A DNA stretch of 64,000 nucleotides from Mycolicibacterium lutetiense (lineage in GTDB: Bacteria; Actinomycetota; Actinomycetes; Mycobacteriales; Mycobacteriaceae), in the NCBI RefSeq assembly GCF_017876775.1, contig NZ_JAGIOP010000002.1:4092001-4156000 (forward strand), in the 5' to 3' direction. The notes beneath the pieces were generated by a model, which was given only the letters and a program-made list of their open reading frames with translations, was not told where the DNA came from and did no database searches. Position numbers and translations under genes: made by a program. Numbering within the stretch: position 1 is the stretch's first letter; each line of letters opens with the position of its first letter. This document shows positions 1 to 64,000 of the stretch, in pieces.

Positions 1-1
1 C

Positions 2-1564
2 GGCCGAGTGGTGATTCTGGCCCATCTTGGTTCCGCACATACTGATGCTGAACTGGGCATTCTGCTGGAGCAGGCGCGGCAGATCGTCGCTGGTGGCCAG
101 CACGCCCTCGATATCGAGGTGGCCGCACGAGCTCAGTTGCTGACCGATGTTGGCGACTATCGGGTGCCGGCGCTGGTGGACGTGCCGCAGCCCAAGTCCG
201 CCCCGCTGGCACCGCCCGGCCGAACGACGGCCACCCATTCTCGACTGCTCTACGACGTGATCGGCGGGGTCTATGACTGGCTGGGCTTTGACGATGTCGC
301 CGATCGGGTGTTCCGGGATCTGGTGATCGCCCGGATAGTGGAGCCGACCAGCAAGCTCGACGCCAACCGGGTGTTGACCGATCTGGGCGTAAATACGGTG
401 TCCTACCGCACAATTCAACGTCACCTCGACCAGATGGGGGCGGGCAAGTATCGGGATCTGATCGCCGAGAAGTGCTTTGCCTATGCCACCGACTGCGGCG
501 GCCTGAGCCTGCTCCTTTATGACGTGACGACCCTGTACTTCGAGGCCGAGTCCGAGGATGACCTGCGCAAGGTTGGCTACTCCAAAGAGCGCCGGGTCGA
601 TCCGCAGATCGTGGTGGGCCTGCTGGTGGACCGGACCGGGTTCCCACTGGAAATCGGCTGCTACGAAGGCAATACCGCTGAAACGACCACCATCGTCCCG
701 ATCGTCAAAGGCTTCCTCGAACGCCACAGGTTGGACGGCACTCCGATGGTCGTGGCTGCTGATGCCGGCATGCTCTCAGCAACCAACCTCAACGCCCTCG
801 ACGAGCTCGGATTGTCGTTCATCGTCGGCTCCCGCTCCACCAAGGCTCCTGGGGATCTGGAATCCCATTTCCATTGGAACGGTGATGTTTTCGCCGACGG
901 GCAGATCATCGACACTGTTACACCGCGGCACGGCAACGCGAAAGTCAACAACACCGCGCTGCGGGCTGAACCGGTCTGGGATCCCCAGGCCCATCCGGGT
1001 GCGTGGCGGTCGATCTGGGCATACTCGGCCAAACGGGCACGGCGTGACCAGAAGACCCTGGCCGCCCAAGAGGCCCGCGCCCGCGCCATCATCGAGGGCG
1101 AAAAGAAGGTCAAATCAGCACGATTCGTCAAAATCCGCGGCGATGACCGCAGTTTTGATGAGGCCAGCCTGGCTCGCGCGCAATCCCTGGTCGGACTCAA
1201 GGGCTACGTCACCAACGTGCCGGGGGAATTGATGCCGGCCGGCGAGGTGATCGCCAAGTACCACGACCTGTGGCACGTCGAGAAATCGTTTCGAATGTCC
1301 AAAAGCGACCTCCGTGCCCGGCCGATGTTTCACTACACCCGCGACGCCATCGAGGCGCACCTGACCATCGTGTTTACCGCCCTGGCTGTCTCCCACGCCA
1401 TCCAGGCACGTACCGGGCTGTCCATCGGCAAGGTCGTCAAGCAGCTCCGGCCGCTGCGCAGCGCCACCATCAGCATCAACGGTGCCATCCAGACCTTCCC
1501 ACCGGAAGTCCCCACCGCCCAACGCGAAATCCTGGCCCACCTCGGTATCAAACCGGGGTACTAG
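2..1564 (+). CDS. IS1634-family DDE transposase, 5' end outside window
   Basis: The reading frame is open to the left edge, so the start lies outside the window; about 520 residues are present, close to the usual family length. The N-terminal HLGSAH segment followed by a helical region and a large catalytic domain resembles IS1634-type (IS4-like) transposases. I read the catalytic triad as Asp in YDVTT (521-523), Asp in AADAGML (761-763) and Glu in WHVEKSFRMSK (1280-1282), the last followed by the typical His/Arg-rich stretch. The frame ends cleanly at TAG. The right terminal inverted repeat should lie shortly after 1564, but it cannot be defined without the left end. The element sits directly upstream of the NRPS operon and may have brought or disturbed upstream regulatory DNA. 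Confidence 0.85.
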   Translation, partial: GRVVILAHLGSAHTDAELGILLEQARQIVAGGQHALDIEVAARAQLLTDVGDYRVPALVDVPQPKSAPLAPPGRTTATHSRLLYDVIGGVYDWLGFDDVADRVFRDLVIARIVEPTSKLDANRVLTDLGVNTVSYRTIQRHLDQMGAGKYRDLIAEKCFAYATDCGGLSLLLYDVTTLYFEAESEDDLRKVGYSKERRVDPQIVVGLLVDRTGFPLEIGCYEGNTAETTTIVPIVKGFLERHRLDGTPMVVAADAGMLSATNLNALDELGLSFIVGSRSTKAPGDLESHFHWNGDVFADGQIIDTVTPRHGNAKVNNTALRAEPVWDPQAHPGAWRSIWAYSAKRARRDQKTLAAQEARARAIIEGEKKVKSARFVKIRGDDRSFDEASLARAQSLVGLKGYVTNVPGELMPAGEVIAKYHDLWHVEKSFRMSKSDLRARPMFHYTRDAIEAHLTIVFTALAVSHAIQARTGLSIGKVVKQLRPLRSATISINGAIQTFPPEVPTAQREILAHLGIKPGY

Positions 1565-2158
1565 GCCAAATGTCCTAAGTCAGGTGCCGGGCGTGTCGTC
1601 GCGTCCGTCTGATGACGTTCGAGTGTTAGCCCCGACGGGCCGGCCCGATCGCTCGTGAAGCGCCACATGGCGAGTGTGTTGTGCCTACGCGCACGGCTTG
1701 TGGCCGCCTCGACACGACTACCCGTCGATGGTGATTGAAACTGTGTAGTTGCTGGGCATTTAGCCCCGATAATGACATTGCGTTGGTCCCGGGGTGGTAT
1801 GCCGGCCGCGCGTGGAGGCGCCGCGTCGAGCGGGATGTCCGCCTCTCTCGGAAGGCTGGCTGTCGCAGCGCGGAGCGTCCCGCCTCCGTTTGCGCGCCCC
1901 GATGGCCGCAGCGGAGCACCCCTTGTCTGGCCTTGGTCGGTGGCCAGGCGCAGACTTTTCGCCGTAATCACGGTCCGTGGGTAGCCCAAATCGGCGTTTC
2001 ATGGGCCGAGGCCGCCCGATCCGCAGGCCACCACCGGCCGCACCGGCCGGCGGCGAGTCTGGATGGGGCCTGAGAAACATTTGCCGAATCGCGGAACTCG
2101 TGACAAGTTAGAAGGTGAATGGCAGAGGGGCAGCAATGGGAAATTCTTTGATTTCTAA
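1565..2158. other. Non-coding stretch between IS element and NRPS operon
   Basis: About 590 bases with no reading frame that resembles a protein I recognise; the open frames on both strands are short and of arginine/proline-rich composition typical of chance frames in GC-rich DNA. It presumably holds the right end of the IS1634-type element and possibly older element remains, but I cannot delimit either. Confidence 0.5.
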
Positions 2159-2205
2159 TTTCTGCACTCTCGTCAAGATAAGTGGATATGCTGGCGCCCT
2201 GCAAC
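2159..2205 (+). promoter_or_regulatory. Conserved upstream block, copy 1 (candidate promoter/operator)
   Basis: This block aligns almost gap-free with 42365-42411, at a similar distance upstream of the second mbtH gene. Shared parts are TTTCTGCAC, then AGTGGATATGCTGGC, then CCTGCAAC. The TATGCT inside it (2187-2192) fits a mycobacterial -10 (TAnnnT), but I see no convincing -35 at standard spacing. Conservation between paralogous operons in otherwise diverged non-coding DNA is the evidence. Whether it is a promoter, an operator or a leader element is open. It lies about 125-170 bases before the mbtH start. Confidence 0.4.
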
Positions 2206-2328
2206 AAGAACGTCATAGCTGGAGTGGGCCACAGGAAACAGGCATCGTGAAGCAACAGGCGGGGCTGGGTGCCTGCGCCGGGTTGTCGATCGATTTTCAC
2301 TGGTCTACTCGACGATGGGGAGGACCAA

Positions 2329-2559
2329 GTGAGTATCAATCCGTTTGACGACGACAATGGCAGCTTTCGCGTCTTGGTCAACGACGAGGAGCAACACAGT
2401 CTGTGGCCAGCATTCGCTGACGTCCCTGCCGGCTGGAAGGTTGTTTACGGCGAAGCGGATCGAGCTTCCTGCTTCGACTACATCGAACAGAACTGGCCTG
2501 ACATCCGCCCTAAGAGTCTGCGCGACAGGTTGGCGCAGAGCCAGGGGTCTGACAACTAG
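2329..2559 (+). CDS. MbtH-like NRPS adenylation-domain chaperone (copy 1)
   Basis: 76-residue protein of the MbtH family. These bind adenylation domains and are often needed for their folding and activity. The signature is intact: [10 protein letters not shown] near residues 18-27, the PAGW segment, and WPDIRP near the C terminus, with the three family tryptophans present. I chose the GTG at 2329 because it follows a strong GGGGAGGA site and gives the usual 70-76 residue size; the paralogue at 42540 starts at the equivalent ATG. An in-frame upstream start at 2269 would add 20 unconserved residues. It is the first gene of the operon and ends 44 bases before NRPS-A, so it most likely serves the NRPS-A and NRPS-B adenylation domains. 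Confidence 0.95.
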
Positions 2560-2603
2560 AAGAGCCGGGGGGCTAACAACAGATTTCGCGGTGGGAGAGT
2601 CTG

Positions 2604-5600
2604 ATGCAGCACGTTGAACAAGCGCTGCCGGTAACACGCGCGCAGCTCGACATTTGGCTTGCGCACGACGTGGCAGAGTCCGGCACGGAATGGTTACTCG
2701 GCCTATTCGTGAAAATCGCGGGCGCGCTCGACCGCGACGCCCTTGAGTGGGCGATCCGCCGGGTGGTGCGAGAGGCTGAACCCCTCAGGGCCACCTTCTT
2801 CGAGGTGAACGGGCAGGTCTACCAAAAGGTAGTCGACCACCCCGATGTGGGGCTGGCCTTCTACGACCTGCGCAGCGCGTCCGATCCCGTCGCAGAAGCC
2901 CGTGACATGGCAGCCTCGATCCAGCGCACGCCAATGTCTTTCACCGGACCGCTGTTCAGATTTGCACTGTTCCAGACACGCGACGATGAACACTTCCTGA
3001 TCGCGTGCTGTCACCACATCGTGCTCGACGGGACCGGGATTGCGCTCGTCGGATCTCGGCTTGCATCGGTGTATTCCGCAGTCTGTTCCGGCGCACCCAT
3101 ACCCCCGCCGATCTTCGGATCGCTGGCCGATCTGATCGACGACGAGTCGACGTACGAAGCCTCCAGGGAATATCTCGATGACCAGGCCTACTGGACTGGG
3201 AATCTTCCGCCGGAAGCGGGCCCGAACTCTTGGCAGACTGATGCCGTTGATACCGAGGAGGTGCATTGGCCTTCTGCCTCAGTTCAATTCGAATCAGAGG
3301 TGCTGCGTCAAGTCGACATACTCGCCCGGTCGAAGAATGTTGCTCGTTCATCGATCATCACTGCGGCGTGTGCGTTGCTGGTGCGTGGGTGGTGCGCTGA
3401 GGGCTCAGATGTTGTGCTCGACTTTCCGGTCAGCCGGCGTGTAAGTCCAGAATCGCGGACGCTGCCCGGCATGGTGGCCGGCGTGGTGCCGCTCGTGGTG
3501 AAGGCCTCACCCGCAACGTCGATCTCCGAATTCCTCGACGATGTCGAGAGCCACATACAGGAAGCCCTGCAGCATCAGCGCTTTCCGGTACACACGCTAG
3601 AGCGCAAGGTCAACCCGCGGGTGGCGGGCCAGATGGCGAATCGGGTGAGTGTCAACTTCCTTCCGTCTACGTTCACGCTGGACTTCGGTGGCGCGGAGGC
3701 TTCGGCGTCGTTGACCAACGCTGGCGTTGTCGGTGGCTTCGGTCTCGTCTTCTCCAGTGCCGGAGATGAACTGGTCCTCAGCACGATGGGCACGGGTCAA
3801 CCTTTCTCTAGTTTTGGCGTAGCAGACCTGGCGGAGCGGTTGCAGCGGATTCTGGTTGCGTTCGTTTCCGATCCGGCGCAGCGGTTGTCGTTGGTGGATG
3901 TGCTTGATGCTGCTGATTGTGTGCGGTTGGATGCGGTTGGTCATCGGGCGGTTTTGACGCGGCCGGTGGTGGAGTCTTCGATTCCGGCGGTTTTCGCAGG
4001 CCAGGTTGTTCGTGCTCCGGATGCGGTGGCGGTGTCGTTCGAGGGCGTCTCGTTGTCGTATCGGGAGTTGGATGAGGCGTCGAATCGGTTGGCGCACTCG
4101 CTGAGTGCCCAAGGGGCGCGACCTGGTGAGTGTGTGGCGTTGATGCTTGAGCGTTCAGCGCGGGCGGTTGTGGCGATTTTGGGTGTGTTGAAGTCGGGGG
4201 CGGCGTATCTGCCGATTGATCCGGCGCATCCCGATGCTCGTGTTGAGTTCATGCTGGCCGATGCGGCGCCGGTCGCGGTCATCACGACGGCTGGGTTGGC
4301 TGAGCGGTTGCACGGTTCCGGTGTGTCGGTGATCGACGTTGAGGATCCTCGGGTTGATTCTCAGTCCAGTGCGGCGTTGCCGGTTCCTGCGCCCGATGAT
4401 GTGGCGCACATTATTTACACGTCTGGGACCACGGGGACGCCGAAAGGTGTTGCGGTTACTCATCAGAACGTGACGCGGTTGTTCGACGGCATGGATGTGG
4501 GTATCGAGCTGGGGCCGCAGCAGGTGTGGTCTGCGTGTTCGTCGTTGGCGTTCGACTATTCGGTGTGGGAGATCTGGGGGGCTCTGCTGCATGGTGGGCG
4601 TTTGGTGGTGGTGCCCGAGTCGGTGACGCGCTCGCCGCGGGATTTGCAGGCGTTGGTTGTTGCTGAGGGTGTGACAGTGTTGAGTCAGACACCTTCTGCG
4701 GTGGGGGTTTTGGATCCGCAGGTGTTGGGTTCGGTGTCGGCGTTGATGGTGGCTGCTGAGGCGTGCCCGCCGGATGTGGTGGATCGGTGGGCGCCGGGTC
4801 GGGTGATGGTCAATGGTTATGGTCCGACGGAGACGACGGTGTATGCCACGATCAGCGCTCCGCTTCAGGCTGGGCCGGGCGTGGTGCCGGTCGGCGTGCC
4901 GGTGCCGGGTGCGGCGTTGTTCGTCGTGGACCGGTCGCTACGTCCGGTTCCCCCCGGTGTGGTGGGTGAGTTGTATGTCGCCGGCCGCGGCGTGGGCGTC
5001 GGCTATGTGCGGCGCGCGGGGTTGACCGCCTCGAGGTTCGTAGCGTGCCCGTTCGGCGCTCCTGGTGCTCGGATGTATCGGACTGGGGATCTGGTGTCGT
5101 GGGGCCCGGATGGGCAGTTGCGGTATGCCGGGCGGGCTGATGAGCAGGTCAAGATTCGTGGGTATCGCATCGAACTCGGGGAAATCCAAAGCGCGCTGGC
5201 TGATGTGGAGGGTGTGCAGCAGGCGGTGGTGATTGTCCGTGAGGACCAGCCGGGGGACAAGCGCCTGGTCGGCTACATCACCGGCTCAGCCGATCCCGCG
5301 GTGGTCCGCGCACAGCTCTCGCAGCGGTTGCCGGCCTACATGGTGCCCGCCGCAGTGGTCGTCCTCGACGCAGTGCCGTTGACGGTCAACGGCAAGCTCG
5401 ACAAACGCGCTCTGCCCGCACCCGAATACACCGACACTGACCGTTACCGGGCTCCGAGCACGGCTACCGAGGAAATCCTGGCCGGTATCTACGCCCAAGT
5501 CCTGGGCCTGGAACGCGTCGGTATCGACGACTCCTTCTTCGATTTGGGCGGGGACAGTATTCTCGCGATGCGGGTTGTGGCCGCAGTCAACACGAACTTG

Positions 5601-8600
5601 GATGCCGGACTGGCGGTACGCACGTTGTTCGACGCGCCGACGGTGGCGCAGTTGGCACCACATGTCGGTGAGGATTCGGAACGGCGTGCGCCGTTGGTGG
5701 CGGGCGACCGTCCTGCTCTGATCCCGTTGTCCTTCGCGCAGAACCGTATGTGGTTCCTCAATCGGTTCGAGGACGGGGTCGCGACCTACAACATGCCGAT
5801 CGGGTTCCGGATCAACGGTGCGCTGGATCTGGATGCACTCGATGCGGCCCTTGATGATGTGATCACCCGTCACGAATCGCTGCGCACGGTGTTCCCCGAC
5901 ATCGACGGGGTGCCCTCGCAGAAGGTTCTGCCCGTGCAGCCGGGGCTGTGGCGGCGCGGAGGCCCAGCGGTGGCGCCGGTAGCGGAAGCCGATCTGGTCG
6001 GAGAGCTGATCTCCCTGGCGGGCTACACCTTTGATCTGGCGACCGAGATTCCGATCCGGGCCCAAATTTATGCCGTGGGACCCGAACAGTATGTCCTCGG
6101 AATCGTCTTGCACCACATCGCTTTCGACGGCTGGTCGATGGCGCCCATGGTCAAGGATGTCGGGGTCGCCTATGCAGCCCGCTGCGCCGGGCAGCTGCCC
6201 GATTGGTCACCGCTGCCCGTCCAGTACGCCGATTACACATTGTGGCAACAAGACTGGCTGGGATCCGAATCTGATCCCGACAGTGTGCTCGCCAGCCAAC
6301 TGACTTATTGGCGGCGGGAACTGGCGGATCTTCCCGAGGTCGTGTCGCTAACCGCGGATCGGCCACGCCCACCGGCACCCAGCTATCGCGGCGACGCGGT
6401 CGATCTGCGTATCGATCCCGAGTCCTGGGCAGGGATCAAGGCCGTGGCCGCGGCGCACAACGCAACGGTGTCAATGGTGTTGCAGGCCGCGATGGCGGTG
6501 GCGCTGCACCGCGCCGGCGTCGGTGAGGACATCGCGCTGGGCACCCCGATCGCCGGGCGGATGGACCAGGCCATTGATGAGCTGGTCGGTTTCTTCGTCA
6601 ACACCTGGGTGCTACGGGTAGGTGTCGACCCTGCGTTGCGGTTCAGCGAGGTGCTGGAACGGGTGCGGCAGAAGGCCCTGGACGCCTATGCCAATCAAGA
6701 TGTGCCGTTCGAGCTTTTGGTAGAGCGGCTCAACCCGACACGATCCACCTCGCACCATCCACTGTTCCAGGTGGCCTTGGCCTTCCAGAACAATGTGCGC
6801 CCCGAGATCCAGCTGGACGAGCTCTACGTCGAGCCGATGGTTGCCGACATCCGCACTGCCCGGTTCGACCTCGAATTCGATCTGCGAGAACTGTCCAGCG
6901 GAGACGCGAGCGCGCTGTTCGATCTGCACGCAGTGCCTGCCGAGGGCTGCGGTGCGCTGATGGCGGCAGGCACGGTCGCTTATGCCACCGATCTGTATGA
7001 CCGCTCCAGTGTCGAGCGGATGGTGGGGTGGTTCGGCCGCGTCGTCGAGGCTGTGGTGTCCGACCCGTCGGTGGTCGTGGGCGAGGTGGGCCTCCTGGAT
7101 CACGACGAGCAGAACCTCTTGCTGCACATGTGGTCCGGTGCCGAGGTGAGTGGCCCGAAGGGCTTGGCCCCGGAGTTGTTGGCTGCGGCAGTGGCCGCTG
7201 ATCCCGATGCCGTCGCGGTGGTGGACGGAACACGCGAGCTGTCGTACCGGGAGCTGGATGAGGTCTCCAACCAGCTGGCACGGGCGTTGATCGAAGCGGG
7301 GGTTGGCCCCGAGCATGCGGTCGGGGTGGCGATGGGTCGCTGCGCGGAGCTGGTGATCGCCTGGTGGGCGGTGCTCAAGGCAGGTGGGGTGTACGTGCCG
7401 GTTGATCCGGGCCACCCGGCCGAGCGAGTCTCCACGGTGCTGGACACCGCCGAAGCAGTTTGCGTGCTCACCTGCGGCATCGGTGCGGTCGAGGGGACCG
7501 GCAGCCGACTCGTGGTTCCGCTAGATGTGGTTGATCTGTCCGAGCACAGTGCGGATCCTGTGACGGATACGGATCGACTGGCGCCTTTGAGTGTTGACGA
7601 TGCGGCATACGTAATCTTCACGTCGGGTTCCACGGGTACGCCGAAGGGTGTGGCGATCAGCCATGCCGGGGTGTTGGGGGTGGCAGCCGCGCACCACGAT
7701 CTACTCGGTCTGACTCCGCGGGCGCGGGTGCTGATGGTGGCCGCGCCGACGTTCGATGCCTCGGTATTCGAGTGGCTGTGGGCAGTGGCTTCGGGGGCCG
7801 CGCTGGTGGTGGCCCCGCCGGATTCCTACGCGGGTGACGCACTGACGGCGGTGATCGAGGACCAGCAGGTTGAGGCGGCGCTGATCACTCCGACGGTGCT
7901 GGCGACCCTGGACCCGGCCGAGATCGACGGGTTGGACACGTTGGTCACAGGTGGTGAGGCGTGCCCGGCCGAGTTGGTGGCGGCGTGGGCACCGGGGCGG
8001 CGGATGTTCAATGCTTACGGTCCGACCGAGGTGACCATCTGGGCCACTTGGAGTGCGTTGTCGGCCGGACAGCCCGTGCGGATCGGTGCCCCGGTCCCGG
8101 GTACGTGTGCGTTGGTGTTGGATGCCCGGCTGAATCCGGCTCCGGTCGGAGTCGTGGGTGAGCTGTACCTGGCCGGCCCGGTGCTGGCACGTGGCTATGT
8201 GGGACGACCTGATCTGACGGCGGATCGCTTCGTGGCCAATCCCTTTGGGGTTCCGGGGACGCGTCTCTATCGCACCGGCGATCTGGTGCGCTGGACCCCG
8301 ACGGGCAGCCTGGAATACCTGGGACGTGCGGACGCCCAGGTCAAACTGCGTGGGCAGCGCCTGGAACTGGGCGAGATCGAGAACACCTTGCTGGCCTCCC
8401 CGCAGGTCACCCGTGCGGCTGCGGCCGTGCATCGGGGCAGCACCGGTGTCGATCATCTGGTTGGCTACATCGCCCTCGAGCAGACCAGCACCGCCGATTA
8501 CGACGCCGACGTTGTCGACCAGTGGCAAGGCATTTACGACGAGCTCTACGACGCCGATCTCGACGCCGTCGAGTTCGGTAACGATTTCCGCGGCTGGAAC

Positions 8601-11600
8601 AGCAGCTACACCGACGATCCGATTCCCCTTCACGAGATGGAGGAATGGCGCTCGGCCACCGTGGATCGGATTCTGGCACTGCGGCCGCAGCGGGTGCTGG
8701 AGCTCGGCGTCGGATCTGGTTTGCTGCTGTCCCAGCTTGCTCCGAAGTGCGTGGAGTACTGGGGCACAGACTTTTCCGCGCCGACCATCCAGAAGCTGCA
8801 GACGGCGGTGGCCGGCCGGCCCTGGGGCGATCGGGTCCATCTTCTGACCCGGCCTGCGCACATCACCGCGGAGTTGCCGCAGAACCAGTTCGACATGGTG
8901 GTGATCAACTCGGTGGTCCAGTACTTCCCGAGCGCCGGGTACCTGGCCGAGGTCATCGACAAGGCAGTGGAACTGCTGGCGCCGGGCGGCACGCTGTTCA
9001 TCGGTGACGTGCGCAATCACAGCCTGCAAGGAGCGTTCCAGACAGGTATCGTCCTCGCGCGCAGCCGCAACGGCACCGATACCGACGAGGTCCGCCAACG
9101 GGTTCAGCGCGCGATGCTGGGCGAGCACGAGTTGCTGCTCGCCCCAGAGTTTTTCACCACCTGGGCAGCCGACCATCCGTCCGTGGGCGGTATCGGTATC
9201 CAGGTCAAGCGCGGCGAGGCCGACAACGAGCTGAGCCGGTACCGCTACGACGTGATCGTCCACAAGTCGCCCACCCAGGTGTGCTCGCTGGCCGGCGCCC
9301 CGAACTGGACGTGGACGGACTGTGCGGGTCTGAGCGGGCTGCTGGCCGAGTTGACGGCTCAGCACCCGTCCACCGTGCGGGTCAGTTCCATTCCCCGCGC
9401 CGGCGTGATCGCCGATGTGGTGACCGAACAAGCTCTGGGCGCTGGGCTCCCACTCGCCGAGGCGCTAGCCCACGCCGATTCCGTCGCCGAGGACGTCGTC
9501 ACCCCAGAAATGGTGTACCGCCTCGGCGCTGCCGCCGGGTACCACGTCGCAGTCACGTGGGGAACTCAACCCGGCACCCTGGATGCCGTCTTCATCGCCG
9601 TCTCCGATGGTGAGTCGCTACCCGCGCTCACCGAGCTCTACCAGCCCGCAGCGGACTCCCGTCAGCGCGGCGGTTACGCCAATGACCCGCATACCAACTC
9701 GAAGGTCACTACGGTCCGTCAGTGGTTGTTCGAGCAGTTGCCCGAGTACATGGTGCCGAGTCAGATCGTGGTGCTCGACGAGTTCCCGTTGACTTCTTCC
9801 GGCAAGATCGATCGCAAGGCTCTGCCTGAACCCACCTTTGTCGCCACATCCTTCCGAGCTCCGCAGACCGATACGGAAAAGATCGTCGCCGAGGTGTTCA
9901 CCGAGGTTCTGGGACTCGGAAGGGCAGGTCTCGACGACGACTTCTTCGTTCTCGGCGGCGATTCCCTGATCGCCATCCGGGTCAGCGCGCGTTTGCAGTC
10001 CGCTCTTGGCCGGGATGTGCCGGTTCGCTACTTGTTCGAGGCATCCACGGTGGGTGGATTCGCCGACTATCTCGATCGGCACCAGGACGGCGTGGCCCGG
10101 CCCCCGCTGGCTGCCCGGCATCGTCCGGCGGCCGTTCCGTTGTCGTATGCCCAGCAACGATTGTGGTTCTTGGAGCAACTACAGGGACCGTCGCCGATCT
10201 ACAACATGGCGGTCGCGTTACGGCTCAGTGGGCGCCTGGATGAAGATGCCCTGGGCGTAGCACTTGCCGATGTCATCGGCCGTCAGGAAAGCCTCCGTAC
10301 CGTGTTCACCTCGGTCGACGGGGTACCTCAACAGGTGGTACTCAGCGCCGACCAGGCTGATCTGGGGTGGCAGATCGTTGACGCCGACGGATGGCCCACA
10401 GCCCGGCTCGACGAGGCGATCGGTGCGACAGCACGCCACAGTTTCGACCTCGTGAGTGAGATCCCGATCAAGGCAACACTTTTCCGTGTCAGTGAGAATG
10501 AGCACGTGCTGGCGGCGGTCGTGCACCACATCGCCGCCGACGGCTGGTCGGTGACTCCGCTGGTGGTTGATCTGGCGACTGCCTACGCCAGTCGGTGCAC
10601 AGGGGAGGCCCCGGATTGGGAACCCCTGCCGGTGCAGTATGCCGATTTCACGTTGTGGCAGCAGGAATGGCTGGGGTCGACGTCTGATCCGGACAGTGTG
10701 ATCGCCGGGCAGCTGAGCTACTGGGAGGACGAGCTGGTTGAGTTGCCCGACCGGTTGGAGCTACCGACGGACCGCCCGTATCCGCCGGTGGCCGACTACC
10801 AGGGCTCCAGTGTGGCTGTGGATTGGCCGGCCGAGTTGCAGCAACAGATCGCCCGGGTGGCCCGGGAGCAAGGCGCGACGAGTTTCATGGTCGTCCAGGC
10901 GGCGCTGGCGGCACTGATGGCTCAGCTGAGCGCGAGCACTGATGTGGCCGTGGGCATCGCGTCTGCCGGCCGTGGCGAGCCCGCGCTGGACGAGTTGGTG
11001 GGCTTCTTCGTCAACACGCTGGTGTTGCGCGTGGACCTGGCCGGAGATCCCACGGTTGCCGACCTGTTGGGTCAGGTGCGGCGGCGCAGCTTGGCGGCGT
11101 TCGAGCATCAGGATGTGCCGTTCGAGGTGCTGGTGGACCGGCTCAATCCGGCCCGCAGCCTGACCCATCATCCGCTCGTGCAGGTCATGCTGACCTGGCA
11201 GAATCTGCCGTGGCAGCACAGCGATCCTACTGCGGCATTGGTGCTGGGCGATGTTGGCGTCACGCAGCTGGACGCCGAAACGCAAACGGCCCGTATGGAT
11301 CTGGTGTTTTCGCTGCGCGAACGTTTCAATGATGCCGGCGTACCGGCCGGTATCGACGGATCGGTGGAGTTCCGCACCGATGTGTTCGACGCGGCCACGA
11401 TCGAGACCTTGATCCAGCGTATGCAGCGGATGCTGGCGGTGATGACTGCGGACCCGGCCCAGCGGCTGTCGTTGGTGGATGTGCTTGATGCTGCTGATTG
11501 TGTGCGGTTGGATGCGGTTGGTCATCGGGCGGTTTTGACGCGGCCGGTGGTGGAGTCTTCGATTCCGGCGGTTTTCGCAGGCCAGGTTGTTCGTGCTCCG

Positions 11601-14600
11601 GATGCGGTGGCGGTGTCGTTCGAGGGCGTCTCGTTGTCGTATCGGGAGTTGGATGAGGCGTCGAATCGGTTGGCGCACTCGCTGAGTGCCCAAGGGGCGC
11701 GACCTGGTGAGTGTGTGGCGTTGATGCTTGAGCGTTCAGCGCGGGCGGTTGTGGCGATTTTGGGTGTGTTGAAGTCGGGGGCGGCGTATCTGCCGATTGA
11801 TCCGGCGCATCCCGATGCTCGTGTTGAGTTCATGCTGGCCGATGCGGCGCCGGTCGCGGTCATCACGACGGCTGGGTTGGCTGAGCGGTTGCACGGTTCC
11901 GGTGTGTCGGTGATCGACGTTGAGGATCCTCGGGTTGATTCTCAGTCCAGTGCGGCGTTGCCGGTTCCTGCGCCCGATGATGTGGCGCACATTATTTACA
12001 CGTCTGGGACCACGGGGACGCCGAAAGGTGTTGCGGTTACTCATCAGAACGTGACGCGGTTGTTCGACGGCATGGATGTGGGTATCGAGCTGGGGCCGCA
12101 GCAGGTGTGGTCTGCGTGTTCGTCGTTGGCGTTCGACTATTCGGTGTGGGAGATCTGGGGGGCTCTGCTGCATGGTGGGCGTTTGGTGGTGGTGCCCGAG
12201 TCGGTGACGCGCTCGCCGCGGGATTTGCAGGCGTTGGTTGTTGCTGAGGGTGTGACAGTGTTGAGTCAGACACCTTCTGCGGTGGGGGTTTTGGATCCGC
12301 AGGTGTTGGGTTCGGTGTCGGCGTTGATGGTGGCTGCTGAGGCGTGCCCGCCGGATGTGGTGGATCGGTGGGCGCCGGGTCGGGTGATGGTCAATGGTTA
12401 TGGTCCGACGGAGACGACGGTGTATGCCACGATCAGCGCTCCGCTTCAGGCTGGGTCGGGTGTGGTGCCGATTGGTGTGCCGGTGCCGGGTGCGGCGTTG
12501 TTCGTCCTGGATCGGTGGTTGCGTCCAGTGCCACCTGGTGTGGTGGGTGAGTTGTATGTCGCCGGCCGCGGCGTGGGCGTCGGCTATGTCCGGCGTGCGG
12601 GGTTGACCGCCTCGAGGTTCGTAGCGTGCCCGTTCGGCGCTCCTGGTGCTCGGATGTATCGGACTGGGGATCTGGTGTCGTGGGGCCCGGATGGGCAGTT
12701 GCGGTATGCCGGGCGGGCTGATGAGCAGGTCAAGATTCGTGGGTATCGCATCGAACTCGGGGAAATCCAAAGCGCGCTGGCTGATGTGGAGGGTGTGCAG
12801 CAGGCGGTGGTGATTGTCCGTGAGGACCAGCCGGGGGACAAGCGCCTGGTCGGCTACATCACCGGCTCAGCCGATCCCGCGGTGGTCCGCGCACAGCTCT
12901 CGCAGCGGTTGCCGGCCTACATGGTGCCCGCCGCAGTGGTCGTCCTCGACGCAGTGCCGTTGACGGTCAACGGCAAGCTCGACAAACGCGCTCTGCCCGC
13001 ACCCGAATACACCGACACTGACCGTTACCGGGCTCCGAGCACGGCTACCGAGGAAATCCTGGCCGGTATCTACGCCCAAGTCCTGGGCCTGGAACGCGTC
13101 GGTATCGACGACTCCTTCTTCGACCTCGGCGGGGACTCACTGACGGCGATGCGACTGATCGCCGCCGTCAACGCGGGCCTCGACGCCGCCGTCAGTGTCC
13201 GTACCTTGTTCGACGCGCCCACCATCGCTGCGCTGGCACCGCACATCAAGGCGGGCTCGGGTGGGCGCCAGCGGTTGGTCCCGCAGCAGCGGCCGGATGT
13301 TATTCCACTGTCCTACGCGCAACAGCGGCTGTGGTTCCTGGAGCAACTGCAGGGGCCGTCGTCGATCTACAACATGGCGGTTGCTTTGCGGCTCGAAGGC
13401 AGCCTGGATGCCGACGCGCTGGGACAGGCGCTGGCCGACGTGGTGGGGCGGCACGAGAGCCTGCGCACGATGTTCGGCGCCGTCGACGGGATTCCGCAGC
13501 AGTTGGTGGTGCCTGCCCCGCAAGCGGAACTGGGCTGGCAGGTTGTCGACGCCACTGGGTGGTCGGCGGATCGGGTGGAGGAAGCAGCCGGAGCGGTCGC
13601 GCGGCGCCCATTTGACCTCACGCAGGAAATCCCGTTGCGGGCAACCCTCTTCCGCGTCGCTGAGGACCAACATGTCCTGGTTGCGGTGGTTCACCACATC
13701 GCTGCCGACGGTTGGTCGATCACGCCTTTCGTGGCGGATCTGGGCTCGGCCTACGGGAGCCGCTGCGCCGGCCGTGCCCCGGAGTGGGCGCCACTGTCGG
13801 TGCAATACGCCGATTACGCGTTGTGGCAACATGACTGGCTGGGGTCGACGTCTGATCCGGACAGTGTGATTGCCACACAGCTGGCTTATTGGGAACAAGA
13901 GCTGGCCGATCTGCCTGAGCGCCTCGAGTTGCCGACTGACCGGCCGTATCCGCCGGTGGCCGATTACCAAGGTGCGAGTGTGGCGATCGACTGGCCTGCC
14001 GAGTTGCAGCGGCAGGTGGAGCGGGTGGCCCGGGAGCACGGCGCGACGAGTTTCATGGTGGTCCAGGCGGCGCTGGCCGCGCTCCTCGCACAGTTGAGCG
14101 CCAGTTCCGATGTGGTGGTGGGAATCGCGACCGCCGGCCGTAGCGATCCGGGTCTTGATGAACTGGTGGGTTTCTTCGTCAACACTCTCGTTCTGCGGTT
14201 GGATCTGGGCGGTGATCCGACGGTGTCTGATCTGCTGGGGCAGGTACGGCAGCGCGGCTTGGCGGCGTTCGAACGTCAGGACGTGCCGTTCGAGGTGCTG
14301 GTGGAGCGACTCAACCCGGCCCGCAGCCTGACGCACCACCCACTCGTGCAGGTGATGGTCTCGTGGCAGAACTTCGCCTCGGAGCAGGCGTCCAGTTTGG
14401 ATCTGGGTGACGTCCAGGCGACACCGCTGGATGCGGATAACCGAACCGCCCGGATGGATCTGGTGTTCTCACTGGCTGAACGGTTCAGCGATGGCGGCGC
14501 GCCGGCCGGTATCGGCGGCGTGGTCGAGTTCCGTACCGACGTGTTCGACGCGTCCAGTGTTCGCCTACTGCTAGAGCGCCTACAACGCGTGTTGGCGGCG

Positions 14601-17600
14601 ATCACAGCTGACACAGCTCAGCGGTTGTCGTCGGTGGATGTTCTTGACGCCGCTGATTGTGCGCGGCTCGATGCGGTTGGTCATCGGGCGGTGCTGACGC
14701 AACCGGTGGCGGAGTCTTCGATTCCGGCGTTGTTCGGTGCACGGGTGCAGAGTGCTCCCGATGCCGTGGCGGTGCGTTTCGAAGATCGTTCAGTGTCTTA
14801 TCGGGAATTGGACGAGACGTCGAATCGGTTGGCACACGTGCTATCTGAATACGGCGCCGGGCCCGGCGAGTGTGTTGCGCTGATGCTCGAGCGCTCAATG
14901 CAGGCTGTGGTGGCGATCTTGGCAGTGCTCAAGTCCGGTGCGGCGTATCTGCCGATTGATCCGGCACACCCCGATGCTCGCGTTGAGTTCATGCTGGCCG
15001 ATGCGCAGCCGGTCGCGGCGGTCACCATGGCTGCGCTCGCCGGGCGGCTGCACGGATCCGGTGTGCGGGTGATCGCCGTCGACGACCCGTGTATCGATGT
15101 GCAATCCTCGAGCGCACTGCCGGTTCCGGCTCCTGACGACGTGGCGCACATCATCTACACGTCTGGGACCACGGGGACGCCGAAAGGTGTCGCGGTTACC
15201 CATCAGAACGTGACGCGGTTGTTCGACGGCATGGATGTGGGTATCGAGCTGGGGCCGCAGCAGGTGTGGTCGCAGTGTTCGTCGTTGGCGTTCGATTACT
15301 CGGTGTGGGAGATCTGGGGCGCCCTGCTGCACGGTGGCCGTCTGGTGGTTGTTCCCGAGCAGACCACACGCTCACCGCAGGATCTGGAGGCGTTGGTTCT
15401 CGCTGAGGGCGTGACGGTGTTGAGCCAGACACCGTCTGCGGTCGGAATGCTCTCGCCCGAGAAGCTGAAGTCGGTCCCGGCGTTGATGGTGGCTGCTGAG
15501 GCGTGCCCGCCGGATGTGGTGGATCGGTGGGCGCCGGGTCGGGTGATGGTCAATGGTTATGGTCCGACGGAGACGACGGTGTATGCCACGATCAGCGCTC
15601 CGCTTCAGGCTGGGCCGGGCGTGGTGCCGGTCGGCGTGCCGGTGCCGGGTGCGGCGTTGTTCGTCGTGGACCGGTCGCTACGTCCGGTTCCCCCCGGTGT
15701 GGTGGGTGAGTTGTATGTCGCCGGCCGCGGCGTGGGCGTCGGCTATGTGCGGCGCGCGGGGTTGACCGCCTCGAGGTTCGTAGCGTGCCCGTTCGGCGCT
15801 CCTGGTGCCCGGATGTATCGGACCGGTGACCTGGTCTCCTGGGGCCCGGATGGGCAGTTGCGCTATTCCGGACGTGCCGATCAGCAGGTCAAGATTCGTG
15901 GTTACCGCATCGAACTCGGGGAAATCCAAAGCGCGCTGGCTGATGTGGAGGGTGTGCAGCAGGCGGTGGTGATTGTCCGTGAGGACCAGCCGGGGGACAA
16001 GCGCCTGGTCGGTTACTTCACCGGCGCCGCGGACCCGGCCGAAGCACGTGCGGCCCTTTCCGAGCGGTTGCCTGCCTACATGGTGCCCGCCGCAGTGGTC
16101 GTCCTCGACGCAGTGCCGTTGACGGTCAACGGCAAGCTCGACAAACGCGCTCTGCCCGCACCCGAATACACCGACACTGACCGTTACCGGGCTCCGAGCA
16201 CGGCTACCGAGGAAATCCTGGCCGGTATCTACGCCCAAGTCCTGGGCCTGGAACGCGTCGGTATCGACGACTCCTTCTTCGACCTCGGCGGGGATTCCCT
16301 GTCGGCAATGCGATTACTCGCCGCGGTGAACAGCCACCTCGACGTGGACCTCGCAGTGCGCACCTTGTTCGACGCACCGACGATCGCTCAACTGGCGTCG
16401 CGCCTCGGTTCAGCCTCGAGTGGACGCCGGCCGCTGGTCCCGCAGCGGCGCGGGGACGTAATCCCGTTGTCTTATGCACAACAGCGGCTGTGGTTCCTCA
16501 ATCGGTTCGAGGACGGGGTCGCGACCTACAACATGCCGATCGGGTTCCGGATCAACGGTGCGCTGGATCTGGATGCACTCGATGCGGCCCTTGATGATGT
16601 GATCACCCGTCACGAATCGCTGCGCACGGTGTTCCCCGACATCGACGGGGTGCCCTCGCAGAAGGTTCTGCCCGTGCAGCCGGGGCTGTGGCGGCGCGGA
16701 GGACCGGCCCTGGTGCAGGTCGCCGCGGACCAAGAAGACGCTGTCATGGGCGAGTTGGTCGCCTTGGCAGGATACCGGTTCGATCTGGCGACCGAGATTC
16801 CGATCCGGGCCCAAATTTATGCCGTGGGACCCGAACAGTATGTCCTCGGAATCGTCTTGCACCACATCGCTTTCGACGGCTGGTCAATGGCGCCCATGGT
16901 CAAGGATGTCGGGGTCGCCTATGCAGCCCGCTGCACCGGGCAGCTGCCCGATTGGTCACCGCTGCCGGTGCAGTATGGCGATTACACGCTGTGGCAGCGT
17001 GAACATCTGGGAGACCTGGATGATCCAGGCAGCCGGATCGCCGAGCAGTTGTCCTATTGGCGCAAAGAGCTGGCGGGTCTGCCCGAGGTGGTATCGCTTC
17101 CCACTGATCGGCCGCGCCCGCCCGCGCCCAGCTATCGCGGCGACGCGGTCGATCTGCGTATCGATCCCGAGTCTTGGTCAGGTGTCAAAGCGGTTGCCGC
17201 AGAACATAATGTCACCACATCAATGGTCTTGCAGGCCGTCATGTCCGTCGTGCTGCACCGGGCCGGTGTCGGTGAGGACATCGCACTGGGGACGCCGATC
17301 GCCGGGCGCAACGATCAGGCCCTGCAGGAGCTGGTCGGGTTCTTCGTCAACACCTGGGTGCTACGGGTCGGGTTGAACTCGCAGCAGCGGTTCAGCGACG
17401 TGCTGGATCAGGTGCGTCAGAAGGCGCTGGACGGCTACACAAATCAGGACGTGCCGTTCGAGTTGCTGGTGGAGCAACTCAACCCGACACGGTCCACATC
17501 GCACCATCCGCTGTTCCAGGTCGCGCTCGTCTTCCAGAACAACGTGCGTCCCGAGGTTGCCTTGGAGGGTGCCGGCATCGAGCCGATGTCGATGGTCACC

Positions 17601-20600
17601 CGCACCGCCAAGTTCGATCTCGATGTGGACATCAGGGAGGTCCCCGACGAACGTTCGGGTGCCCCGATGGCCACCGGCGTGCTGACATACGCCACGGACT
17701 TGTTCGATCGCTCCACGATCGAGCGTCTGGTGGGCTGGTTCGGCAAGGTGGTCGGAGCCGTGGTGGCTGACTCGTCGGTCGTGGTGGGCGAGGTCGGTTT
17801 GCTTGATGGTCCTGAACGCAAACTGTTGCTGCACAAGTGGTCTGGTGCCGGGATCGATGCGCAGGTGGGCCTGGCTCCGGAGTTGTTGGCGACGGCGGTG
17901 GCTGCGGATCCGGAGGCCCTGGCAGTGGTGGATCACCTGCGGGAGTTCACCTACCGGGAGCTGGATGAGGTCTCCAACCAGCTGGCACGGGTATTGATCG
18001 AAGCGGGGGTTGGCCCCGAGCGTGCGGTCGGGGTGGCGATGGGTCGCTGCGCGGAGCTGGTGATCGCCTGGTGGGCGGTGCTCAAGGCAGGTGGGGTGTA
18101 CGTGCCGGTTGATCCGGGCCACCCGGCCGAGCGGATCGCCACGGTACTGGAAACCGTCGAAGCGGTGTGTGTACTGACTCGTAGTGGTGACCCTGTAGCC
18201 GGAACCGGAACGCGCCCGGTAATGGACATTGAGGCACTGGATCTTTCGAGTAGCTCCGCAGAGCCCGTCACCGACGCTGATCGGTTGGCGCCGTTGACCA
18301 CTGACGATGCTGCGTACGCAATCTTCACTTCAGGTTCCACGGGTACGCCGAAGGGTGTGGCGATCAGTCATGCCGGTGTTCTAGGAGTGGCTGCGGCTCA
18401 TCGTGAGTTGTTCGGGGTGGCTGCGCGCGCACGGGTGCTGATGGTGGCCGCGCCGACGTTCGATGCCTCGGTATTCGAATGGCTGTGGGCAGTGGCTTCG
18501 GGGGCCGCGCTGGTGGTGGCCCCGCCGGATTCCTACGCGGGTGACGCACTGACGGCGGTGATCGAGGACCAGCAGGTTGAGGCGGCGCTGATCACTCCGA
18601 CCGTGGTGGCCACTCTGGACCGTAGCCGTCTGTCCGGACTGAAGACGTTGGTCACAGGTGGTGAGGCGTGCCCGGCCGAGTTGGTGGCGGCGTGGGCACC
18701 GGGGCGGCGGATGTTCAATGCTTACGGACCGACCGAGGTGACCATCTGGGCCACTTGGAGTGCGTTGTCGGCCGGACAGCCCGTGCGGATCGGTGCCCCG
18801 GTCCCGGGTACGTGTGCGTTGGTGTTGGATGCCCGGCTGAATCCGGCTCCGGTCGGAGTCGTGGGTGAGCTGTACCTGGCCGGCCCGGTGCTGGCACGTG
18901 GCTATGTGGGACGACCTGATCTGACGGCGGATCGCTTCGTGGCCAATCCCTTTGGGGTTCCGGGGACGCGTCTCTATCGCACCGGCGATCTGGTGCGCTG
19001 GACCCCGACGGGCAGCCTGGAATACCTGGGACGTGCGGACGCCCAGGTCAAACTGCGTGGGCAGCGCCTGGAACTGGGCGAGATCGAGAACACCTTGCTG
19101 GCCTCCCCGCAAGTCAATCGCGCTGCCGCCGCGGTGTACCACAACGATGCCGCCGACCACCTGGTCGCGTATGTCGCATTGGAGCGTGCCAGCAGTGCTG
19201 ATCATGATGCGGAAGTCGTCGATCAGTGGCAGCACGTCTACGACGAACTCTATGACGCCGACCTCGACGTGGCGGAGTTCGGGAGCGATTTCCGTGGCTG
19301 GAACAGCAGTTACACCAGTGATCCGATACCGCTGGATGAGATGGAGGAATGGCGCTCTCTGGCGGTGGACCGGATTCTGGCACTGCGGCCCCAGCGGGTG
19401 CTCGAGCTCGGCGTCGGTTCGGGTCTTGTACTTTCACAGATCGCTCCGAAGTGCGTGGAGTACTGGGGCACAGACTTTTCCGCGCCGACCATACGGACGC
19501 TCGAGTCAGCGGTGGCCGGACAACCGTGGGGGGACAGGGTCCGGCTGCAGGTGCAGCCTGCGGATGTGGCTGACGGGCTGCCGGACGGATACTTCGACAC
19601 GATCATCGTCAACTCGGTCATCCAGTACTTCCCCAATGCCGCGTACCTCACCGAGGTGATCGACAACGCCATGGGCCTGTTGGCCCCGGGCGGAACACTG
19701 TTCGTCGGCGATGTGCGCAATTACAGCCTGCAGGGCGCCTTCCAGACCGGTATCGCGCTGGCGCGCAGCGGTTCCGATACCGACACGGACGACCTCCGTC
19801 AGCGCGTTCAACGTGCAGTTCTCGGTGAGCCGGAGTTGCTGCTGGCCCCTGAGTTCTTCACGACTTGGGCAGCTGAACATCCAGCGGTGGGCGGGATAGG
19901 CATCCAGGTCAAGCGCGGTGAAGCCGACAATGAGCTGACCCGTTACCGCTACGACGTCATCATCCACAGGTCAGCGGACGGGGTCGTTTCGCTCGAAGAC
20001 GCGCCCAACTGGGATTGGGCCGATTGCGCAGGCCTGAGCGGACTGCACGCGGAGTTGACGGCTCAGCGGCCGCCGACCGTGCGAGTCGCCGCGATACCAC
20101 GTGCGGGTGTGTTCGCCGACGTGATCATCGAGCAGGCCCTTGCCGACGGACATTCGGTCGCGGATGCGTTGGCAGAGGCAGACGTTGCCGCCAATCCCGC
20201 GAACACTGTCACGCCCGAACTGTTGTACCGGCTCGGTGAGGCCGCCGGATACCAGGTCGCGGTCACGTGGGGGCCTCAACCCGGCACTGTCGACGCGGTG
20301 TTCGTTGCCGGGGCCGAGGACGGGGAGATTCCGGTACTGACCGATCTCTATCTGCACTCGGCTGGTTCGCACAGGCGCAGCGCCTACGCCAATGATCCTG
20401 ATACCAACGGCAAGGTGAGCAAGGTGCGTCAGTGGTTGGCTGCCCGTTTGCCCGAATACATGGTGCCGAGTCAGATCGTGGTGCTCGACGAGTTCCCATT
20501 GACTTCCTCTGGCAAGACCGACCGTAAGGCCCTTCCCAAGCCGGTGTTCACAGCCGCGACCTTCCGCTCACCTCAGACGCCGACGGAGAAGACCGTCGCC

Positions 20601-22184
20601 GATGTGTTCGCCGAGGTGCTCGGCCTCGATCAGGTCGGGCTCGACGACGATTTCTTTGCTCTGGGCGGAGATTCGTTGATCGCCATCCGGGTGAGCGCCC
20701 GCCTTCAGTCCGCCCTCGGCAAGGACGTGCCCGTCCGCTATCTGTTCGACGCGCCCACCGTCGGACGGCTGGCCGGCTGCCTGGACCGCCAGCAGGCGGA
20801 CGCGGCACGTCCGCCACTGCAGGTGATGCCACGCCCGCAGACCATCCCGTTGTCGTACGCCCAACAGCGGTTGTGGTTCTTCGACCAACTGAACGGCCCC
20901 TCACCGGTTTACAACCTGGCCGTCGGATTGCGTCTGAGCGGGGATCTCGACCCCATGGCGCTCGGGCAGGCGCTGTTCGATGTGGTGGGTCGCCACGAGA
21001 GCCTGCGCACACTGTTCACCCTCGCCGGTGAAGCGCCCCAGCAATTCGTGGTGCCGGCCGAAAACGCCCGCCTGTGCTGGCAGGTGGTGGATGCAGCTGG
21101 TTGGGCAGGCGACCGACTGGCCGAGGCGGCCGGCGCGGTAGCACGTCATTCCTTTGATCTGTCGAGTGAATTGCCGTTGAGAGCAACGCTTTTCCGCGTG
21201 GCAGAGAACGAGTATGTCCTGGTGGCAGTGGCACACCACATTGCTGCTGATGGCTGGTCAGTGACCCCGTTGGTGGCGGACCTCGGCGCTGCTTACGCCA
21301 GGCGGAGCGAGGGCGAAGAGCCTGATTGGTCACCGTTGCCCGTGCAGTATGCCGACTACACGCTTTGGCAGCGTTCGTATCTGGGTGATCTCGCCGACCG
21401 TGACAGCCGTATCTCCGGGCAACTGGCGTATTGGGAGAACGCGTTGGCCGGGCTGCCGGAGCGGTTGGAGTTGCCGACGGATCGGCCGTACCCGCCGGTG
21501 GCCGACTACCAGGGCGCCAGCCTGTTGGTGGATTGGCCGGCCGAGTTGCAGCAGCGCGTCGCCCGGCTTGCTCGTCAGCAGAACGCGACCAGTTTCATGG
21601 TGGTGCAAGCCGGGTTGGCGCTGTTGCTGTCGAAGCTCGGTGCGACTTCAGATGTTGCCGTGGGTATCTCGATCGCTGGGCGTAATGATCCCGCGCTGGA
21701 CAACCTGGTGGGATTCTTCGTCAACACCCTGGTGCTGCGGGTCGACTTCGCCGGAGATCCGACCATTGGTGAGCTGCTAGAGCAGGTACGACAGCGCGGT
21801 CTGGCAGCCTTCGAGCACCAGGATGTGCCGTTCGAGCTTGTGGTGGACCGGCTCAACCCGGCCCGCAGCTTGACCCATCACCCGTTGGTGCAGGTCATGT
21901 TGTCCTGGCAGAACCTGGCCTGGCAGCACAGCGCAGACACCGCAGGCGGTCTGGCGCTGGGAGACGTCCGGGTGAGCCCGTTGCCCGCGCAGACCCACAC
22001 CGCGCGGACTGATCTGACCTTTGCGCTGGGTGATCGCTGGACTGAGACCGGCGAGCCGGCCGGGATTGGAGGGACTGTGGAGTTTCGCACCGACGTTTAT
22101 GACGAGGCCACTGTTGTGCGCTTGATCCATCGGTTGCGGAAAGTCTTGATGGCGATGACGGCTGAGGTGGAGGCGGCATCGTGA
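2604..22184 (+). CDS. NRPS-A: five-module synthetase with starter C and two N-methyltransferase domains
   Basis: 6526 residues. Approximate order: starter C 5-430 (HHIVLDG), A1 450-945, T1 (Ser985); C2 1035-1490, A2 with inserted N-methyltransferase about 1967-2375 (LELGVGSG), T2 (Ser2454); C3 2505-2945, A3 2980-3470, T3 (Ser3512); C4 3563-4000, A4 4040-4525, T4 (Ser4565); C5 4616-5055, A5 with N-methyltransferase 5538-5930, T5 (Ser6024); terminal C6 6075-6520. The first C domain has no module before it, so it should N-acylate residue 1 with a fatty acid. Ten-residue signatures read against GrsA: A1=A3=A4 DYWSMAGVYK; A2=A5 DAFLVGAIWK. There are no epimerisation domains and no thioesterase. 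C6 must condense onto the first residue loaded by NRPS-B. ATG 2604 follows GGGAGAG. The stop overlaps the NRPS-B start (GTGA). Inferred product: acyl-Val-MeLeu-Val-Val-MeLeu; the Val and Leu calls rest on the pattern match, not on the codes alone. Confidence 0.93.
3886..5542 (+). repeat. A1 cassette, near-identical to 11467-13123 (A3)
   Basis: Direct repeat with constant offset 7581. It is identical without interruption over 3886-4874, carries about 15-20 differences in roughly 4875-5016, and is then identical again to 5542 inside the carrier-protein motif. It spans the C-A linker, the whole A domain and the start of T1. Part of it (4738-5068) is also identical to 15478-15808 in A4. Confidence 0.9.
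7938..8404 (+). repeat. A2 segment near-identical to 18645-19111 (A5)
   Basis: Direct repeat at offset 10707 covering the second half of the adenylation domain just before the N-methyltransferase insertion; I see one mismatch near 8028. Together with identical C2/C5 stretches (5749-5962 and 16489-16702), it shows that modules 1-2 and 4-5 are copies of one two-module unit. Confidence 0.85.
11467..13123 (+). repeat. A3 cassette, near-identical to 3886-5542 (A1)
   Basis: Second copy of the adenylation cassette in module 3. The breakpoints fall in the C-A linker ([12 protein letters not shown]) and just before the carrier-protein serine. The flanking C and T domains are clearly more diverged, which points to recent duplication or gene conversion of the adenylation unit alone. 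Confidence 0.9.
18645..19111 (+). repeat. A5 segment near-identical to 7938-8404 (A2)
   Basis: Partner copy in module 5. The downstream N-methyltransferase domains are similar but visibly diverged, so identity is confined to the adenylation core. Confidence 0.85.
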
Positions 22185-25100
22185 CTGCCGACCTGAGCCG
22201 ACGGTTGTCGTCGATGGATTTCTTGGACGAGGATGAGCACGCTGAGCTGTTCGAGTGGGGCAATAGGTCCGCGTTGATCGAACCGGTGGCGGCGTCGGCG
22301 TCGATCACGGGGCTGTTCGCCGCTCAGGTGGCTCGTGCATCCGATGCGCCGGCGGTCACGTTCAACGGCCGCTCCATTACATACGCGGAGCTGGACGCGG
22401 CATCGGATCGCTTGGCTCACAGGTTGGTCAGTCTGGGTGTAGGCCCTGGCGAACGGGTGGCATTGCTCTTTCCTCGCTCCATTGAGGCGATCGTTTCCAT
22501 TGTCGCGGTGTTGAAGTCGGGGGCGGCGTATCTGCCGATCGATCCTATGCATCCTGATGCACGGATTCAGTTCATGCTCGCAGATGCCGAACCGGCAGTG
22601 GCAGTGACGACCACGGAGTTGATGGGCCGATTGGCCGGATGCGATCTGGAAGTTATCGATTTCGAAGAGGTGCGTCATCGCAGCGGGCAAAGTGAAGCAT
22701 TGCCGTCGCCGACGGCTGCGGACATTGCGTATTTGATCTACACGTCCGGGACGACGGGTGTTCCCAAGGGCGTGGCGATCACCCATCGCAACGTGGTCCG
22801 GCTGCTCGAGACGCTGGATGCGGAGCTGGGACTGGCGGGTCAGGTTTGGACTCAGTGTCATTCGTTGGCGTTTGACTATTCGGTCTGGGAGATCTGGGGG
22901 GCGCTGTTGTTCGGAGGCCGGCTGGTGGTCGTGCCAGAGGCGGTGACGCGCGCCCCGGAGGTTCTTCATGCCTTGCTGGCTGCCGAGCAGGTCACCATGT
23001 TCAGTCAGACGCCGTCGGCATTTTATGCGTTGCAAGCCGTCGATGCGCTGCGACCGGGGCCGGGTGGCCAGCTGAAGTTGGAGACGGTGATCTTCGGCGG
23101 GGAAGCGCTTGAGCCGCAGCGTCTTCGCGCCTGGCTGGATCATCACCCAGGTTCGCCGAGGTTGATCAATATGTATGGGATCACCGAGACGACGGTGCAT
23201 GCGTCGTTCCGTGAGATTGTTGGCGTCGATGCCGAGGGCAGCGTCAGCCCGATTGGTGTGCCCTTGGCTCATCTCGGCTTTTTTGTGCTGGACCCGTCGT
23301 TGCGGCCGGTGCCGGTTGGTGTGGTGGGTGAGTTGTACGTGGTGGGCACCGGTTTGGGGTGCGGTTACTGGCGACGGGGTGGATTGAGTGCTTCGCGGTT
23401 TGTGGCATGCCCGTTCGGTGGGGCCGGGGCACGGATGTATCGGACCGGCGATCTGGCGTCCTGGGGCGGCGACGGGCAGTTGCGCTATGCGGGCCGGGTC
23501 GATGAGCAAGTCAAGATCCGCGGGTACCGGATCGAATTGGGTGAGATTCAAACAGCTTTGGCCGAAGCCGATGGGGTAGGCCAGGCGGCGGTGATCGTCC
23601 GGGAAGATCACCCTGGGGACAAGCGCCTCGTCGGTTACATCACCGGCACTGCGGATCCGGTCGCGGTTCGTGCGGCATTGTCGGAGCGGTTGCCCGGCTA
23701 CATGGTGCCCACCGCAGTGGTCGTGCTGGCCACCTTGCCATTGACGGTGAACGGCAAGCTCGACCGCCGAGCGTTGCCGGCGCCCGACTATGTCAACGGT
23801 CAGGGGTACCGTGCTCCGGCCACTCCTCTCGAAGAGGTGCTGGCGGGCATCTATGCCCAAGTGCTGAGTTTGGGGCGGGTTGGGGTTGATGACTCGTTCT
23901 TCGACCTGGGTGGGGACTCGTTGTCGGCGACTCGCTTGATCAATGCGGTCAATGCCACTCTGGGTGCTGATTTTGCGGTGCGGGCGGTGTTCGAGACGCC
24001 GACGGTGGCCCAGTTGGCGGCGCGTGCCGGTGAAAGTTCGGGACGGCATGAGCCGTTGGTGGCCCAACAGCGGCCGACAGTCATTCCGTTGTCATACGCT
24101 CAGCAGCGGCTGTGGTTCCTGGATCAGTTGGAGGGCCTTTCGCCGATCTACAACATGGCGGTGGCATTACGGGTCAGAGGGTCGCTGAATGCGGACGCGC
24201 TCGGTGCTGCGCTGGCCGATGTGGTGGAGCGTCACGAGTCTTTGCGTACGGTGTTCCGGTCGATCGAGGGCGTCCCAGAGCAGGTGGTGGTGCCTGCCGG
24301 CGAAGCCGATTGCGGTTGGCGAGTGGTCGACGCCGGTGAGTGGTCGACGACTGAATTGCGTGAGGCCATCGGAGAGATGGCCGGCCATGCCTTTGATCTG
24401 GGCAGCGAAATACCCTTGCGGGCAGCGCTTTTACGGCTGAACGAGGATGAGCATGTCCTGGTGGCCGTGGTGCACCACATCGCTGCCGACGGCTGGTCGG
24501 TAGCCCCATTGATCACGGACCTGCAGTTGGCATATGCCGGCCGGTCGGCGGGACGAGCGCCGGGTTGGACGCCGTTGCCTGTGCAGTATGTGGATTACAC
24601 CCTTTGGCAGCGTGAGCACCTGGGCGACCTGGGCGATACCGACAGTCGAATCTCCGGGCAGGTGGCGTATTGGGAGCAGGCATTGGCCGGGCTGCCAGAA
24701 CGCCTGGAGCTACCTACCGACCGTCCCTATCCTGCGGTGGCCGACCACCGCGGTGCCAGCATGCCGGTCTCATTGCCGGCCGAACTGCACAAGCGGATAC
24801 GCGAAGTTGCACGGGAACACAACGCAACGACGTACATGGTGGTTCAGGCCGCGCTGACGATGCTGTTGTCGAAGCTCGGTGCGAGCTCTGATGTGGCGGT
24901 CGGGGTCCCGATCGCGGGCCGGAGTGATGCCGCACTGGATCAGTTGGTGGGGTTCTTCGTCAACACGTTGGTGCTGCGAGTGGATCTGGCCGGCGACCCC
25001 ACTGTTGCTGAGCTGCTGGCCCAGGTGCGCCAGCGTAGCCTGGCCACGCTCGAGCACCAGGATGTGCCGTTCGAAGTGCTCGTGGATCGGCTCAAGCCGA

Positions 25101-28100
25101 CCCGGTCGCTGGCTCATCACCCGCTGGTCCAGGTGGCGTTGGCCTGGCAGAACTTCACCGCCGACACTGCGACCGAATCGACTCTGGGTGAGGCGCAGGT
25201 CAGTCCGCTGCCGGTCGACACCCACGTGGCCCGGATGGATCTCACGTTCTCGTTGGCTGAACGGTGGAACGACGCCGGTGAGCCGGCGGGGATCGGCGGC
25301 ACGGTCGAGTTCCGCACCGACGTATTCGACGCGGCCAGTGTCGAAGCCATGATCGGACGGTTGGCGCGCGTCGCAGAGGCACTGATCGATGATCCGGCCC
25401 GGCGGCTGTCGTCGGTCGATGTGCTGGATGTTGTCGAGCATGCTCGCCTCGACGATGTCGGCAACCGGGCGGCATTGGCTGAGTCCCCGCTCCCTGTCAT
25501 GTCGATTCCGGGGTTGTTCGCTGCTCAGGCGGCTCGTGCGCCAGAGGCCGTGGCGGTGAGTTTCGATGGTCATTCGATGACTTATCGGGAGCTCGATGAG
25601 GCATCGAACCGCTTGGCGCACTGCCTAGTTGGCTTCGGCGCCGGCCCGGGTGAATGTGTGGCGGTGTTGGTGCCCCGGTCGGTTGAGGCGATCGTCGCGA
25701 TTCTGGGGGCGTTGAAGTCGGGGGCGTCGTATGTGCCGGTCGATCCTATGCATCCTGATGCGCGGATCCAGTTCATGCTCGGCGATGCGGCTCCGATTGT
25801 CGCGGTGACCACCCGTGAATTGCGGACACGTCTGGAAGGGATCGACCTGACCCTCGTAGACGTTGCCGATGCCGCGATCGATGCCGAACCCAGTACCGCG
25901 CTGCGGGGGCCCGATTCCGATGATGTGGCGTATTTGATTTACACCTCCGGGACGACGGGTGTTCCCAAGGGCGTGGCGATCAGTCATCGGAATGTGGTCC
26001 GGTTGTTGGAGACGTTGGATGTGGAGTTGGGTCTGGCGGGTCAGGTTTGGACTCAGTGTCATTCGTTGGCGTTTGACTATTCGGTGTGGGAGATCTGGGG
26101 GGCTTTGCTGTTCGGAGGCCGGCTGGTAGTGGTATCGGAGTCGGTGACACGATCTCCGGAAGAGTTGTTGGGCTTGCTGGTTGCCGAGCAGGTGACTGTG
26201 TTGAGTCAGACGCCGTCGGCGTTCTACGCCTTGCAGTCGGTGGACGCGCTGCAGCCTGAGTTGGGCCGTCAGTTGAAGTTGGAGACGGTGGTCTTCGGTG
26301 GGGAAGCGCTTGAACCACAGCGCCTTCGACCATGGTTCGAGGGACATTCGGGTTCGACTCGGTTGATCAACATGTATGGCATCACCGAGACGACGGTGCA
26401 CGCCTCGTTCCGGGAGATCGTGGCCAGTGATGCCGGGGGCAGCGCCAGTCCGATCGGTGTGCCATTGGACCATCTCGGGTTCTTCGTGCTGGATTCGTCG
26501 TTGCAGCCGGTGCCGGTGGGTGTGGTGGGCGAGCTGTATGTGGTCGGCGCCGGGTTGGGATTTGGTTACTGGCGGCGTGGGGGCCTGTGTGCGACGAGGT
26601 TTGTGGCGTGTCCGTTTGGTGGGGCCGGGGCGCGGATGTATCGGACCGGTGATCTGGCGGCGTGGGGTATCGATGGGCAGTTGCGGTATTTGGGGCGTGC
26701 TGATGAGCAGGTCAAGATTCGTGGGTACCGCATCGAACTAGGCGAAATTCAATCAGCCCTGGCAGATTTGGACGGAGTCAGACAAGCCGAGGTCATAGCG
26801 CGAGAGGATCGCCCCGGCGACAAGCGCCTGGTCGGCTATATCACCGGCAGCGCGGATCCGATCGCGGTTCGCGCCGCGTTGTCGGACCGGTTGCCCGGCT
26901 ACATGGTTCCCGCCGCGATCGTGGTTCTGGACAGCTTGCCGTTGACGGTGAACGGCAAACTCGATAAACGCGCTTTGCCGGCCCCTGACTACGTCAACGG
27001 TCAGGAGTACCGTGCCGCGGCCACTCCGGTCGAGGAGCTGCTGGCCGGTGTCTATGCCCAGGTTCTCGGTCTGGAACGCGTCGGGGTGGATGACTCGTTC
27101 TTCGACTTGGGCGGCGACTCCCTCTCGGCGATGCGGTTGATCAATGCGGTCAACGCCAGTCTGGACACTGATCTTGCGGTTCGCGCCGTGTTTGAGGCAC
27201 CCAGGGTGGCAGAGCTTGCGGCGCGTGTGGGCGAGAGTTCGGGTCGGCGCGAGCCGTTGGTGGTCCAACAACGCCCGGATGACCTCCCGCTGTCGTATGC
27301 CCAGCAGCGGTTGTGGTTCCTCGACCAGCTCGAGGGACCATCACCGATCTACAACATGCCGACCGCGTACCGGATCACCGGCGGGCTGGATGTCGACGCC
27401 CTAGGGCAGGCACTGGCCGACGTGGTGGAGCGCCACGAGTCTCTGCGTACGGTGTTCGCGGCGCTCGACGGTGTGCCTCGACAGGTTGTGGTGCCGGCGG
27501 AACAGGCCGATCTGGGGTGGCAGGTCGTTGACGCCGTGGACTGGTCCGTGGATCGACTACACGACGCGATTCGCGCGACCGTCGAATACAACTTCGATCT
27601 GTCAGCTGAGATTCCGTTGAGGGCAAGCCTTTTCCGAATGGGCGAGGGTGAACATGTCCTGGTTGCGGTAGTCCATCACATCGCCGGCGATGGCTGGTCG
27701 ATCGGTCCGCTGGTGCGTGATATCGGGGTGGCCTACGCGAGCCGGTGCGCGGGGCAGGTCCCCGGCTGGGCGCCGTTGCCGGTGCAATATGCGGACTACA
27801 CGTTGTGGCAGCGGTCGTATCTGGGTGATCTGACCGACCCTGACAGTCGAATTGCCGGACAATTGTCGTACTGGGAGCAGGTGCTGGCCGGGCTGCCGGA
27901 GCGTCTGGAGCTGCCCACTGACCGGCCATATCCGGCGGTGGCCGACTACCGCGGGGCCAGTCTCACGATGGAATGGCCGGTCGAGTTGCAGCAGCAGATC
28001 GCCCGCGCAGCGACTGAGCACAATGCGACCAGCTTCATGGTGGTACAGGCTGCCCTGGCCGTGTTGTTGTCGAACCTCAGCGGGAATTCGGATGTTGCGG

Positions 28101-31100
28101 TGGGGTTCCCGATCGCCGGGCGTAGTGATCCAGCATTGGATGAGTTGGTCGGGGTTTTCATCAACACACTGGTGCTACGGGTCGAGCTCGACGGTGACCC
28201 CACCGTTGCTGACCTGTTGGCCCAGGTGCGGCGACGCAGTTTGGCTGCCTACGAGCACCAGGATGTGCCTTTCGAGATGGTTGTCGACCGGCTCAACCCT
28301 GCCCGCAGTTTGACCCACCACCCGCTGGTCCAGGTGATGATGGCGTGGCAGAACCTGACCACGCAGGACGATGACCAAACGGCCTCACCGAATTTGGGTG
28401 GCATGCAGGCCACACCGCTGGAAGCGGACACTCAGGCCGCCCGCATGGATCTGACGATCTCGTTGGCAGAACGCTGGAGCGCCGGTGAGCCCGCCGGCAT
28501 CACTGGGGCTGTGGAGTTCCGCACCGATGTGTTCGATGCCGCCTCCATCCAGACCTTTATCGAGCGACTGACCCACGTGATCGAAGGTCTGACCGCCGAT
28601 CCATCAGCGACGTTGTCGTCCATAAACGTGCTGGAGGCAGATGACCACGCCCAACTCGACGGATGGGGCAACCGGCTCGTGCTGTCCGAGTCGGTGGCCG
28701 CGACGTCGATTCCCGCAGCGTTCGCCGAACAGGTGACGCGGGACCCAGCTGCGGTAGCGGTGGTGTGCGGTGAGAGTTCGTGGACGTATCGCGAGCTTGA
28801 TGAGGCGTCGAATCGCTTGGCACACCTGCTTGTTGGCCATGGGGCTGGATCGGGTGAATGTGTGGCGTTGCTGCTCAACCATTCGGCCGAGGCGATCGTC
28901 GCGATCCTGGCGGTGCTCAAGTCGGGGGCCGCGTACCTGCCGATCGACCCGATGGTGCCGGACGCGCGGGTCGAGTTCATGCTGGCCGACGCCGGCCCGG
29001 TCGCTGCAGTCACGACCTCGCAGTTGCGGACCCGACTGGATGGATGCGACCTGGCAGTCATAGACATCGCCGATACCCGGATCGCGACGCAATCCAGTAC
29101 CGCGTTGCGAGGACCGGCCGCCGATGACCTCGCCTATCTGATCTACACCTCGGGGACCACCGGTGTTCCGAAGGGCGTGGCGATCACTCATCAGAATGTG
29201 ACGCAGTTCCTCGGGGCCGTGGACCCGGCCCTGGTTGGTCCGGGAACCGTGTGGTCACAGTGGCATTCGCTGGTGTTCGACGTTTCGGTATGGGACATCT
29301 TCGGTGCCCTGTTGCACGGCGGCCGGTTGGTGGTGGTGCCCGAGGAGGTGGCCCGTTCTCCGCAGGACTTGCACGACTTGCTGGTGGCCCAGAAGGTCAG
29401 CGTCTTGAGCCAGACACCGTCGGCGGCGGGGATGCTCTCACCGGAAGGCTTGGAGTCCACCGCGTTGGTGGTGGCCGGGGAAGCCTGTCCGACGGAGCTG
29501 GTGCAGCGGTGGGCGTCGGGGCGGGTGTTGATCAACGCTTATGGGCCCACCGAGGCCACGGTGTATGCCGCGATAAGTGCGCCCTTGAAAGCTGAAGCAG
29601 CGGCGCCGAACATCGTTCCGATCGGGTCGCCGGCCCCCGGGGCCGCGTTGTTCGTCCTTGATCGCTGGCTGCGGGAAGTGCCTCCGGGTGTTGTAGGGGA
29701 GTTGTATGTGGCCGGCCGCGGTGTCGGTGTGGGCTATGTCGGTCGAGCCGGGTTGACCGCATCCCGCTTCGTCCCTTGCCCGTTCGGCGGTGGGGGGTCA
29801 CGCATGTACCGGACCGGCGATCTGGTGCGCTGGGGCAGTGATGGGCAGATGCAGTACCTCGGCCGCGCCGATGAACAGGTCAAGATCCGCGGCTACCGGA
29901 TCGAACTCGGCGAAATCCAGGTCGCACTGTCCGATCTGGACAGCGTGGAACAGGCCGTCGTCGTCGCCCGCGAGGACCACCCGGGCGAGAAGCGACTCGT
30001 CGGATACGTGACCGAGACGGCGCCCGGCCTGGTCGACTCAGGTAAGGCCCGAGCCCACCTGGCTGAGCACCTTCCGACTTACATGGTGCCTGCTGCCGTG
30101 GTGGTGGTCGACGCAATACCGTTGACGGTCAACGGCAAGTTGGACAGACGCGCGCTGCCGGCACCGGAATACGTCGATGCCGACAGCTATCGTGCCCCGA
30201 CCACCCCGGCCGAGGAGATCCTGGTCGGCATCTTCGCTCAAGTATTGGGTTTGGATCGGGTCGGAGTCGACGACTCGTTCTTCGATCTCGGCGGCGACTC
30301 CTTGTCAGCCATCCGGCTGATCAATGCCGTCAACACCGCATTCGACACTGATCTGGCAGTCCGCGCGGTATTCGACGCGCCGGCTGTGGCGCAGCTCGAG
30401 CCGCGAATCGCCATGGGTTCGGGCGAGCGGACCCCGTTGACGCCCATGCCTCGGCCCGCAGTGGTGCCGTTGTCGTATGCTCAGCAGCGGCTGTGGTTCC
30501 TGGACCAATTACACGGTCCTTCCCCGATTTACAACATGCCGATGATGTATCGGGTCACCGGATTGGACGTCTATGCGCTCCGCCTGGCCCTTGCCGATGT
30601 GGCAGCCCGGCATGAGAGTCTGCGCACGGTCTTTCCCGAGGTCAACGGTGTGCCAGGGCAGCTGGTCATTCCTGCCGACCAGGCTGATATCGGGTGGCAG
30701 GTTGTTGATGTCGCCGGCTGGCCTGCGGAGGAGCTGTCGGACGCCATCGACTCAGCTGTCCGGCACCCCTTCGATCTGAACAACGAGATCCCGATCTGGG
30801 CAAGGCTTTTCCGTGTTTCTGAGGATGAGCATGTGCTGGTGGCGGTGGTGCACCACATCGCTGGGGACGCTTGGTCCTTCGCTCCCCTCGCCCGTGATGT
30901 GGCCGCCGCCTACGCCGCCCGATGTGGCGGGCAGGCGCCGGAGTGGTCCCCTCTGCCGGTGCAGTATGTGGATTACACGTTGTGGCAGCGCGAGTATCTC
31001 GGTGAGCTGTCCGATCCCCAGAGTCGTATCGCCGGGCAACTGGCGTACTGGGAGGATGCGTTGGCGGGGTTGCCGGAGCGGTTGGAGTTGCCGACGGATC

Positions 31101-34100
31101 GGCCTTACCCGGCGGTGGCCGATTATCGGGGCGCGGTTGTGGAGGTGGCTTGGTCGGCGGTGTTGCAGCGGCGGGTGGCGGTGGTGGCGCGGGAGCACAA
31201 TGCGACCAGTTTCATGGTGGTGCAGGCTGCGTTGGCGGTGTTGTTGTCGGGTTTGGGTGCCAGTTCTGATGTGGCGGTGGGTTTCCCGATTGCCGGGCGC
31301 AATGATCCGGCGTTGGCTGATCTGGTCGGGTTCTTTGTGAACACCTTGGTGTTGCGGATGGATGTGTCGGAGGATCCGACGGTTGCTGAGTTGTTGGGGC
31401 AGGTGCGTCAGCGCTGCTTGGCTGCTTATGAGCATCAGGATGTGCCGTTCGAGGTGTTGGTGGAGCGGCTCAACCCGACCCGTAGTTTGAGCCATCATCC
31501 GTTGGTCCAGGTGATGTTGGCCTGGCAGAACCCCGCGAATGCGCCCGGTTCCGAGCCGCCGGCGGGTGATGTGCAGGCTGCGGCACTGATGGCCGAAACC
31601 CATACCGCACGTATGGATCTGGTTTTTGCTCTCGGAGAAAGGTACGACGCGGAGGACGCCTGGGCCGGGATCGGTGGTTCGGTCGAGTTCCGCACTGATG
31701 TATTCGACGCCGGCACGATCGAGGTGATCGTCGGGCGGTTGGAGCGGATTCTGGCGGCGATGACGGCCGATCCGGCCCAGCGCTTGTCGTCGATCGGTGT
31801 GTTGGACACCGACGAGCATGCCCGTCTCGACGAGCTCGGAAACCTGGCCGCGCTGACCGCACCGGCGAGGATGGCGGGCTCGATTCCGGAGGTGTTCGCC
31901 CAGCAGGTGGCTCGGGTGCCGGATGCAGCAGCCGTGACCTTCGACGGCAGGTCCATGTCGTATCGAGAACTCGACGAAGCCTCGAATCGGCTGGCGCACC
32001 ACCTTACCGGTCATGGTGCCGGCCCCGGTGAGTGTGTGGCGTTGGTGCTGAATCGTTCGGTTGACGCGATTGTGGCGATCTTGGCGGTGTTGAAGACAGG
32101 GGCGGCGTACTTGCCGTTGGATCCGGCGTACCCAGACGCACGGATCGCCGTGGTGGTCAGTGATGCCCGACCGGTGGCCGCGGTCACTGTCGGTGGGTTG
32201 GTGGGGCGGTTGGATCGTCTGGGTGTGGTTGTTGTCGATGTGGCGGATCGGCGGATCGAGGCGCAATCGAGCAGCGCATTGCCGGTGCCGACGGGGGATG
32301 ACATCGCTTACGTGATCTATACGTCGGGTACGACGGGTGTGCCGAAGGGGGTGGCGGTCCCGCACAGCAATGTGGCGGGGTTGCTCTCGTCGTTGGAGTT
32401 GGGGTTGCCGCCGGCGGGGGTGTGGTCGCAGTGGCATTCGTATTCGTTTGATGTGTCGGTGTGGGAGATTTTCGGTGCGCTGTTGAGCGGTGGCCGGTTG
32501 GTTGTGGTGCCTGATGCGGTGGCGGGTTCGCCGGATGAGTTGCATGCGTTGTTGATTGCTGAGCAGGTGACGGTGTTGAATCAGACTCCGTCTGCTGCGG
32601 CGGCGTTGTCGTCGGAGGGTTTGGAGTCGGCGGCGTTGGTGGTGGCTGGTGAGGCGTGTCCGGTTGAGTTGGTGGATCGCTGGGCTCCGAATCGGTTGAT
32701 GGTCAACGGTTATGGTCCGACGGAGACGTGGTACACGTCGTTCAGTGCACCGCTGGTTGCCGGGTCGGGTGTGGTACCGATCGGTGTGCCGGTGTCGGGG
32801 GCGGCGTTTTTTGTGCTGGACCCGTGGTTGCGTCCGGTGCCTGCGGGGGTGGTGGGTGAGTTGTATGTGGCCGGGTCTGGTTTGGCGTGCGGGTATTTGG
32901 GTCGGGGTGGGTTGACCGGATCGCGGTTTGTGGCGTGTCCGTTTGCCGCGGGGCAGCGGATGTATCGCACTGGGGATCTGGTGTCCTGGGGATCTGATGG
33001 TCAGTTGCTCTATCTGGGTCGGGCTGATGAGCAGGTCAAGATCCGTGGGTATCGCATCGAGTTGGGTGAGGTTCAGGCGGTGCTGGCTGGTCTGGAGGGT
33101 GTGGGTCAGGCGGCAGTCATTGCTCGTGAGGATCGTCCGGGTGACAAGCGCCTTGTGGGTTATGTCACCGAATCATCCTCAGGCACTGTTGATTCGGTGA
33201 CAGCTCGGACTGCCCTAGCGCAGCGGTTGCCCAGCTATATGGTGCCCGCCGCGGTCGTGGTCCTCGATGCTTTGCCGTTGACGGTCAACGGGAAGTTGGA
33301 TCGTCGGGCGCTGCCGGTGCCGGATTACGTCGATGCTCGGCAGTATTGTTCTCCGTCAACGCTGACTGAGGAGATCTTGGCCGGCGTTTACGCCGAAGTT
33401 CTCGGTCTGGAGCGGGTCGGGGTCGAGGATTCGTTCTTTGATCTGGGTGGGGATTCGTTGTCGGCGATGCGGGTGATCGCTGCGGCCAATGCCAGCTTGG
33501 GTGCTGAGTTGGCGGTGCGGGTGATGTTCGATGCGCCGACGGTGCGGGGTTTGGCTGCGCAGGTGGGTAAGGCTGAGAGTTCGCGGGAAGTGGTTCCGGT
33601 TGAGGTGCTCAAACCGGGAAGTGGTGTGCCGTTGTGTTGTGTTCATGATGGTTTCGGGTTGAGTTGGTCGTATCGGGCGTTGGGTCAATATGTCGATGGT
33701 CCGATCATCGGGATCAATCGAGCTCCAGCCGATGGCGAACCCGAAGCGCAGTCGATTCAGGCCATGGCAGCCAGTTATGCCGATCGGCTCCAGGAGCTGT
33801 ATCCGGTTGGGCCGTATCGGATTCTCGGGTGGTCGTTTGGTGGTGTGGTGGCTCACGCGTTGGCTGTCGAGCTTCAGCGGCGTGGGTGTGAGGTTCAGCG
33901 GCTGGTGATGTTGGATGGTTTGTTGAATCCGAACCGGTTCTGGAAACGCATCACCAGGAAGATTGCGAAGAATAAAGCGATGGCCGAGGGATGGGTTCTG
34001 GATTACATCCTGCGGACCAACAAGGTTCGAGTTCCGGTGCATTTTGGGCTGTTGACGTATTCACGGGTGGCCGACATCATTGCGCGGCACGGGGCCAGCC

Positions 34101-34441
34101 CTCCGTCTCGGCAGTTGGTCGATTTCATGGCGCGCAGTGTCAGTGCGGGTCAGTTGTTGCTGCTCGATCATCAGCCGCAACCGTTTGATGGTGATGTCGT
34201 GATGTTTTCGGCTGCGCGTCCTCGATGTGAGGACACCGGCGGGGATGGGCTCGTGCCGGGGTTGGCGCGTCTGCGCAACAGTCGGGCAGCCCGGTCGCTT
34301 TTGCATAGTTGGCGTCCTTATGTTTCCGGGAAGATCACGGTGCTACCGGTGGGCTGCACCCACTTCGAAATGTTCACCCCCGAATCACTGAGTGAATACG
34401 CCGAACAGCTGAAGTCGGTCTTGGAAAGTGCCGCGGAATAG
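22181..34441 (+). CDS. NRPS-B: four-module synthetase with terminal thioesterase
   Basis: 4086 residues. Order: short C-A linker 1-40, A6 45-535, T6 (Ser580); C7 630-1070, A7 1110-1600, T7 (Ser1647); C8 1695-2140, A8 2180-2660, T8 (Ser2707); C9 2755-3200, A9 3240-3715, T9 (Ser3759); thioesterase 3805-4086 with nucleophile Ser3885 in GWSFGG and His4061 in GCTHFEM. Signatures read against GrsA: A6 DYWSIGMVHK and A7 DYWSVGMVHK, close to the known threonine code DFWNIGMVHK; A8 DVWSVAAVYK; A9 starts DVWNVAG and then has a one-residue deletion at the 330/331 positions. The protein begins in the linker after a C domain, so it must take its acceptor chain from C6 of NRPS-A. GTG 22181 overlaps the NRPS-A stop and follows GGAGG (22168-22172), implying translational coupling. 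Inferred residues: Thr-Thr-Ala-Pro, released as a linear acid. Confidence 0.93.
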
Positions 34442-34559
34442 TTTCGTAACGATGCTCTGGCGCAAAAGCGTTGAGCGGCTGACGTGGGGACGGTGATCGC
34501 CAATGCGGACCACTTACAAACACGAGACGCGCGAATACAACGCCGATACAGTTCCAAAG

Positions 34560-35900
34560 ATGAGCAATGTCCTTGATGTGCTCGACCAGCGTACGTTTGA
34601 TCTCGGTCTGGCGATCGGAATCAACAGCCTTCTACAGAGCGTCTGGATTTATGACCGCCCGATCGGCATCGAAGGCCTGCGCCAGTTCCACGACCATCTC
34701 CGGCGGGGACGATTGTCCCGCGGCATCGAGCGGTCACCACTTTCGTTCGGTCGCCACCGCTGGGTAGCGTCGGATAATTCGTCCGAGCTCGAGGTTGTCG
34801 AGACAGCTAGGCCGCGTGAAGAATTCGACGACTGGCTCGACGAGCAGATCAATACTCCTCTTGATTGCGAGCGCGGACCCGGCTGGCACCTTGCCGTGCT
34901 CCCGTTCACCGACGGCGGCTCAGGTGTGAGCTTGGTCGTCTCGCACTGCCTCATCGATGGAGTCGGTCTGTGTGAGGCACTGGCTGATGCGGCACTCGGC
35001 CGTGTCGATCCGATCAGCTGGCCGGCTGCCGCAACGCGCGGTCGTTGGCAAGCCCTGAGGCAGGACACCTGGCAAACCGTGCGCGACATCCCCGCCATGG
35101 CTCGGGGCGTTATCGCCGCGATTCGGTTGGCCCGCCGTAGCAAGGAGGGCGCCGGAGCCGTAACCTCGGCCACCTCGCCGACTACCCCATCACCTGCACC
35201 CGCCGCCGTTTCCGACGAACCGATCCCGGTTCCAATGGCAACGATCCTCGTTGCTGCCGACGAATGGGATTCTCGTGCACAGGCGCTCGGTGGGACCAGC
35301 AACACCCTTCTTGTGGGGTTGGCTGCCCGGCTCGCCCATCGCGCAGGACGTGTCGGTGCAGACGGATCGGTGATCGTGATGATGCCGGTCAATCAGCGCG
35401 CCGACGGAGATACCCGCGCCAACGCGAGAAGCAGCGTCGCCGTCACGGTTGACCCCGCACTGGCGACCACGGACCTGCGTGAGATCCGGGCCGCGGTCAA
35501 ACAAGCGCTGATTCGCCACGGGGAGGTTCCCGACGAGGAGCACGCAGTGAATGCCATCATTCCGCTGTTACCGAAGCGGTTCCTCGGGGCGACTTCCCGT
35601 GTCGGTTCAACCAACCAGGTCGGTTCATCCAACCTCGGCGTGGTCAACCCTGCCGCCGGCCGGGCGGATGGTACGGACGCCGATTACTTCGCCGTGAAAG
35701 TTCTCCCGCACCTCGGGCTGACAGAGGCGATGCTGCACCGGTTCGGCGGGACCCAGTCGTTCCTTTCCGGAAGAGCAAACGGACAGGTATTTGTCTCGGC
35801 CCATTCATATCTACCTGGTCGAGTCAACACGAATGAGCGATTGAGACAAGATCTTTCACACGCATTGAACGATTTCTCGCTGACGGGCACGAATCTTTGA
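34560..35900 (+). CDS. Condensation/WS-DGAT-like acyltransferase (copy 1)
   Basis: 446 residues. The acyltransferase motif HxxxDG is present as HCLIDG (His129-Gly134), in the superfamily that includes NRPS condensation domains, PapA proteins and wax ester/diacylglycerol acyltransferases. The C-terminal half has the LPVNQR-like and SNLG segments of that fold. No signal peptide or membrane segment is evident. I chose the start at 34560 (MSNVLD) because the paralogue at 39531 begins with the same sequence; an in-frame ATG at 34503 would add 19 residues. Neither start has a strong ribosome site. It lies 118 bases after NRPS-B and 32 bases before an ICMT-like gene, so it belongs to the same operon. 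Proposed role (inference): O-acetylation of threonine side chains of the lipopeptide. N-terminal acylation is less likely because NRPS-A has its own starter C domain. Confidence 0.8.
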   Translation: MSNVLDVLDQRTFDLGLAIGINSLLQSVWIYDRPIGIEGLRQFHDHLRRGRLSRGIERSPLSFGRHRWVASDNSSELEVVETARPREEFDDWLDEQINTPLDCERGPGWHLAVLPFTDGGSGVSLVVSHCLIDGVGLCEALADAALGRVDPISWPAAATRGRWQALRQDTWQTVRDIPAMARGVIAAIRLARRSKEGAGAVTSATSPTTPSPAPAAVSDEPIPVPMATILVAADEWDSRAQALGGTSNTLLVGLAARLAHRAGRVGADGSVIVMMPVNQRADGDTRANARSSVAVTVDPALATTDLREIRAAVKQALIRHGEVPDEEHAVNAIIPLLPKRFLGATSRVGSTNQVGSSNLGVVNPAAGRADGTDADYFAVKVLPHLGLTEAMLHRFGGTQSFLSGRANGQVFVSAHSYLPGRVNTNERLRQDLSHALNDFSLTGTNL

Positions 35901-35932
35901 GCGTCCCCGAATCGCACAACCAGGAGGATGAC

Positions 35933-36607
35933 ATGAGCACCAATCTTCGGGTGGCTATCCAATCAGTTCTCGGCCTGGCGGCGTTGGGCGCGCTGCTGTT
36001 CGTGCCGGCAGGGACGTTCAACTACTGGCAGGCATGGGTTTTCCTGGCCGTGTACTCGGTCATGGCAATTCTGTCTACCGTCTACCTGTTGAGAAAGGAC
36101 AAGGCGGTCGTGGAGCGGCGCATGCGCGTCGGGCAGAACGCCGAGTCGAGACCGGTGCAGAAGGCCGTACTCGGCGTCATCGCAGTCTTGTCCGTCGCGC
36201 TGCCCGTGTTCTGCGGCCTCGATCATCGCTTCGGCTGGTCCCCGGTGCCCACCGCCGTATCTTGGATCGGTAACGCGATGTTCGCGATCGGCCTCGTGAT
36301 CACGATCTTCACGATCGTCCAAAACAGCTACGCGTCAGCCAACATCACCGTCGAGTCTGAGCAGACGCTGGTCTCCACCGGCCTCTACGGGCTGGTGCGG
36401 CATCCCATGTACATGGGGGCGCTGCTCATGGTGGCGGGAATGCCTCTAGCGCTCGGTTCATGGTGGGGGCTGGCCGTTCTCATTCCGGTCCTGACTCTGT
36501 ACACCTTCCGTATCCAGGATGAGGAGAAGCTGCTTCGACAGCAACTCGCCGGGTATGGGGAGTACGCGCAGAAGGTGCACTACCGGCTCGTGCCACTGGT
36601 TTGGTGA
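35933..36607 (+). CDS. ICMT-like integral membrane methyltransferase (copy 1)
   Basis: 224 residues with four to five hydrophobic segments and the isoprenylcysteine carboxyl methyltransferase/phospholipid methyltransferase signature: GLYGLVRHPMYMG, followed by the paired acidic residues of DEEKLL and a C-terminal YRLVPLVW. Family members use S-adenosylmethionine at the membrane, and ICMT proper makes carboxyl methyl esters. ATG 35933 is preceded by a perfect AGGAGG; the in-frame start at 35897 lacks such a site. It is the last gene of the NRPS operon. Proposed role (inference): methyl-esterification of the C-terminal carboxylate freed by the NRPS-B thioesterase. The closest copy is at 37379-38044. 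Confidence 0.85.
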   Translation: MSTNLRVAIQSVLGLAALGALLFVPAGTFNYWQAWVFLAVYSVMAILSTVYLLRKDKAVVERRMRVGQNAESRPVQKAVLGVIAVLSVALPVFCGLDHRFGWSPVPTAVSWIGNAMFAIGLVITIFTIVQNSYASANITVESEQTLVSTGLYGLVRHPMYMGALLMVAGMPLALGSWWGLAVLIPVLTLYTFRIQDEEKLLRQQLAGYGEYAQKVHYRLVPLVW

Positions 36608-36903
36608 CGACTGGGCCTGCCCGCGAGTGCATCGCGACGCAGTCGAATCAACCTGGCTGTGAACAGGATTCAAATCACTGACGCTGCCTCTGAAATCTGG
36701 TGTCGCGGAGCGAAGACTCCGCCCACCCTTGGCCCCGAACATCAGAGATAACCCGACACCCATGAAATAGCCTGCCACGAAAGTGCGTGGTAAGTAGGTG
36801 CTGCCCGGTTGCCTGATCGCCACCGAGCTATGCGGATACTGCATCGGCCGGCAACCAACCGTGCATCGACCGCAGGACAATGGGGCCAATCATCGACGCC
36901 TGA
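36608..36903. other. Intergenic stretch between convergent gene sets
   Basis: About 300 bases between the end of the forward operon and the truncated reverse ICMT gene. It holds one clear hairpin (36705-36722). The reverse strand has a short hydrophobic frame near 36730-36790 that could be a scrap of a membrane gene, but I cannot identify it. Confidence 0.5.
36705..36722. terminator. Hairpin between convergent operons (candidate bidirectional terminator)
   Basis: Perfect 6-bp stem GCGGAG/CTCCGC with a 6-base loop CGAAGA, about 100 bases after the ICMT stop. There is no T-run on either side; mycobacterial terminators often lack one, but the assignment stays weak. Confidence 0.35.
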
Positions 36904-37119
36904 CTATGCACAGCTCTCGGCAGCCGGCATTCGGCGCTGGAGCACCGCGGGATTCGTACGCAGGAAGTAGCCGCCAGCAACCCATCCTGAGACGATGATC
37001 ACCGCGAGAAATACCCACCCCTGCCAGTAATCGAAGGTGCCGGCCGGCAGGAAGACGAGTAATACCACCGTCAAAACGCCAAGCGTGCCGCTGGCCAGAG
37101 TTTTCATCAAAGACTTCAT
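36904..37119 (-). pseudogene. Truncated ICMT-like methyltransferase remnant
   Basis: 71 residues that match the first 70 or so of the ICMT-like proteins: MKSLMKTL start, PAGTFDYWQGWVF, the YFLRTNPAVLQRRMP segment and AES, then Cys-Ala and a stop where the relatives continue SRPVQKA. All the catalytic C-terminal half (RHPMY, DEE) is missing. It keeps a plausible GAGGTG ribosome site 4 bases before its ATG. It lies 259 bases downstream of the intact copy 2 on the same strand, so it looks like a third tandem copy lost by deletion. Confidence 0.8.
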
Positions 37120-37378
37120 GGCACCTCGATGCTGCGCATTGATCTTCCCAGCTAGCTGCGTACATCCGCGCAGTCGGACCGGTCGTCTTTCCGGTTCTTT
37201 CGAGCCCAGCGCCGCGTGGGTGCGGTAATCGGATTTGGTAGCGGCCGCCGTCCAGAACGCGACAGGCCGATTCCATGGGGGAGTGACCTACACGTTCGGG
37301 TCGACAACTCGATGAGTAACGCAGCGAATATTCTCGGATCCGAGCTCGCGTCTGATCCAGCACCAGATCGGAAGCGGT

Positions 37379-38044
37379 TCACCAGACCAGTGGCACTAGG
37401 CGGTGTGGAACTTTCGTCATGTAGCTGTGGTAGCCCGCCAACTCCTCTTGGAGCAGCGTTTCCTCGTCATGGATTCGCAGAGCGAATATCACGGGGGCGG
37501 GAATGGCGAAAATGAGTCCCCAGTAGGAACCGAGCGCGAGGGGCGTACCGAAATACAGAAGCGTGTTGGCCGTGTACATCGGGTGCCGCACGATGCCGTA
37601 TATGCCGGTGGAGATGAGGGGCTGGTTTTCCTCCACTCGTATGGTTGTGGCCGCATGGCTGTTCTGGGCGAAGACCAGTGCTGCCCCAACAATTCCCCCT
37701 ACGACCAGGGCATAGCCAAGGACGGAGATCAGCACGGGAACGTGCGACCAACCAAAACGGTGGTCGAGCGAGCTGACGACGACCAATGCGATCCAGCAGG
37801 TATATACGCCCCATATCAAGGCCTTCTGCACCGGTCGTGATTCGGAGGCAGGCATGCGACGTTGGAGCATCGCGGGGTCCGTGCGTAGGAGATAGATGCT
37901 CGCGATCCACGAGGCAAGTACCAGCACGCCGAAAAACAGCCATGCCTGCCAGTAGTGGAGAGTGCCTGCCGGCGCGAACAGCAGCAACCAGAGTGCCGCC
38001 ATTATGAGGGATCCGGTCAGCAGCATTTTGAGCATGGATTTCAT
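37379..38044 (-). CDS. ICMT-like integral membrane methyltransferase (copy 2)
   Basis: 221 residues with the same architecture as the protein at 35933: hydrophobic segments, GIYGIVRHPMYTAN, DEETLLQEEL and the C-terminal HRLVPLVW. I chose ATG 38044 because GGGGAG stands just before it and the MKS start matches the truncated copy at 37119; the longer frame to 38209 adds 55 unconserved residues. It follows the second acyltransferase by 161 bases on the same strand, repeating the acyltransferase-methyltransferase order of the forward operon. Substrate is inferred as for copy 1; a divided role between two lipopeptide forms, or simple redundancy, is possible. Confidence 0.85.
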   Translation of the reverse strand: MKSMLKMLLTGSLIMAALWLLLFAPAGTLHYWQAWLFFGVLVLASWIASIYLLRTDPAMLQRRMPASESRPVQKALIWGVYTCWIALVVVSSLDHRFGWSHVPVLISVLGYALVVGGIVGAALVFAQNSHAATTIRVEENQPLISTGIYGIVRHPMYTANTLLYFGTPLALGSYWGLIFAIPAPVIFALRIHDEETLLQEELAGYHSYMTKVPHRLVPLVW

Positions 38045-38205
38045 GAGATCTCCCCTGGGCCCCGCAACGATCCTCTCGGGCCTCAGGGTACATCCGCAAT
38101 ATCGCTGGCTCGGTCGATTTCGCAGCTTCTTGTGCCTGGTCAGGCCCGCATTGCCGGCGCCACTGCTGAGTTCGGTGCTGGGAAGTTCCCGCAACCGGGC
38201 CCGAC

Positions 38206-39531
38206 TCAAAGAAAGGTGCCGGTGAGCGAGAATTCCTTCAATGCCGTTGAAAGCTCCTGTCTCAGTTCCGCATTCGAATTTTCGTAACCTGGCAGGTAAG
38301 AAATCAGTGAGACGAAAACGCGGCCGTCCACCGTTCCCGAGAGCATGGTTTGAACCCCGCCGTACCGGTTCAATGTAGACGTGGAGACACCGAGGTGGTG
38401 CAGCCTCAAGGCGAAAGACTCGGCGGGGGTGCCATCTGCCCGTCGGGCAGCGTCGTCGATCTCACCCACGTTGGAGGCGCCGACGAGATTGAATGGATTG
38501 CCCCTGGTCGCGCCTCGGGCGGCTTTGAGGACGCGCTCGGACATGAGGGGGACCAGCGCATTCAGTACCTGCTGAGGATCAGGCTCCTCCGAGTGGCGAA
38601 TCAGGGCCTGTTTGACCGCGGCCCGGATCTCGCTGAGGTCTGTCGTCGCGGATGCGGGATCGACTGTGGCGCGTACGCCGCTGATCGCGTTGGCGCGGGT
38701 GTCGTCCGCGGTGCGTTGGTTGACCGGGAGCGTCACGACGACGGAACCGTCTGTCGCGACCCGTCCGGCACGCTGGGCCAGGCGGGCCGCAAGCCCGACA
38801 AGCAGAGTGTTGCGCGTCCCGCCAAGCGCGCGTGCGCGGGCATCCCACTCGTCGGCGTCGACGAAGACCGTTGCGGTGGGGAGCATGTGGGATTCGCCGG
38901 TTTCGTGGCTCGGAGCAGGCGGTGGTGCGGCGGCTCCGGCGCGGTCACCGCCCTGCCGCCCCAACCGCAACGCGGCGACGACGGCACGGCCGATGGCCGG
39001 GATATCCCTCGCGGTTTGGCCGGCGTCCTCGCGAATCGCGTTCCACCGACCGCGCGATGCGGCCGTCGGCCAGCTGACCGGGTCGTCGTGACCACGTGCC
39101 GCCTCGGCGACCGTCTCCCACAGACCGACTCCGTCGGTGAGCCAGTGCGAGACGACCAAGCTCACGCCTGAACCGCCGTCGCTGAACGGGAGTACTGCGA
39201 GGTGCCATCCGGGCCCGCGCTCGCAATCCAGTGGAGTGTTGACCTGCTCGTCGAGCCAGTCATCGAATGACTCACGCGGCCTGGCTGTCTCGACAATCTC
39301 GAGTTCGGATGAGTTGTCGGGCGCGACCCATCGGCTGCGGCCGAACGGCAATGGTGACCGTGCGATGCAGCGAGACAGCCGTCCCCGCTGAAGATGGTCG
39401 TGGAACCGGCGTAGGCCTTCGGCGTCGATCGGGCGGTCGTAGAGCCAGGCACCCTGCAGCAGGGTCGTCGAACTCGTCGCTTGTCCGAGGTCGACCATGG
39501 TCTGATCGAGCAGATCGAGTACGTTGCTCAT
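38206..39531 (-). CDS. Condensation/WS-DGAT-like acyltransferase (copy 2)
   Basis: 441 residues, collinear with the protein at 34560 from MSNVLD to the C-terminal EFSLTG. The HxxxDG motif is HWLTDG (His129-Gly134, the same position as copy 1). Well-kept shared stretches include RLSR.I.RSPLPFGR.RWVA and NTPLDCERGPGWHLAVLPF. It is divergent enough that it is not a recent identical duplicate. The region before the ATG has no clear ribosome site, as in copy 1. It is followed by an ICMT-like gene, so it forms a second tailoring pair next to htpG. Two acyltransferases would fit a product with two O-acetyl groups, one enzyme per threonine; this is inference. Confidence 0.8.
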   Translation of the reverse strand: MSNVLDLLDQTMVDLGQATSSTTLLQGAWLYDRPIDAEGLRRFHDHLQRGRLSRCIARSPLPFGRSRWVAPDNSSELEIVETARPRESFDDWLDEQVNTPLDCERGPGWHLAVLPFSDGGSGVSLVVSHWLTDGVGLWETVAEAARGHDDPVSWPTAASRGRWNAIREDAGQTARDIPAIGRAVVAALRLGRQGGDRAGAAAPPPAPSHETGESHMLPTATVFVDADEWDARARALGGTRNTLLVGLAARLAQRAGRVATDGSVVVTLPVNQRTADDTRANAISGVRATVDPASATTDLSEIRAAVKQALIRHSEEPDPQQVLNALVPLMSERVLKAARGATRGNPFNLVGASNVGEIDDAARRADGTPAESFALRLHHLGVSTSTLNRYGGVQTMLSGTVDGRVFVSLISYLPGYENSNAELRQELSTALKEFSLTGTFL

Positions 39532-39614
39532 TTTTTGTACGGTACGAGCCTCGGCCCGGTTTCACTTGGCAATTGCGGCGAAACGGCAGTCGGAATCGGC
39601 TGCGATGACGCGTC

Positions 39615-41567
39615 TTACACGGTGCGTGCCAATCGGTCGGCGAGAAGTCCGGCGAACCTGGCCGGGTCGTCGGGCACTCCGCCTTCGGCAAGAAGGGCTG
39701 TGCCGTAGAGCAACTCGGCCGTTTCGGCGAGTTGATGCAGATAAGCGTCGTCCTTGCTCGTCGCGTGCGACTGGCGCAAACCGGTGACGAGCGGATGGCT
39801 CGGATTCAGTTCGAGTATCCGTTTTCCGGTCGGAACCTCCTGTCCGGAGGCTCGGTACATGCGGGCAAGCGTCGGCGTGATGCCGAACGTCGGAGTGATG
39901 AGGCATGCCGGAGACTCGGTCAAACGGCTGGACAGTCGCACTTCCGAGACGCGTTCGGTCAGCGTTTCCTTCAGCCAGGCCAGCAGGTCGGCGAACTCCT
40001 GCTCCTGAGTCTCCCGCTCTGCCTTGTGGGCGTCCCGGTCCTCATCGGAATCGAGGTCGACCTCACCCTTGGCAACGGACTGCAGCGGCTTGCCGTCGAA
40101 CTCCGGCACCGAACCGACCCAGACTTCGTCGACCGGATCGGTGAGCAGCAGCACCTCGTAACCTTTGGCCTTGAAGGCCTCCAGGTGCGGTGACTTCGAG
40201 AGTTGTTCGGCAGATGGTCCCGTGGCGTAGAAGATCTGTTCCTGGCCGTCCTTCATGCGTCCGACGTAGTCGGCCAGCGTCGTGAGTCGCTCGGTGTTCT
40301 CGGCGTCCGAGAACGTGGAGAAGAACGAGGAGACCTGCAGCAATGTGTCCTGGTTGTCCAGGTCCGACAACAGACCCTCTTTGAGGACGGCGCCGAATTG
40401 GGACCAGAAGGTGCGGTAGTCGTCAGGCTTGCCGGACTGCAGGTCCGCGATGGTCGACAGGACCTTCTTCGTCAGCCTGCGACGGATCGCGGTGACCTGC
40501 CGGTCCTGCTGCAGGATCTCACGAGAGACGTTGAGTGACATGCCCTGCGCGTCCACCACGCCCTTGACGAAGCGCAGGTAGCGGGGCATGAGTTCTTCGC
40601 AATCGCCCATGACGAAGACGCGCTTGATGTAGAGCTGGACCCCGGTCTTGGCGTCCCTGGTGAACATGTCAAAAGGGGCGTGTGACGGGATGAACAACAA
40701 GGCCTGGTACTCGAAGTTACCCTCGCCCTTCATCGAGATGACGGCGAGTGGGTCGTCCCAGGCGTGGGCGATGTGTTTGTAGAACTCGTGGTACTCCTCG
40801 TCGGAGACCTCGTCCTTCGGCCGGGCCCACAACGCCTTCATGGAGTTGAGCGTCTGAGTCTCGACCGTGACGGTGTCCGGGCCGCCTTCTTCGGCGGCGG
40901 GAGTGCGTTGCTCGACTTGCATCCGGACAGGCCAGGCGATGAAGTCGGAGTACTTCTTGACGAGCTCTCGGATCTTCCATTCGGCGGTGTAGTCGTGGAG
41001 CTGGTCCTCGACATCGACGGGCTTGAGATGCAGCGTCACCGACGTGCCCTGCGGTGCGTTGTCGAGGTCTTCGATGGTGTAGGTGCCGTCACCGCTCGAC
41101 ACCCATCGGGTCGCCCCGCTCTCGCCGGCCTTGCGGGTGAGCAGTTCGACCTTGTCCGCCACCATGAAAGTGGAGTAGAAGCCGACGCCGAACTGTCCGA
41201 TCAACTCCTCGGAGTCGGCCACCTTCTTGGCTTCCTGCAATTGTTGCCGCAGCTCCGCGGTACCTGACTTCGCAAGAGTGCCGATCAGCTCCACGACTTC
41301 CTCGTGTGTCATCCCGATGCCGTTGTCGCGCACCGTCAACGTCCGTGGATCCCGACCCACCTCGATGTCGACGTGGAGGTCGGAGGTGTCAGCGGTCAGT
41401 TCCTTGTTCCGCAGTGTTTCGAGGCGGAGTTTGTCCAGGGCGTCCGAGGCGTTCGAGATGAGTTCTCGGAGAAAGGAGTCCTTGTTGGAGTACACCGAGT
41501 GGACCAGCAACTCAAGGAGTTGGCGTGCCTCCGCCTGGAACTCCAACTGCTCGACACGTGTAGACAT
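39615..41567 (-). CDS. htpG: HtpG, bacterial Hsp90 chaperone
   Basis: 650 residues, the normal size for actinobacterial HtpG (M. tuberculosis about 647). The GHKL ATPase motifs are intact: ELISNASDALDKLR near the N terminus, DNGIGMT, and GQFGVGFYS for the nucleotide lid. The middle domain and the C-terminal dimerisation domain (GITPTLARMYRAS) are complete. I chose ATG 41567 (MSTRVEQLEF) because mycobacterial homologues start at the equivalent residue and GGGG lies about 9 bases before it; starts at 41576 and 41582 are also in frame. A housekeeping or stress chaperone is unexpected inside a lipopeptide locus. It separates the two tailoring pairs from the second NRPS copy and probably marks the original chromosomal neighbour. 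Confidence 0.95.
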   Translation of the reverse strand: MSTRVEQLEFQAEARQLLELLVHSVYSNKDSFLRELISNASDALDKLRLETLRNKELTADTSDLHVDIEVGRDPRTLTVRDNGIGMTHEEVVELIGTLAKSGTAELRQQLQEAKKVADSEELIGQFGVGFYSTFMVADKVELLTRKAGESGATRWVSSGDGTYTIEDLDNAPQGTSVTLHLKPVDVEDQLHDYTAEWKIRELVKKYSDFIAWPVRMQVEQRTPAAEEGGPDTVTVETQTLNSMKALWARPKDEVSDEEYHEFYKHIAHAWDDPLAVISMKGEGNFEYQALLFIPSHAPFDMFTRDAKTGVQLYIKRVFVMGDCEELMPRYLRFVKGVVDAQGMSLNVSREILQQDRQVTAIRRRLTKKVLSTIADLQSGKPDDYRTFWSQFGAVLKEGLLSDLDNQDTLLQVSSFFSTFSDAENTERLTTLADYVGRMKDGQEQIFYATGPSAEQLSKSPHLEAFKAKGYEVLLLTDPVDEVWVGSVPEFDGKPLQSVAKGEVDLDSDEDRDAHKAERETQEQEFADLLAWLKETLTERVSEVRLSSRLTESPACLITPTFGITPTLARMYRASGQEVPTGKRILELNPSHPLVTGLRQSHATSKDDAYLHQLAETAELLYGTALLAEGGVPDDPARFAGLLADRLARTV

Positions 41568-42364
41568 TCGTTTCATCCCCACAGATCAACTTTCGTCGGA
41601 TATCTCCGAGGAGGATACCGAGCTGTCACCAAGCTTGACGGCCGGCAATCGGGCGCGGTGTGTGTCCCGGCCATCTGGATGCGACCGCGATGGCGCCCCA
41701 CCTCTCAAAAGTCTGGGGCGAGGCCCTTCAACTGTGATTTAGCATGCCTGCACGCGTGCTGATTGAAGTTCGCCATTCTTTGCAATCGCAAACTGAATTC
41801 GACGGGCCGAAAGCGCCGTTACCGGAACCGCGCTGAGCGGAGATGGCCAACGCAATAGCGACCGGGAAGACCCGCCTCCGCATCGCGAAGGGCATCGCGC
41901 ACGAGATTTGCTGAACTTGTCGGATCTTGGCAGTTGCCTGTGGCTACCGCCCTCCACGTCCCCGTGGTGCGGTTGTCGACGTCGGTGCCGGCACGCTGCA
42001 CTTCGCTGGATTGAACTACATCGGCGTCATTGGCGTCGCGCTGGTCGGCGCCGGTCGCCGACGCACCGATTCGTGCCGCCCCAGATGCGAGGCATACGTT
42101 TTAGTAGTGCATAACCTGCGAGTTTGCGTGGTCCGCCCCCGCGGGCGCGCTGTGTCGCATGCGGTAGGAAGCCTCGTCGGACTGCAGGTTTGATCGATCG
42201 CCCGGGCGGCTGCCGTACGAGTGGGCCGGAGCCTTGCCGACATCGCCGTTCAGGCGGCGCACGATTGCCGGAGAATTCGGTAGGTATTTGCTCCAATGTG
42301 ACGGATGCGTCGCGTGGGGAGCTGAAATGGCCGTTTTCAGAAACAGAACCTGCTTCATCGTTGA
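41568..42364. other. Intergenic stretch upstream of htpG and of the second NRPS copy
   Basis: About 800 bases between divergent genes. No frame on either strand looks like a real protein. It must contain the htpG promoter. An imperfect inverted repeat, TTAGCATGC (41739-41747) and GCGTGCTGA (41754-41762), lies about 170 bases upstream of the htpG start; it recalls, but does not match, the CIRCE element. Otherwise I see nothing I can name. Confidence 0.45.
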
Positions 42365-42411
42365 TTTCTGCACCCCATTCAAAGACGAGTGGATATGCTG
42401 GCATCCTGCAA
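42365..42411 (+). promoter_or_regulatory. Conserved upstream block, copy 2
   Basis: Counterpart of 2159-2205, with the same TTTCTGCAC, AGTGGATATGCTGGC and CCTGCAAC parts, and placed about 130-175 bases before the second mbtH. It shows that the duplication included the regulatory region, so the second operon may still be transcribed under the same control. Confidence 0.4.
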
Positions 42412-42539
42412 CTTATCGAAGCATTGCTGAAGTGGACCGATAGTGACACAACCGCGGACGCGAAGTGGGGGACCACCGCATCGCAGGCTGACCGTCAAAC
42501 GCGTCTTCGTTGGTCGACTCGGCGCGGGGGGAGGACCGA

Positions 42540-42770
42540 ATGAGCATCAATCCGTTTGACGACGACAACGGCCGTTTTCTTGTCTTGTTCAACGACGAGG
42601 AACAACACAGTCTGTGGCCGACATTCGCGGAGGCTCCGGCCGGCTGGAGGGTGGTATTCGGACAAGCGGACCGCGGTGCGTGCCTGCAGTACATCGAGCA
42701 GAACTGGCCGGATATCCGTCCGAGGACCCTGCGCGAGAGATTGGCGCAGACCCAGGGCTCCGATAGGTAA
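42540..42770 (+). CDS. MbtH-like NRPS adenylation-domain chaperone (copy 2)
   Basis: 76 residues, same length as copy 1 and nearly the same sequence at both ends ([11 protein letters not shown] start; RLAQ.QGSD end). The family signature is intact: [23 protein letters not shown] 42540 follows GGGGGAGGA; the in-frame start at 42510 adds ten unconserved residues. It lies 43 bases before the remnant start codon of a lost NRPS-A copy and 89 bases before NRPS-C. It probably supports NRPS-C and may substitute for copy 1, since MbtH proteins are often interchangeable. Confidence 0.95.
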
Positions 42771-42813
42771 CGGGCCCCCGGGCTCTAGGTGCATCTCGCG
42801 GTAGGAGAGGCCG

Positions 42814-42870
42814 ATGCATCAGGACGAACAATCGCCGCCAGAAACACGGAGCCGATGTCATGAGCGCTGA
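42814..42870 (+). pseudogene. Remnant 5' end of a deleted NRPS-A copy
   Basis: An 18-codon frame, preceded by GGAGAG like NRPS-A and starting ATGCA, that lines up with the NRPS-A start codon by codon: Met1, Glu5, Gln6, Pro9, Thr11 and Arg12 are the same ([12 protein letters not shown] against [12 protein letters not shown]). After about 12 codons similarity stops, and the sequence instead matches the last bases of NRPS-A (GAGCCGATGTCATGA against GAGGCGGCATCGTGA) in another frame, running straight into the NRPS-C start. I read this as the scar of a deletion of almost the whole NRPS-A copy with a junction near 42848. It may still be translated as a short leader overlapping NRPS-C. Confidence 0.7.
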
Positions 42871-45800
42871 TCTGAGTCGGCGGTTGTCGTCGATGGATTT
42901 CCTGGACGAAGACGAGCACGACGAGCTCTTCGGCTGGGGGCATCGTGCTGTGTTGACCGAGCAGCTTCCGGTGTCGTTTTCGATTCCTGGGTTGTTCGCC
43001 GTGCAGGTGGCGCGTGCCCCCGAAGCGGTAGCGGTGACATTCGACGGCCACTCGATGTCATATGCGGAGCTGGATGCGGCTTCGAATCGCCTGGCGCACT
43101 GGTTGATCAGTCTGGGCGTAGGGCCAGGCCAGCGCGTAGCGCTCTTGTTCTCGCGGTGCTCCGAGGCGATAGTGTCGATCTTGGGCGTGCTCAAGGCCGG
43201 GGCGGCATATCTGCCGGTCGATCCGATGCATCCTGATGTGCGGGTGCAGTTCATGCTCGGCGATGCGGCACCGGTTGTGGCTGTGACGACTCCGGGACTT
43301 GCTGGGCGGCTGGACGGTTGCGGTGTGGCAGTTGTCGATGTCGACGATCCGCACATCGCTGCGCAACCCAGTTCCGCGCTGTCGACGCATGCGGATACGG
43401 CTGACGATGTGGCGTATTTGATCTACACCTCGGGGACGACGGGTCGGCCGAAGGGTGTGGCAATCACTCATTCCAATGTGGTCCGGTTGTTGGAGACGTT
43501 GGATGTGGAGTTGGGTCTGGCGGGTCAGGTTTGGACTCAGTGTCATTCGTTGGCGTTTGACTATTCGGTGTGGGAGATCTGGGGGGCTTTGCTGTTCGGA
43601 GGCCGGCTGGTGGTGGTGCCCGAATCGGTGACGCGATCTCCGGAGGACTTGCTGGCGTTGTTGATCGCCGAGCAGGTGACTGTGTTGAGTCAGACTCCGT
43701 CGGCGTTCTATGCGTTGCAGGCTGTGGATGCGTTGCAGCCTGGACCTGGTGATCAGTTGAAGTTGGAGACGGTGGTCTTTGGTGGGGAAGCGCTTGAACC
43801 ACAGCGTCTTCGGGGTTGGTTGGATCGTCATCCGGGTCCGCCGCGGTTGATCAACATGTATGGGATCACTGAGACGACGGTGCACGCGTCCTTCCGGGAG
43901 ATCGTGGCTGGTGATGCCGAGGGCAGCGTTAGCCCGATCGGTGTGCCGTTGGCGCATCTTGGTTTCTTTGTGCTGGATGTCTCGTTGCAGCCGGTGCCGG
44001 TTGGTGTGGTGGGCGAGCTGTATGTGGTCGGTGCCGGTTTGGGGTGTGGTTATTGGCGTCGTGGTGGGTTGAGCGCGACGAGGTTTGTGGCGTGTCCATT
44101 TGGTGGGCCCGGGGCGCGGATGTATCGGACCGGTGATCTGGCGTCGTGGGGTGGCGATGGACAGTTGCGGTATCTGGGGCGTGCTGATGAGCAGGTCAAG
44201 ATTCGTGGTTATCGCATCGAGTTGGGTGAGATTCAGACCGCTTTGGCCGAAGCCGATGGGGTAGGCCAGGCGGCGGTGATCGTCAGGGAGGATCAGCCGG
44301 GGGATAGGCGCCTTGTCGGGTATGTGACCGAACTGGTCGACTGGGCCCTTGATCCAGGCGTAGTCCGTGCGGCGTTGGGACAGCAGTTGCCCGGCTACAT
44401 GGTGCCCGCCGCGGTGGTCGTGTTGGATACCTTGCCATTGACGGTCAACGGCAAGCTCGACCGTCGAGCGTTACCGGCGCCGGAATATCTCGACATTGAT
44501 GGTTATCGAGCTCCGAGCACTCCCAGCGAGGAGATCGTGGCCGGGATCTATGCCCAAGTGCTGAGTTTGGGGCGGGTTGGGGTTGATGACTCGTTCTTCG
44601 ACCTGGGTGGGGACTCGCTGTCGGCGACTCGCTTGATCAATGCGATCAATGCCAGTCTGGGTGCTGATCTGGCGGTGCGGGCGGTGTTCGAGACACCTTC
44701 GGCGGCAGAGCTTGCGGCACGTGCCGATGAGAGTTCGGGTCGGCATGAGCCGTTGGTGGCCCAACAACGCCCGGCGGTCATTCCGCTGTCATACGCCCAG
44801 CAGCGGCTGTGGTTCCTCGACCAACTGGAGGGCCCTTCGCCGATCTACAACATGCCGGTGGCCTACCGAATAAGTGGTTGGTTGGATGTCGCTGCGCTCG
44901 GCCAAGCCCTGGTCGATGTGATGGACCGCCATGAGTCTCTGCGAACGGTGTTCCCTGCGGTCGAGGGAGTTCCTCGGCAGCGGGTCATTCCGGTAGACCA
45001 AGTCGACCTGGGTTGGCAGGTGGTCGATGTCGGCGGATGGTCCGACGGCCAGTTGGCGGAGGCTATCGGGGAGGCGGTAGCTCAGTCGTTTGATCTCGCC
45101 AACGAGATTCCTTTGCGAGCGACTCTTTTCCGGGCCGATGCCGATGAATACGTGTTGGTGGCGGTGGTGCACCACATCGCCGCGGATGGTTGGTCGATTG
45201 CACCGTTGGTGGCAGATCTGGGCAGAGCTTATGCCGCTCGATGCACAGGCAATGCGCCGGACTGGGCGCCGTTGCCGGTGCAGTATGTGGATTACACCCT
45301 GTGGCAACGCGGGTATCTGGGTGAGTTGGGCGATTCGGACAGTCGCATCGCAGGCCAGGTGGCGTACTGGGAGCAGGCGTTGGCCGGGCTGCAGGAGCGT
45401 CTGGAACTACCTACTGACCGCCCCTATCCTCCGGCGGCCGATCACCGCGGTGCCAGTGTGGCAGTGGAGTGGCCTGCCGAGCTGCAGAAGCAACTGACGC
45501 GGGTGGCGCATGCCCATGGCGTGACCGGCTTCATGGTGGCGCAGGCCGCGCTCGCCATGTTGTTGTCGAAGCTCAGCGCGACTTCTGATGTGGCCGTGGC
45601 AGTTCCGATCGCGGGTCGTGGTGATGCGGCGCTCGATCAGGTGGTGGGATTCTTCGTCAACACATTGGTGCTGCGCGTGGATCTGGACGGCGATCCCACC
45701 GTCGGAGCGGTTCTGGAGCAGGTGCGGCAGCGCAGCCTGGCCGCGCTCGAGCACCAGGATGTGCCGTTCGAGGTACTGGTGGATCGGCTCAAGCCGACTC

Positions 45801-48800
45801 GGTCGCTGGCCCATCACCCGTTGGTTCAGGTGATGCTGGCCTGGCAGAACTTCACCCGGCCGGCCAACGGTGCTGCTGACTCGGTCTTGGGCGATGTTCA
45901 GGCCACACCTTTGGCGGCGGAAACCTCCACAGCGCGTATGGATTTGGTGTTCTCGCTGGGCGAGCGCTTCAGCGAGGACGGTGAGCCTGCGGGTATCTCC
46001 GGGATGGTGGAGTACCGCACCGACGTGTTCGATGCGACGAGCATCGCGGTGTTGGCCGAGCGGTTGCAGCGGGTGCTGGTGGCGATCACGACAGACCCGG
46101 CCAGGACGTTGTCGTCGGTCGACGTGTTGGACATTGTCGACCACGCCCGGTTGGACGAGGTCGGCAACCGCGCAGCATTGACGAGAGCCGGAGCTCCAGC
46201 GGTGTCGGTGCCCGTGCGATTCGCGCAGCAGGTGGCGTCCACACCCGACGCGCCGGCACTGGTGTGCGGGGACCACACGCAGACATACCGGGAGTTGGAC
46301 CAGGCGTCGAATCACTTGGCGCAGTGGCTGGTAGGTCTCGGCGCCGGGCCGGGTAAGTGTGTGGCGTTGCTGTACTCCCGTTGTGCTGAAGCGATTGTGT
46401 CCATCGTTGCGGTGTTGAAGTCGGGTGCGGCGTATGTGCCGATCGATCCGATGCACCCCGACGCGAGGATCCGGTTCATGCTTGCTGATTCCGAACCGGT
46501 CGCAGTTGTGACCACTGCGGGTCTGGCTGGGCGACTGGACGGCTGTGGCGTGACCGTGGTCGATATCGATGACCCACGCATTGAAGCGCGATCCTTCACG
46601 CCACTGCCCGTAGCTGCTCCTGACGACCTTGCCTACCTGATCTACACCTCAGGGACCACAGGTGTGCCGAAGGGGGTCGCGGTCGCTCATCGGAACGTTA
46701 CTCAGCTGCTGTCATCCCTCGACGACCATCTGTCGCCACGGGCGTGGGCTCAGTGGCATTCCTATTCCTTCGATGTGTCGGTGTGGGAGATCTTCGGCGC
46801 GCTGCTACATGGCGGTCGGCTGGTGATCGTCCCCGAAGCGGTGGCGAGCTCACCGGCAAAGTTCCACGCACTGCTGATCGAGCACGAGGTCAGTGTTCTG
46901 AGTCAAACCCCGTCTGCGGTGGGGATGCTCTCGCCGCGGGGCTTGGAGTCGGCGGCGTTGGTGGTAGCCGGTGAGGCCTGCCCCGTTGAAGTGATGGATC
47001 AATGGGCGGACTCAGGGCGAGTGATGATCAACGCCTACGGGCCGACCGAGTCGACGGTGTATGCCACGATAAGCGCCCCTCTGCAGCCCGGGTCAGGTGT
47101 AGTGCCGATCGGTGTGCCGGTGCCGGGAGCTGCCGTGTTCGTGTTGGATCGGTGGCTTCGGGAAGTCCCGCCGGGCGTGGTGGGGGAGTTGTACGTGGCG
47201 GGACGTGGTGTGGCGTTTGGATACGTCCGCCGGGCGGGATTGACCGCTTCGCGGTTTGTGGCGTGCCCCTTCGGTGATGCCGGAGCGCGAATGTACAGCA
47301 CCGGGGACCTGGTCCGTTGGGGTTCCGACGGGCAGTTGCAGTATCTCGGCCGCGCTGATGAGCAGGTCAAGATCCGGGGCTATCGGATCGAATTGGGTGA
47401 AATCCAGTCTGCCCTGGCTGATCTGGATGGGATCAATCAGGCCGCAGTCGTGGCCCGTGAGGGCCGGCCCGGCGACAAACGGCTGGTCGGTTATGTCACG
47501 GGCACCGCGGATCCGGCCGCTGTCCGTGCCTTGCTCGCGCAGCGATTGCCCGGGTACATGGTGCCGGCAGCCGTGGTCGTGGTCGACGCAATACCGTTGA
47601 CGGTCAACGGGAAACTCGACAGGCGCGCGCTGCCGGCACCGGAGTACATCGACGTCGACAGCTACCGGGTCCCGAGTACGGCCACCGAGGAGATCCTGGC
47701 CGGGATCTATGCCCAGGTGCTGAGGCTGGAGCGCGTCGGCGTCGACGACTCGTTCTTCGACCTGGGCGGAGACTCACTGACAGCCATGCGGCTGATCAAC
47801 GCGATCAACACCAGTCTGGACGTGGACATCGCAGTCCGTGTCGTGTTCGATGCGCCCACCGTCGCCGGGTTGTCGGAATGGATCATCGACTATGCCCGGC
47901 AGCGGGCGGGCGCGCCCTTGACGGTCCAACAGCGGCCCGTGGTCGTGCCGCTGTCCTATGCCCAGCAGCGGTTGTGGTTCCTGCATCAGTTGGAAGGCCC
48001 GTCACCGGTCTACAACATGCCCACCGCGTACCGGATAGACGGGGCGCTGGACACCGACGCGCTCGGGGCGGCGCTTGCCGATGTGGTGGGGCGCCATGAG
48101 ATCCTGCGCACGCTGTACGCAGCGCCCGATGGATTGCCCCAGCAGATCGTGGTGCCTGCGGAGGAAGCCAGATTCAGCTGGCAAGTGATCGATGCCCGTG
48201 GTTGGCCGGCCCAGAGGCTCGGCGAGGCTGTCGATGCGACAGTGCGACACTGCTTCGACCTATCGGACGAAATACCCTTGCGTGCAACGCTTTTCCGCGT
48301 AAGCGAGAGCGAACACGTGATTGTGGCAGTGGTCCATCACATCGCTGCTGACGGCTGGTCGATCGCGCCGATGGTTCGCGATCTCGGTGTGGCCTATCTC
48401 AGCAGATGTGCAGGGCAGGCTCCGGACTGGACGCCGTTGCCGGTGCAGTACGTGGATTACACACTGTGGCAGCGCGATCACCTGGGCGAGATGGCCGACG
48501 ATGACAGCCGCATTGGCAAGCAGTTGGCCTACTGGGAGCAGGCGTTGGCCGGGCTGCCCGAGCGGTTGGAACTACCGACCGACCGGCCATACCCGCCAGT
48601 GGCCGACTATCGCGGTGCCAGCGTGGCGGTGGCGTGGCCGGCTGAGTTGCAGCAGCAGATAGCGCGTGCGGCGCGTGAACACAACGCGACCAGTTTCATG
48701 GTGGTGCAGGCCGCATTGGCCGTGCTGTTGTCGAAACTCAGCGCCAGTAGCGATGTGGCAGTCGGCTTCCCGATCGCCGGACGGCGTGATCCGGCGCTCG

Positions 48801-51800
48801 ACGATCTCGTGGGCTTCTTTGTCAACACGTTGGTGCTCCGGGTCGAACTCGACGCCGATCCCACCATCGAGGAGCTCATCGCTCAGGTGCGCCGACGTAG
48901 TTTGGCCGCATACGAGCACCAGGACGTGCCGTTCGAAGTGGTCGTCGATCGGCTCAACCCGATCCGGAGCCTGACCCACCACCCGCTGGTCCAAGTGATG
49001 CTGGCGTGGCAGAACCTCGGGGGACGAGACGGCGGGGAGCCGGCAGCTGAGCCGCTCCTGGGTGGCCTGCAAGTGAATCCACTGCCTGCCGAGACCCAGG
49101 CGGCACGCATGGACCTGGCGTTCTCCCTTGAAGAACGGTGGACCGGGGCCGGAGAACCCGACGGCATCGTCGGTTCGGTGGAGTTCCGCACCGACGTGTT
49201 CGACGCGGCCGGCATCGAAACGTTGATCGAGCGGTTGCAGCGGGTGGTGGCGGCAGTGACCACGGATGCAGCGCTGCGGATCTCTTCGGTGGACCTGCTC
49301 GCCGCCGGCGAGCGCGACCGCCTGACGGAAATCGGTAACCGCGCAGCGCTGACCCGATCCGCGGCAGCGGTGTCGGTCCCGATGGTGTTCGCCCAACGGG
49401 TGGCACGCACCCCGCAGGCGTTGGCGCTGACCTCCGACGGCAGATCGATGACTTACCGAGAACTCGACGAGGCATCGAATCGGTTGGCGCACTTACTCGT
49501 CAGTGATGGCGTAGGGCACGGAAAGAATGTGGCGCTGCTGTTCAACCGATGCACCGAAGCGATCGTGGCGATGCTGGCGGTGCTCAAGGCCGGCGCGGCG
49601 TACGTGCCGATGGACCCCGCCCATCCGGACTCACGCATTGCGTTCATGTTCGCCGATGCCGCTCCGAGTGCCGTGATCAGCTCCGCAGCGCACAAGGACC
49701 GGCTCGACGGAGCCGACCTGTTGGTCATCGACATCGATGATCCCCGCATCGACGGCTACCCGAACACGGGCTTGCCTGCACCCGCGGCCGACGAGATCGC
49801 TTACCTGATCTACACCTCGGGTACCACCGGCACCCCGAAGGGGGTGGGGATCACGCATCAGAACCTCACTCACCTCGCCGTCTCGATGCCTGCTGGCCTG
49901 CCGACGAATCAGGTTTGGACACAATGCCACTCGTATGCGTTCGACTTCTCGGTGTGGGAAATCTGGGCTGCGTTACTGACCGGCGGGCGGCTGGTCGTGG
50001 TGCCCGAAGACGTCGCCGGTTCACCGGAGATGTTCCACGACATGCTGGTCGCTGAGCACGTCAATGTGCTGACTCAGACCCCGTCGGCCGTGGCGGCACT
50101 CTCGCCGGACGGCCTGGGAGCGACAGCGCTGCTCCTGGGCGGTGAATCCTGTCCGGGTGACGTGGTGGACCGCTGGGCGCCGGGGCGCGTGGTGATCAAC
50201 GCCTATGGCCCTACCGAGGCGACGGTTTACGCGTCGATGAGCACAGTGCTGACCGCGGGCACGGGAGTCGTCCCGATCGGTGGGCCGGTGTCCACGACGG
50301 CATTGTTCGTACTCGATCCATGGTTGCGCCCGGTCCCCGCGGGGGTGGTCGGAGAGTTGTATGTGGCAGGTCGCGGCGTGGCATGCGGATACATGGGGCG
50401 GTCCGCGATGACCGGGTCACGGTTCGTGGCTTGCCCCTTCGGGGGATCCGGAACCCGGATGTATCGCACCGGGGACCTGGTGTGTTGGGCCGCCGATGGA
50501 CAGTTGCGTTACCTGGGCCGTGCCGATGAGCAGGTCAAGATCCGCGGCTACCGCATCGAACTCGGTGAGGTCCGAACCGCCTTGGCCGATCTGGATGGGA
50601 TAGACCAGGCGGCTGTGGTGGTGCGCGAGGACAGTCCTGGCGACAAACGACTGGTCGGCTACGTCGTCGAATCAGCCCCTGGCGCCGCGGACCCCGACCG
50701 GACGTTAGGTGCGCTGGCAGCGCGACTGCCGGCTTACCTGGTTCCGGCGGCGCTCATGGTGGTTGACGCGCTGCCACTGACATCGAACGGAAAACTCGAC
50801 ACCCGCGCGTTGCCGGCACCCGAGTACAAGGCGGCGCAGTACCGGGCCCCGGCCACTCTTGTCGAGGAGATCCTTGTCGGGATCTATGCCGACGTGCTCG
50901 GGGTCGAGCGCGTGGGCGTCGACGACTCGTTCTTCGACATGGGCGGCGACTCCCTGTCGGCGATGCGGGTTGTTGCCGCTGGGAACAAGTCCCTGGACGC
51001 ACAGATCGCCGTGCGCATGTTGTTCGAGACGCCGACGGTTGCCCAATTGGCACCGCGCATCGGCGGCAACGGAAGTACGCATAAGCCCTTGGTCGCTGGG
51101 CCACGGCCCGCAACGGTTCCGTTGTCCTTCGCGCAGAGTCGGTTCTGGTTCCTGGAACAGCTGTACGGGCCGTCGCCGATCTACAACATTCCGGTGGCGG
51201 TGCGGCTACGTGGGCAGCTGGATCCCGACACGGTACGGGCAGCCCTTGTCGATGTGGTTGCCCGGCAAGAGAGCTTGCGGACAATATTCCCCGCGGTTGA
51301 CGGAGTGCCTCAGCAGGTGGTGGTGCCGTCCGAGCACGCGGATTTCCGTTGGCAGGTCGTTGATGCGGTCGGCTGGTCCTCAGACCAACTGCGCGAGGCG
51401 GTCGGTGCAACCGTGCGGCATTGTTTCGATCTGGCCGCCGAGATTCCGTTCATTGCACGCCTGTTCGAGCTCGCTCCAGATGAGTATGTGCTTGGTTCCG
51501 TGGTGCACCATATCGCGGCGGATGGCTGGTCGATGGCCCGGCTGATCGCAGATCTGGGCGTTGCCTATGAGAGTCGGTCTCGCGGAGCCCAACCGCGGTG
51601 GGTACCGTTGCCTGTCCAGTATGTCGACTACACGTTGTGGCAACGCGAGCAGTTGGGCGATCTGACTGATGGCGCAAGCCCGATCGCGGCCCAATTGTCA
51701 TACTGGGAAAGAGAGTTGGCGGGGTTGCCCGAGCGGCTTGAGTTGCCCACAGACCGGCCTTACCCGCCGGCAGCCGACTATCGCGGCGCGAGTGTGGAGC

Positions 51801-54796
51801 TGAACTGGCCCGCGGAGCTCCAGGAGCGACTGCGTGCGGTGGCTCGCGATCACAACGCAACGAACTTCATGGTTGTCCAGGCGGCGCTCGCCGTGCTGCT
51901 GTCGAGCCTCAGCGCCAATACCGATGTAGCAGTCGGCTTTCCGATCGCCGGGCGTGATGATCCTGCCCTCGGTGATCTGGTGGGCGTATTCGTCAACACG
52001 CTGGTGTTACGGGTCGATGTTGCCGGTGACCCCACAGTCGCCGAGTTGGTCGGTCAGGTGCGGGATCGCAGCATGGCCGCCTACGAGCATCAGGATGTGC
52101 CCTTCGAGGTGCTCGTCGACCGCATCAACCCGACCCGCACCCTGGCACACCATCCTGTCGTGCAAGTGATGTTGGCCTGGCAGAACTTCGCGCGCCCGAC
52201 AGAGGCCGTCGTCGAGGACCTGAGGTTGGGCGACCTGCAGGTCACCCCACTGGTGGCCGACACCCACACCGCGCGGATGGACTTGGTGCTTTCGTTGGCC
52301 GAACGTTGGACCCAGACCGGCGATTCTGCCGGGATCAGCGGGTCGATGGAGTATCGGGCCGACGTATTCGATGAGTCGACCATCAGGACGCTGATCGATC
52401 GGCTGCAACGGGTCCTCGCGGCCATGATTGCGGACCCGACGCGCAGGCTTTCGTCGGTGGATCTACTGGATCGCGACGAGCGCGCGCGTTTGGATCAGGC
52501 TGGTAATCGGGCGCTGCTGGAGCGACAAGAATACCCATGCGTATCGGTACCGGAGGCGTTCACGCAGTGTGTGCAGCGGGCACCGGAATCGGCGGCGTTG
52601 ACCGTCAACGGCCGGTCGATGAGCTATTCGGAGTTGGATCGAGCATCGAACCGGTTGGCGCACAGTCTGGTTGGCCACGGAGTGGGTCCCGGACAGCACG
52701 TCGCACTGTTGTTCTCGCGCAGCGCGGAGGCGATTGTGGCGCTGTTGGCGGTGCTCAAAGCTGGAGCCTCCTATCTGCCGATCGACCCGCTGCATCCTGA
52801 TGTGCGGATTGAGTTCGTGGTGGCTGATGCCGCGCCGGTTGTTGCGGTGACGACAGCCGCGCTGGCGGGCCGGTTGGACGGCCATGGAATGCACGTCATT
52901 GACATCAATGACCCGGCAATCGAGAGCTACCCCTGTACCGGTTTGCCCTCACCGGCCACCGACGATATCGCCTACCTCATTTACACCTCAGGTACGACCG
53001 GCAGGCCGAAAGGAGTTGCGGTAACTCATCGCAATGTTATCGGGCTGTTCGCCTCACTCGATGTCGGCTTGGATCTCTCGCCTGGTCAGACCTGGACTCA
53101 GTGTCATTCCTACGCTTTCGACTTCTCGGTGTGGGAGATCTGGGGCGCATTGTTGCACGGTGGGCGGTTGGTAGTAGTGCCTGAGGACGTGACTCGCTCG
53201 CCGAGAGACTTCGAGGCACTGCTGCTGGCGGAAAGCGCAACGGTGGTGAGCCTGACACCCTCGGCCCTGCAGGCAATCTCGCCGGGCGCTCTGGAATCGG
53301 CCGACGTACTGGTAGGCGGCGAGTCCTGCCCGGCAGACGTCGTGGATCAATGGTCCTGCGGGCGAGTGATGATCAACGCGTACGGCCCGACCGAGACGAC
53401 CGTGTGGGTCGCGATGAGCGCACCGTTGACTGCGGGAATGGGTGCGCCGATCGGCTCACCCCTGCCCGGGGCGGCCATGTTCGTCCTGGATACGTTGCTG
53501 CGCCCGGTGCCCCCGGGAGTGACAGGCGAGTTGTACGTGGCCGGCGGGGCGGTGACGACCGGATACTGGCGCCGGACCGGCCTGACCGCGTCCCGATTTG
53601 TGGCATGTCCTTTCGGTGCGCCGGGGGCGCGGATGTACCGCACGGGCGACCTGGTGCGCTGGGGTTCAGACGGGCAACTCCGCTATGTCGGTCGTTCTGA
53701 CGAGCAGGTCAAGATCCGCGGATATCGAATCGAATTGGCCGAGGTGCGCGCCGCGCTTGCTGAAATCGACGGGGTCGAGCAGGCGATGGTCATCGCTCGA
53801 GAAGACGGCGCCGGCGACAAGCGCCTCATCGGCTATGTCACTGGCTCAGCGGATTTGACGGATGTGCGGGCTGAGCTTGCCAAGCGGTTGCCGACCTACA
53901 TGGTGCCCGCCGTGGTCATGGCCCTTGACGCACTGCCGTTGACGGTGAACGGCAAACTCGACACACGCGCTCTGCCGGCGCCCGGCTACACCGATCTCAG
54001 CGACGGATACCGCGCACCCACGACTCAGACCGAGGAGGTCCTGTCCGATATCTATGCCCAGGTCCTCGGTCTGGAGCGGGTCGGCGTGGATGATTCGTTC
54101 TTCGACCTGGGTGGAGATTCATTGTCTGCTATGCGGGTTGTCGCCGTGATAAACAAATCACTGGATGCCGATCTGGCGGTGCGATCCTTGTTCCTCGCGC
54201 CGTCGGTGCGAAGCCTCAGCCGGCAGATCGGCAGGCATGACAACGCGACTGAAGTCGTCCCGGTGGAAGTCCTTCAAGAAGGCAACGGCACTCCGATCTG
54301 GTGTATCCACGATGTATTCGGGCTGAGCTGGTCATATCGCGCCCTGGCTGCGTATCTGGATTGTCCGATCATCGGTATCAACCAAATGTCCGGGGATGGA
54401 GAAAGTGACCCGGCCAGTATCCGTGACATGGCGAAGTGCTACGCCGACAGGCTGCAGACTGTCCAACCGCACGGCGCCTACCGGATTCTCGGCTGGTCGT
54501 TCGGAGGGGCCGTCGCGCATGAAGTGGCGATCGAACTACAACGCCGTGGTTGCGACATCCAAAGCCTTGTCCTCCTGGACCCTGCGCCGGTCAGTAGCAA
54601 GGTCGTGGGCGGTTTCATCGCCAACAAGACTCTGGAACAGAACCCAGCGGTGGCCGAGAGCCTGGTGCTGGAACGTCTGCTGTTGGCGAATCGGGTACGG
54701 GTCCCGATGAAATCAATGCTCCTCACCAGACCGAAAGCTGAAGAGCTGATCCGGCAGCAGAATTCGGAACTCGCATTACCGGCTCTTCCGACTTAG
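42860..54796 (+). CDS. NRPS-C: four-module synthetase, thioesterase cut by ISL3 element
   Basis: 3978 residues. It has the same plan as NRPS-B, starting in a C-A linker without a C domain: A1 45-540, T (Ser586); C, A2 1120-1590, T (Ser1639); C, A3 2170-2650, T (Ser2698); C, A4 3230-3710, T (Ser3754); thioesterase from 3800 with Ser3880 in GWSFGG. Signatures read against GrsA: DYWSVGMVHK (threonine-like, same as A7), DVWSVAAVYK (same as A8), DFWTLGAVYK and DFWSLGAVWK. The last five residues and stop come from the IS element at 54781. The catalytic histidine is lost to the fragment at 56246-56567, so this protein should load and condense but not release product. It would need an upstream C domain, for example C6 of NRPS-A, to receive a chain. 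ATG 42860 is aligned with the NRPS-B start and follows CGGAG. Confidence 0.88.
54773..54780. repeat. Target site duplication, left copy (gcattacc)
   Basis: Eight bases directly left of the ISL3 element, repeated at 56238-56245. Eight-base duplications are typical of ISL3 insertion. Confidence 0.9.
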
Positions 54797-56237
54797 CAGG
54801 GGCGGAGCCTGGTTCTGGATGGCGCTCGCCGTGATTGGCGGGTGCAGGCCCACCGTACGCGGCGGCGTTGGTTGTCCGGTGTTCTGAATCCGAACGCGAT
54901 TCGGCCGACGTGTTTGACGATTCTGTTGTAGCCCTCGCTGCGGGCGTTGGACAGCCCGGTGGTGATGGCCAGGATCATCGGTTCCTGCCACGCGGAGATG
55001 GTTTCGGCGAGCTTGACGATCTCGGGTACCGAGCACGCCGCGCAGAACGTGTAGAACCGGTACAGCGCGTCGCCGATCTCGTAGCGCAGACCGCCACGGT
55101 CGGTGCAGGCCAGCACATCTCGCAGCAGTTCCTTGGCGATCCAGGCCGCCGCGATGTCCCCGTTGGGGTCTGCGCAGGTCAGTTTCTCGAACAGCGTGTG
55201 GCGTTGATCGTCGGTCAGCCGTTCGGCGGCGCGCAGCAGCCGGCGGCGGTTGATCCACTCCGGATCGCTCTTGTGCCCGCGGCGTCCGCGGTAGGTCTGG
55301 GTGACGCGGCGGCGAACCCGATCGACCATCTCGTTGGCCTTCTTCACGAGATGAAAGCGATCCACGATCAGCTTCGCGTGCGGCAACGCCTCGCGGGCGG
55401 CCTTGGCGTAGGCCCCCGACATGTCGATCGCGACGAACTCGATCCCGTCCCTCCACGCCTGCTCGCGCTGGGTCAGCCAGTCGGTCACCGGCCGCGCGGC
55501 ACGCCCGTTGACCTGGACCAGCAACCCGCCGGCGCCGGTGATGTCGACCAGGCCGCTGTCCCAGCGGTCCACCCACGCCCGGGCCCCGGTCTCCGGGCAG
55601 GTCTCCCACTTGGCCTTCCCGCGGCGGGTCTCATCGATGCCCAGCACCCGCACCGGGGGCGGTTCACCGGCCAGGACCGGATCCGCGGTGGCGATCACCG
55701 CGTCATGGCAGGTGTTCCAGCTACAGCCATACGCGGCGGCGACGGCCTTGACCGAGCGGTCGTCGTCGAGGACCGCCAGGGCCATCTCCGCCTTGGCTCG
55801 CACCGTCACCCGAGCCCGCGGCGGGATCGACGGCGTCGACTCAGTGAATGACCTGCGTTCGCAGGAGGTGTTGGTGCACAACCATTTCCGCTTTCGCCAC
55901 ATGATCAGCGGCCGGTCCGCACCGATCTTGATGTCCCGGGGCCGAGTCGTGACCCAACCCCTCGACCGCGACGATCTGGTTCGGCAGTCCGGGCAGATCC
56001 CGACCCACTCGAGCGCTGTGCCCACCTCAACGATGCGGACATCGCCGTCATCGACTTGCACGGACTCCACGGTGATGCCGTCGAGTCCAAGCAGCAGGGA
56101 ACCACTATTGTCAGACATGCTCGCGCCTTTGCTCTGGATGCGTAGAGAACACCCAGTTGACAAGGGCGCGAGCCCTCAATCAGTCACCGACACGAACCCA
56201 ATCGGTCACACCAGACCCCCATCAAGTCGGAAGAGCC
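54781..56237. mobile_element. Complete ISL3-family insertion sequence, 1457 bp
   Basis: Bounded by perfect 14-bp terminal inverted repeats: ggctcttccgactt at the left end and its exact reverse complement at 56224-56237. It is flanked by the 8-bp duplication gcattacc and carries one transposase gene on the minus strand. Removing the element and one duplication copy restores an uninterrupted thioesterase frame (GCA TTA CCC CCT CAG), so the insertion is recent relative to decay of the gene. Confidence 0.93.
54793..56118 (-). CDS. ISL3-family transposase
   Basis: 441 residues from ATG 56118 (MSDNSG); an in-frame GTG at 56163 would add 15. An N-terminal zinc-ribbon is seen as CPDC then CTNTSC. 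A helix-turn-helix-like region around [15 protein letters not shown] follows, then the DDE domain with Asp in GIDETRRG, Asp in [10 protein letters not shown] and Glu in [19 protein letters not shown], the usual ISL3 C-terminal signature. It looks intact and is the only gene of the element. It is transcribed against NRPS-C, so its transcription could run antisense into the 3' end of that gene. Confidence 0.9.
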
Positions 56238-56245
56238 GCATTACC
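56238..56245. repeat. Target site duplication, right copy (gcattacc)
   Basis: Right-hand partner of 54773-54780, immediately after the terminal inverted repeat. Confidence 0.9.
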
Positions 56246-56567
56246 CCCTCAGGCGGTGCTGGAATTCATGGTTCGAAGCGTCATTGCGAATCAATCGCTC
56301 TACCGCAATCACACACCTGAGGTGTTCGACGGTGACATGGCACTGTTCTCCGCTCGGCAACACGTGAACGGCAGACTCGGTGACTCCGCACCGGAGTCGC
56401 GTTGGCGGATGTTCCGCAACCGTATGAATCCGCAACTGCTGCTGAGGAGTTGGCGACCCTATGTTTCGGGTCGAGTCAGCGCATTTTCAGTGGATTGCAC
56501 GCATTACGAGATGCTGGCAGCGGATTCGTTGACCCAGTACGGTGATCAATTGCGTGTTTATCGCTAA
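56246..56567 (+). pseudogene. 3' fragment of NRPS-C thioesterase
   Basis: Continues the NRPS-C frame after the ISL3 element: QAVLEFMVRSVIANQ aligns with [14 protein letters not shown] of the NRPS-B thioesterase, then [19 protein letters not shown] and the catalytic histidine in DCTHYEM (His codon 56502-56504), ending at TAA. About 107 residues; no start codon with a ribosome site precedes it, so it is unlikely to be made alone. Confidence 0.9.
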
Positions 56568-56602
56568 GCCACGGCCAGGGCGCATCGGCTTGGATCACCA
56601 AC

Positions 56603-56628
56603 GGCTTGGATCAGAGGCCGCCCAAGCC
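56603..56628. terminator. Hairpin between NRPS-C and the Sap/Gap gene
   Basis: A 7-bp stem GGCTTGG/CCAAGCC with a 12-base loop lies over the stop codon of the reverse gene and 36 bases after the NRPS-C fragment. The left arm belongs to a 12-base direct repeat, cggcttggatca at 56586-56597 and 56602-56613. It could end transcripts from both sides; there is no T-run. Confidence 0.3.
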
Positions 56629-57423
56629 CCGGAGCACCAGGGAGGCCCCGACCACTGCGCAGATGGCGGCCGCGAACGTCTGACGATGAGCGCTGGCCCA
56701 TTCATGCAGCTTGCGAAGTGTCGCTTGGGTTTTCGCCGGTGCGATCAGGTTGCTGATGAGAATGAACTCTTCCACCAGAAGTACGCCGAAGACGAAGGCG
56801 ATCAGAGCGATCAACTGGACTTCGAACGACGCGCCCGAGGCGACGACGATGGCCAGGGCGAACAGAATCCCGTCGAGTGGTGGGACCACGATGATCCCGA
56901 TGACGAAGGGGATCCAGGGGGACCCGTTCTGCCAGGCTTCGCGGATCCGGCCGAGGAACCGCGGAGATTTTGAATCGGCATCGGAATCGGCCGGACTGGA
57001 GTACAACAGCCTTGTGATGGCCGGGGGCGCGCCAGAATCATCCACGAGTGTCGAGGTGGTGCCAACGCCGTCTCCCGCCGGCTTCCGCTGACTACCTACG
57101 GCGACTGGTTTGCGCAACAAGTTGCGGGCCACCATGAATACGGCGATCGCCAGCAGCAGTATGCCTATGCCGATTGTGATGCGCTGAGTGAGTGGATCTG
57201 CGGTGGGATGTGCAAATTTCTTCGCGAATGCGGATGACGCCGGAGTGGAGTGGAGCACGATCAGCGGAATGACGAGGCTGGCCATTCCTATCAGCACTGC
57301 GCCCGCCCAGTAGGCGAGCAGATTTTTCACCGGTCGTGGCCGCGAGAGCACCAAGAGGATGATTCCGAGGCGCACCGGATTGATCGTCGTCAAAAGCGCC
57401 AGTACTACCAACGAGCCCCACAT
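56611..57423 (-). CDS. Sap/Gap family membrane protein, probable lipopeptide exporter component
   Basis: 270 residues with about six hydrophobic segments split by a polar loop (roughly residues 108-160). The N-terminal LLTTINPVRLGIILLVLSRPRPVKNLLAYW segment, the central GIIVVPPLDGILFALAIV segment and the C-terminal LVVEEFILISNLIAP-like region are characteristic of mycobacterial Sap/Gap proteins. Those are needed for surface exposure of sulfolipid-1 and glycopeptidolipids in other species. The ATG at 57423 begins directly with the first membrane segment, as in relatives. It lies downstream of the PKS on the same strand. The likely role here is moving the finished lipopeptide to the cell surface, probably with an MmpL partner outside the window. 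Confidence 0.8.
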   Translation of the reverse strand: MWGSLVVLALLTTINPVRLGIILLVLSRPRPVKNLLAYWAGAVLIGMASLVIPLIVLHSTPASSAFAKKFAHPTADPLTQRITIGIGILLLAIAVFMVARNLLRKPVAVGSQRKPAGDGVGTTSTLVDDSGAPPAITRLLYSSPADSDADSKSPRFLGRIREAWQNGSPWIPFVIGIIVVPPLDGILFALAIVVASGASFEVQLIALIAFVFGVLLVEEFILISNLIAPAKTQATLRKLHEWASAHRQTFAAAICAVVGASLVLRGLGGL

Positions 57424-57882
57424 GACCGAAATCCTACCTCGGTTACTATTTGCTGTTGTGGTTCTTGAAACTTCATCTTGTCTATTTCGGGCTTGTTTGG
57501 CCGCGCGAATCCACGGGGCTGCACAAGTTGTGGTGTGCGAAACCTGAACTACGCGGCCCCATCGCGCATCGGCTCCGCCGATCTCGGTGTTGCTCCGCTG
57601 TTCTTCCCAACTGTGACGGCATCGAATTGTTCAGATTTATTGTTAAGTAAGTAGTTTCGCTGCAATGCTGTCGGTGGCTGCCGAATTGGATGGCCGGAGA
57701 CCCTGATCGGCCCGAGGTCTGCTGCACGATGTGGGTGAAGGGTCGGCGGAGGCGGCCGATGGTTCGCCACGCGTCTCGGCTGCAGACTCGGTCGATCTGC
57801 GGACACGCGATTCAGCTGCCTGTTCGAAAGTTTGCTGTAGGCGATCTGACTCGACTGATTCAATCGCTTGCCTTCCGGCATG
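57424..57882. other. Intergenic stretch between PKS and Sap/Gap gene
   Basis: About 460 bases with no convincing gene. A short AT-rich island around 57625-57655 stands out in the GC-rich background and, being some 200 bases before the Sap/Gap start on the minus strand, is a candidate promoter area; I do not see standard -35/-10 boxes. Confidence 0.4.
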
Positions 57883-60800
57883 TCAGGCCGCTCCTGCGGG
57901 CAGGAGCTTTTCGCACAGCAGGTCTGCCAGACCGTGAACGGTGGTGATTCCTGTTGCCGAGATCCGTATTCCAGTTGCGTTCTCGATGCGGGTTCGTAGT
58001 TCAAGAGCTCCCAGTGAATCCATGCCGTACTCGGAGAGGGGGCGGTCCGGGTCGACACTGCGGCGCAGGATCACGCTCACTTGATCGGAGATGACATGCC
58101 GCAATTTGCCGGCCCACTCTTCGGGGGGCAGCTCATCGAGTTCGGCGTGCAGCTTGCTGGTGCCCGTGGAACTTTGGCCGGTTGATCGGAATGCCTCGGC
58201 GAACGGGCTGCGTTCGGCGAACAGGCTCAACCAGGGCGCGCCTGTGATCGGTGCGTAGCCGGTGTACGCCCGGTCGTGACGCAGCAGTGCTTCGAACGCA
58301 TACGCGCCTTCGTCAGGCGCAATGGCGATTCCGGCGCCTTCGGCCAGGTCGGTGCCGCACCCGATCTTCCCCCACGCGCCCCAAGCGATAGCGGAGCCCG
58401 GCAATCCCTTGGACCGGCGCCACAAGCTGAAGGCGTCCAGCCAGCTGTTGGCCGCGGCGTAGGCCCCCTGCCCGGGTGAACCGACCAGCGCCGCCGCCGA
58501 CGAGAACGAGCAGAACCAGTCCAGCGGCTGGTCGGCGGTCGCGGTGTGCAGATTCCACGCGCCGTAGACCTTTGGTGCCCAGTCCCGCTCGATGAGCTCG
58601 TCGGTGATGTTGGTCAGCGCAGCATCCTCGATCACCCCCGCCGCGTGTAACACCCCCCGCACCGGAAGTCCATCGGCGGTTGCCACTGCCACCAATCGTT
58701 CCGCGGTGCTTGCTTCGGCGATGTCGCCGCACTCGACCAGTACGTCGACACCGGTCGCGCGGATGCGATCGAGGATCTTCGACACCGGTGCGCTCGGCTG
58801 TGACCGAGAGGACAGCACGAGACGTCCGCACCCGTTGGCTGCCATTTTCTCGGCCATGAACAACCCAAGGCCTCCGAGTCCACCGGTGACGATGTACGCG
58901 CCGTCCGTCCGGTACACCCGCACCTGAGATGGCGGAACTACAAGCCGGGTGGAGCCGGTGTGCGGGATGTCGAGCACGAGCTTGCCGGTGTGTTGGGCAC
59001 CGCTCATCATCCGGATGGCGGTGGCCGCGTCGTCGAGCGGATAGCGGGTGAACTCGGGCATCGGCAGGTCGCCTTCGGCGCTCAGGAGATACACCGTCGA
59101 CAGCAACTCCCGCAGTTGATCCGGATGGCTGACGGACATCAGCGCCAGGTCGACGGCGTAGAACGAGAGGTTGCGCCGGAAGGGGAAGAGGCCCAGCCGG
59201 GTGTCACCGTAGATGTCCCGCTTGCCGATCTCCACGAATCGCCCACCGAACGCCAGCAATTCGAGGCCGGCCCGCTGGGCGGCACCGGTCACTGAATTGA
59301 GCACGATGTCCACCCCGTATCCCTGGGTGTCCTGGCGTATCCGATCGGCGAACTCCAGGGTCCGGGAGTCGTAGACATGCTCAACGCCCATGTCCCGCAA
59401 CAACTGCCGTCGCTGCTCGCTGCCGGCCGTAGCGAAGATCTCCGCGCCGGCGGCGCGGGCGATTGCCATCGCGGCCTGGCCGACCCCGCCGGTCGCCGAG
59501 TGGATCAGCACCTTGTCGCCCGCCTTGATGCGGGCCATGTCGTTGAGGCCGTAGTAGGCGGTGGCGGTTGCGATGGTCAGTGCCGCCGCCTCGGGGTCGG
59601 ACAACCCGGACGGCAAGGTGGTGGCCAGGCGCGCGTCGCAGGTGACGAACGTGCCCCAACAGCCATCGGCACACAGACCGCCCACATGGTCACCGACGTT
59701 GTGGTCAGTGACGTCGGGTCCGACCGCGGTCACTACCCCGGCGAAGTCGATGCCGAGCTGGGGAAGTTGGCCGTCGAAGGCGGGGTAGCGGCCGAAAGCG
59801 ACCAGTACGTCGGCGAAGTTGATGCTGGACGCGGTCACTGCGACCTCGATCTGCCCCGGACCCGGCGGAACATGTTCGCAGGCTACGAGTTCCATCGACT
59901 CCAGGTCCCCTGGCGTGCGGATCTGCAGCCGCATCCTGTCGCGTTCATGATGGGAGATGGTGGTCTGCCGCTCCTCGGGACGCAGCGGGGCGAGGCACAG
60001 CCGGGCGGCGTACCACCGACCGTTGCGCCATGCGGTCTCGTCCTCATCGGATCCGCTGAGCAACTGTGCGGCCAGCTGCTCCACGTCGACGGTCTGGTCC
60101 ACATCGATCTGCGTGGCGGCCAAATGCGGGTGTTCGGTACCGATGACGCGGATCAGGCCGCGTAGCTCAGCCTGCTCCAGATTGGCCACATCGCCTGCCA
60201 TCACTGTCTGCGCATTGCGGGTCACGACATACAGTCGGGGCAGTTCACCGCGAATCTCCGGCAATTCGCGGGTCATGTGGACCAGATGGCGCACATATTC
60301 ACGCCCCAACAACGGCGACTGTTCGGCGTGGTCACCGTCATTCGGCGCCGCCACGATGACCACCCCGGTGAATCGGCCGGCCCGTAGATGGCTGGCGAGC
60401 TGCTCGCAGGTGCGTGAGTCGTCAGCCTGGTTGGGCCAACTCATGCTGGTGCACAGTGCGCCACGGTCTTTCAGGATGTCGCACAGCTTGTCGGCGACCA
60501 CGTCCGGGCCCGCGGCGGCGCTGATCACCAGCCACGAGCCGGCATCGGGGTATTCCACCTCCGGCAGTTCCCGCTGGCGCCATTCGACGGCGAGCAGTCT
60601 CTCGCTGAGAAGCTGGTCGTCGTGCGCGCTGGCGGATGCGCCGGTGCCCAGACGTAGTCCCTGCACACTCAGCAGCACGGCGCCGTCCGGGTCGAGGACA
60701 TCGATGTCGGCCTCGATGCCCGTGGTGTCAGCGGCGGTCAACCGCGTGTAGCAATAGTGCGCGTTGCGGGCCGGGCCGTACGTGCGTAACCGTCGCACCC

Positions 60801-63800
60801 CCAGCGGCAACCCCAGCACGTCTCCGCCGAGCGCCTGGACATCGGGATGAGCCTCGACCGATTGGAAGCAGGCATCCAGGAGCGCCGGATGTACCCCGTA
60901 CGCGTCCTGTTGTGAGCGGATCGAACGGGGGAGCGCCACCTCGGCGAGCACCGTGCGCGCCTCTGCCTCGCCGGTGTACACGGTCACGAGACCGGTGAAC
61001 GCCGCACTGTACTGAATACCATGCTGGCCCACTCGATTACGCACCTCGGTGCCATCCTCGGCGCAGGGATGGGCGGTCAGGATCGCAGATATGTCGTAGC
61101 TGGGCGGAATCTCATCCGCCGCGGCCCGCAGGACAGCCGTCGCGTGCCGCGCCTGCTGGCCCTCCTCGTCGGTTTCGACGTTGAAGCCGGCGACGCCGGG
61201 AGACGATACCGTTGCCGAGGCGCTGACCACCGTCTGCTCCTCCAGCAGTAACGCCCGCTCAAACCGGATGTCGCGGACTTCTGAGATCTCACCCACCACA
61301 GTCCGGGCGGCAGCCAGCGCCATCTCGCAGTACGCGGCGCCAGGAAGCACGGGGACCGAGCGAACCTGGTGATCTGCCAGCCACGGCTGGGCGGCAGTGC
61401 CGACATCGGCCTGCCACACGTAGCGTTCCGGCTCCTCGTGCAGTCGGACATTGGCTCCCAACAGCGGATGCACTGCGATGGTGCAACCGCCATGGGTCGG
61501 CGCTTCCTGGCCGCCGCCGCTGAGCCACAGCCGGCGGTGCGTCCAGGACGGTAGCGGCGCGTCCACCAGCTGACCACTCGGGCACAGCACCGAGAAGTCG
61601 ACCTCGGCGCCGGCACTGTGAAGGTCGATCAGGAGCCCGCGCAGTCCGTTCGGCATTGAAAGCTGTCGGCGCATCGCGGCCAGGGCGGCCATCGGTGTTT
61701 CGCGGCCGGCGGCGGTCTGTTCCAGGGCCCGGGTGAGCAGCGGATGCGGCGAAAGTTCGGCGAAGACGCGGTGGCCGTCCTCCAGCGCAGCCTGTACCGC
61801 GGTGGCGAAGCGCACCATCTTGCGCATGTTGGTCACCCAGTACTGCGCATCGCACACCGGCTGCTCCCGTGGATCGAACAGGGTCGCCGAATAGAACGGG
61901 ATCTCCGGTGTCATGGGTTTGAGATCTGCGAGCGCCTCGGTGAGATCGCTGACGATCGGTTCCACCTGAGGTGAATGGAAGGCCACATCGACGGGGACTT
62001 CGCGGGCCAAGATCCCACGTTGTTCCCAGTCCGCCACCAGGTCTCGCACCGTCTGTGTTGTACCTGCGACGACAGTGGACTGCGGCGAAGCCACCACCGC
62101 CACCACAACGTCGTTGATGCCGCGGCCGGTCAACTCCGAAAGCACCTGTTTGGCAGGCAGTTCCACGGCCGCAGTGGCGCCCTTGCCGGCGATTCGGGAC
62201 ATCAGCGCAGACCGGCGGCAGATGAGTCGCAGCCCGTCCTCGAGCGAAAGCGCCCCGGCGACGACAGCTGCTGCACCTTCGCCCAGGGAGTGGCCGATGA
62301 CCGCACCGGGGTGCACACCATGCGCACGCATGGTGGCGGCCATGGCGACCTGCATGGTGAACAATGTCGGCTGCAACCGGCCCTGACCGCTGACGGTTTC
62401 CCCCGACGACATCGCCTCGGTCACAGAGAATCCCGACTCTGATGCGATGATCGGTTCGGCCTGCGCCACGGTCGCTGCGAACACCGGTTCCGTCACCAGC
62501 AGATCGGCGCCCATTCCTGCCCATTGCGAACCCTGACCGGAGAACACCCATACCGGCCCTCGATCGTCGCGCCCCACGGCGGCTTGATAGGGGGTATCGC
62601 CGTCGGCGACCTCGCGTAAGGCGGCAATAAGTTCTGGTCGGCTACCCGCGCTGACGGCGGTGCGTACCGGCCGATGAACGCGACGACGGGCCAAGGTGTA
62701 GGCCAGATCCGTCAGGCCGACATCGTCGTGTGCTTGTGTCCAGTCGGCGAGCCGGCCCGCGGTGCGGCGCAGCTCTTCGGCCGAGGTGGATGACAGCGGG
62801 AACAGTAAGGACGCAGGCGACTGGGCCGGCCCGGGTTCCGACGCCGGTACCGGGGCCTGCTCCACGATCGCGTGAACGTTGGTACCCGAAAGTCCATAGG
62901 AGGACACTGCTGCGCGTCGGGGGTGGTGCCCGTTGGTGCACCACGGTGTGGTCTCCTGCGGGACAAAGAGATTGGTCGGAATCTCGGCGAGCTTGTCGGG
63001 CAGGCGGGTGAAATGCAGGTTCTGTGGAACCTCGCCGTGCTGCACGGCGAGGACCGCCTTCATCAGCCCGACAGCACCCGAGGCCGCCTGGGCATGTCCG
63101 AGATTGGTCTTCACCGACGCGAGTGCACAGGGGCCGTCGATGCCGTAAACCTTGGCCAGACTGGCGTATTCGATGGGGTCACCCACCGGTGTCCCGGTGC
63201 CGTGCGCCTCGACCATTCCGACGGTGCCGGGATCCACCCCGGCTGCGGTCAGGGCCGCCCGATAGACCGCGGTCTGGGCGGCTTCCGACGGGGTCGCGAT
63301 GTTCACGGTACGACCGTCTTGATTGGCGGCTGTTCCACGTATGACGGCGAGAATGCGGTCGCCGTCCCTCATGGCGTCGGACAGTCGTTTGAGCAACACC
63401 ACGACACAGCCTTCACCGCTTACGAACCCGTCGGCCGCGACATCGAAGGCGTGGCAGTGCCCGGTCGCCGACAGCATGCCCTCGGCTGAACCCGAAGCGA
63501 ACTTGCGCGGGTCCAACGCCAGTGTGGCGCCGCCCGCCAGAGCGAAATCGCTCTCGCCCTCGTGCAGGCTGCGACACGCCAGGTGGACCGCCGTCAGGCC
63601 GGACGAGCATGCTGTGTCTACCGTGAGCGCAGGGCCGTGCACCCCGAGCGCGTAAGCGATCCGGCCGGAGGCCAGGCTGAAGTTGTTGCCGCTGAAGCCA
63701 TATGCCGCCTCCAGGACCTGAGCGTCGGCTGCCAGCATCTGGTAGTCGGCGTGCGTCAGTCCGACGAACACACCTGTCAGTGAGTTGGCAAGCTCATCAC

Positions 63801-64000
63801 GAGTGAGTCCGGCGTGCTCCATGGCTTCCCAGGCGGTCTCCAGCAACAACCGCTGCTGCGGATCGAGTGCGACACCTTCACGTTCGTTGATGCCGAAGAA
63901 CTCAGCGTCGAAGCCGGCAACGTCGTCGAGGAACGCACCCCACTTCGACACCGACCGACCGGGCACCCCCGACTCCGGGTCGTAGTATTCGTCCGCGTCC
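57883..64000 (-). CDS. Highly reducing type I polyketide synthase (KS-AT-DH-ER-KR-ACP), 5' end outside window
   Basis: The frame is open to the right edge (upstream codons read [11 protein letters not shown], normal early KS sequence), so about 2,040 residues are present and the start is missing. KS: Cys in DTACSS (about 63610), His in EAHGTGTP and KTNLGH. AT: GHSLGEG nucleophile and VAFHS. DH: ADHQV histidine and [26 protein letters not shown] with SFSSAA and [19 protein letters not shown]. The order and sequence are of the mycobacterial mycocerosic-acid-synthase/Pks2 group, which elongates fatty acyl starters iteratively. The AT has VAFH where methylmalonyl-using relatives typically have VASH, suggesting malonyl-CoA and a straight chain. 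Proposed role: making or extending the long acyl chain used by the NRPS-A starter C domain (inference). Confidence 0.9.

Follow-up and report, generated by a model that had tools for sequence, protein, structure and literature searches.

Fortuitine, which is acyl-Val-MeLeu-Val-Val-MeLeu-Thr-Thr-Ala-Pro-OMe with acetylated threonines, is reportedly one of the early peptides that were sequenced by mass spectrometry (1965). The peptide of the GPLs is Phe-Thr-Ala-alaninol. The anabaenopeptin synthetase is said, from work by Rouhiainen in 2010, to possess two alternative starter modules. Fortuitine of M. fortuitum goes back to Barber, Jolles, Vilkas, and Lederer 1965, as cited in PMC3509699, and the peptide structure of GL8P was solved by NMR according to PMC11978893. 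No link between fortuitine and genes was found in the literature searched.

The window, which is the whole analyzed stretch of 64,000 nucleotides, originates from Mycolicibacterium lutetiense, a species other than M. fortuitum. It contains a locus that is in all likelihood a fortuitine-type lipopeptide assembly line (Table 1).

The NRPS-A/NRPS-B assembly line and its adenylation codes

The open reading frames of NRPS-A (6526 aa) and NRPS-B (4086 aa) overlap by 4 bases. NRPS-A matched the Pfam families for condensation, AMP-binding, PP-binding, and methyltransferase domains. A scan for domains and codes yielded the order Cstarter-A-T-C-A-MT-T-C-A-T-C-A-T-C-A-MT-T-C for NRPS-A and A-T-C-A-T-C-A-T-C-A-T-TE for NRPS-B, together nine modules that begin with a lipid-type starter C domain and end in release by a TE, with MT domains confined to modules 2 and 5. 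The HHxxxD motif was present in all nine C domains and the GGDS site in all nine T domains, and the epimerase-type motif was absent when the C domains of both proteins were scanned for it. The first C domain of NRPS-A shares 49 to 58% identity with the starter C domains from the GPL, GL8P, and GPL-like lines, versus about 21 to 26% for the other C domains of these lines (long alignments). An MbtH homologue (79 to 96%) precedes NRPS-A in all seven fortuitine-type relatives searched. Judged from the domain order, MbtH, NRPS-A, and NRPS-B are one collinear nine-module line. The original prediction, nine modules over two coupled proteins with a starter C domain, N-methyltransferases in modules 2 and 5 alone, no epimerization domains, and a terminal thioesterase, was borne out by these data, and its cluster start at position 2329 is right because the MbtH gene is located there. 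One homologue search dropped matches below 40% of the query, and the search for homologues of the neighboring genes MbtH and MT1 those below 45%; short C and A matches were dropped in the comparisons for domain order, calibration, calibrator hunt, and junctions.

Table 1. Features of the locus, with positions in the window
Feature	Position	Strand	Remarks
MbtH-like protein, opening the cluster	2329..2559	+	PF03621, 99 bits, 8e-29
NRPS-A: starter C, modules 1-5, terminal C of module 6	2604..22184	+	
A core, module 1	4404..5453	+	DYWSMAGVYK (Val expected from fortuitine; uncalibrated)
A core, module 2	7605..8654	+	DAFLVGAIWK (Leu expected; uncalibrated)
N-methyltransferase, module 2, inserted in A domain	8697..8996	+	PF08242, 4.6e-14
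A core, module 3	11985..13034	+	DYWSMAGVYK; 99% identity with module 1
A core, module 4	15144..16193	+	DYWSMAGVYK
A core, module 5	18312..19361	+	DAFLVGAIWK
N-methyltransferase, module 5	19401..19700	+	PF08242, 2.9e-14
NRPS-B (first finisher): modules 6-9 with TE	22181..34441	+	
A core, module 6	22727..23776	+	DYWSIGMVHK (Thr); one Val-to-Ile change from GPL Thr code
A core, module 7	25928..26977	+	DYWSVGMVHK (Thr); code of the GPL synthetase Thr module
A core, module 8	29132..30181	+	DVWSVAAVYK (Ala); code of the GL8P Ala-2 module
A core, module 9	32306..33355	+	DVWNVAG-YK, one-residue deletion (Pro expected; uncalibrated, unusual code)
Thioesterase of NRPS-B	33581..34438	+	PF00975, 87.9 bits, 1.5e-24; GxSxG motif is GWSFG
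acylT: HxxxDG acyltransferase, C-domain/PapA/WS-DGAT fold	34503..35900	+	Candidate Thr O-acetyltransferase
MT1: ICMT-like methyltransferase	35897..36607	+	Candidate methyl-ester enzyme of NRPS-B product; PF04140, NF040696 (below cut-off), PDB 4a2n
MT2: second ICMT-like methyltransferase	37379..38209	-	
AT2: acylT paralogue	38206..39531	-	65% identical
NRPS-X: A-T-C-A-T-C-A-T-C-A-T and first part of TE	42860..54796	+	Four modules, no own starter
A core, X6	43412..44461	+	DYWSVGMVHK (Thr); GPL Thr code
A core, X7	46631..47680	+	DVWSVAAVYK (Ala); GL8P Ala code
A core, X8	49799..50848	+	DFWTLGAVYK (Leu); GL8P Leu-6 code
A core, X9	52970..54019	+	DFWSLGAVWK (Leu-like)
ISL3-family insertion sequence splitting the NRPS-X TE	54780..56238	-	Transposase
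Rest of NRPS-X TE beyond the insertion sequence	56238..56552	+	tblastn, 42% over 105 aa to X TE of G354

The adenylation codes were read at nine positions, and the invariant Lys was appended. Over the nine modules, they form the pattern a-b-a-a-b-c-c-d-e, with one code in modules 1, 3, and 4, a second in 2 and 5, and different codes in 8 and 9, as had been noted originally. Mycobacterial NRPSs of known product, the GPL synthetase and that of GL8P, served as calibrators, with DYWSVGMVH for Thr of GPL, DVWSVAAVY for Ala of GL8P, and DFWTLGAVY for Leu; the Thr calibration takes the GPL peptide as Phe-Thr-Ala-alaninol. The threonine-like signatures attributed to modules 6 and 7 were confirmed in this way, module 7 having the GPL Thr code itself and module 6 a code one residue off. 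The substrates of A1, A2, A8, and A9 had been regarded as not callable from the codes. This is not so for A8 with its GL8P Ala code, and it stands for A1, A2, and A9, for which no calibrator was found. PDB searches with these three domains returned generic NRPS A domains and nothing on a preference for Val, Leu, or Pro. Neither 15 further lipopeptide-NRPS stretches nor the regions flanking 13 named loci gave a clear calibrator of the L5P type for N-methyl-Val. The module 9 code is presumably not a usual Pro code, being without the DVQ that is typical of Pro codes. By their codes, Thr at positions 6 and 7 and Ala at 8 agree with fortuitine; Val at 1, 3, and 4, MeLeu at 2 and 5, and Pro at 9 are expected from the pattern.

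Probable assignment to fortuitine and candidate tailoring genes

Wherever the line could be calibrated, it matches the sequence of fortuitine, namely, in Thr6, Thr7, Ala8, the identity of 1, 3, and 4 and of 2 and 5, N-methylation at 2 and 5, no epimerase, and release by a TE. In the proposed route, the starter C domain would acylate residue 1 with a long-chain fatty acid; a fatty-acid ligase was sought among seven upstream proteins, and none was found. Modules 1 to 5 would yield Val-MeLeu-Val-Val-MeLeu, NRPS-B would append Thr-Thr-Ala-Pro, and its TE would release the product as the free acid. The ICMT-like MT1 may subsequently methylate the C-terminal carboxyl group, and the HxxxD acyltransferase may acetylate both threonines.

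The candidates acylT and MT1 fit these two modifications as far as their homologies indicate. acylT was modeled as an HxxxD acyltransferase (AzeD, 2.0e-17; PapA5, 2.6e-14; WS/DGAT, 4.5e-13). Nine fortuitine-type loci were found among 396 genomes, all of them with NRPS-B and an X, and the NRPS-B codes are Thr-Thr-Ala-DVWNVAG-Y in all nine. The reported formulas of both forms of GL8P correspond by mass computation to the free acid plus CH2. A homologue of acylT was sought at the GPL locus, and none was found. MT1 is a candidate for the enzyme that forms the C-terminal methyl ester, which L5P has as well according to PMC8103206. The GPL acetyltransferases Atf1 and Atf2 were considered as kin of acylT and rejected; they contain ten putative transmembrane domains according to PMC10400925, unlike acylT.

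A search for the cluster in fortuitine producers had been suggested originally. An orthologous locus with the same code pattern is present in genome G354, behind a RecQ-family gene with 658 of 710 positions identical to the RecQ-family gene upstream of the window. The β-lactamase of G354 is identical at 260 of 262 positions to PDB 2cc1, listed as M. fortuitum (MFO) β-lactamase (PMC3715408), and the next best of 16 at 232 of 262; 18 genomes were searched and 16 loci compared, G135 and G075 with short matches only being left out. G354 is very probably M. fortuitum, named from this one protein. An origin of the window from M. fortuitum itself was considered at first and rejected. The 16S sequence of the window is without a signature attributed to M. 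fortuitum, but 11 of the 396 genomes have that signature, which is therefore not specific, and the MFO β-lactamase was decisive. Because this probable M. fortuitum genome carries the ortholog, the locus is likely the source of fortuitine in M. fortuitum; in the species of the window, it would likewise yield fortuitine or a near analogue. The proposal that the repeat and methylation pattern matches fortuitine held in full, with identical codes at 1, 3, and 4 and at 2 and 5 and MT domains only at 2 and 5. The assignment to fortuitine or a very close analogue is supported by the calibrated Thr and Ala codes, the ortholog, and the candidate tailoring enzymes.

An assembly line of the same architecture may nevertheless make a close analogue with other amino acids at some of the positions coded a, b, and e, for instance, with Leu and MeVal exchanged or an end other than Pro, and fortuitine may come from another locus. 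The codes of modules 1 to 5 and 9 without a calibrator and the unusual module 9 code leave room for this, and a Leu and b MeVal would give an identical pattern, but the only calibrated Leu code, DFWTLGAVY, differs from code a. In septicum and G244, module 4 has a Leu-like code, and modules 2 and 5 do not share one b code in G333, G302, and houstonense; therefore, the line is not invariant within the group. The C-domain proteins of G354, on the other hand, are this line, a GL8P-like pair, frames of 1841, 1492, and 1200 aa, presumably mycobactin-like by size, and two proteins below 500 aa, so that no other nine-module candidate is found there, and a close analogue appears quite improbable. MT1 and acylT could also serve other lipid work, with the methyl ester coming from extraction or another enzyme. 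Their homology is distant (68 in the ICMT model versus a cut-off of 160 for MT1; 23.4 versus 23.6 in WS_DGAT for acylT), and WS/DGAT-like proteins are numerous in mycobacteria. This is unlikely, given that MT1 follows NRPS-B and acylT in all nine loci and that an MT1 homologue begins at the extreme end of the last GL8P NRPS, whereas the GPL locus showed none within about 53 kb. With fortuitine as the preferred product, the partly calibrated codes make its biosynthesis testable by removal of single genes.

NRPS-X as a possible second finisher

NRPS-X, MT2, and AT2 are located downstream of the NRPS-B region, beyond the extent of the original prediction. Relatives of MT2 adjoin NRPS-X in five other loci, and a search of Pfam and NCBIfam with AT2 at an E value of 0.001 gave no match. 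The ISL3 element within the TE has perfect 15-bp terminal inverted repeats (54780-54794/56224-56238) and is flanked on both sides by the 8-bp repeat GCATTACC.

The locus thus described holds two finishers and one upstream NRPS, and the second finisher is new relative to known fortuitine. NRPS-A is probably shared with NRPS-X, a pairing that we infer; therefore, two nonapeptides that share their N-terminal half and differ in their tails would be expected from an intact locus. It is somewhat favored that NRPS-A feeds B and X as alternative finishers, giving fortuitine and a second nonapeptide with the common half acyl-Val-MeLeu-Val-Val-MeLeu and a tail that recombination of modules has swapped from species to species; the acyltransferase and the carboxyl-methyltransferase each have a second copy nearby.

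Within the first 36 residues, 24 to 32 positions agree between B and X in all eight genomes compared; the count excludes three fragments and three proteins in which the junction pattern had no match. In G094 and G098, the finishers of GL8P and GPL give means of 18.6 to 20.4, but the likeness of B and X hardly discriminates because other finishers (G140, G027, and G125) reach 23.2 to 27.5. The junctions weakly favor acceptance of the NRPS-A chain by both finishers. Judged by title, the literature searched held no paper on NRPS lines whose termination is alternative or bifurcating.

NRPS-X might instead be a decaying duplicate of NRPS-B without a product, the NRPS-B route alone being functional. 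In the window, X is broken by the ISL3 element, and recombined modules are common to B and X, with one C domain 98% identical in G333. X is nevertheless present in all nine loci (in G342, the last module only, on another contig), is open across four modules and the TE in seven of them (G354, G333, G302, G244, setense, houstonense, and septicum), and has codes that diverged into at least four tails, which makes decay a rather doubtful explanation, if a less remote one than those above. Should NRPS-X be a working alternative finisher and a be Val, the second product of M. fortuitum would be acyl-V-mL-V-V-mL-Thr-Ala-Thr-Val-OMe, which is 2.016 Da heavier than fortuitine and could easily be overlooked within the isotope pattern of the latter. 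The two-finisher layout would then show surface lipopeptide variation through a swapped second half of the assembly line, and such loci are natural pairs for studies of NRPS docking.

Comparison with known systems

Two described loci were considered and rejected: that of GL8P, with eight modules T-A-F-I-Y-L-T-T and epimerases, corresponds neither to the codes nor to the domain order, and that of GPL, with four modules for Phe-Thr-Ala-alaninol, stands against nine modules and other codes here.

With fortuitine, the predicted product shares the length of nine residues, the repeat pattern, the N-methylated positions 2 and 5, Thr-Thr-Ala at 6 to 8, the acyl N terminus, and probably the methyl ester, while Val, MeLeu, and Pro are expected from the pattern; the differences are that the window belongs to a relative and that a second finisher is present. 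The GPL synthetase Mps1/Mps2 has the same type of starter C domain, an MbtH, the split between C and A, and the Thr module code, but its peptide has four residues ending in alaninol, and an MT1 homologue is missing from the about 53 kb at its locus. GL8P of M. abscessus (MAB_4691c/MAB_4690c; PMC11978893) is similar in the starter C domain, MbtH, and the split between terminal C and initial A, and also in the Ala, Leu, and Thr codes and in nearby homologues of MT1 (51%) and acylT (41%). It differs by eight residues, epimerases, glycosylation, a single finisher, and a line without N-methyltransferase. L5P of M. avium paratuberculosis, likened here by its peptide, is likewise linear and N-acylated according to PMC8103206, and it has an N-methylated residue and a C-terminal methyl ester, albeit in a chain of five residues. 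In the anabaenopeptin synthetase, as described in PMC8402340, one line also uses two alternative partner proteins for product variants, but these alternatives are starter modules at its beginning, whereas those of the present locus are at its end.

Nine-module line and its adenylation codes

The nine modules of the line were found on two coupled proteins, NRPS-A with five and NRPS-B with four modules, whose frames overlap by 4 bases. N-methyltransferase insertions were present in modules 2 and 5 only, the first domain of NRPS-A was a starter-type condensation (C) domain with 49 to 58% identity to the starters of the glycopeptidolipid (GPL), M. abscessus lipooctapeptide (GL8P), and GPL-like lines, a motif scan over the C domains for epimerases gave no positive, and a thioesterase (TE) terminated the line. 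The nine-module architecture, including the coordinates of the cluster, had been claimed in the original prediction and was borne out by the domain and motif searches, as was, once the codes were read, the identity of the adenylation codes in modules 1, 3, and 4 (code a, DYWSMAGVYK) and in modules 2 and 5 (code b, DAFLVGAIWK). The signature motifs of the C, T, and TE domains in both proteins were intact. The starter C domain has very many relatives in mycobacteria: 136 of 148 genomes of the genus gave some match, often above 50% identity, and the matches include uncharacterised frames longer than 10,000 aa.

Features of the cluster and its surroundings (window positions)
Feature	Position	Remark
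IS1634-family transposase	8-1564	immediately upstream of the cluster
MbtH	2329-2559	
NRPS-A	2604-22184	five modules, domain searches
NRPS-B	22181-34441	four modules and terminal TE, domain searches
NRPS-X	42860-54796	third synthetase, four modules, begins with an adenylation domain like NRPS-B
ISL3-family element	54780-56238	inside the TE of NRPS-X; 15-bp perfect terminal repeats and 8-bp target repeat
Rest of the NRPS-X TE	56238-56552	beyond the ISL3-family element
SfLAP/Gap-type membrane protein	56611-57423	beside the cluster
Pks2-like phthioceranic-acid-type polyketide synthase	57883-63966	beside the cluster (NF041183, 3550 bits)

The codes were extracted by alignment to the GrsA numbering, and the remaining ones were DYWSIGMVHK (module 6), DYWSVGMVHK (module 7), DVWSVAAVYK (module 8), and DVWNVAG-YK (module 9). 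Calibration used mycobacterial NRPSs of known product from G094 and G098, two genomes that we take for M. abscessus group members from their GL8P architecture alone, in which a hexamodular NRPS of 8139 aa and a bimodular one lie some 600 kb away from the GPL synthetase. A hexamodular plus a bimodular NRPS is reported for M. abscessus, with the peptide T-A-F-I-Y-L-T-T by NMR, in the part of the GL8P description used (PMC11978893). In this order, the codes were DFWSVGMVH for Thr, DVWSVAAVY for Ala, DVWTVVAMC for Phe, DFWTVGVMW for Ile, DAESLAAIC for Tyr, and DFWTLGAVY for Leu. The second module of the GPL synthetase in both genomes, which we take from the GPL structure to be specific for Thr, carried DYWSVGMVH. 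Module 7 has this GPL code, module 6 departs from it in one residue (Ile instead of Val), and the code of module 8 is exactly that of Ala in GL8P. The fortuitine residues, Val-MeLeu-Val-Val-MeLeu-Thr-Thr-Ala-Pro, fit the repeat pattern and all three calibrated positions, modules 1 to 5 and 9 being without a calibrator; the predicted Thr-Thr-Ala of modules 6 to 8 agrees with fortuitine.

The ortholog in a probable M. fortuitum genome and the fortuitine assignment

The window genome is not itself M. fortuitum. Its 16S differed from that of M. setense by 2 bases in 1440 positions, its rpoB region had 93.6 to 94.9% identity to houstonense, setense, and septicum (90.6 to 95.8% across the ten genomes compared), and its class A β-lactamase was identical in 232 of 262 positions to PDB 2cc1, which the part of the source used gives as the MFO enzyme of M. 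fortuitum (PMC3715408). The three 16S genes of this genome (L043-L045) are identical over 1490 bases and 2 bases from M. setense, with the rpoB region at 93.7% identity to that species despite the near-identical 16S. Comparison genome G354 is very probably M. fortuitum, since its β-lactamase matched 2cc1 in 260 of 262 positions, the best of 16 β-lactamase loci compared, with the window's genome being second.

The orthologous locus of G354 sits behind a RecQ-family gene that is identical in 658 of 710 positions to its counterpart upstream of the window. NRPS-A carries there DFWSMAGVY in modules 1, 3, and 4, Phe replacing Tyr of the window's code a, and DAFLVGAIW plus a methyltransferase in modules 2 and 5, followed by an NRPS-B with Thr-Thr-Ala-DVWNVAG-Y and a TE. 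Its RecQ-family gene is about 1.2 kb from MbtH, hence leaving no space for an IS1634-family transposase. Module pattern, Thr/Thr/Ala codes, and this ortholog support the assignment to fortuitine or a close analogue made in the original prediction, and the proposed check for the locus in a known producer was positive with G354. The line is quite likely that of fortuitine, with Val, MeLeu, and Pro being predicted only. A gene-level account of fortuitine was not found in the literature searched, most subscription journals being outside its coverage.

Searching 396 genomes of the genus with the NRPS-B thioesterase at an identity of at least 80% yielded 15 places in 9 genomes, the window's own included; three of the nine are the houstonense, setense, and septicum loci (same contig and position). 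NRPS-B was Thr-Thr-Ala-DVWNVAG-Y with a TE in all nine loci, the frame stopping short of the TE in G244, where the TE follows in a different frame. NRPS-A had equal a codes at modules 1, 3, and 4 in five of nine (window, G354, G333, G302, and houstonense) and a Leu-like module 4 in septicum and G244; it was incomplete in setense (frames of 850 and 2252 aa) and truncated by the contig end in G342. The b codes were equal to each other in the window, G354, septicum, and G244 and unequal in G333, G302, and houstonense.

NRPS-B was followed by an acyltransferase (acylT) and a methyltransferase (MT1) in all nine loci. MT1 scored above the Pfam cut-offs for ICMT and PEMT, below that of the ICMT equivalog model, and matched the isoprenylcysteine carboxyl methyltransferase structure 4a2n (5.8e-7). 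In the GL8P locus, a homologue of MT1 (51% over 230 aa) begins right where the final NRPS ends, and the reported formulas of GL8Pa and GL8Pb each come to exactly CH2 more than the described parts added up with the C-terminus free. A methyl ester would explain this CH2, the position of that carbon not being stated in the description used. At the GPL locus, the product of which ends in alaninol, a search of about 53 kb gave no homologue of MT1. The HxxxDG motif of acylT kept its D in all 31 rows of the alignment and its H in 90% or more. The best match to the AlphaFold model of acylT (pLDDT 84.7) was AzeD, ahead of C domains, PapA5, and WS/DGAT (TM-scores about 0.45 to 0.6), and acylT is a plausible acetyltransferase for the acetyl groups of Thr. 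Relatives of the Pks2-like and SfLAP/Gap-type proteins beside the window's cluster occupy the same place in G354, G342, setense, and DL99.

NRPS-X as a proposed second finisher

NRPS-X is a new element, absent from the original prediction. Its codes in the window were Thr, Ala, and Leu, each equal to a calibrated code, then DFWSLGAVW. An X-type finisher occurred in all nine loci, in G342 as the last module alone on a separate contig ahead of the same MT2-AT2-htpG genes, and relatives of the methyltransferase MT2 adjoin it in G354, G342, houstonense, septicum, and G244. The tail was Thr-Ala-Leu-? in the window, Thr-Ala-Thr-a in G354, a terminal a module in G342, Thr-Thr-Thr-(module-9-like) in G333, G302, and setense, and a-Ala-NMe(DIWGLGQMW)-(module 9 code) in houstonense, septicum, and G244. 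Within one genome, NRPS-B and NRPS-X shared 43 to 99% identity by domain (A, 61 to 91; C, 65 to 98), and the high-identity modules differed from species to species, a sequence pattern that looks like module exchange. Between the two finishers of G302 (L185-L187, positions 39802-42697 of the reversed stretch), a partial thioesterase match (47%) is found together with a further relative of acylT and a partial match to MT1, perhaps leftovers of a third finisher.

NRPS-X has neither a starter nor a first C domain and therefore needs an upstream NRPS ending in C. Beyond these lines, G333 has one group of C-domain frames (1832, 1493, and 1175 aa), the sizes of which resemble a mycobactin system, plus two below 500 aa; a comparable group occurs in the window genome, along with a 474-aa protein and, elsewhere, a 2460-aa frame with two C domains. 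In G354 and G302, the other lipopeptide line was a GL8P-like pair that includes a finisher of its own. This leaves NRPS-A as the only evident partner, which may pass its chain to NRPS-X. The junction residues of both finishers were similar, but this similarity is not specific. In the window, the ISL3-family insertion looks recent because both TE halves remain recognizable, the two pieces having been located separately; the NRPS-X of G354 reads open through its TE. We lean, by a modest margin, toward NRPS-X being a working alternative tail on a shared NRPS-A.

Comparison with known lipopeptide lines

The GL8P-type pair of G354 (L242-L243, C1:3116000-3154000) was identical to G094 in all eight adenylation codes (T-A-F-I-Y-L-T-T), and pairs of similar size were present in houstonense, DL99, and G302. 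In DL99 and G026, a related line (L084-L085 and L088-L089) has the finisher codes DVFSVALVH, then N-methylating DAYVIVGIW and DAGVIVGVW, which suggests another uncharacterised N-methylated lipopeptide. In the part of the paper used, conservation of the GL8P locus is said not to extend beyond the M. abscessus complex and a small number of near relatives (PMC11978893), whereas G354, very probably M. fortuitum, holds such a pair. A literature search for alternative NRPS termination gave, as judged by title, no paper on this topic; the closest precedent known to us for the two-finisher layout is the anabaenopeptin synthetase, in which it is the starter that is alternative.
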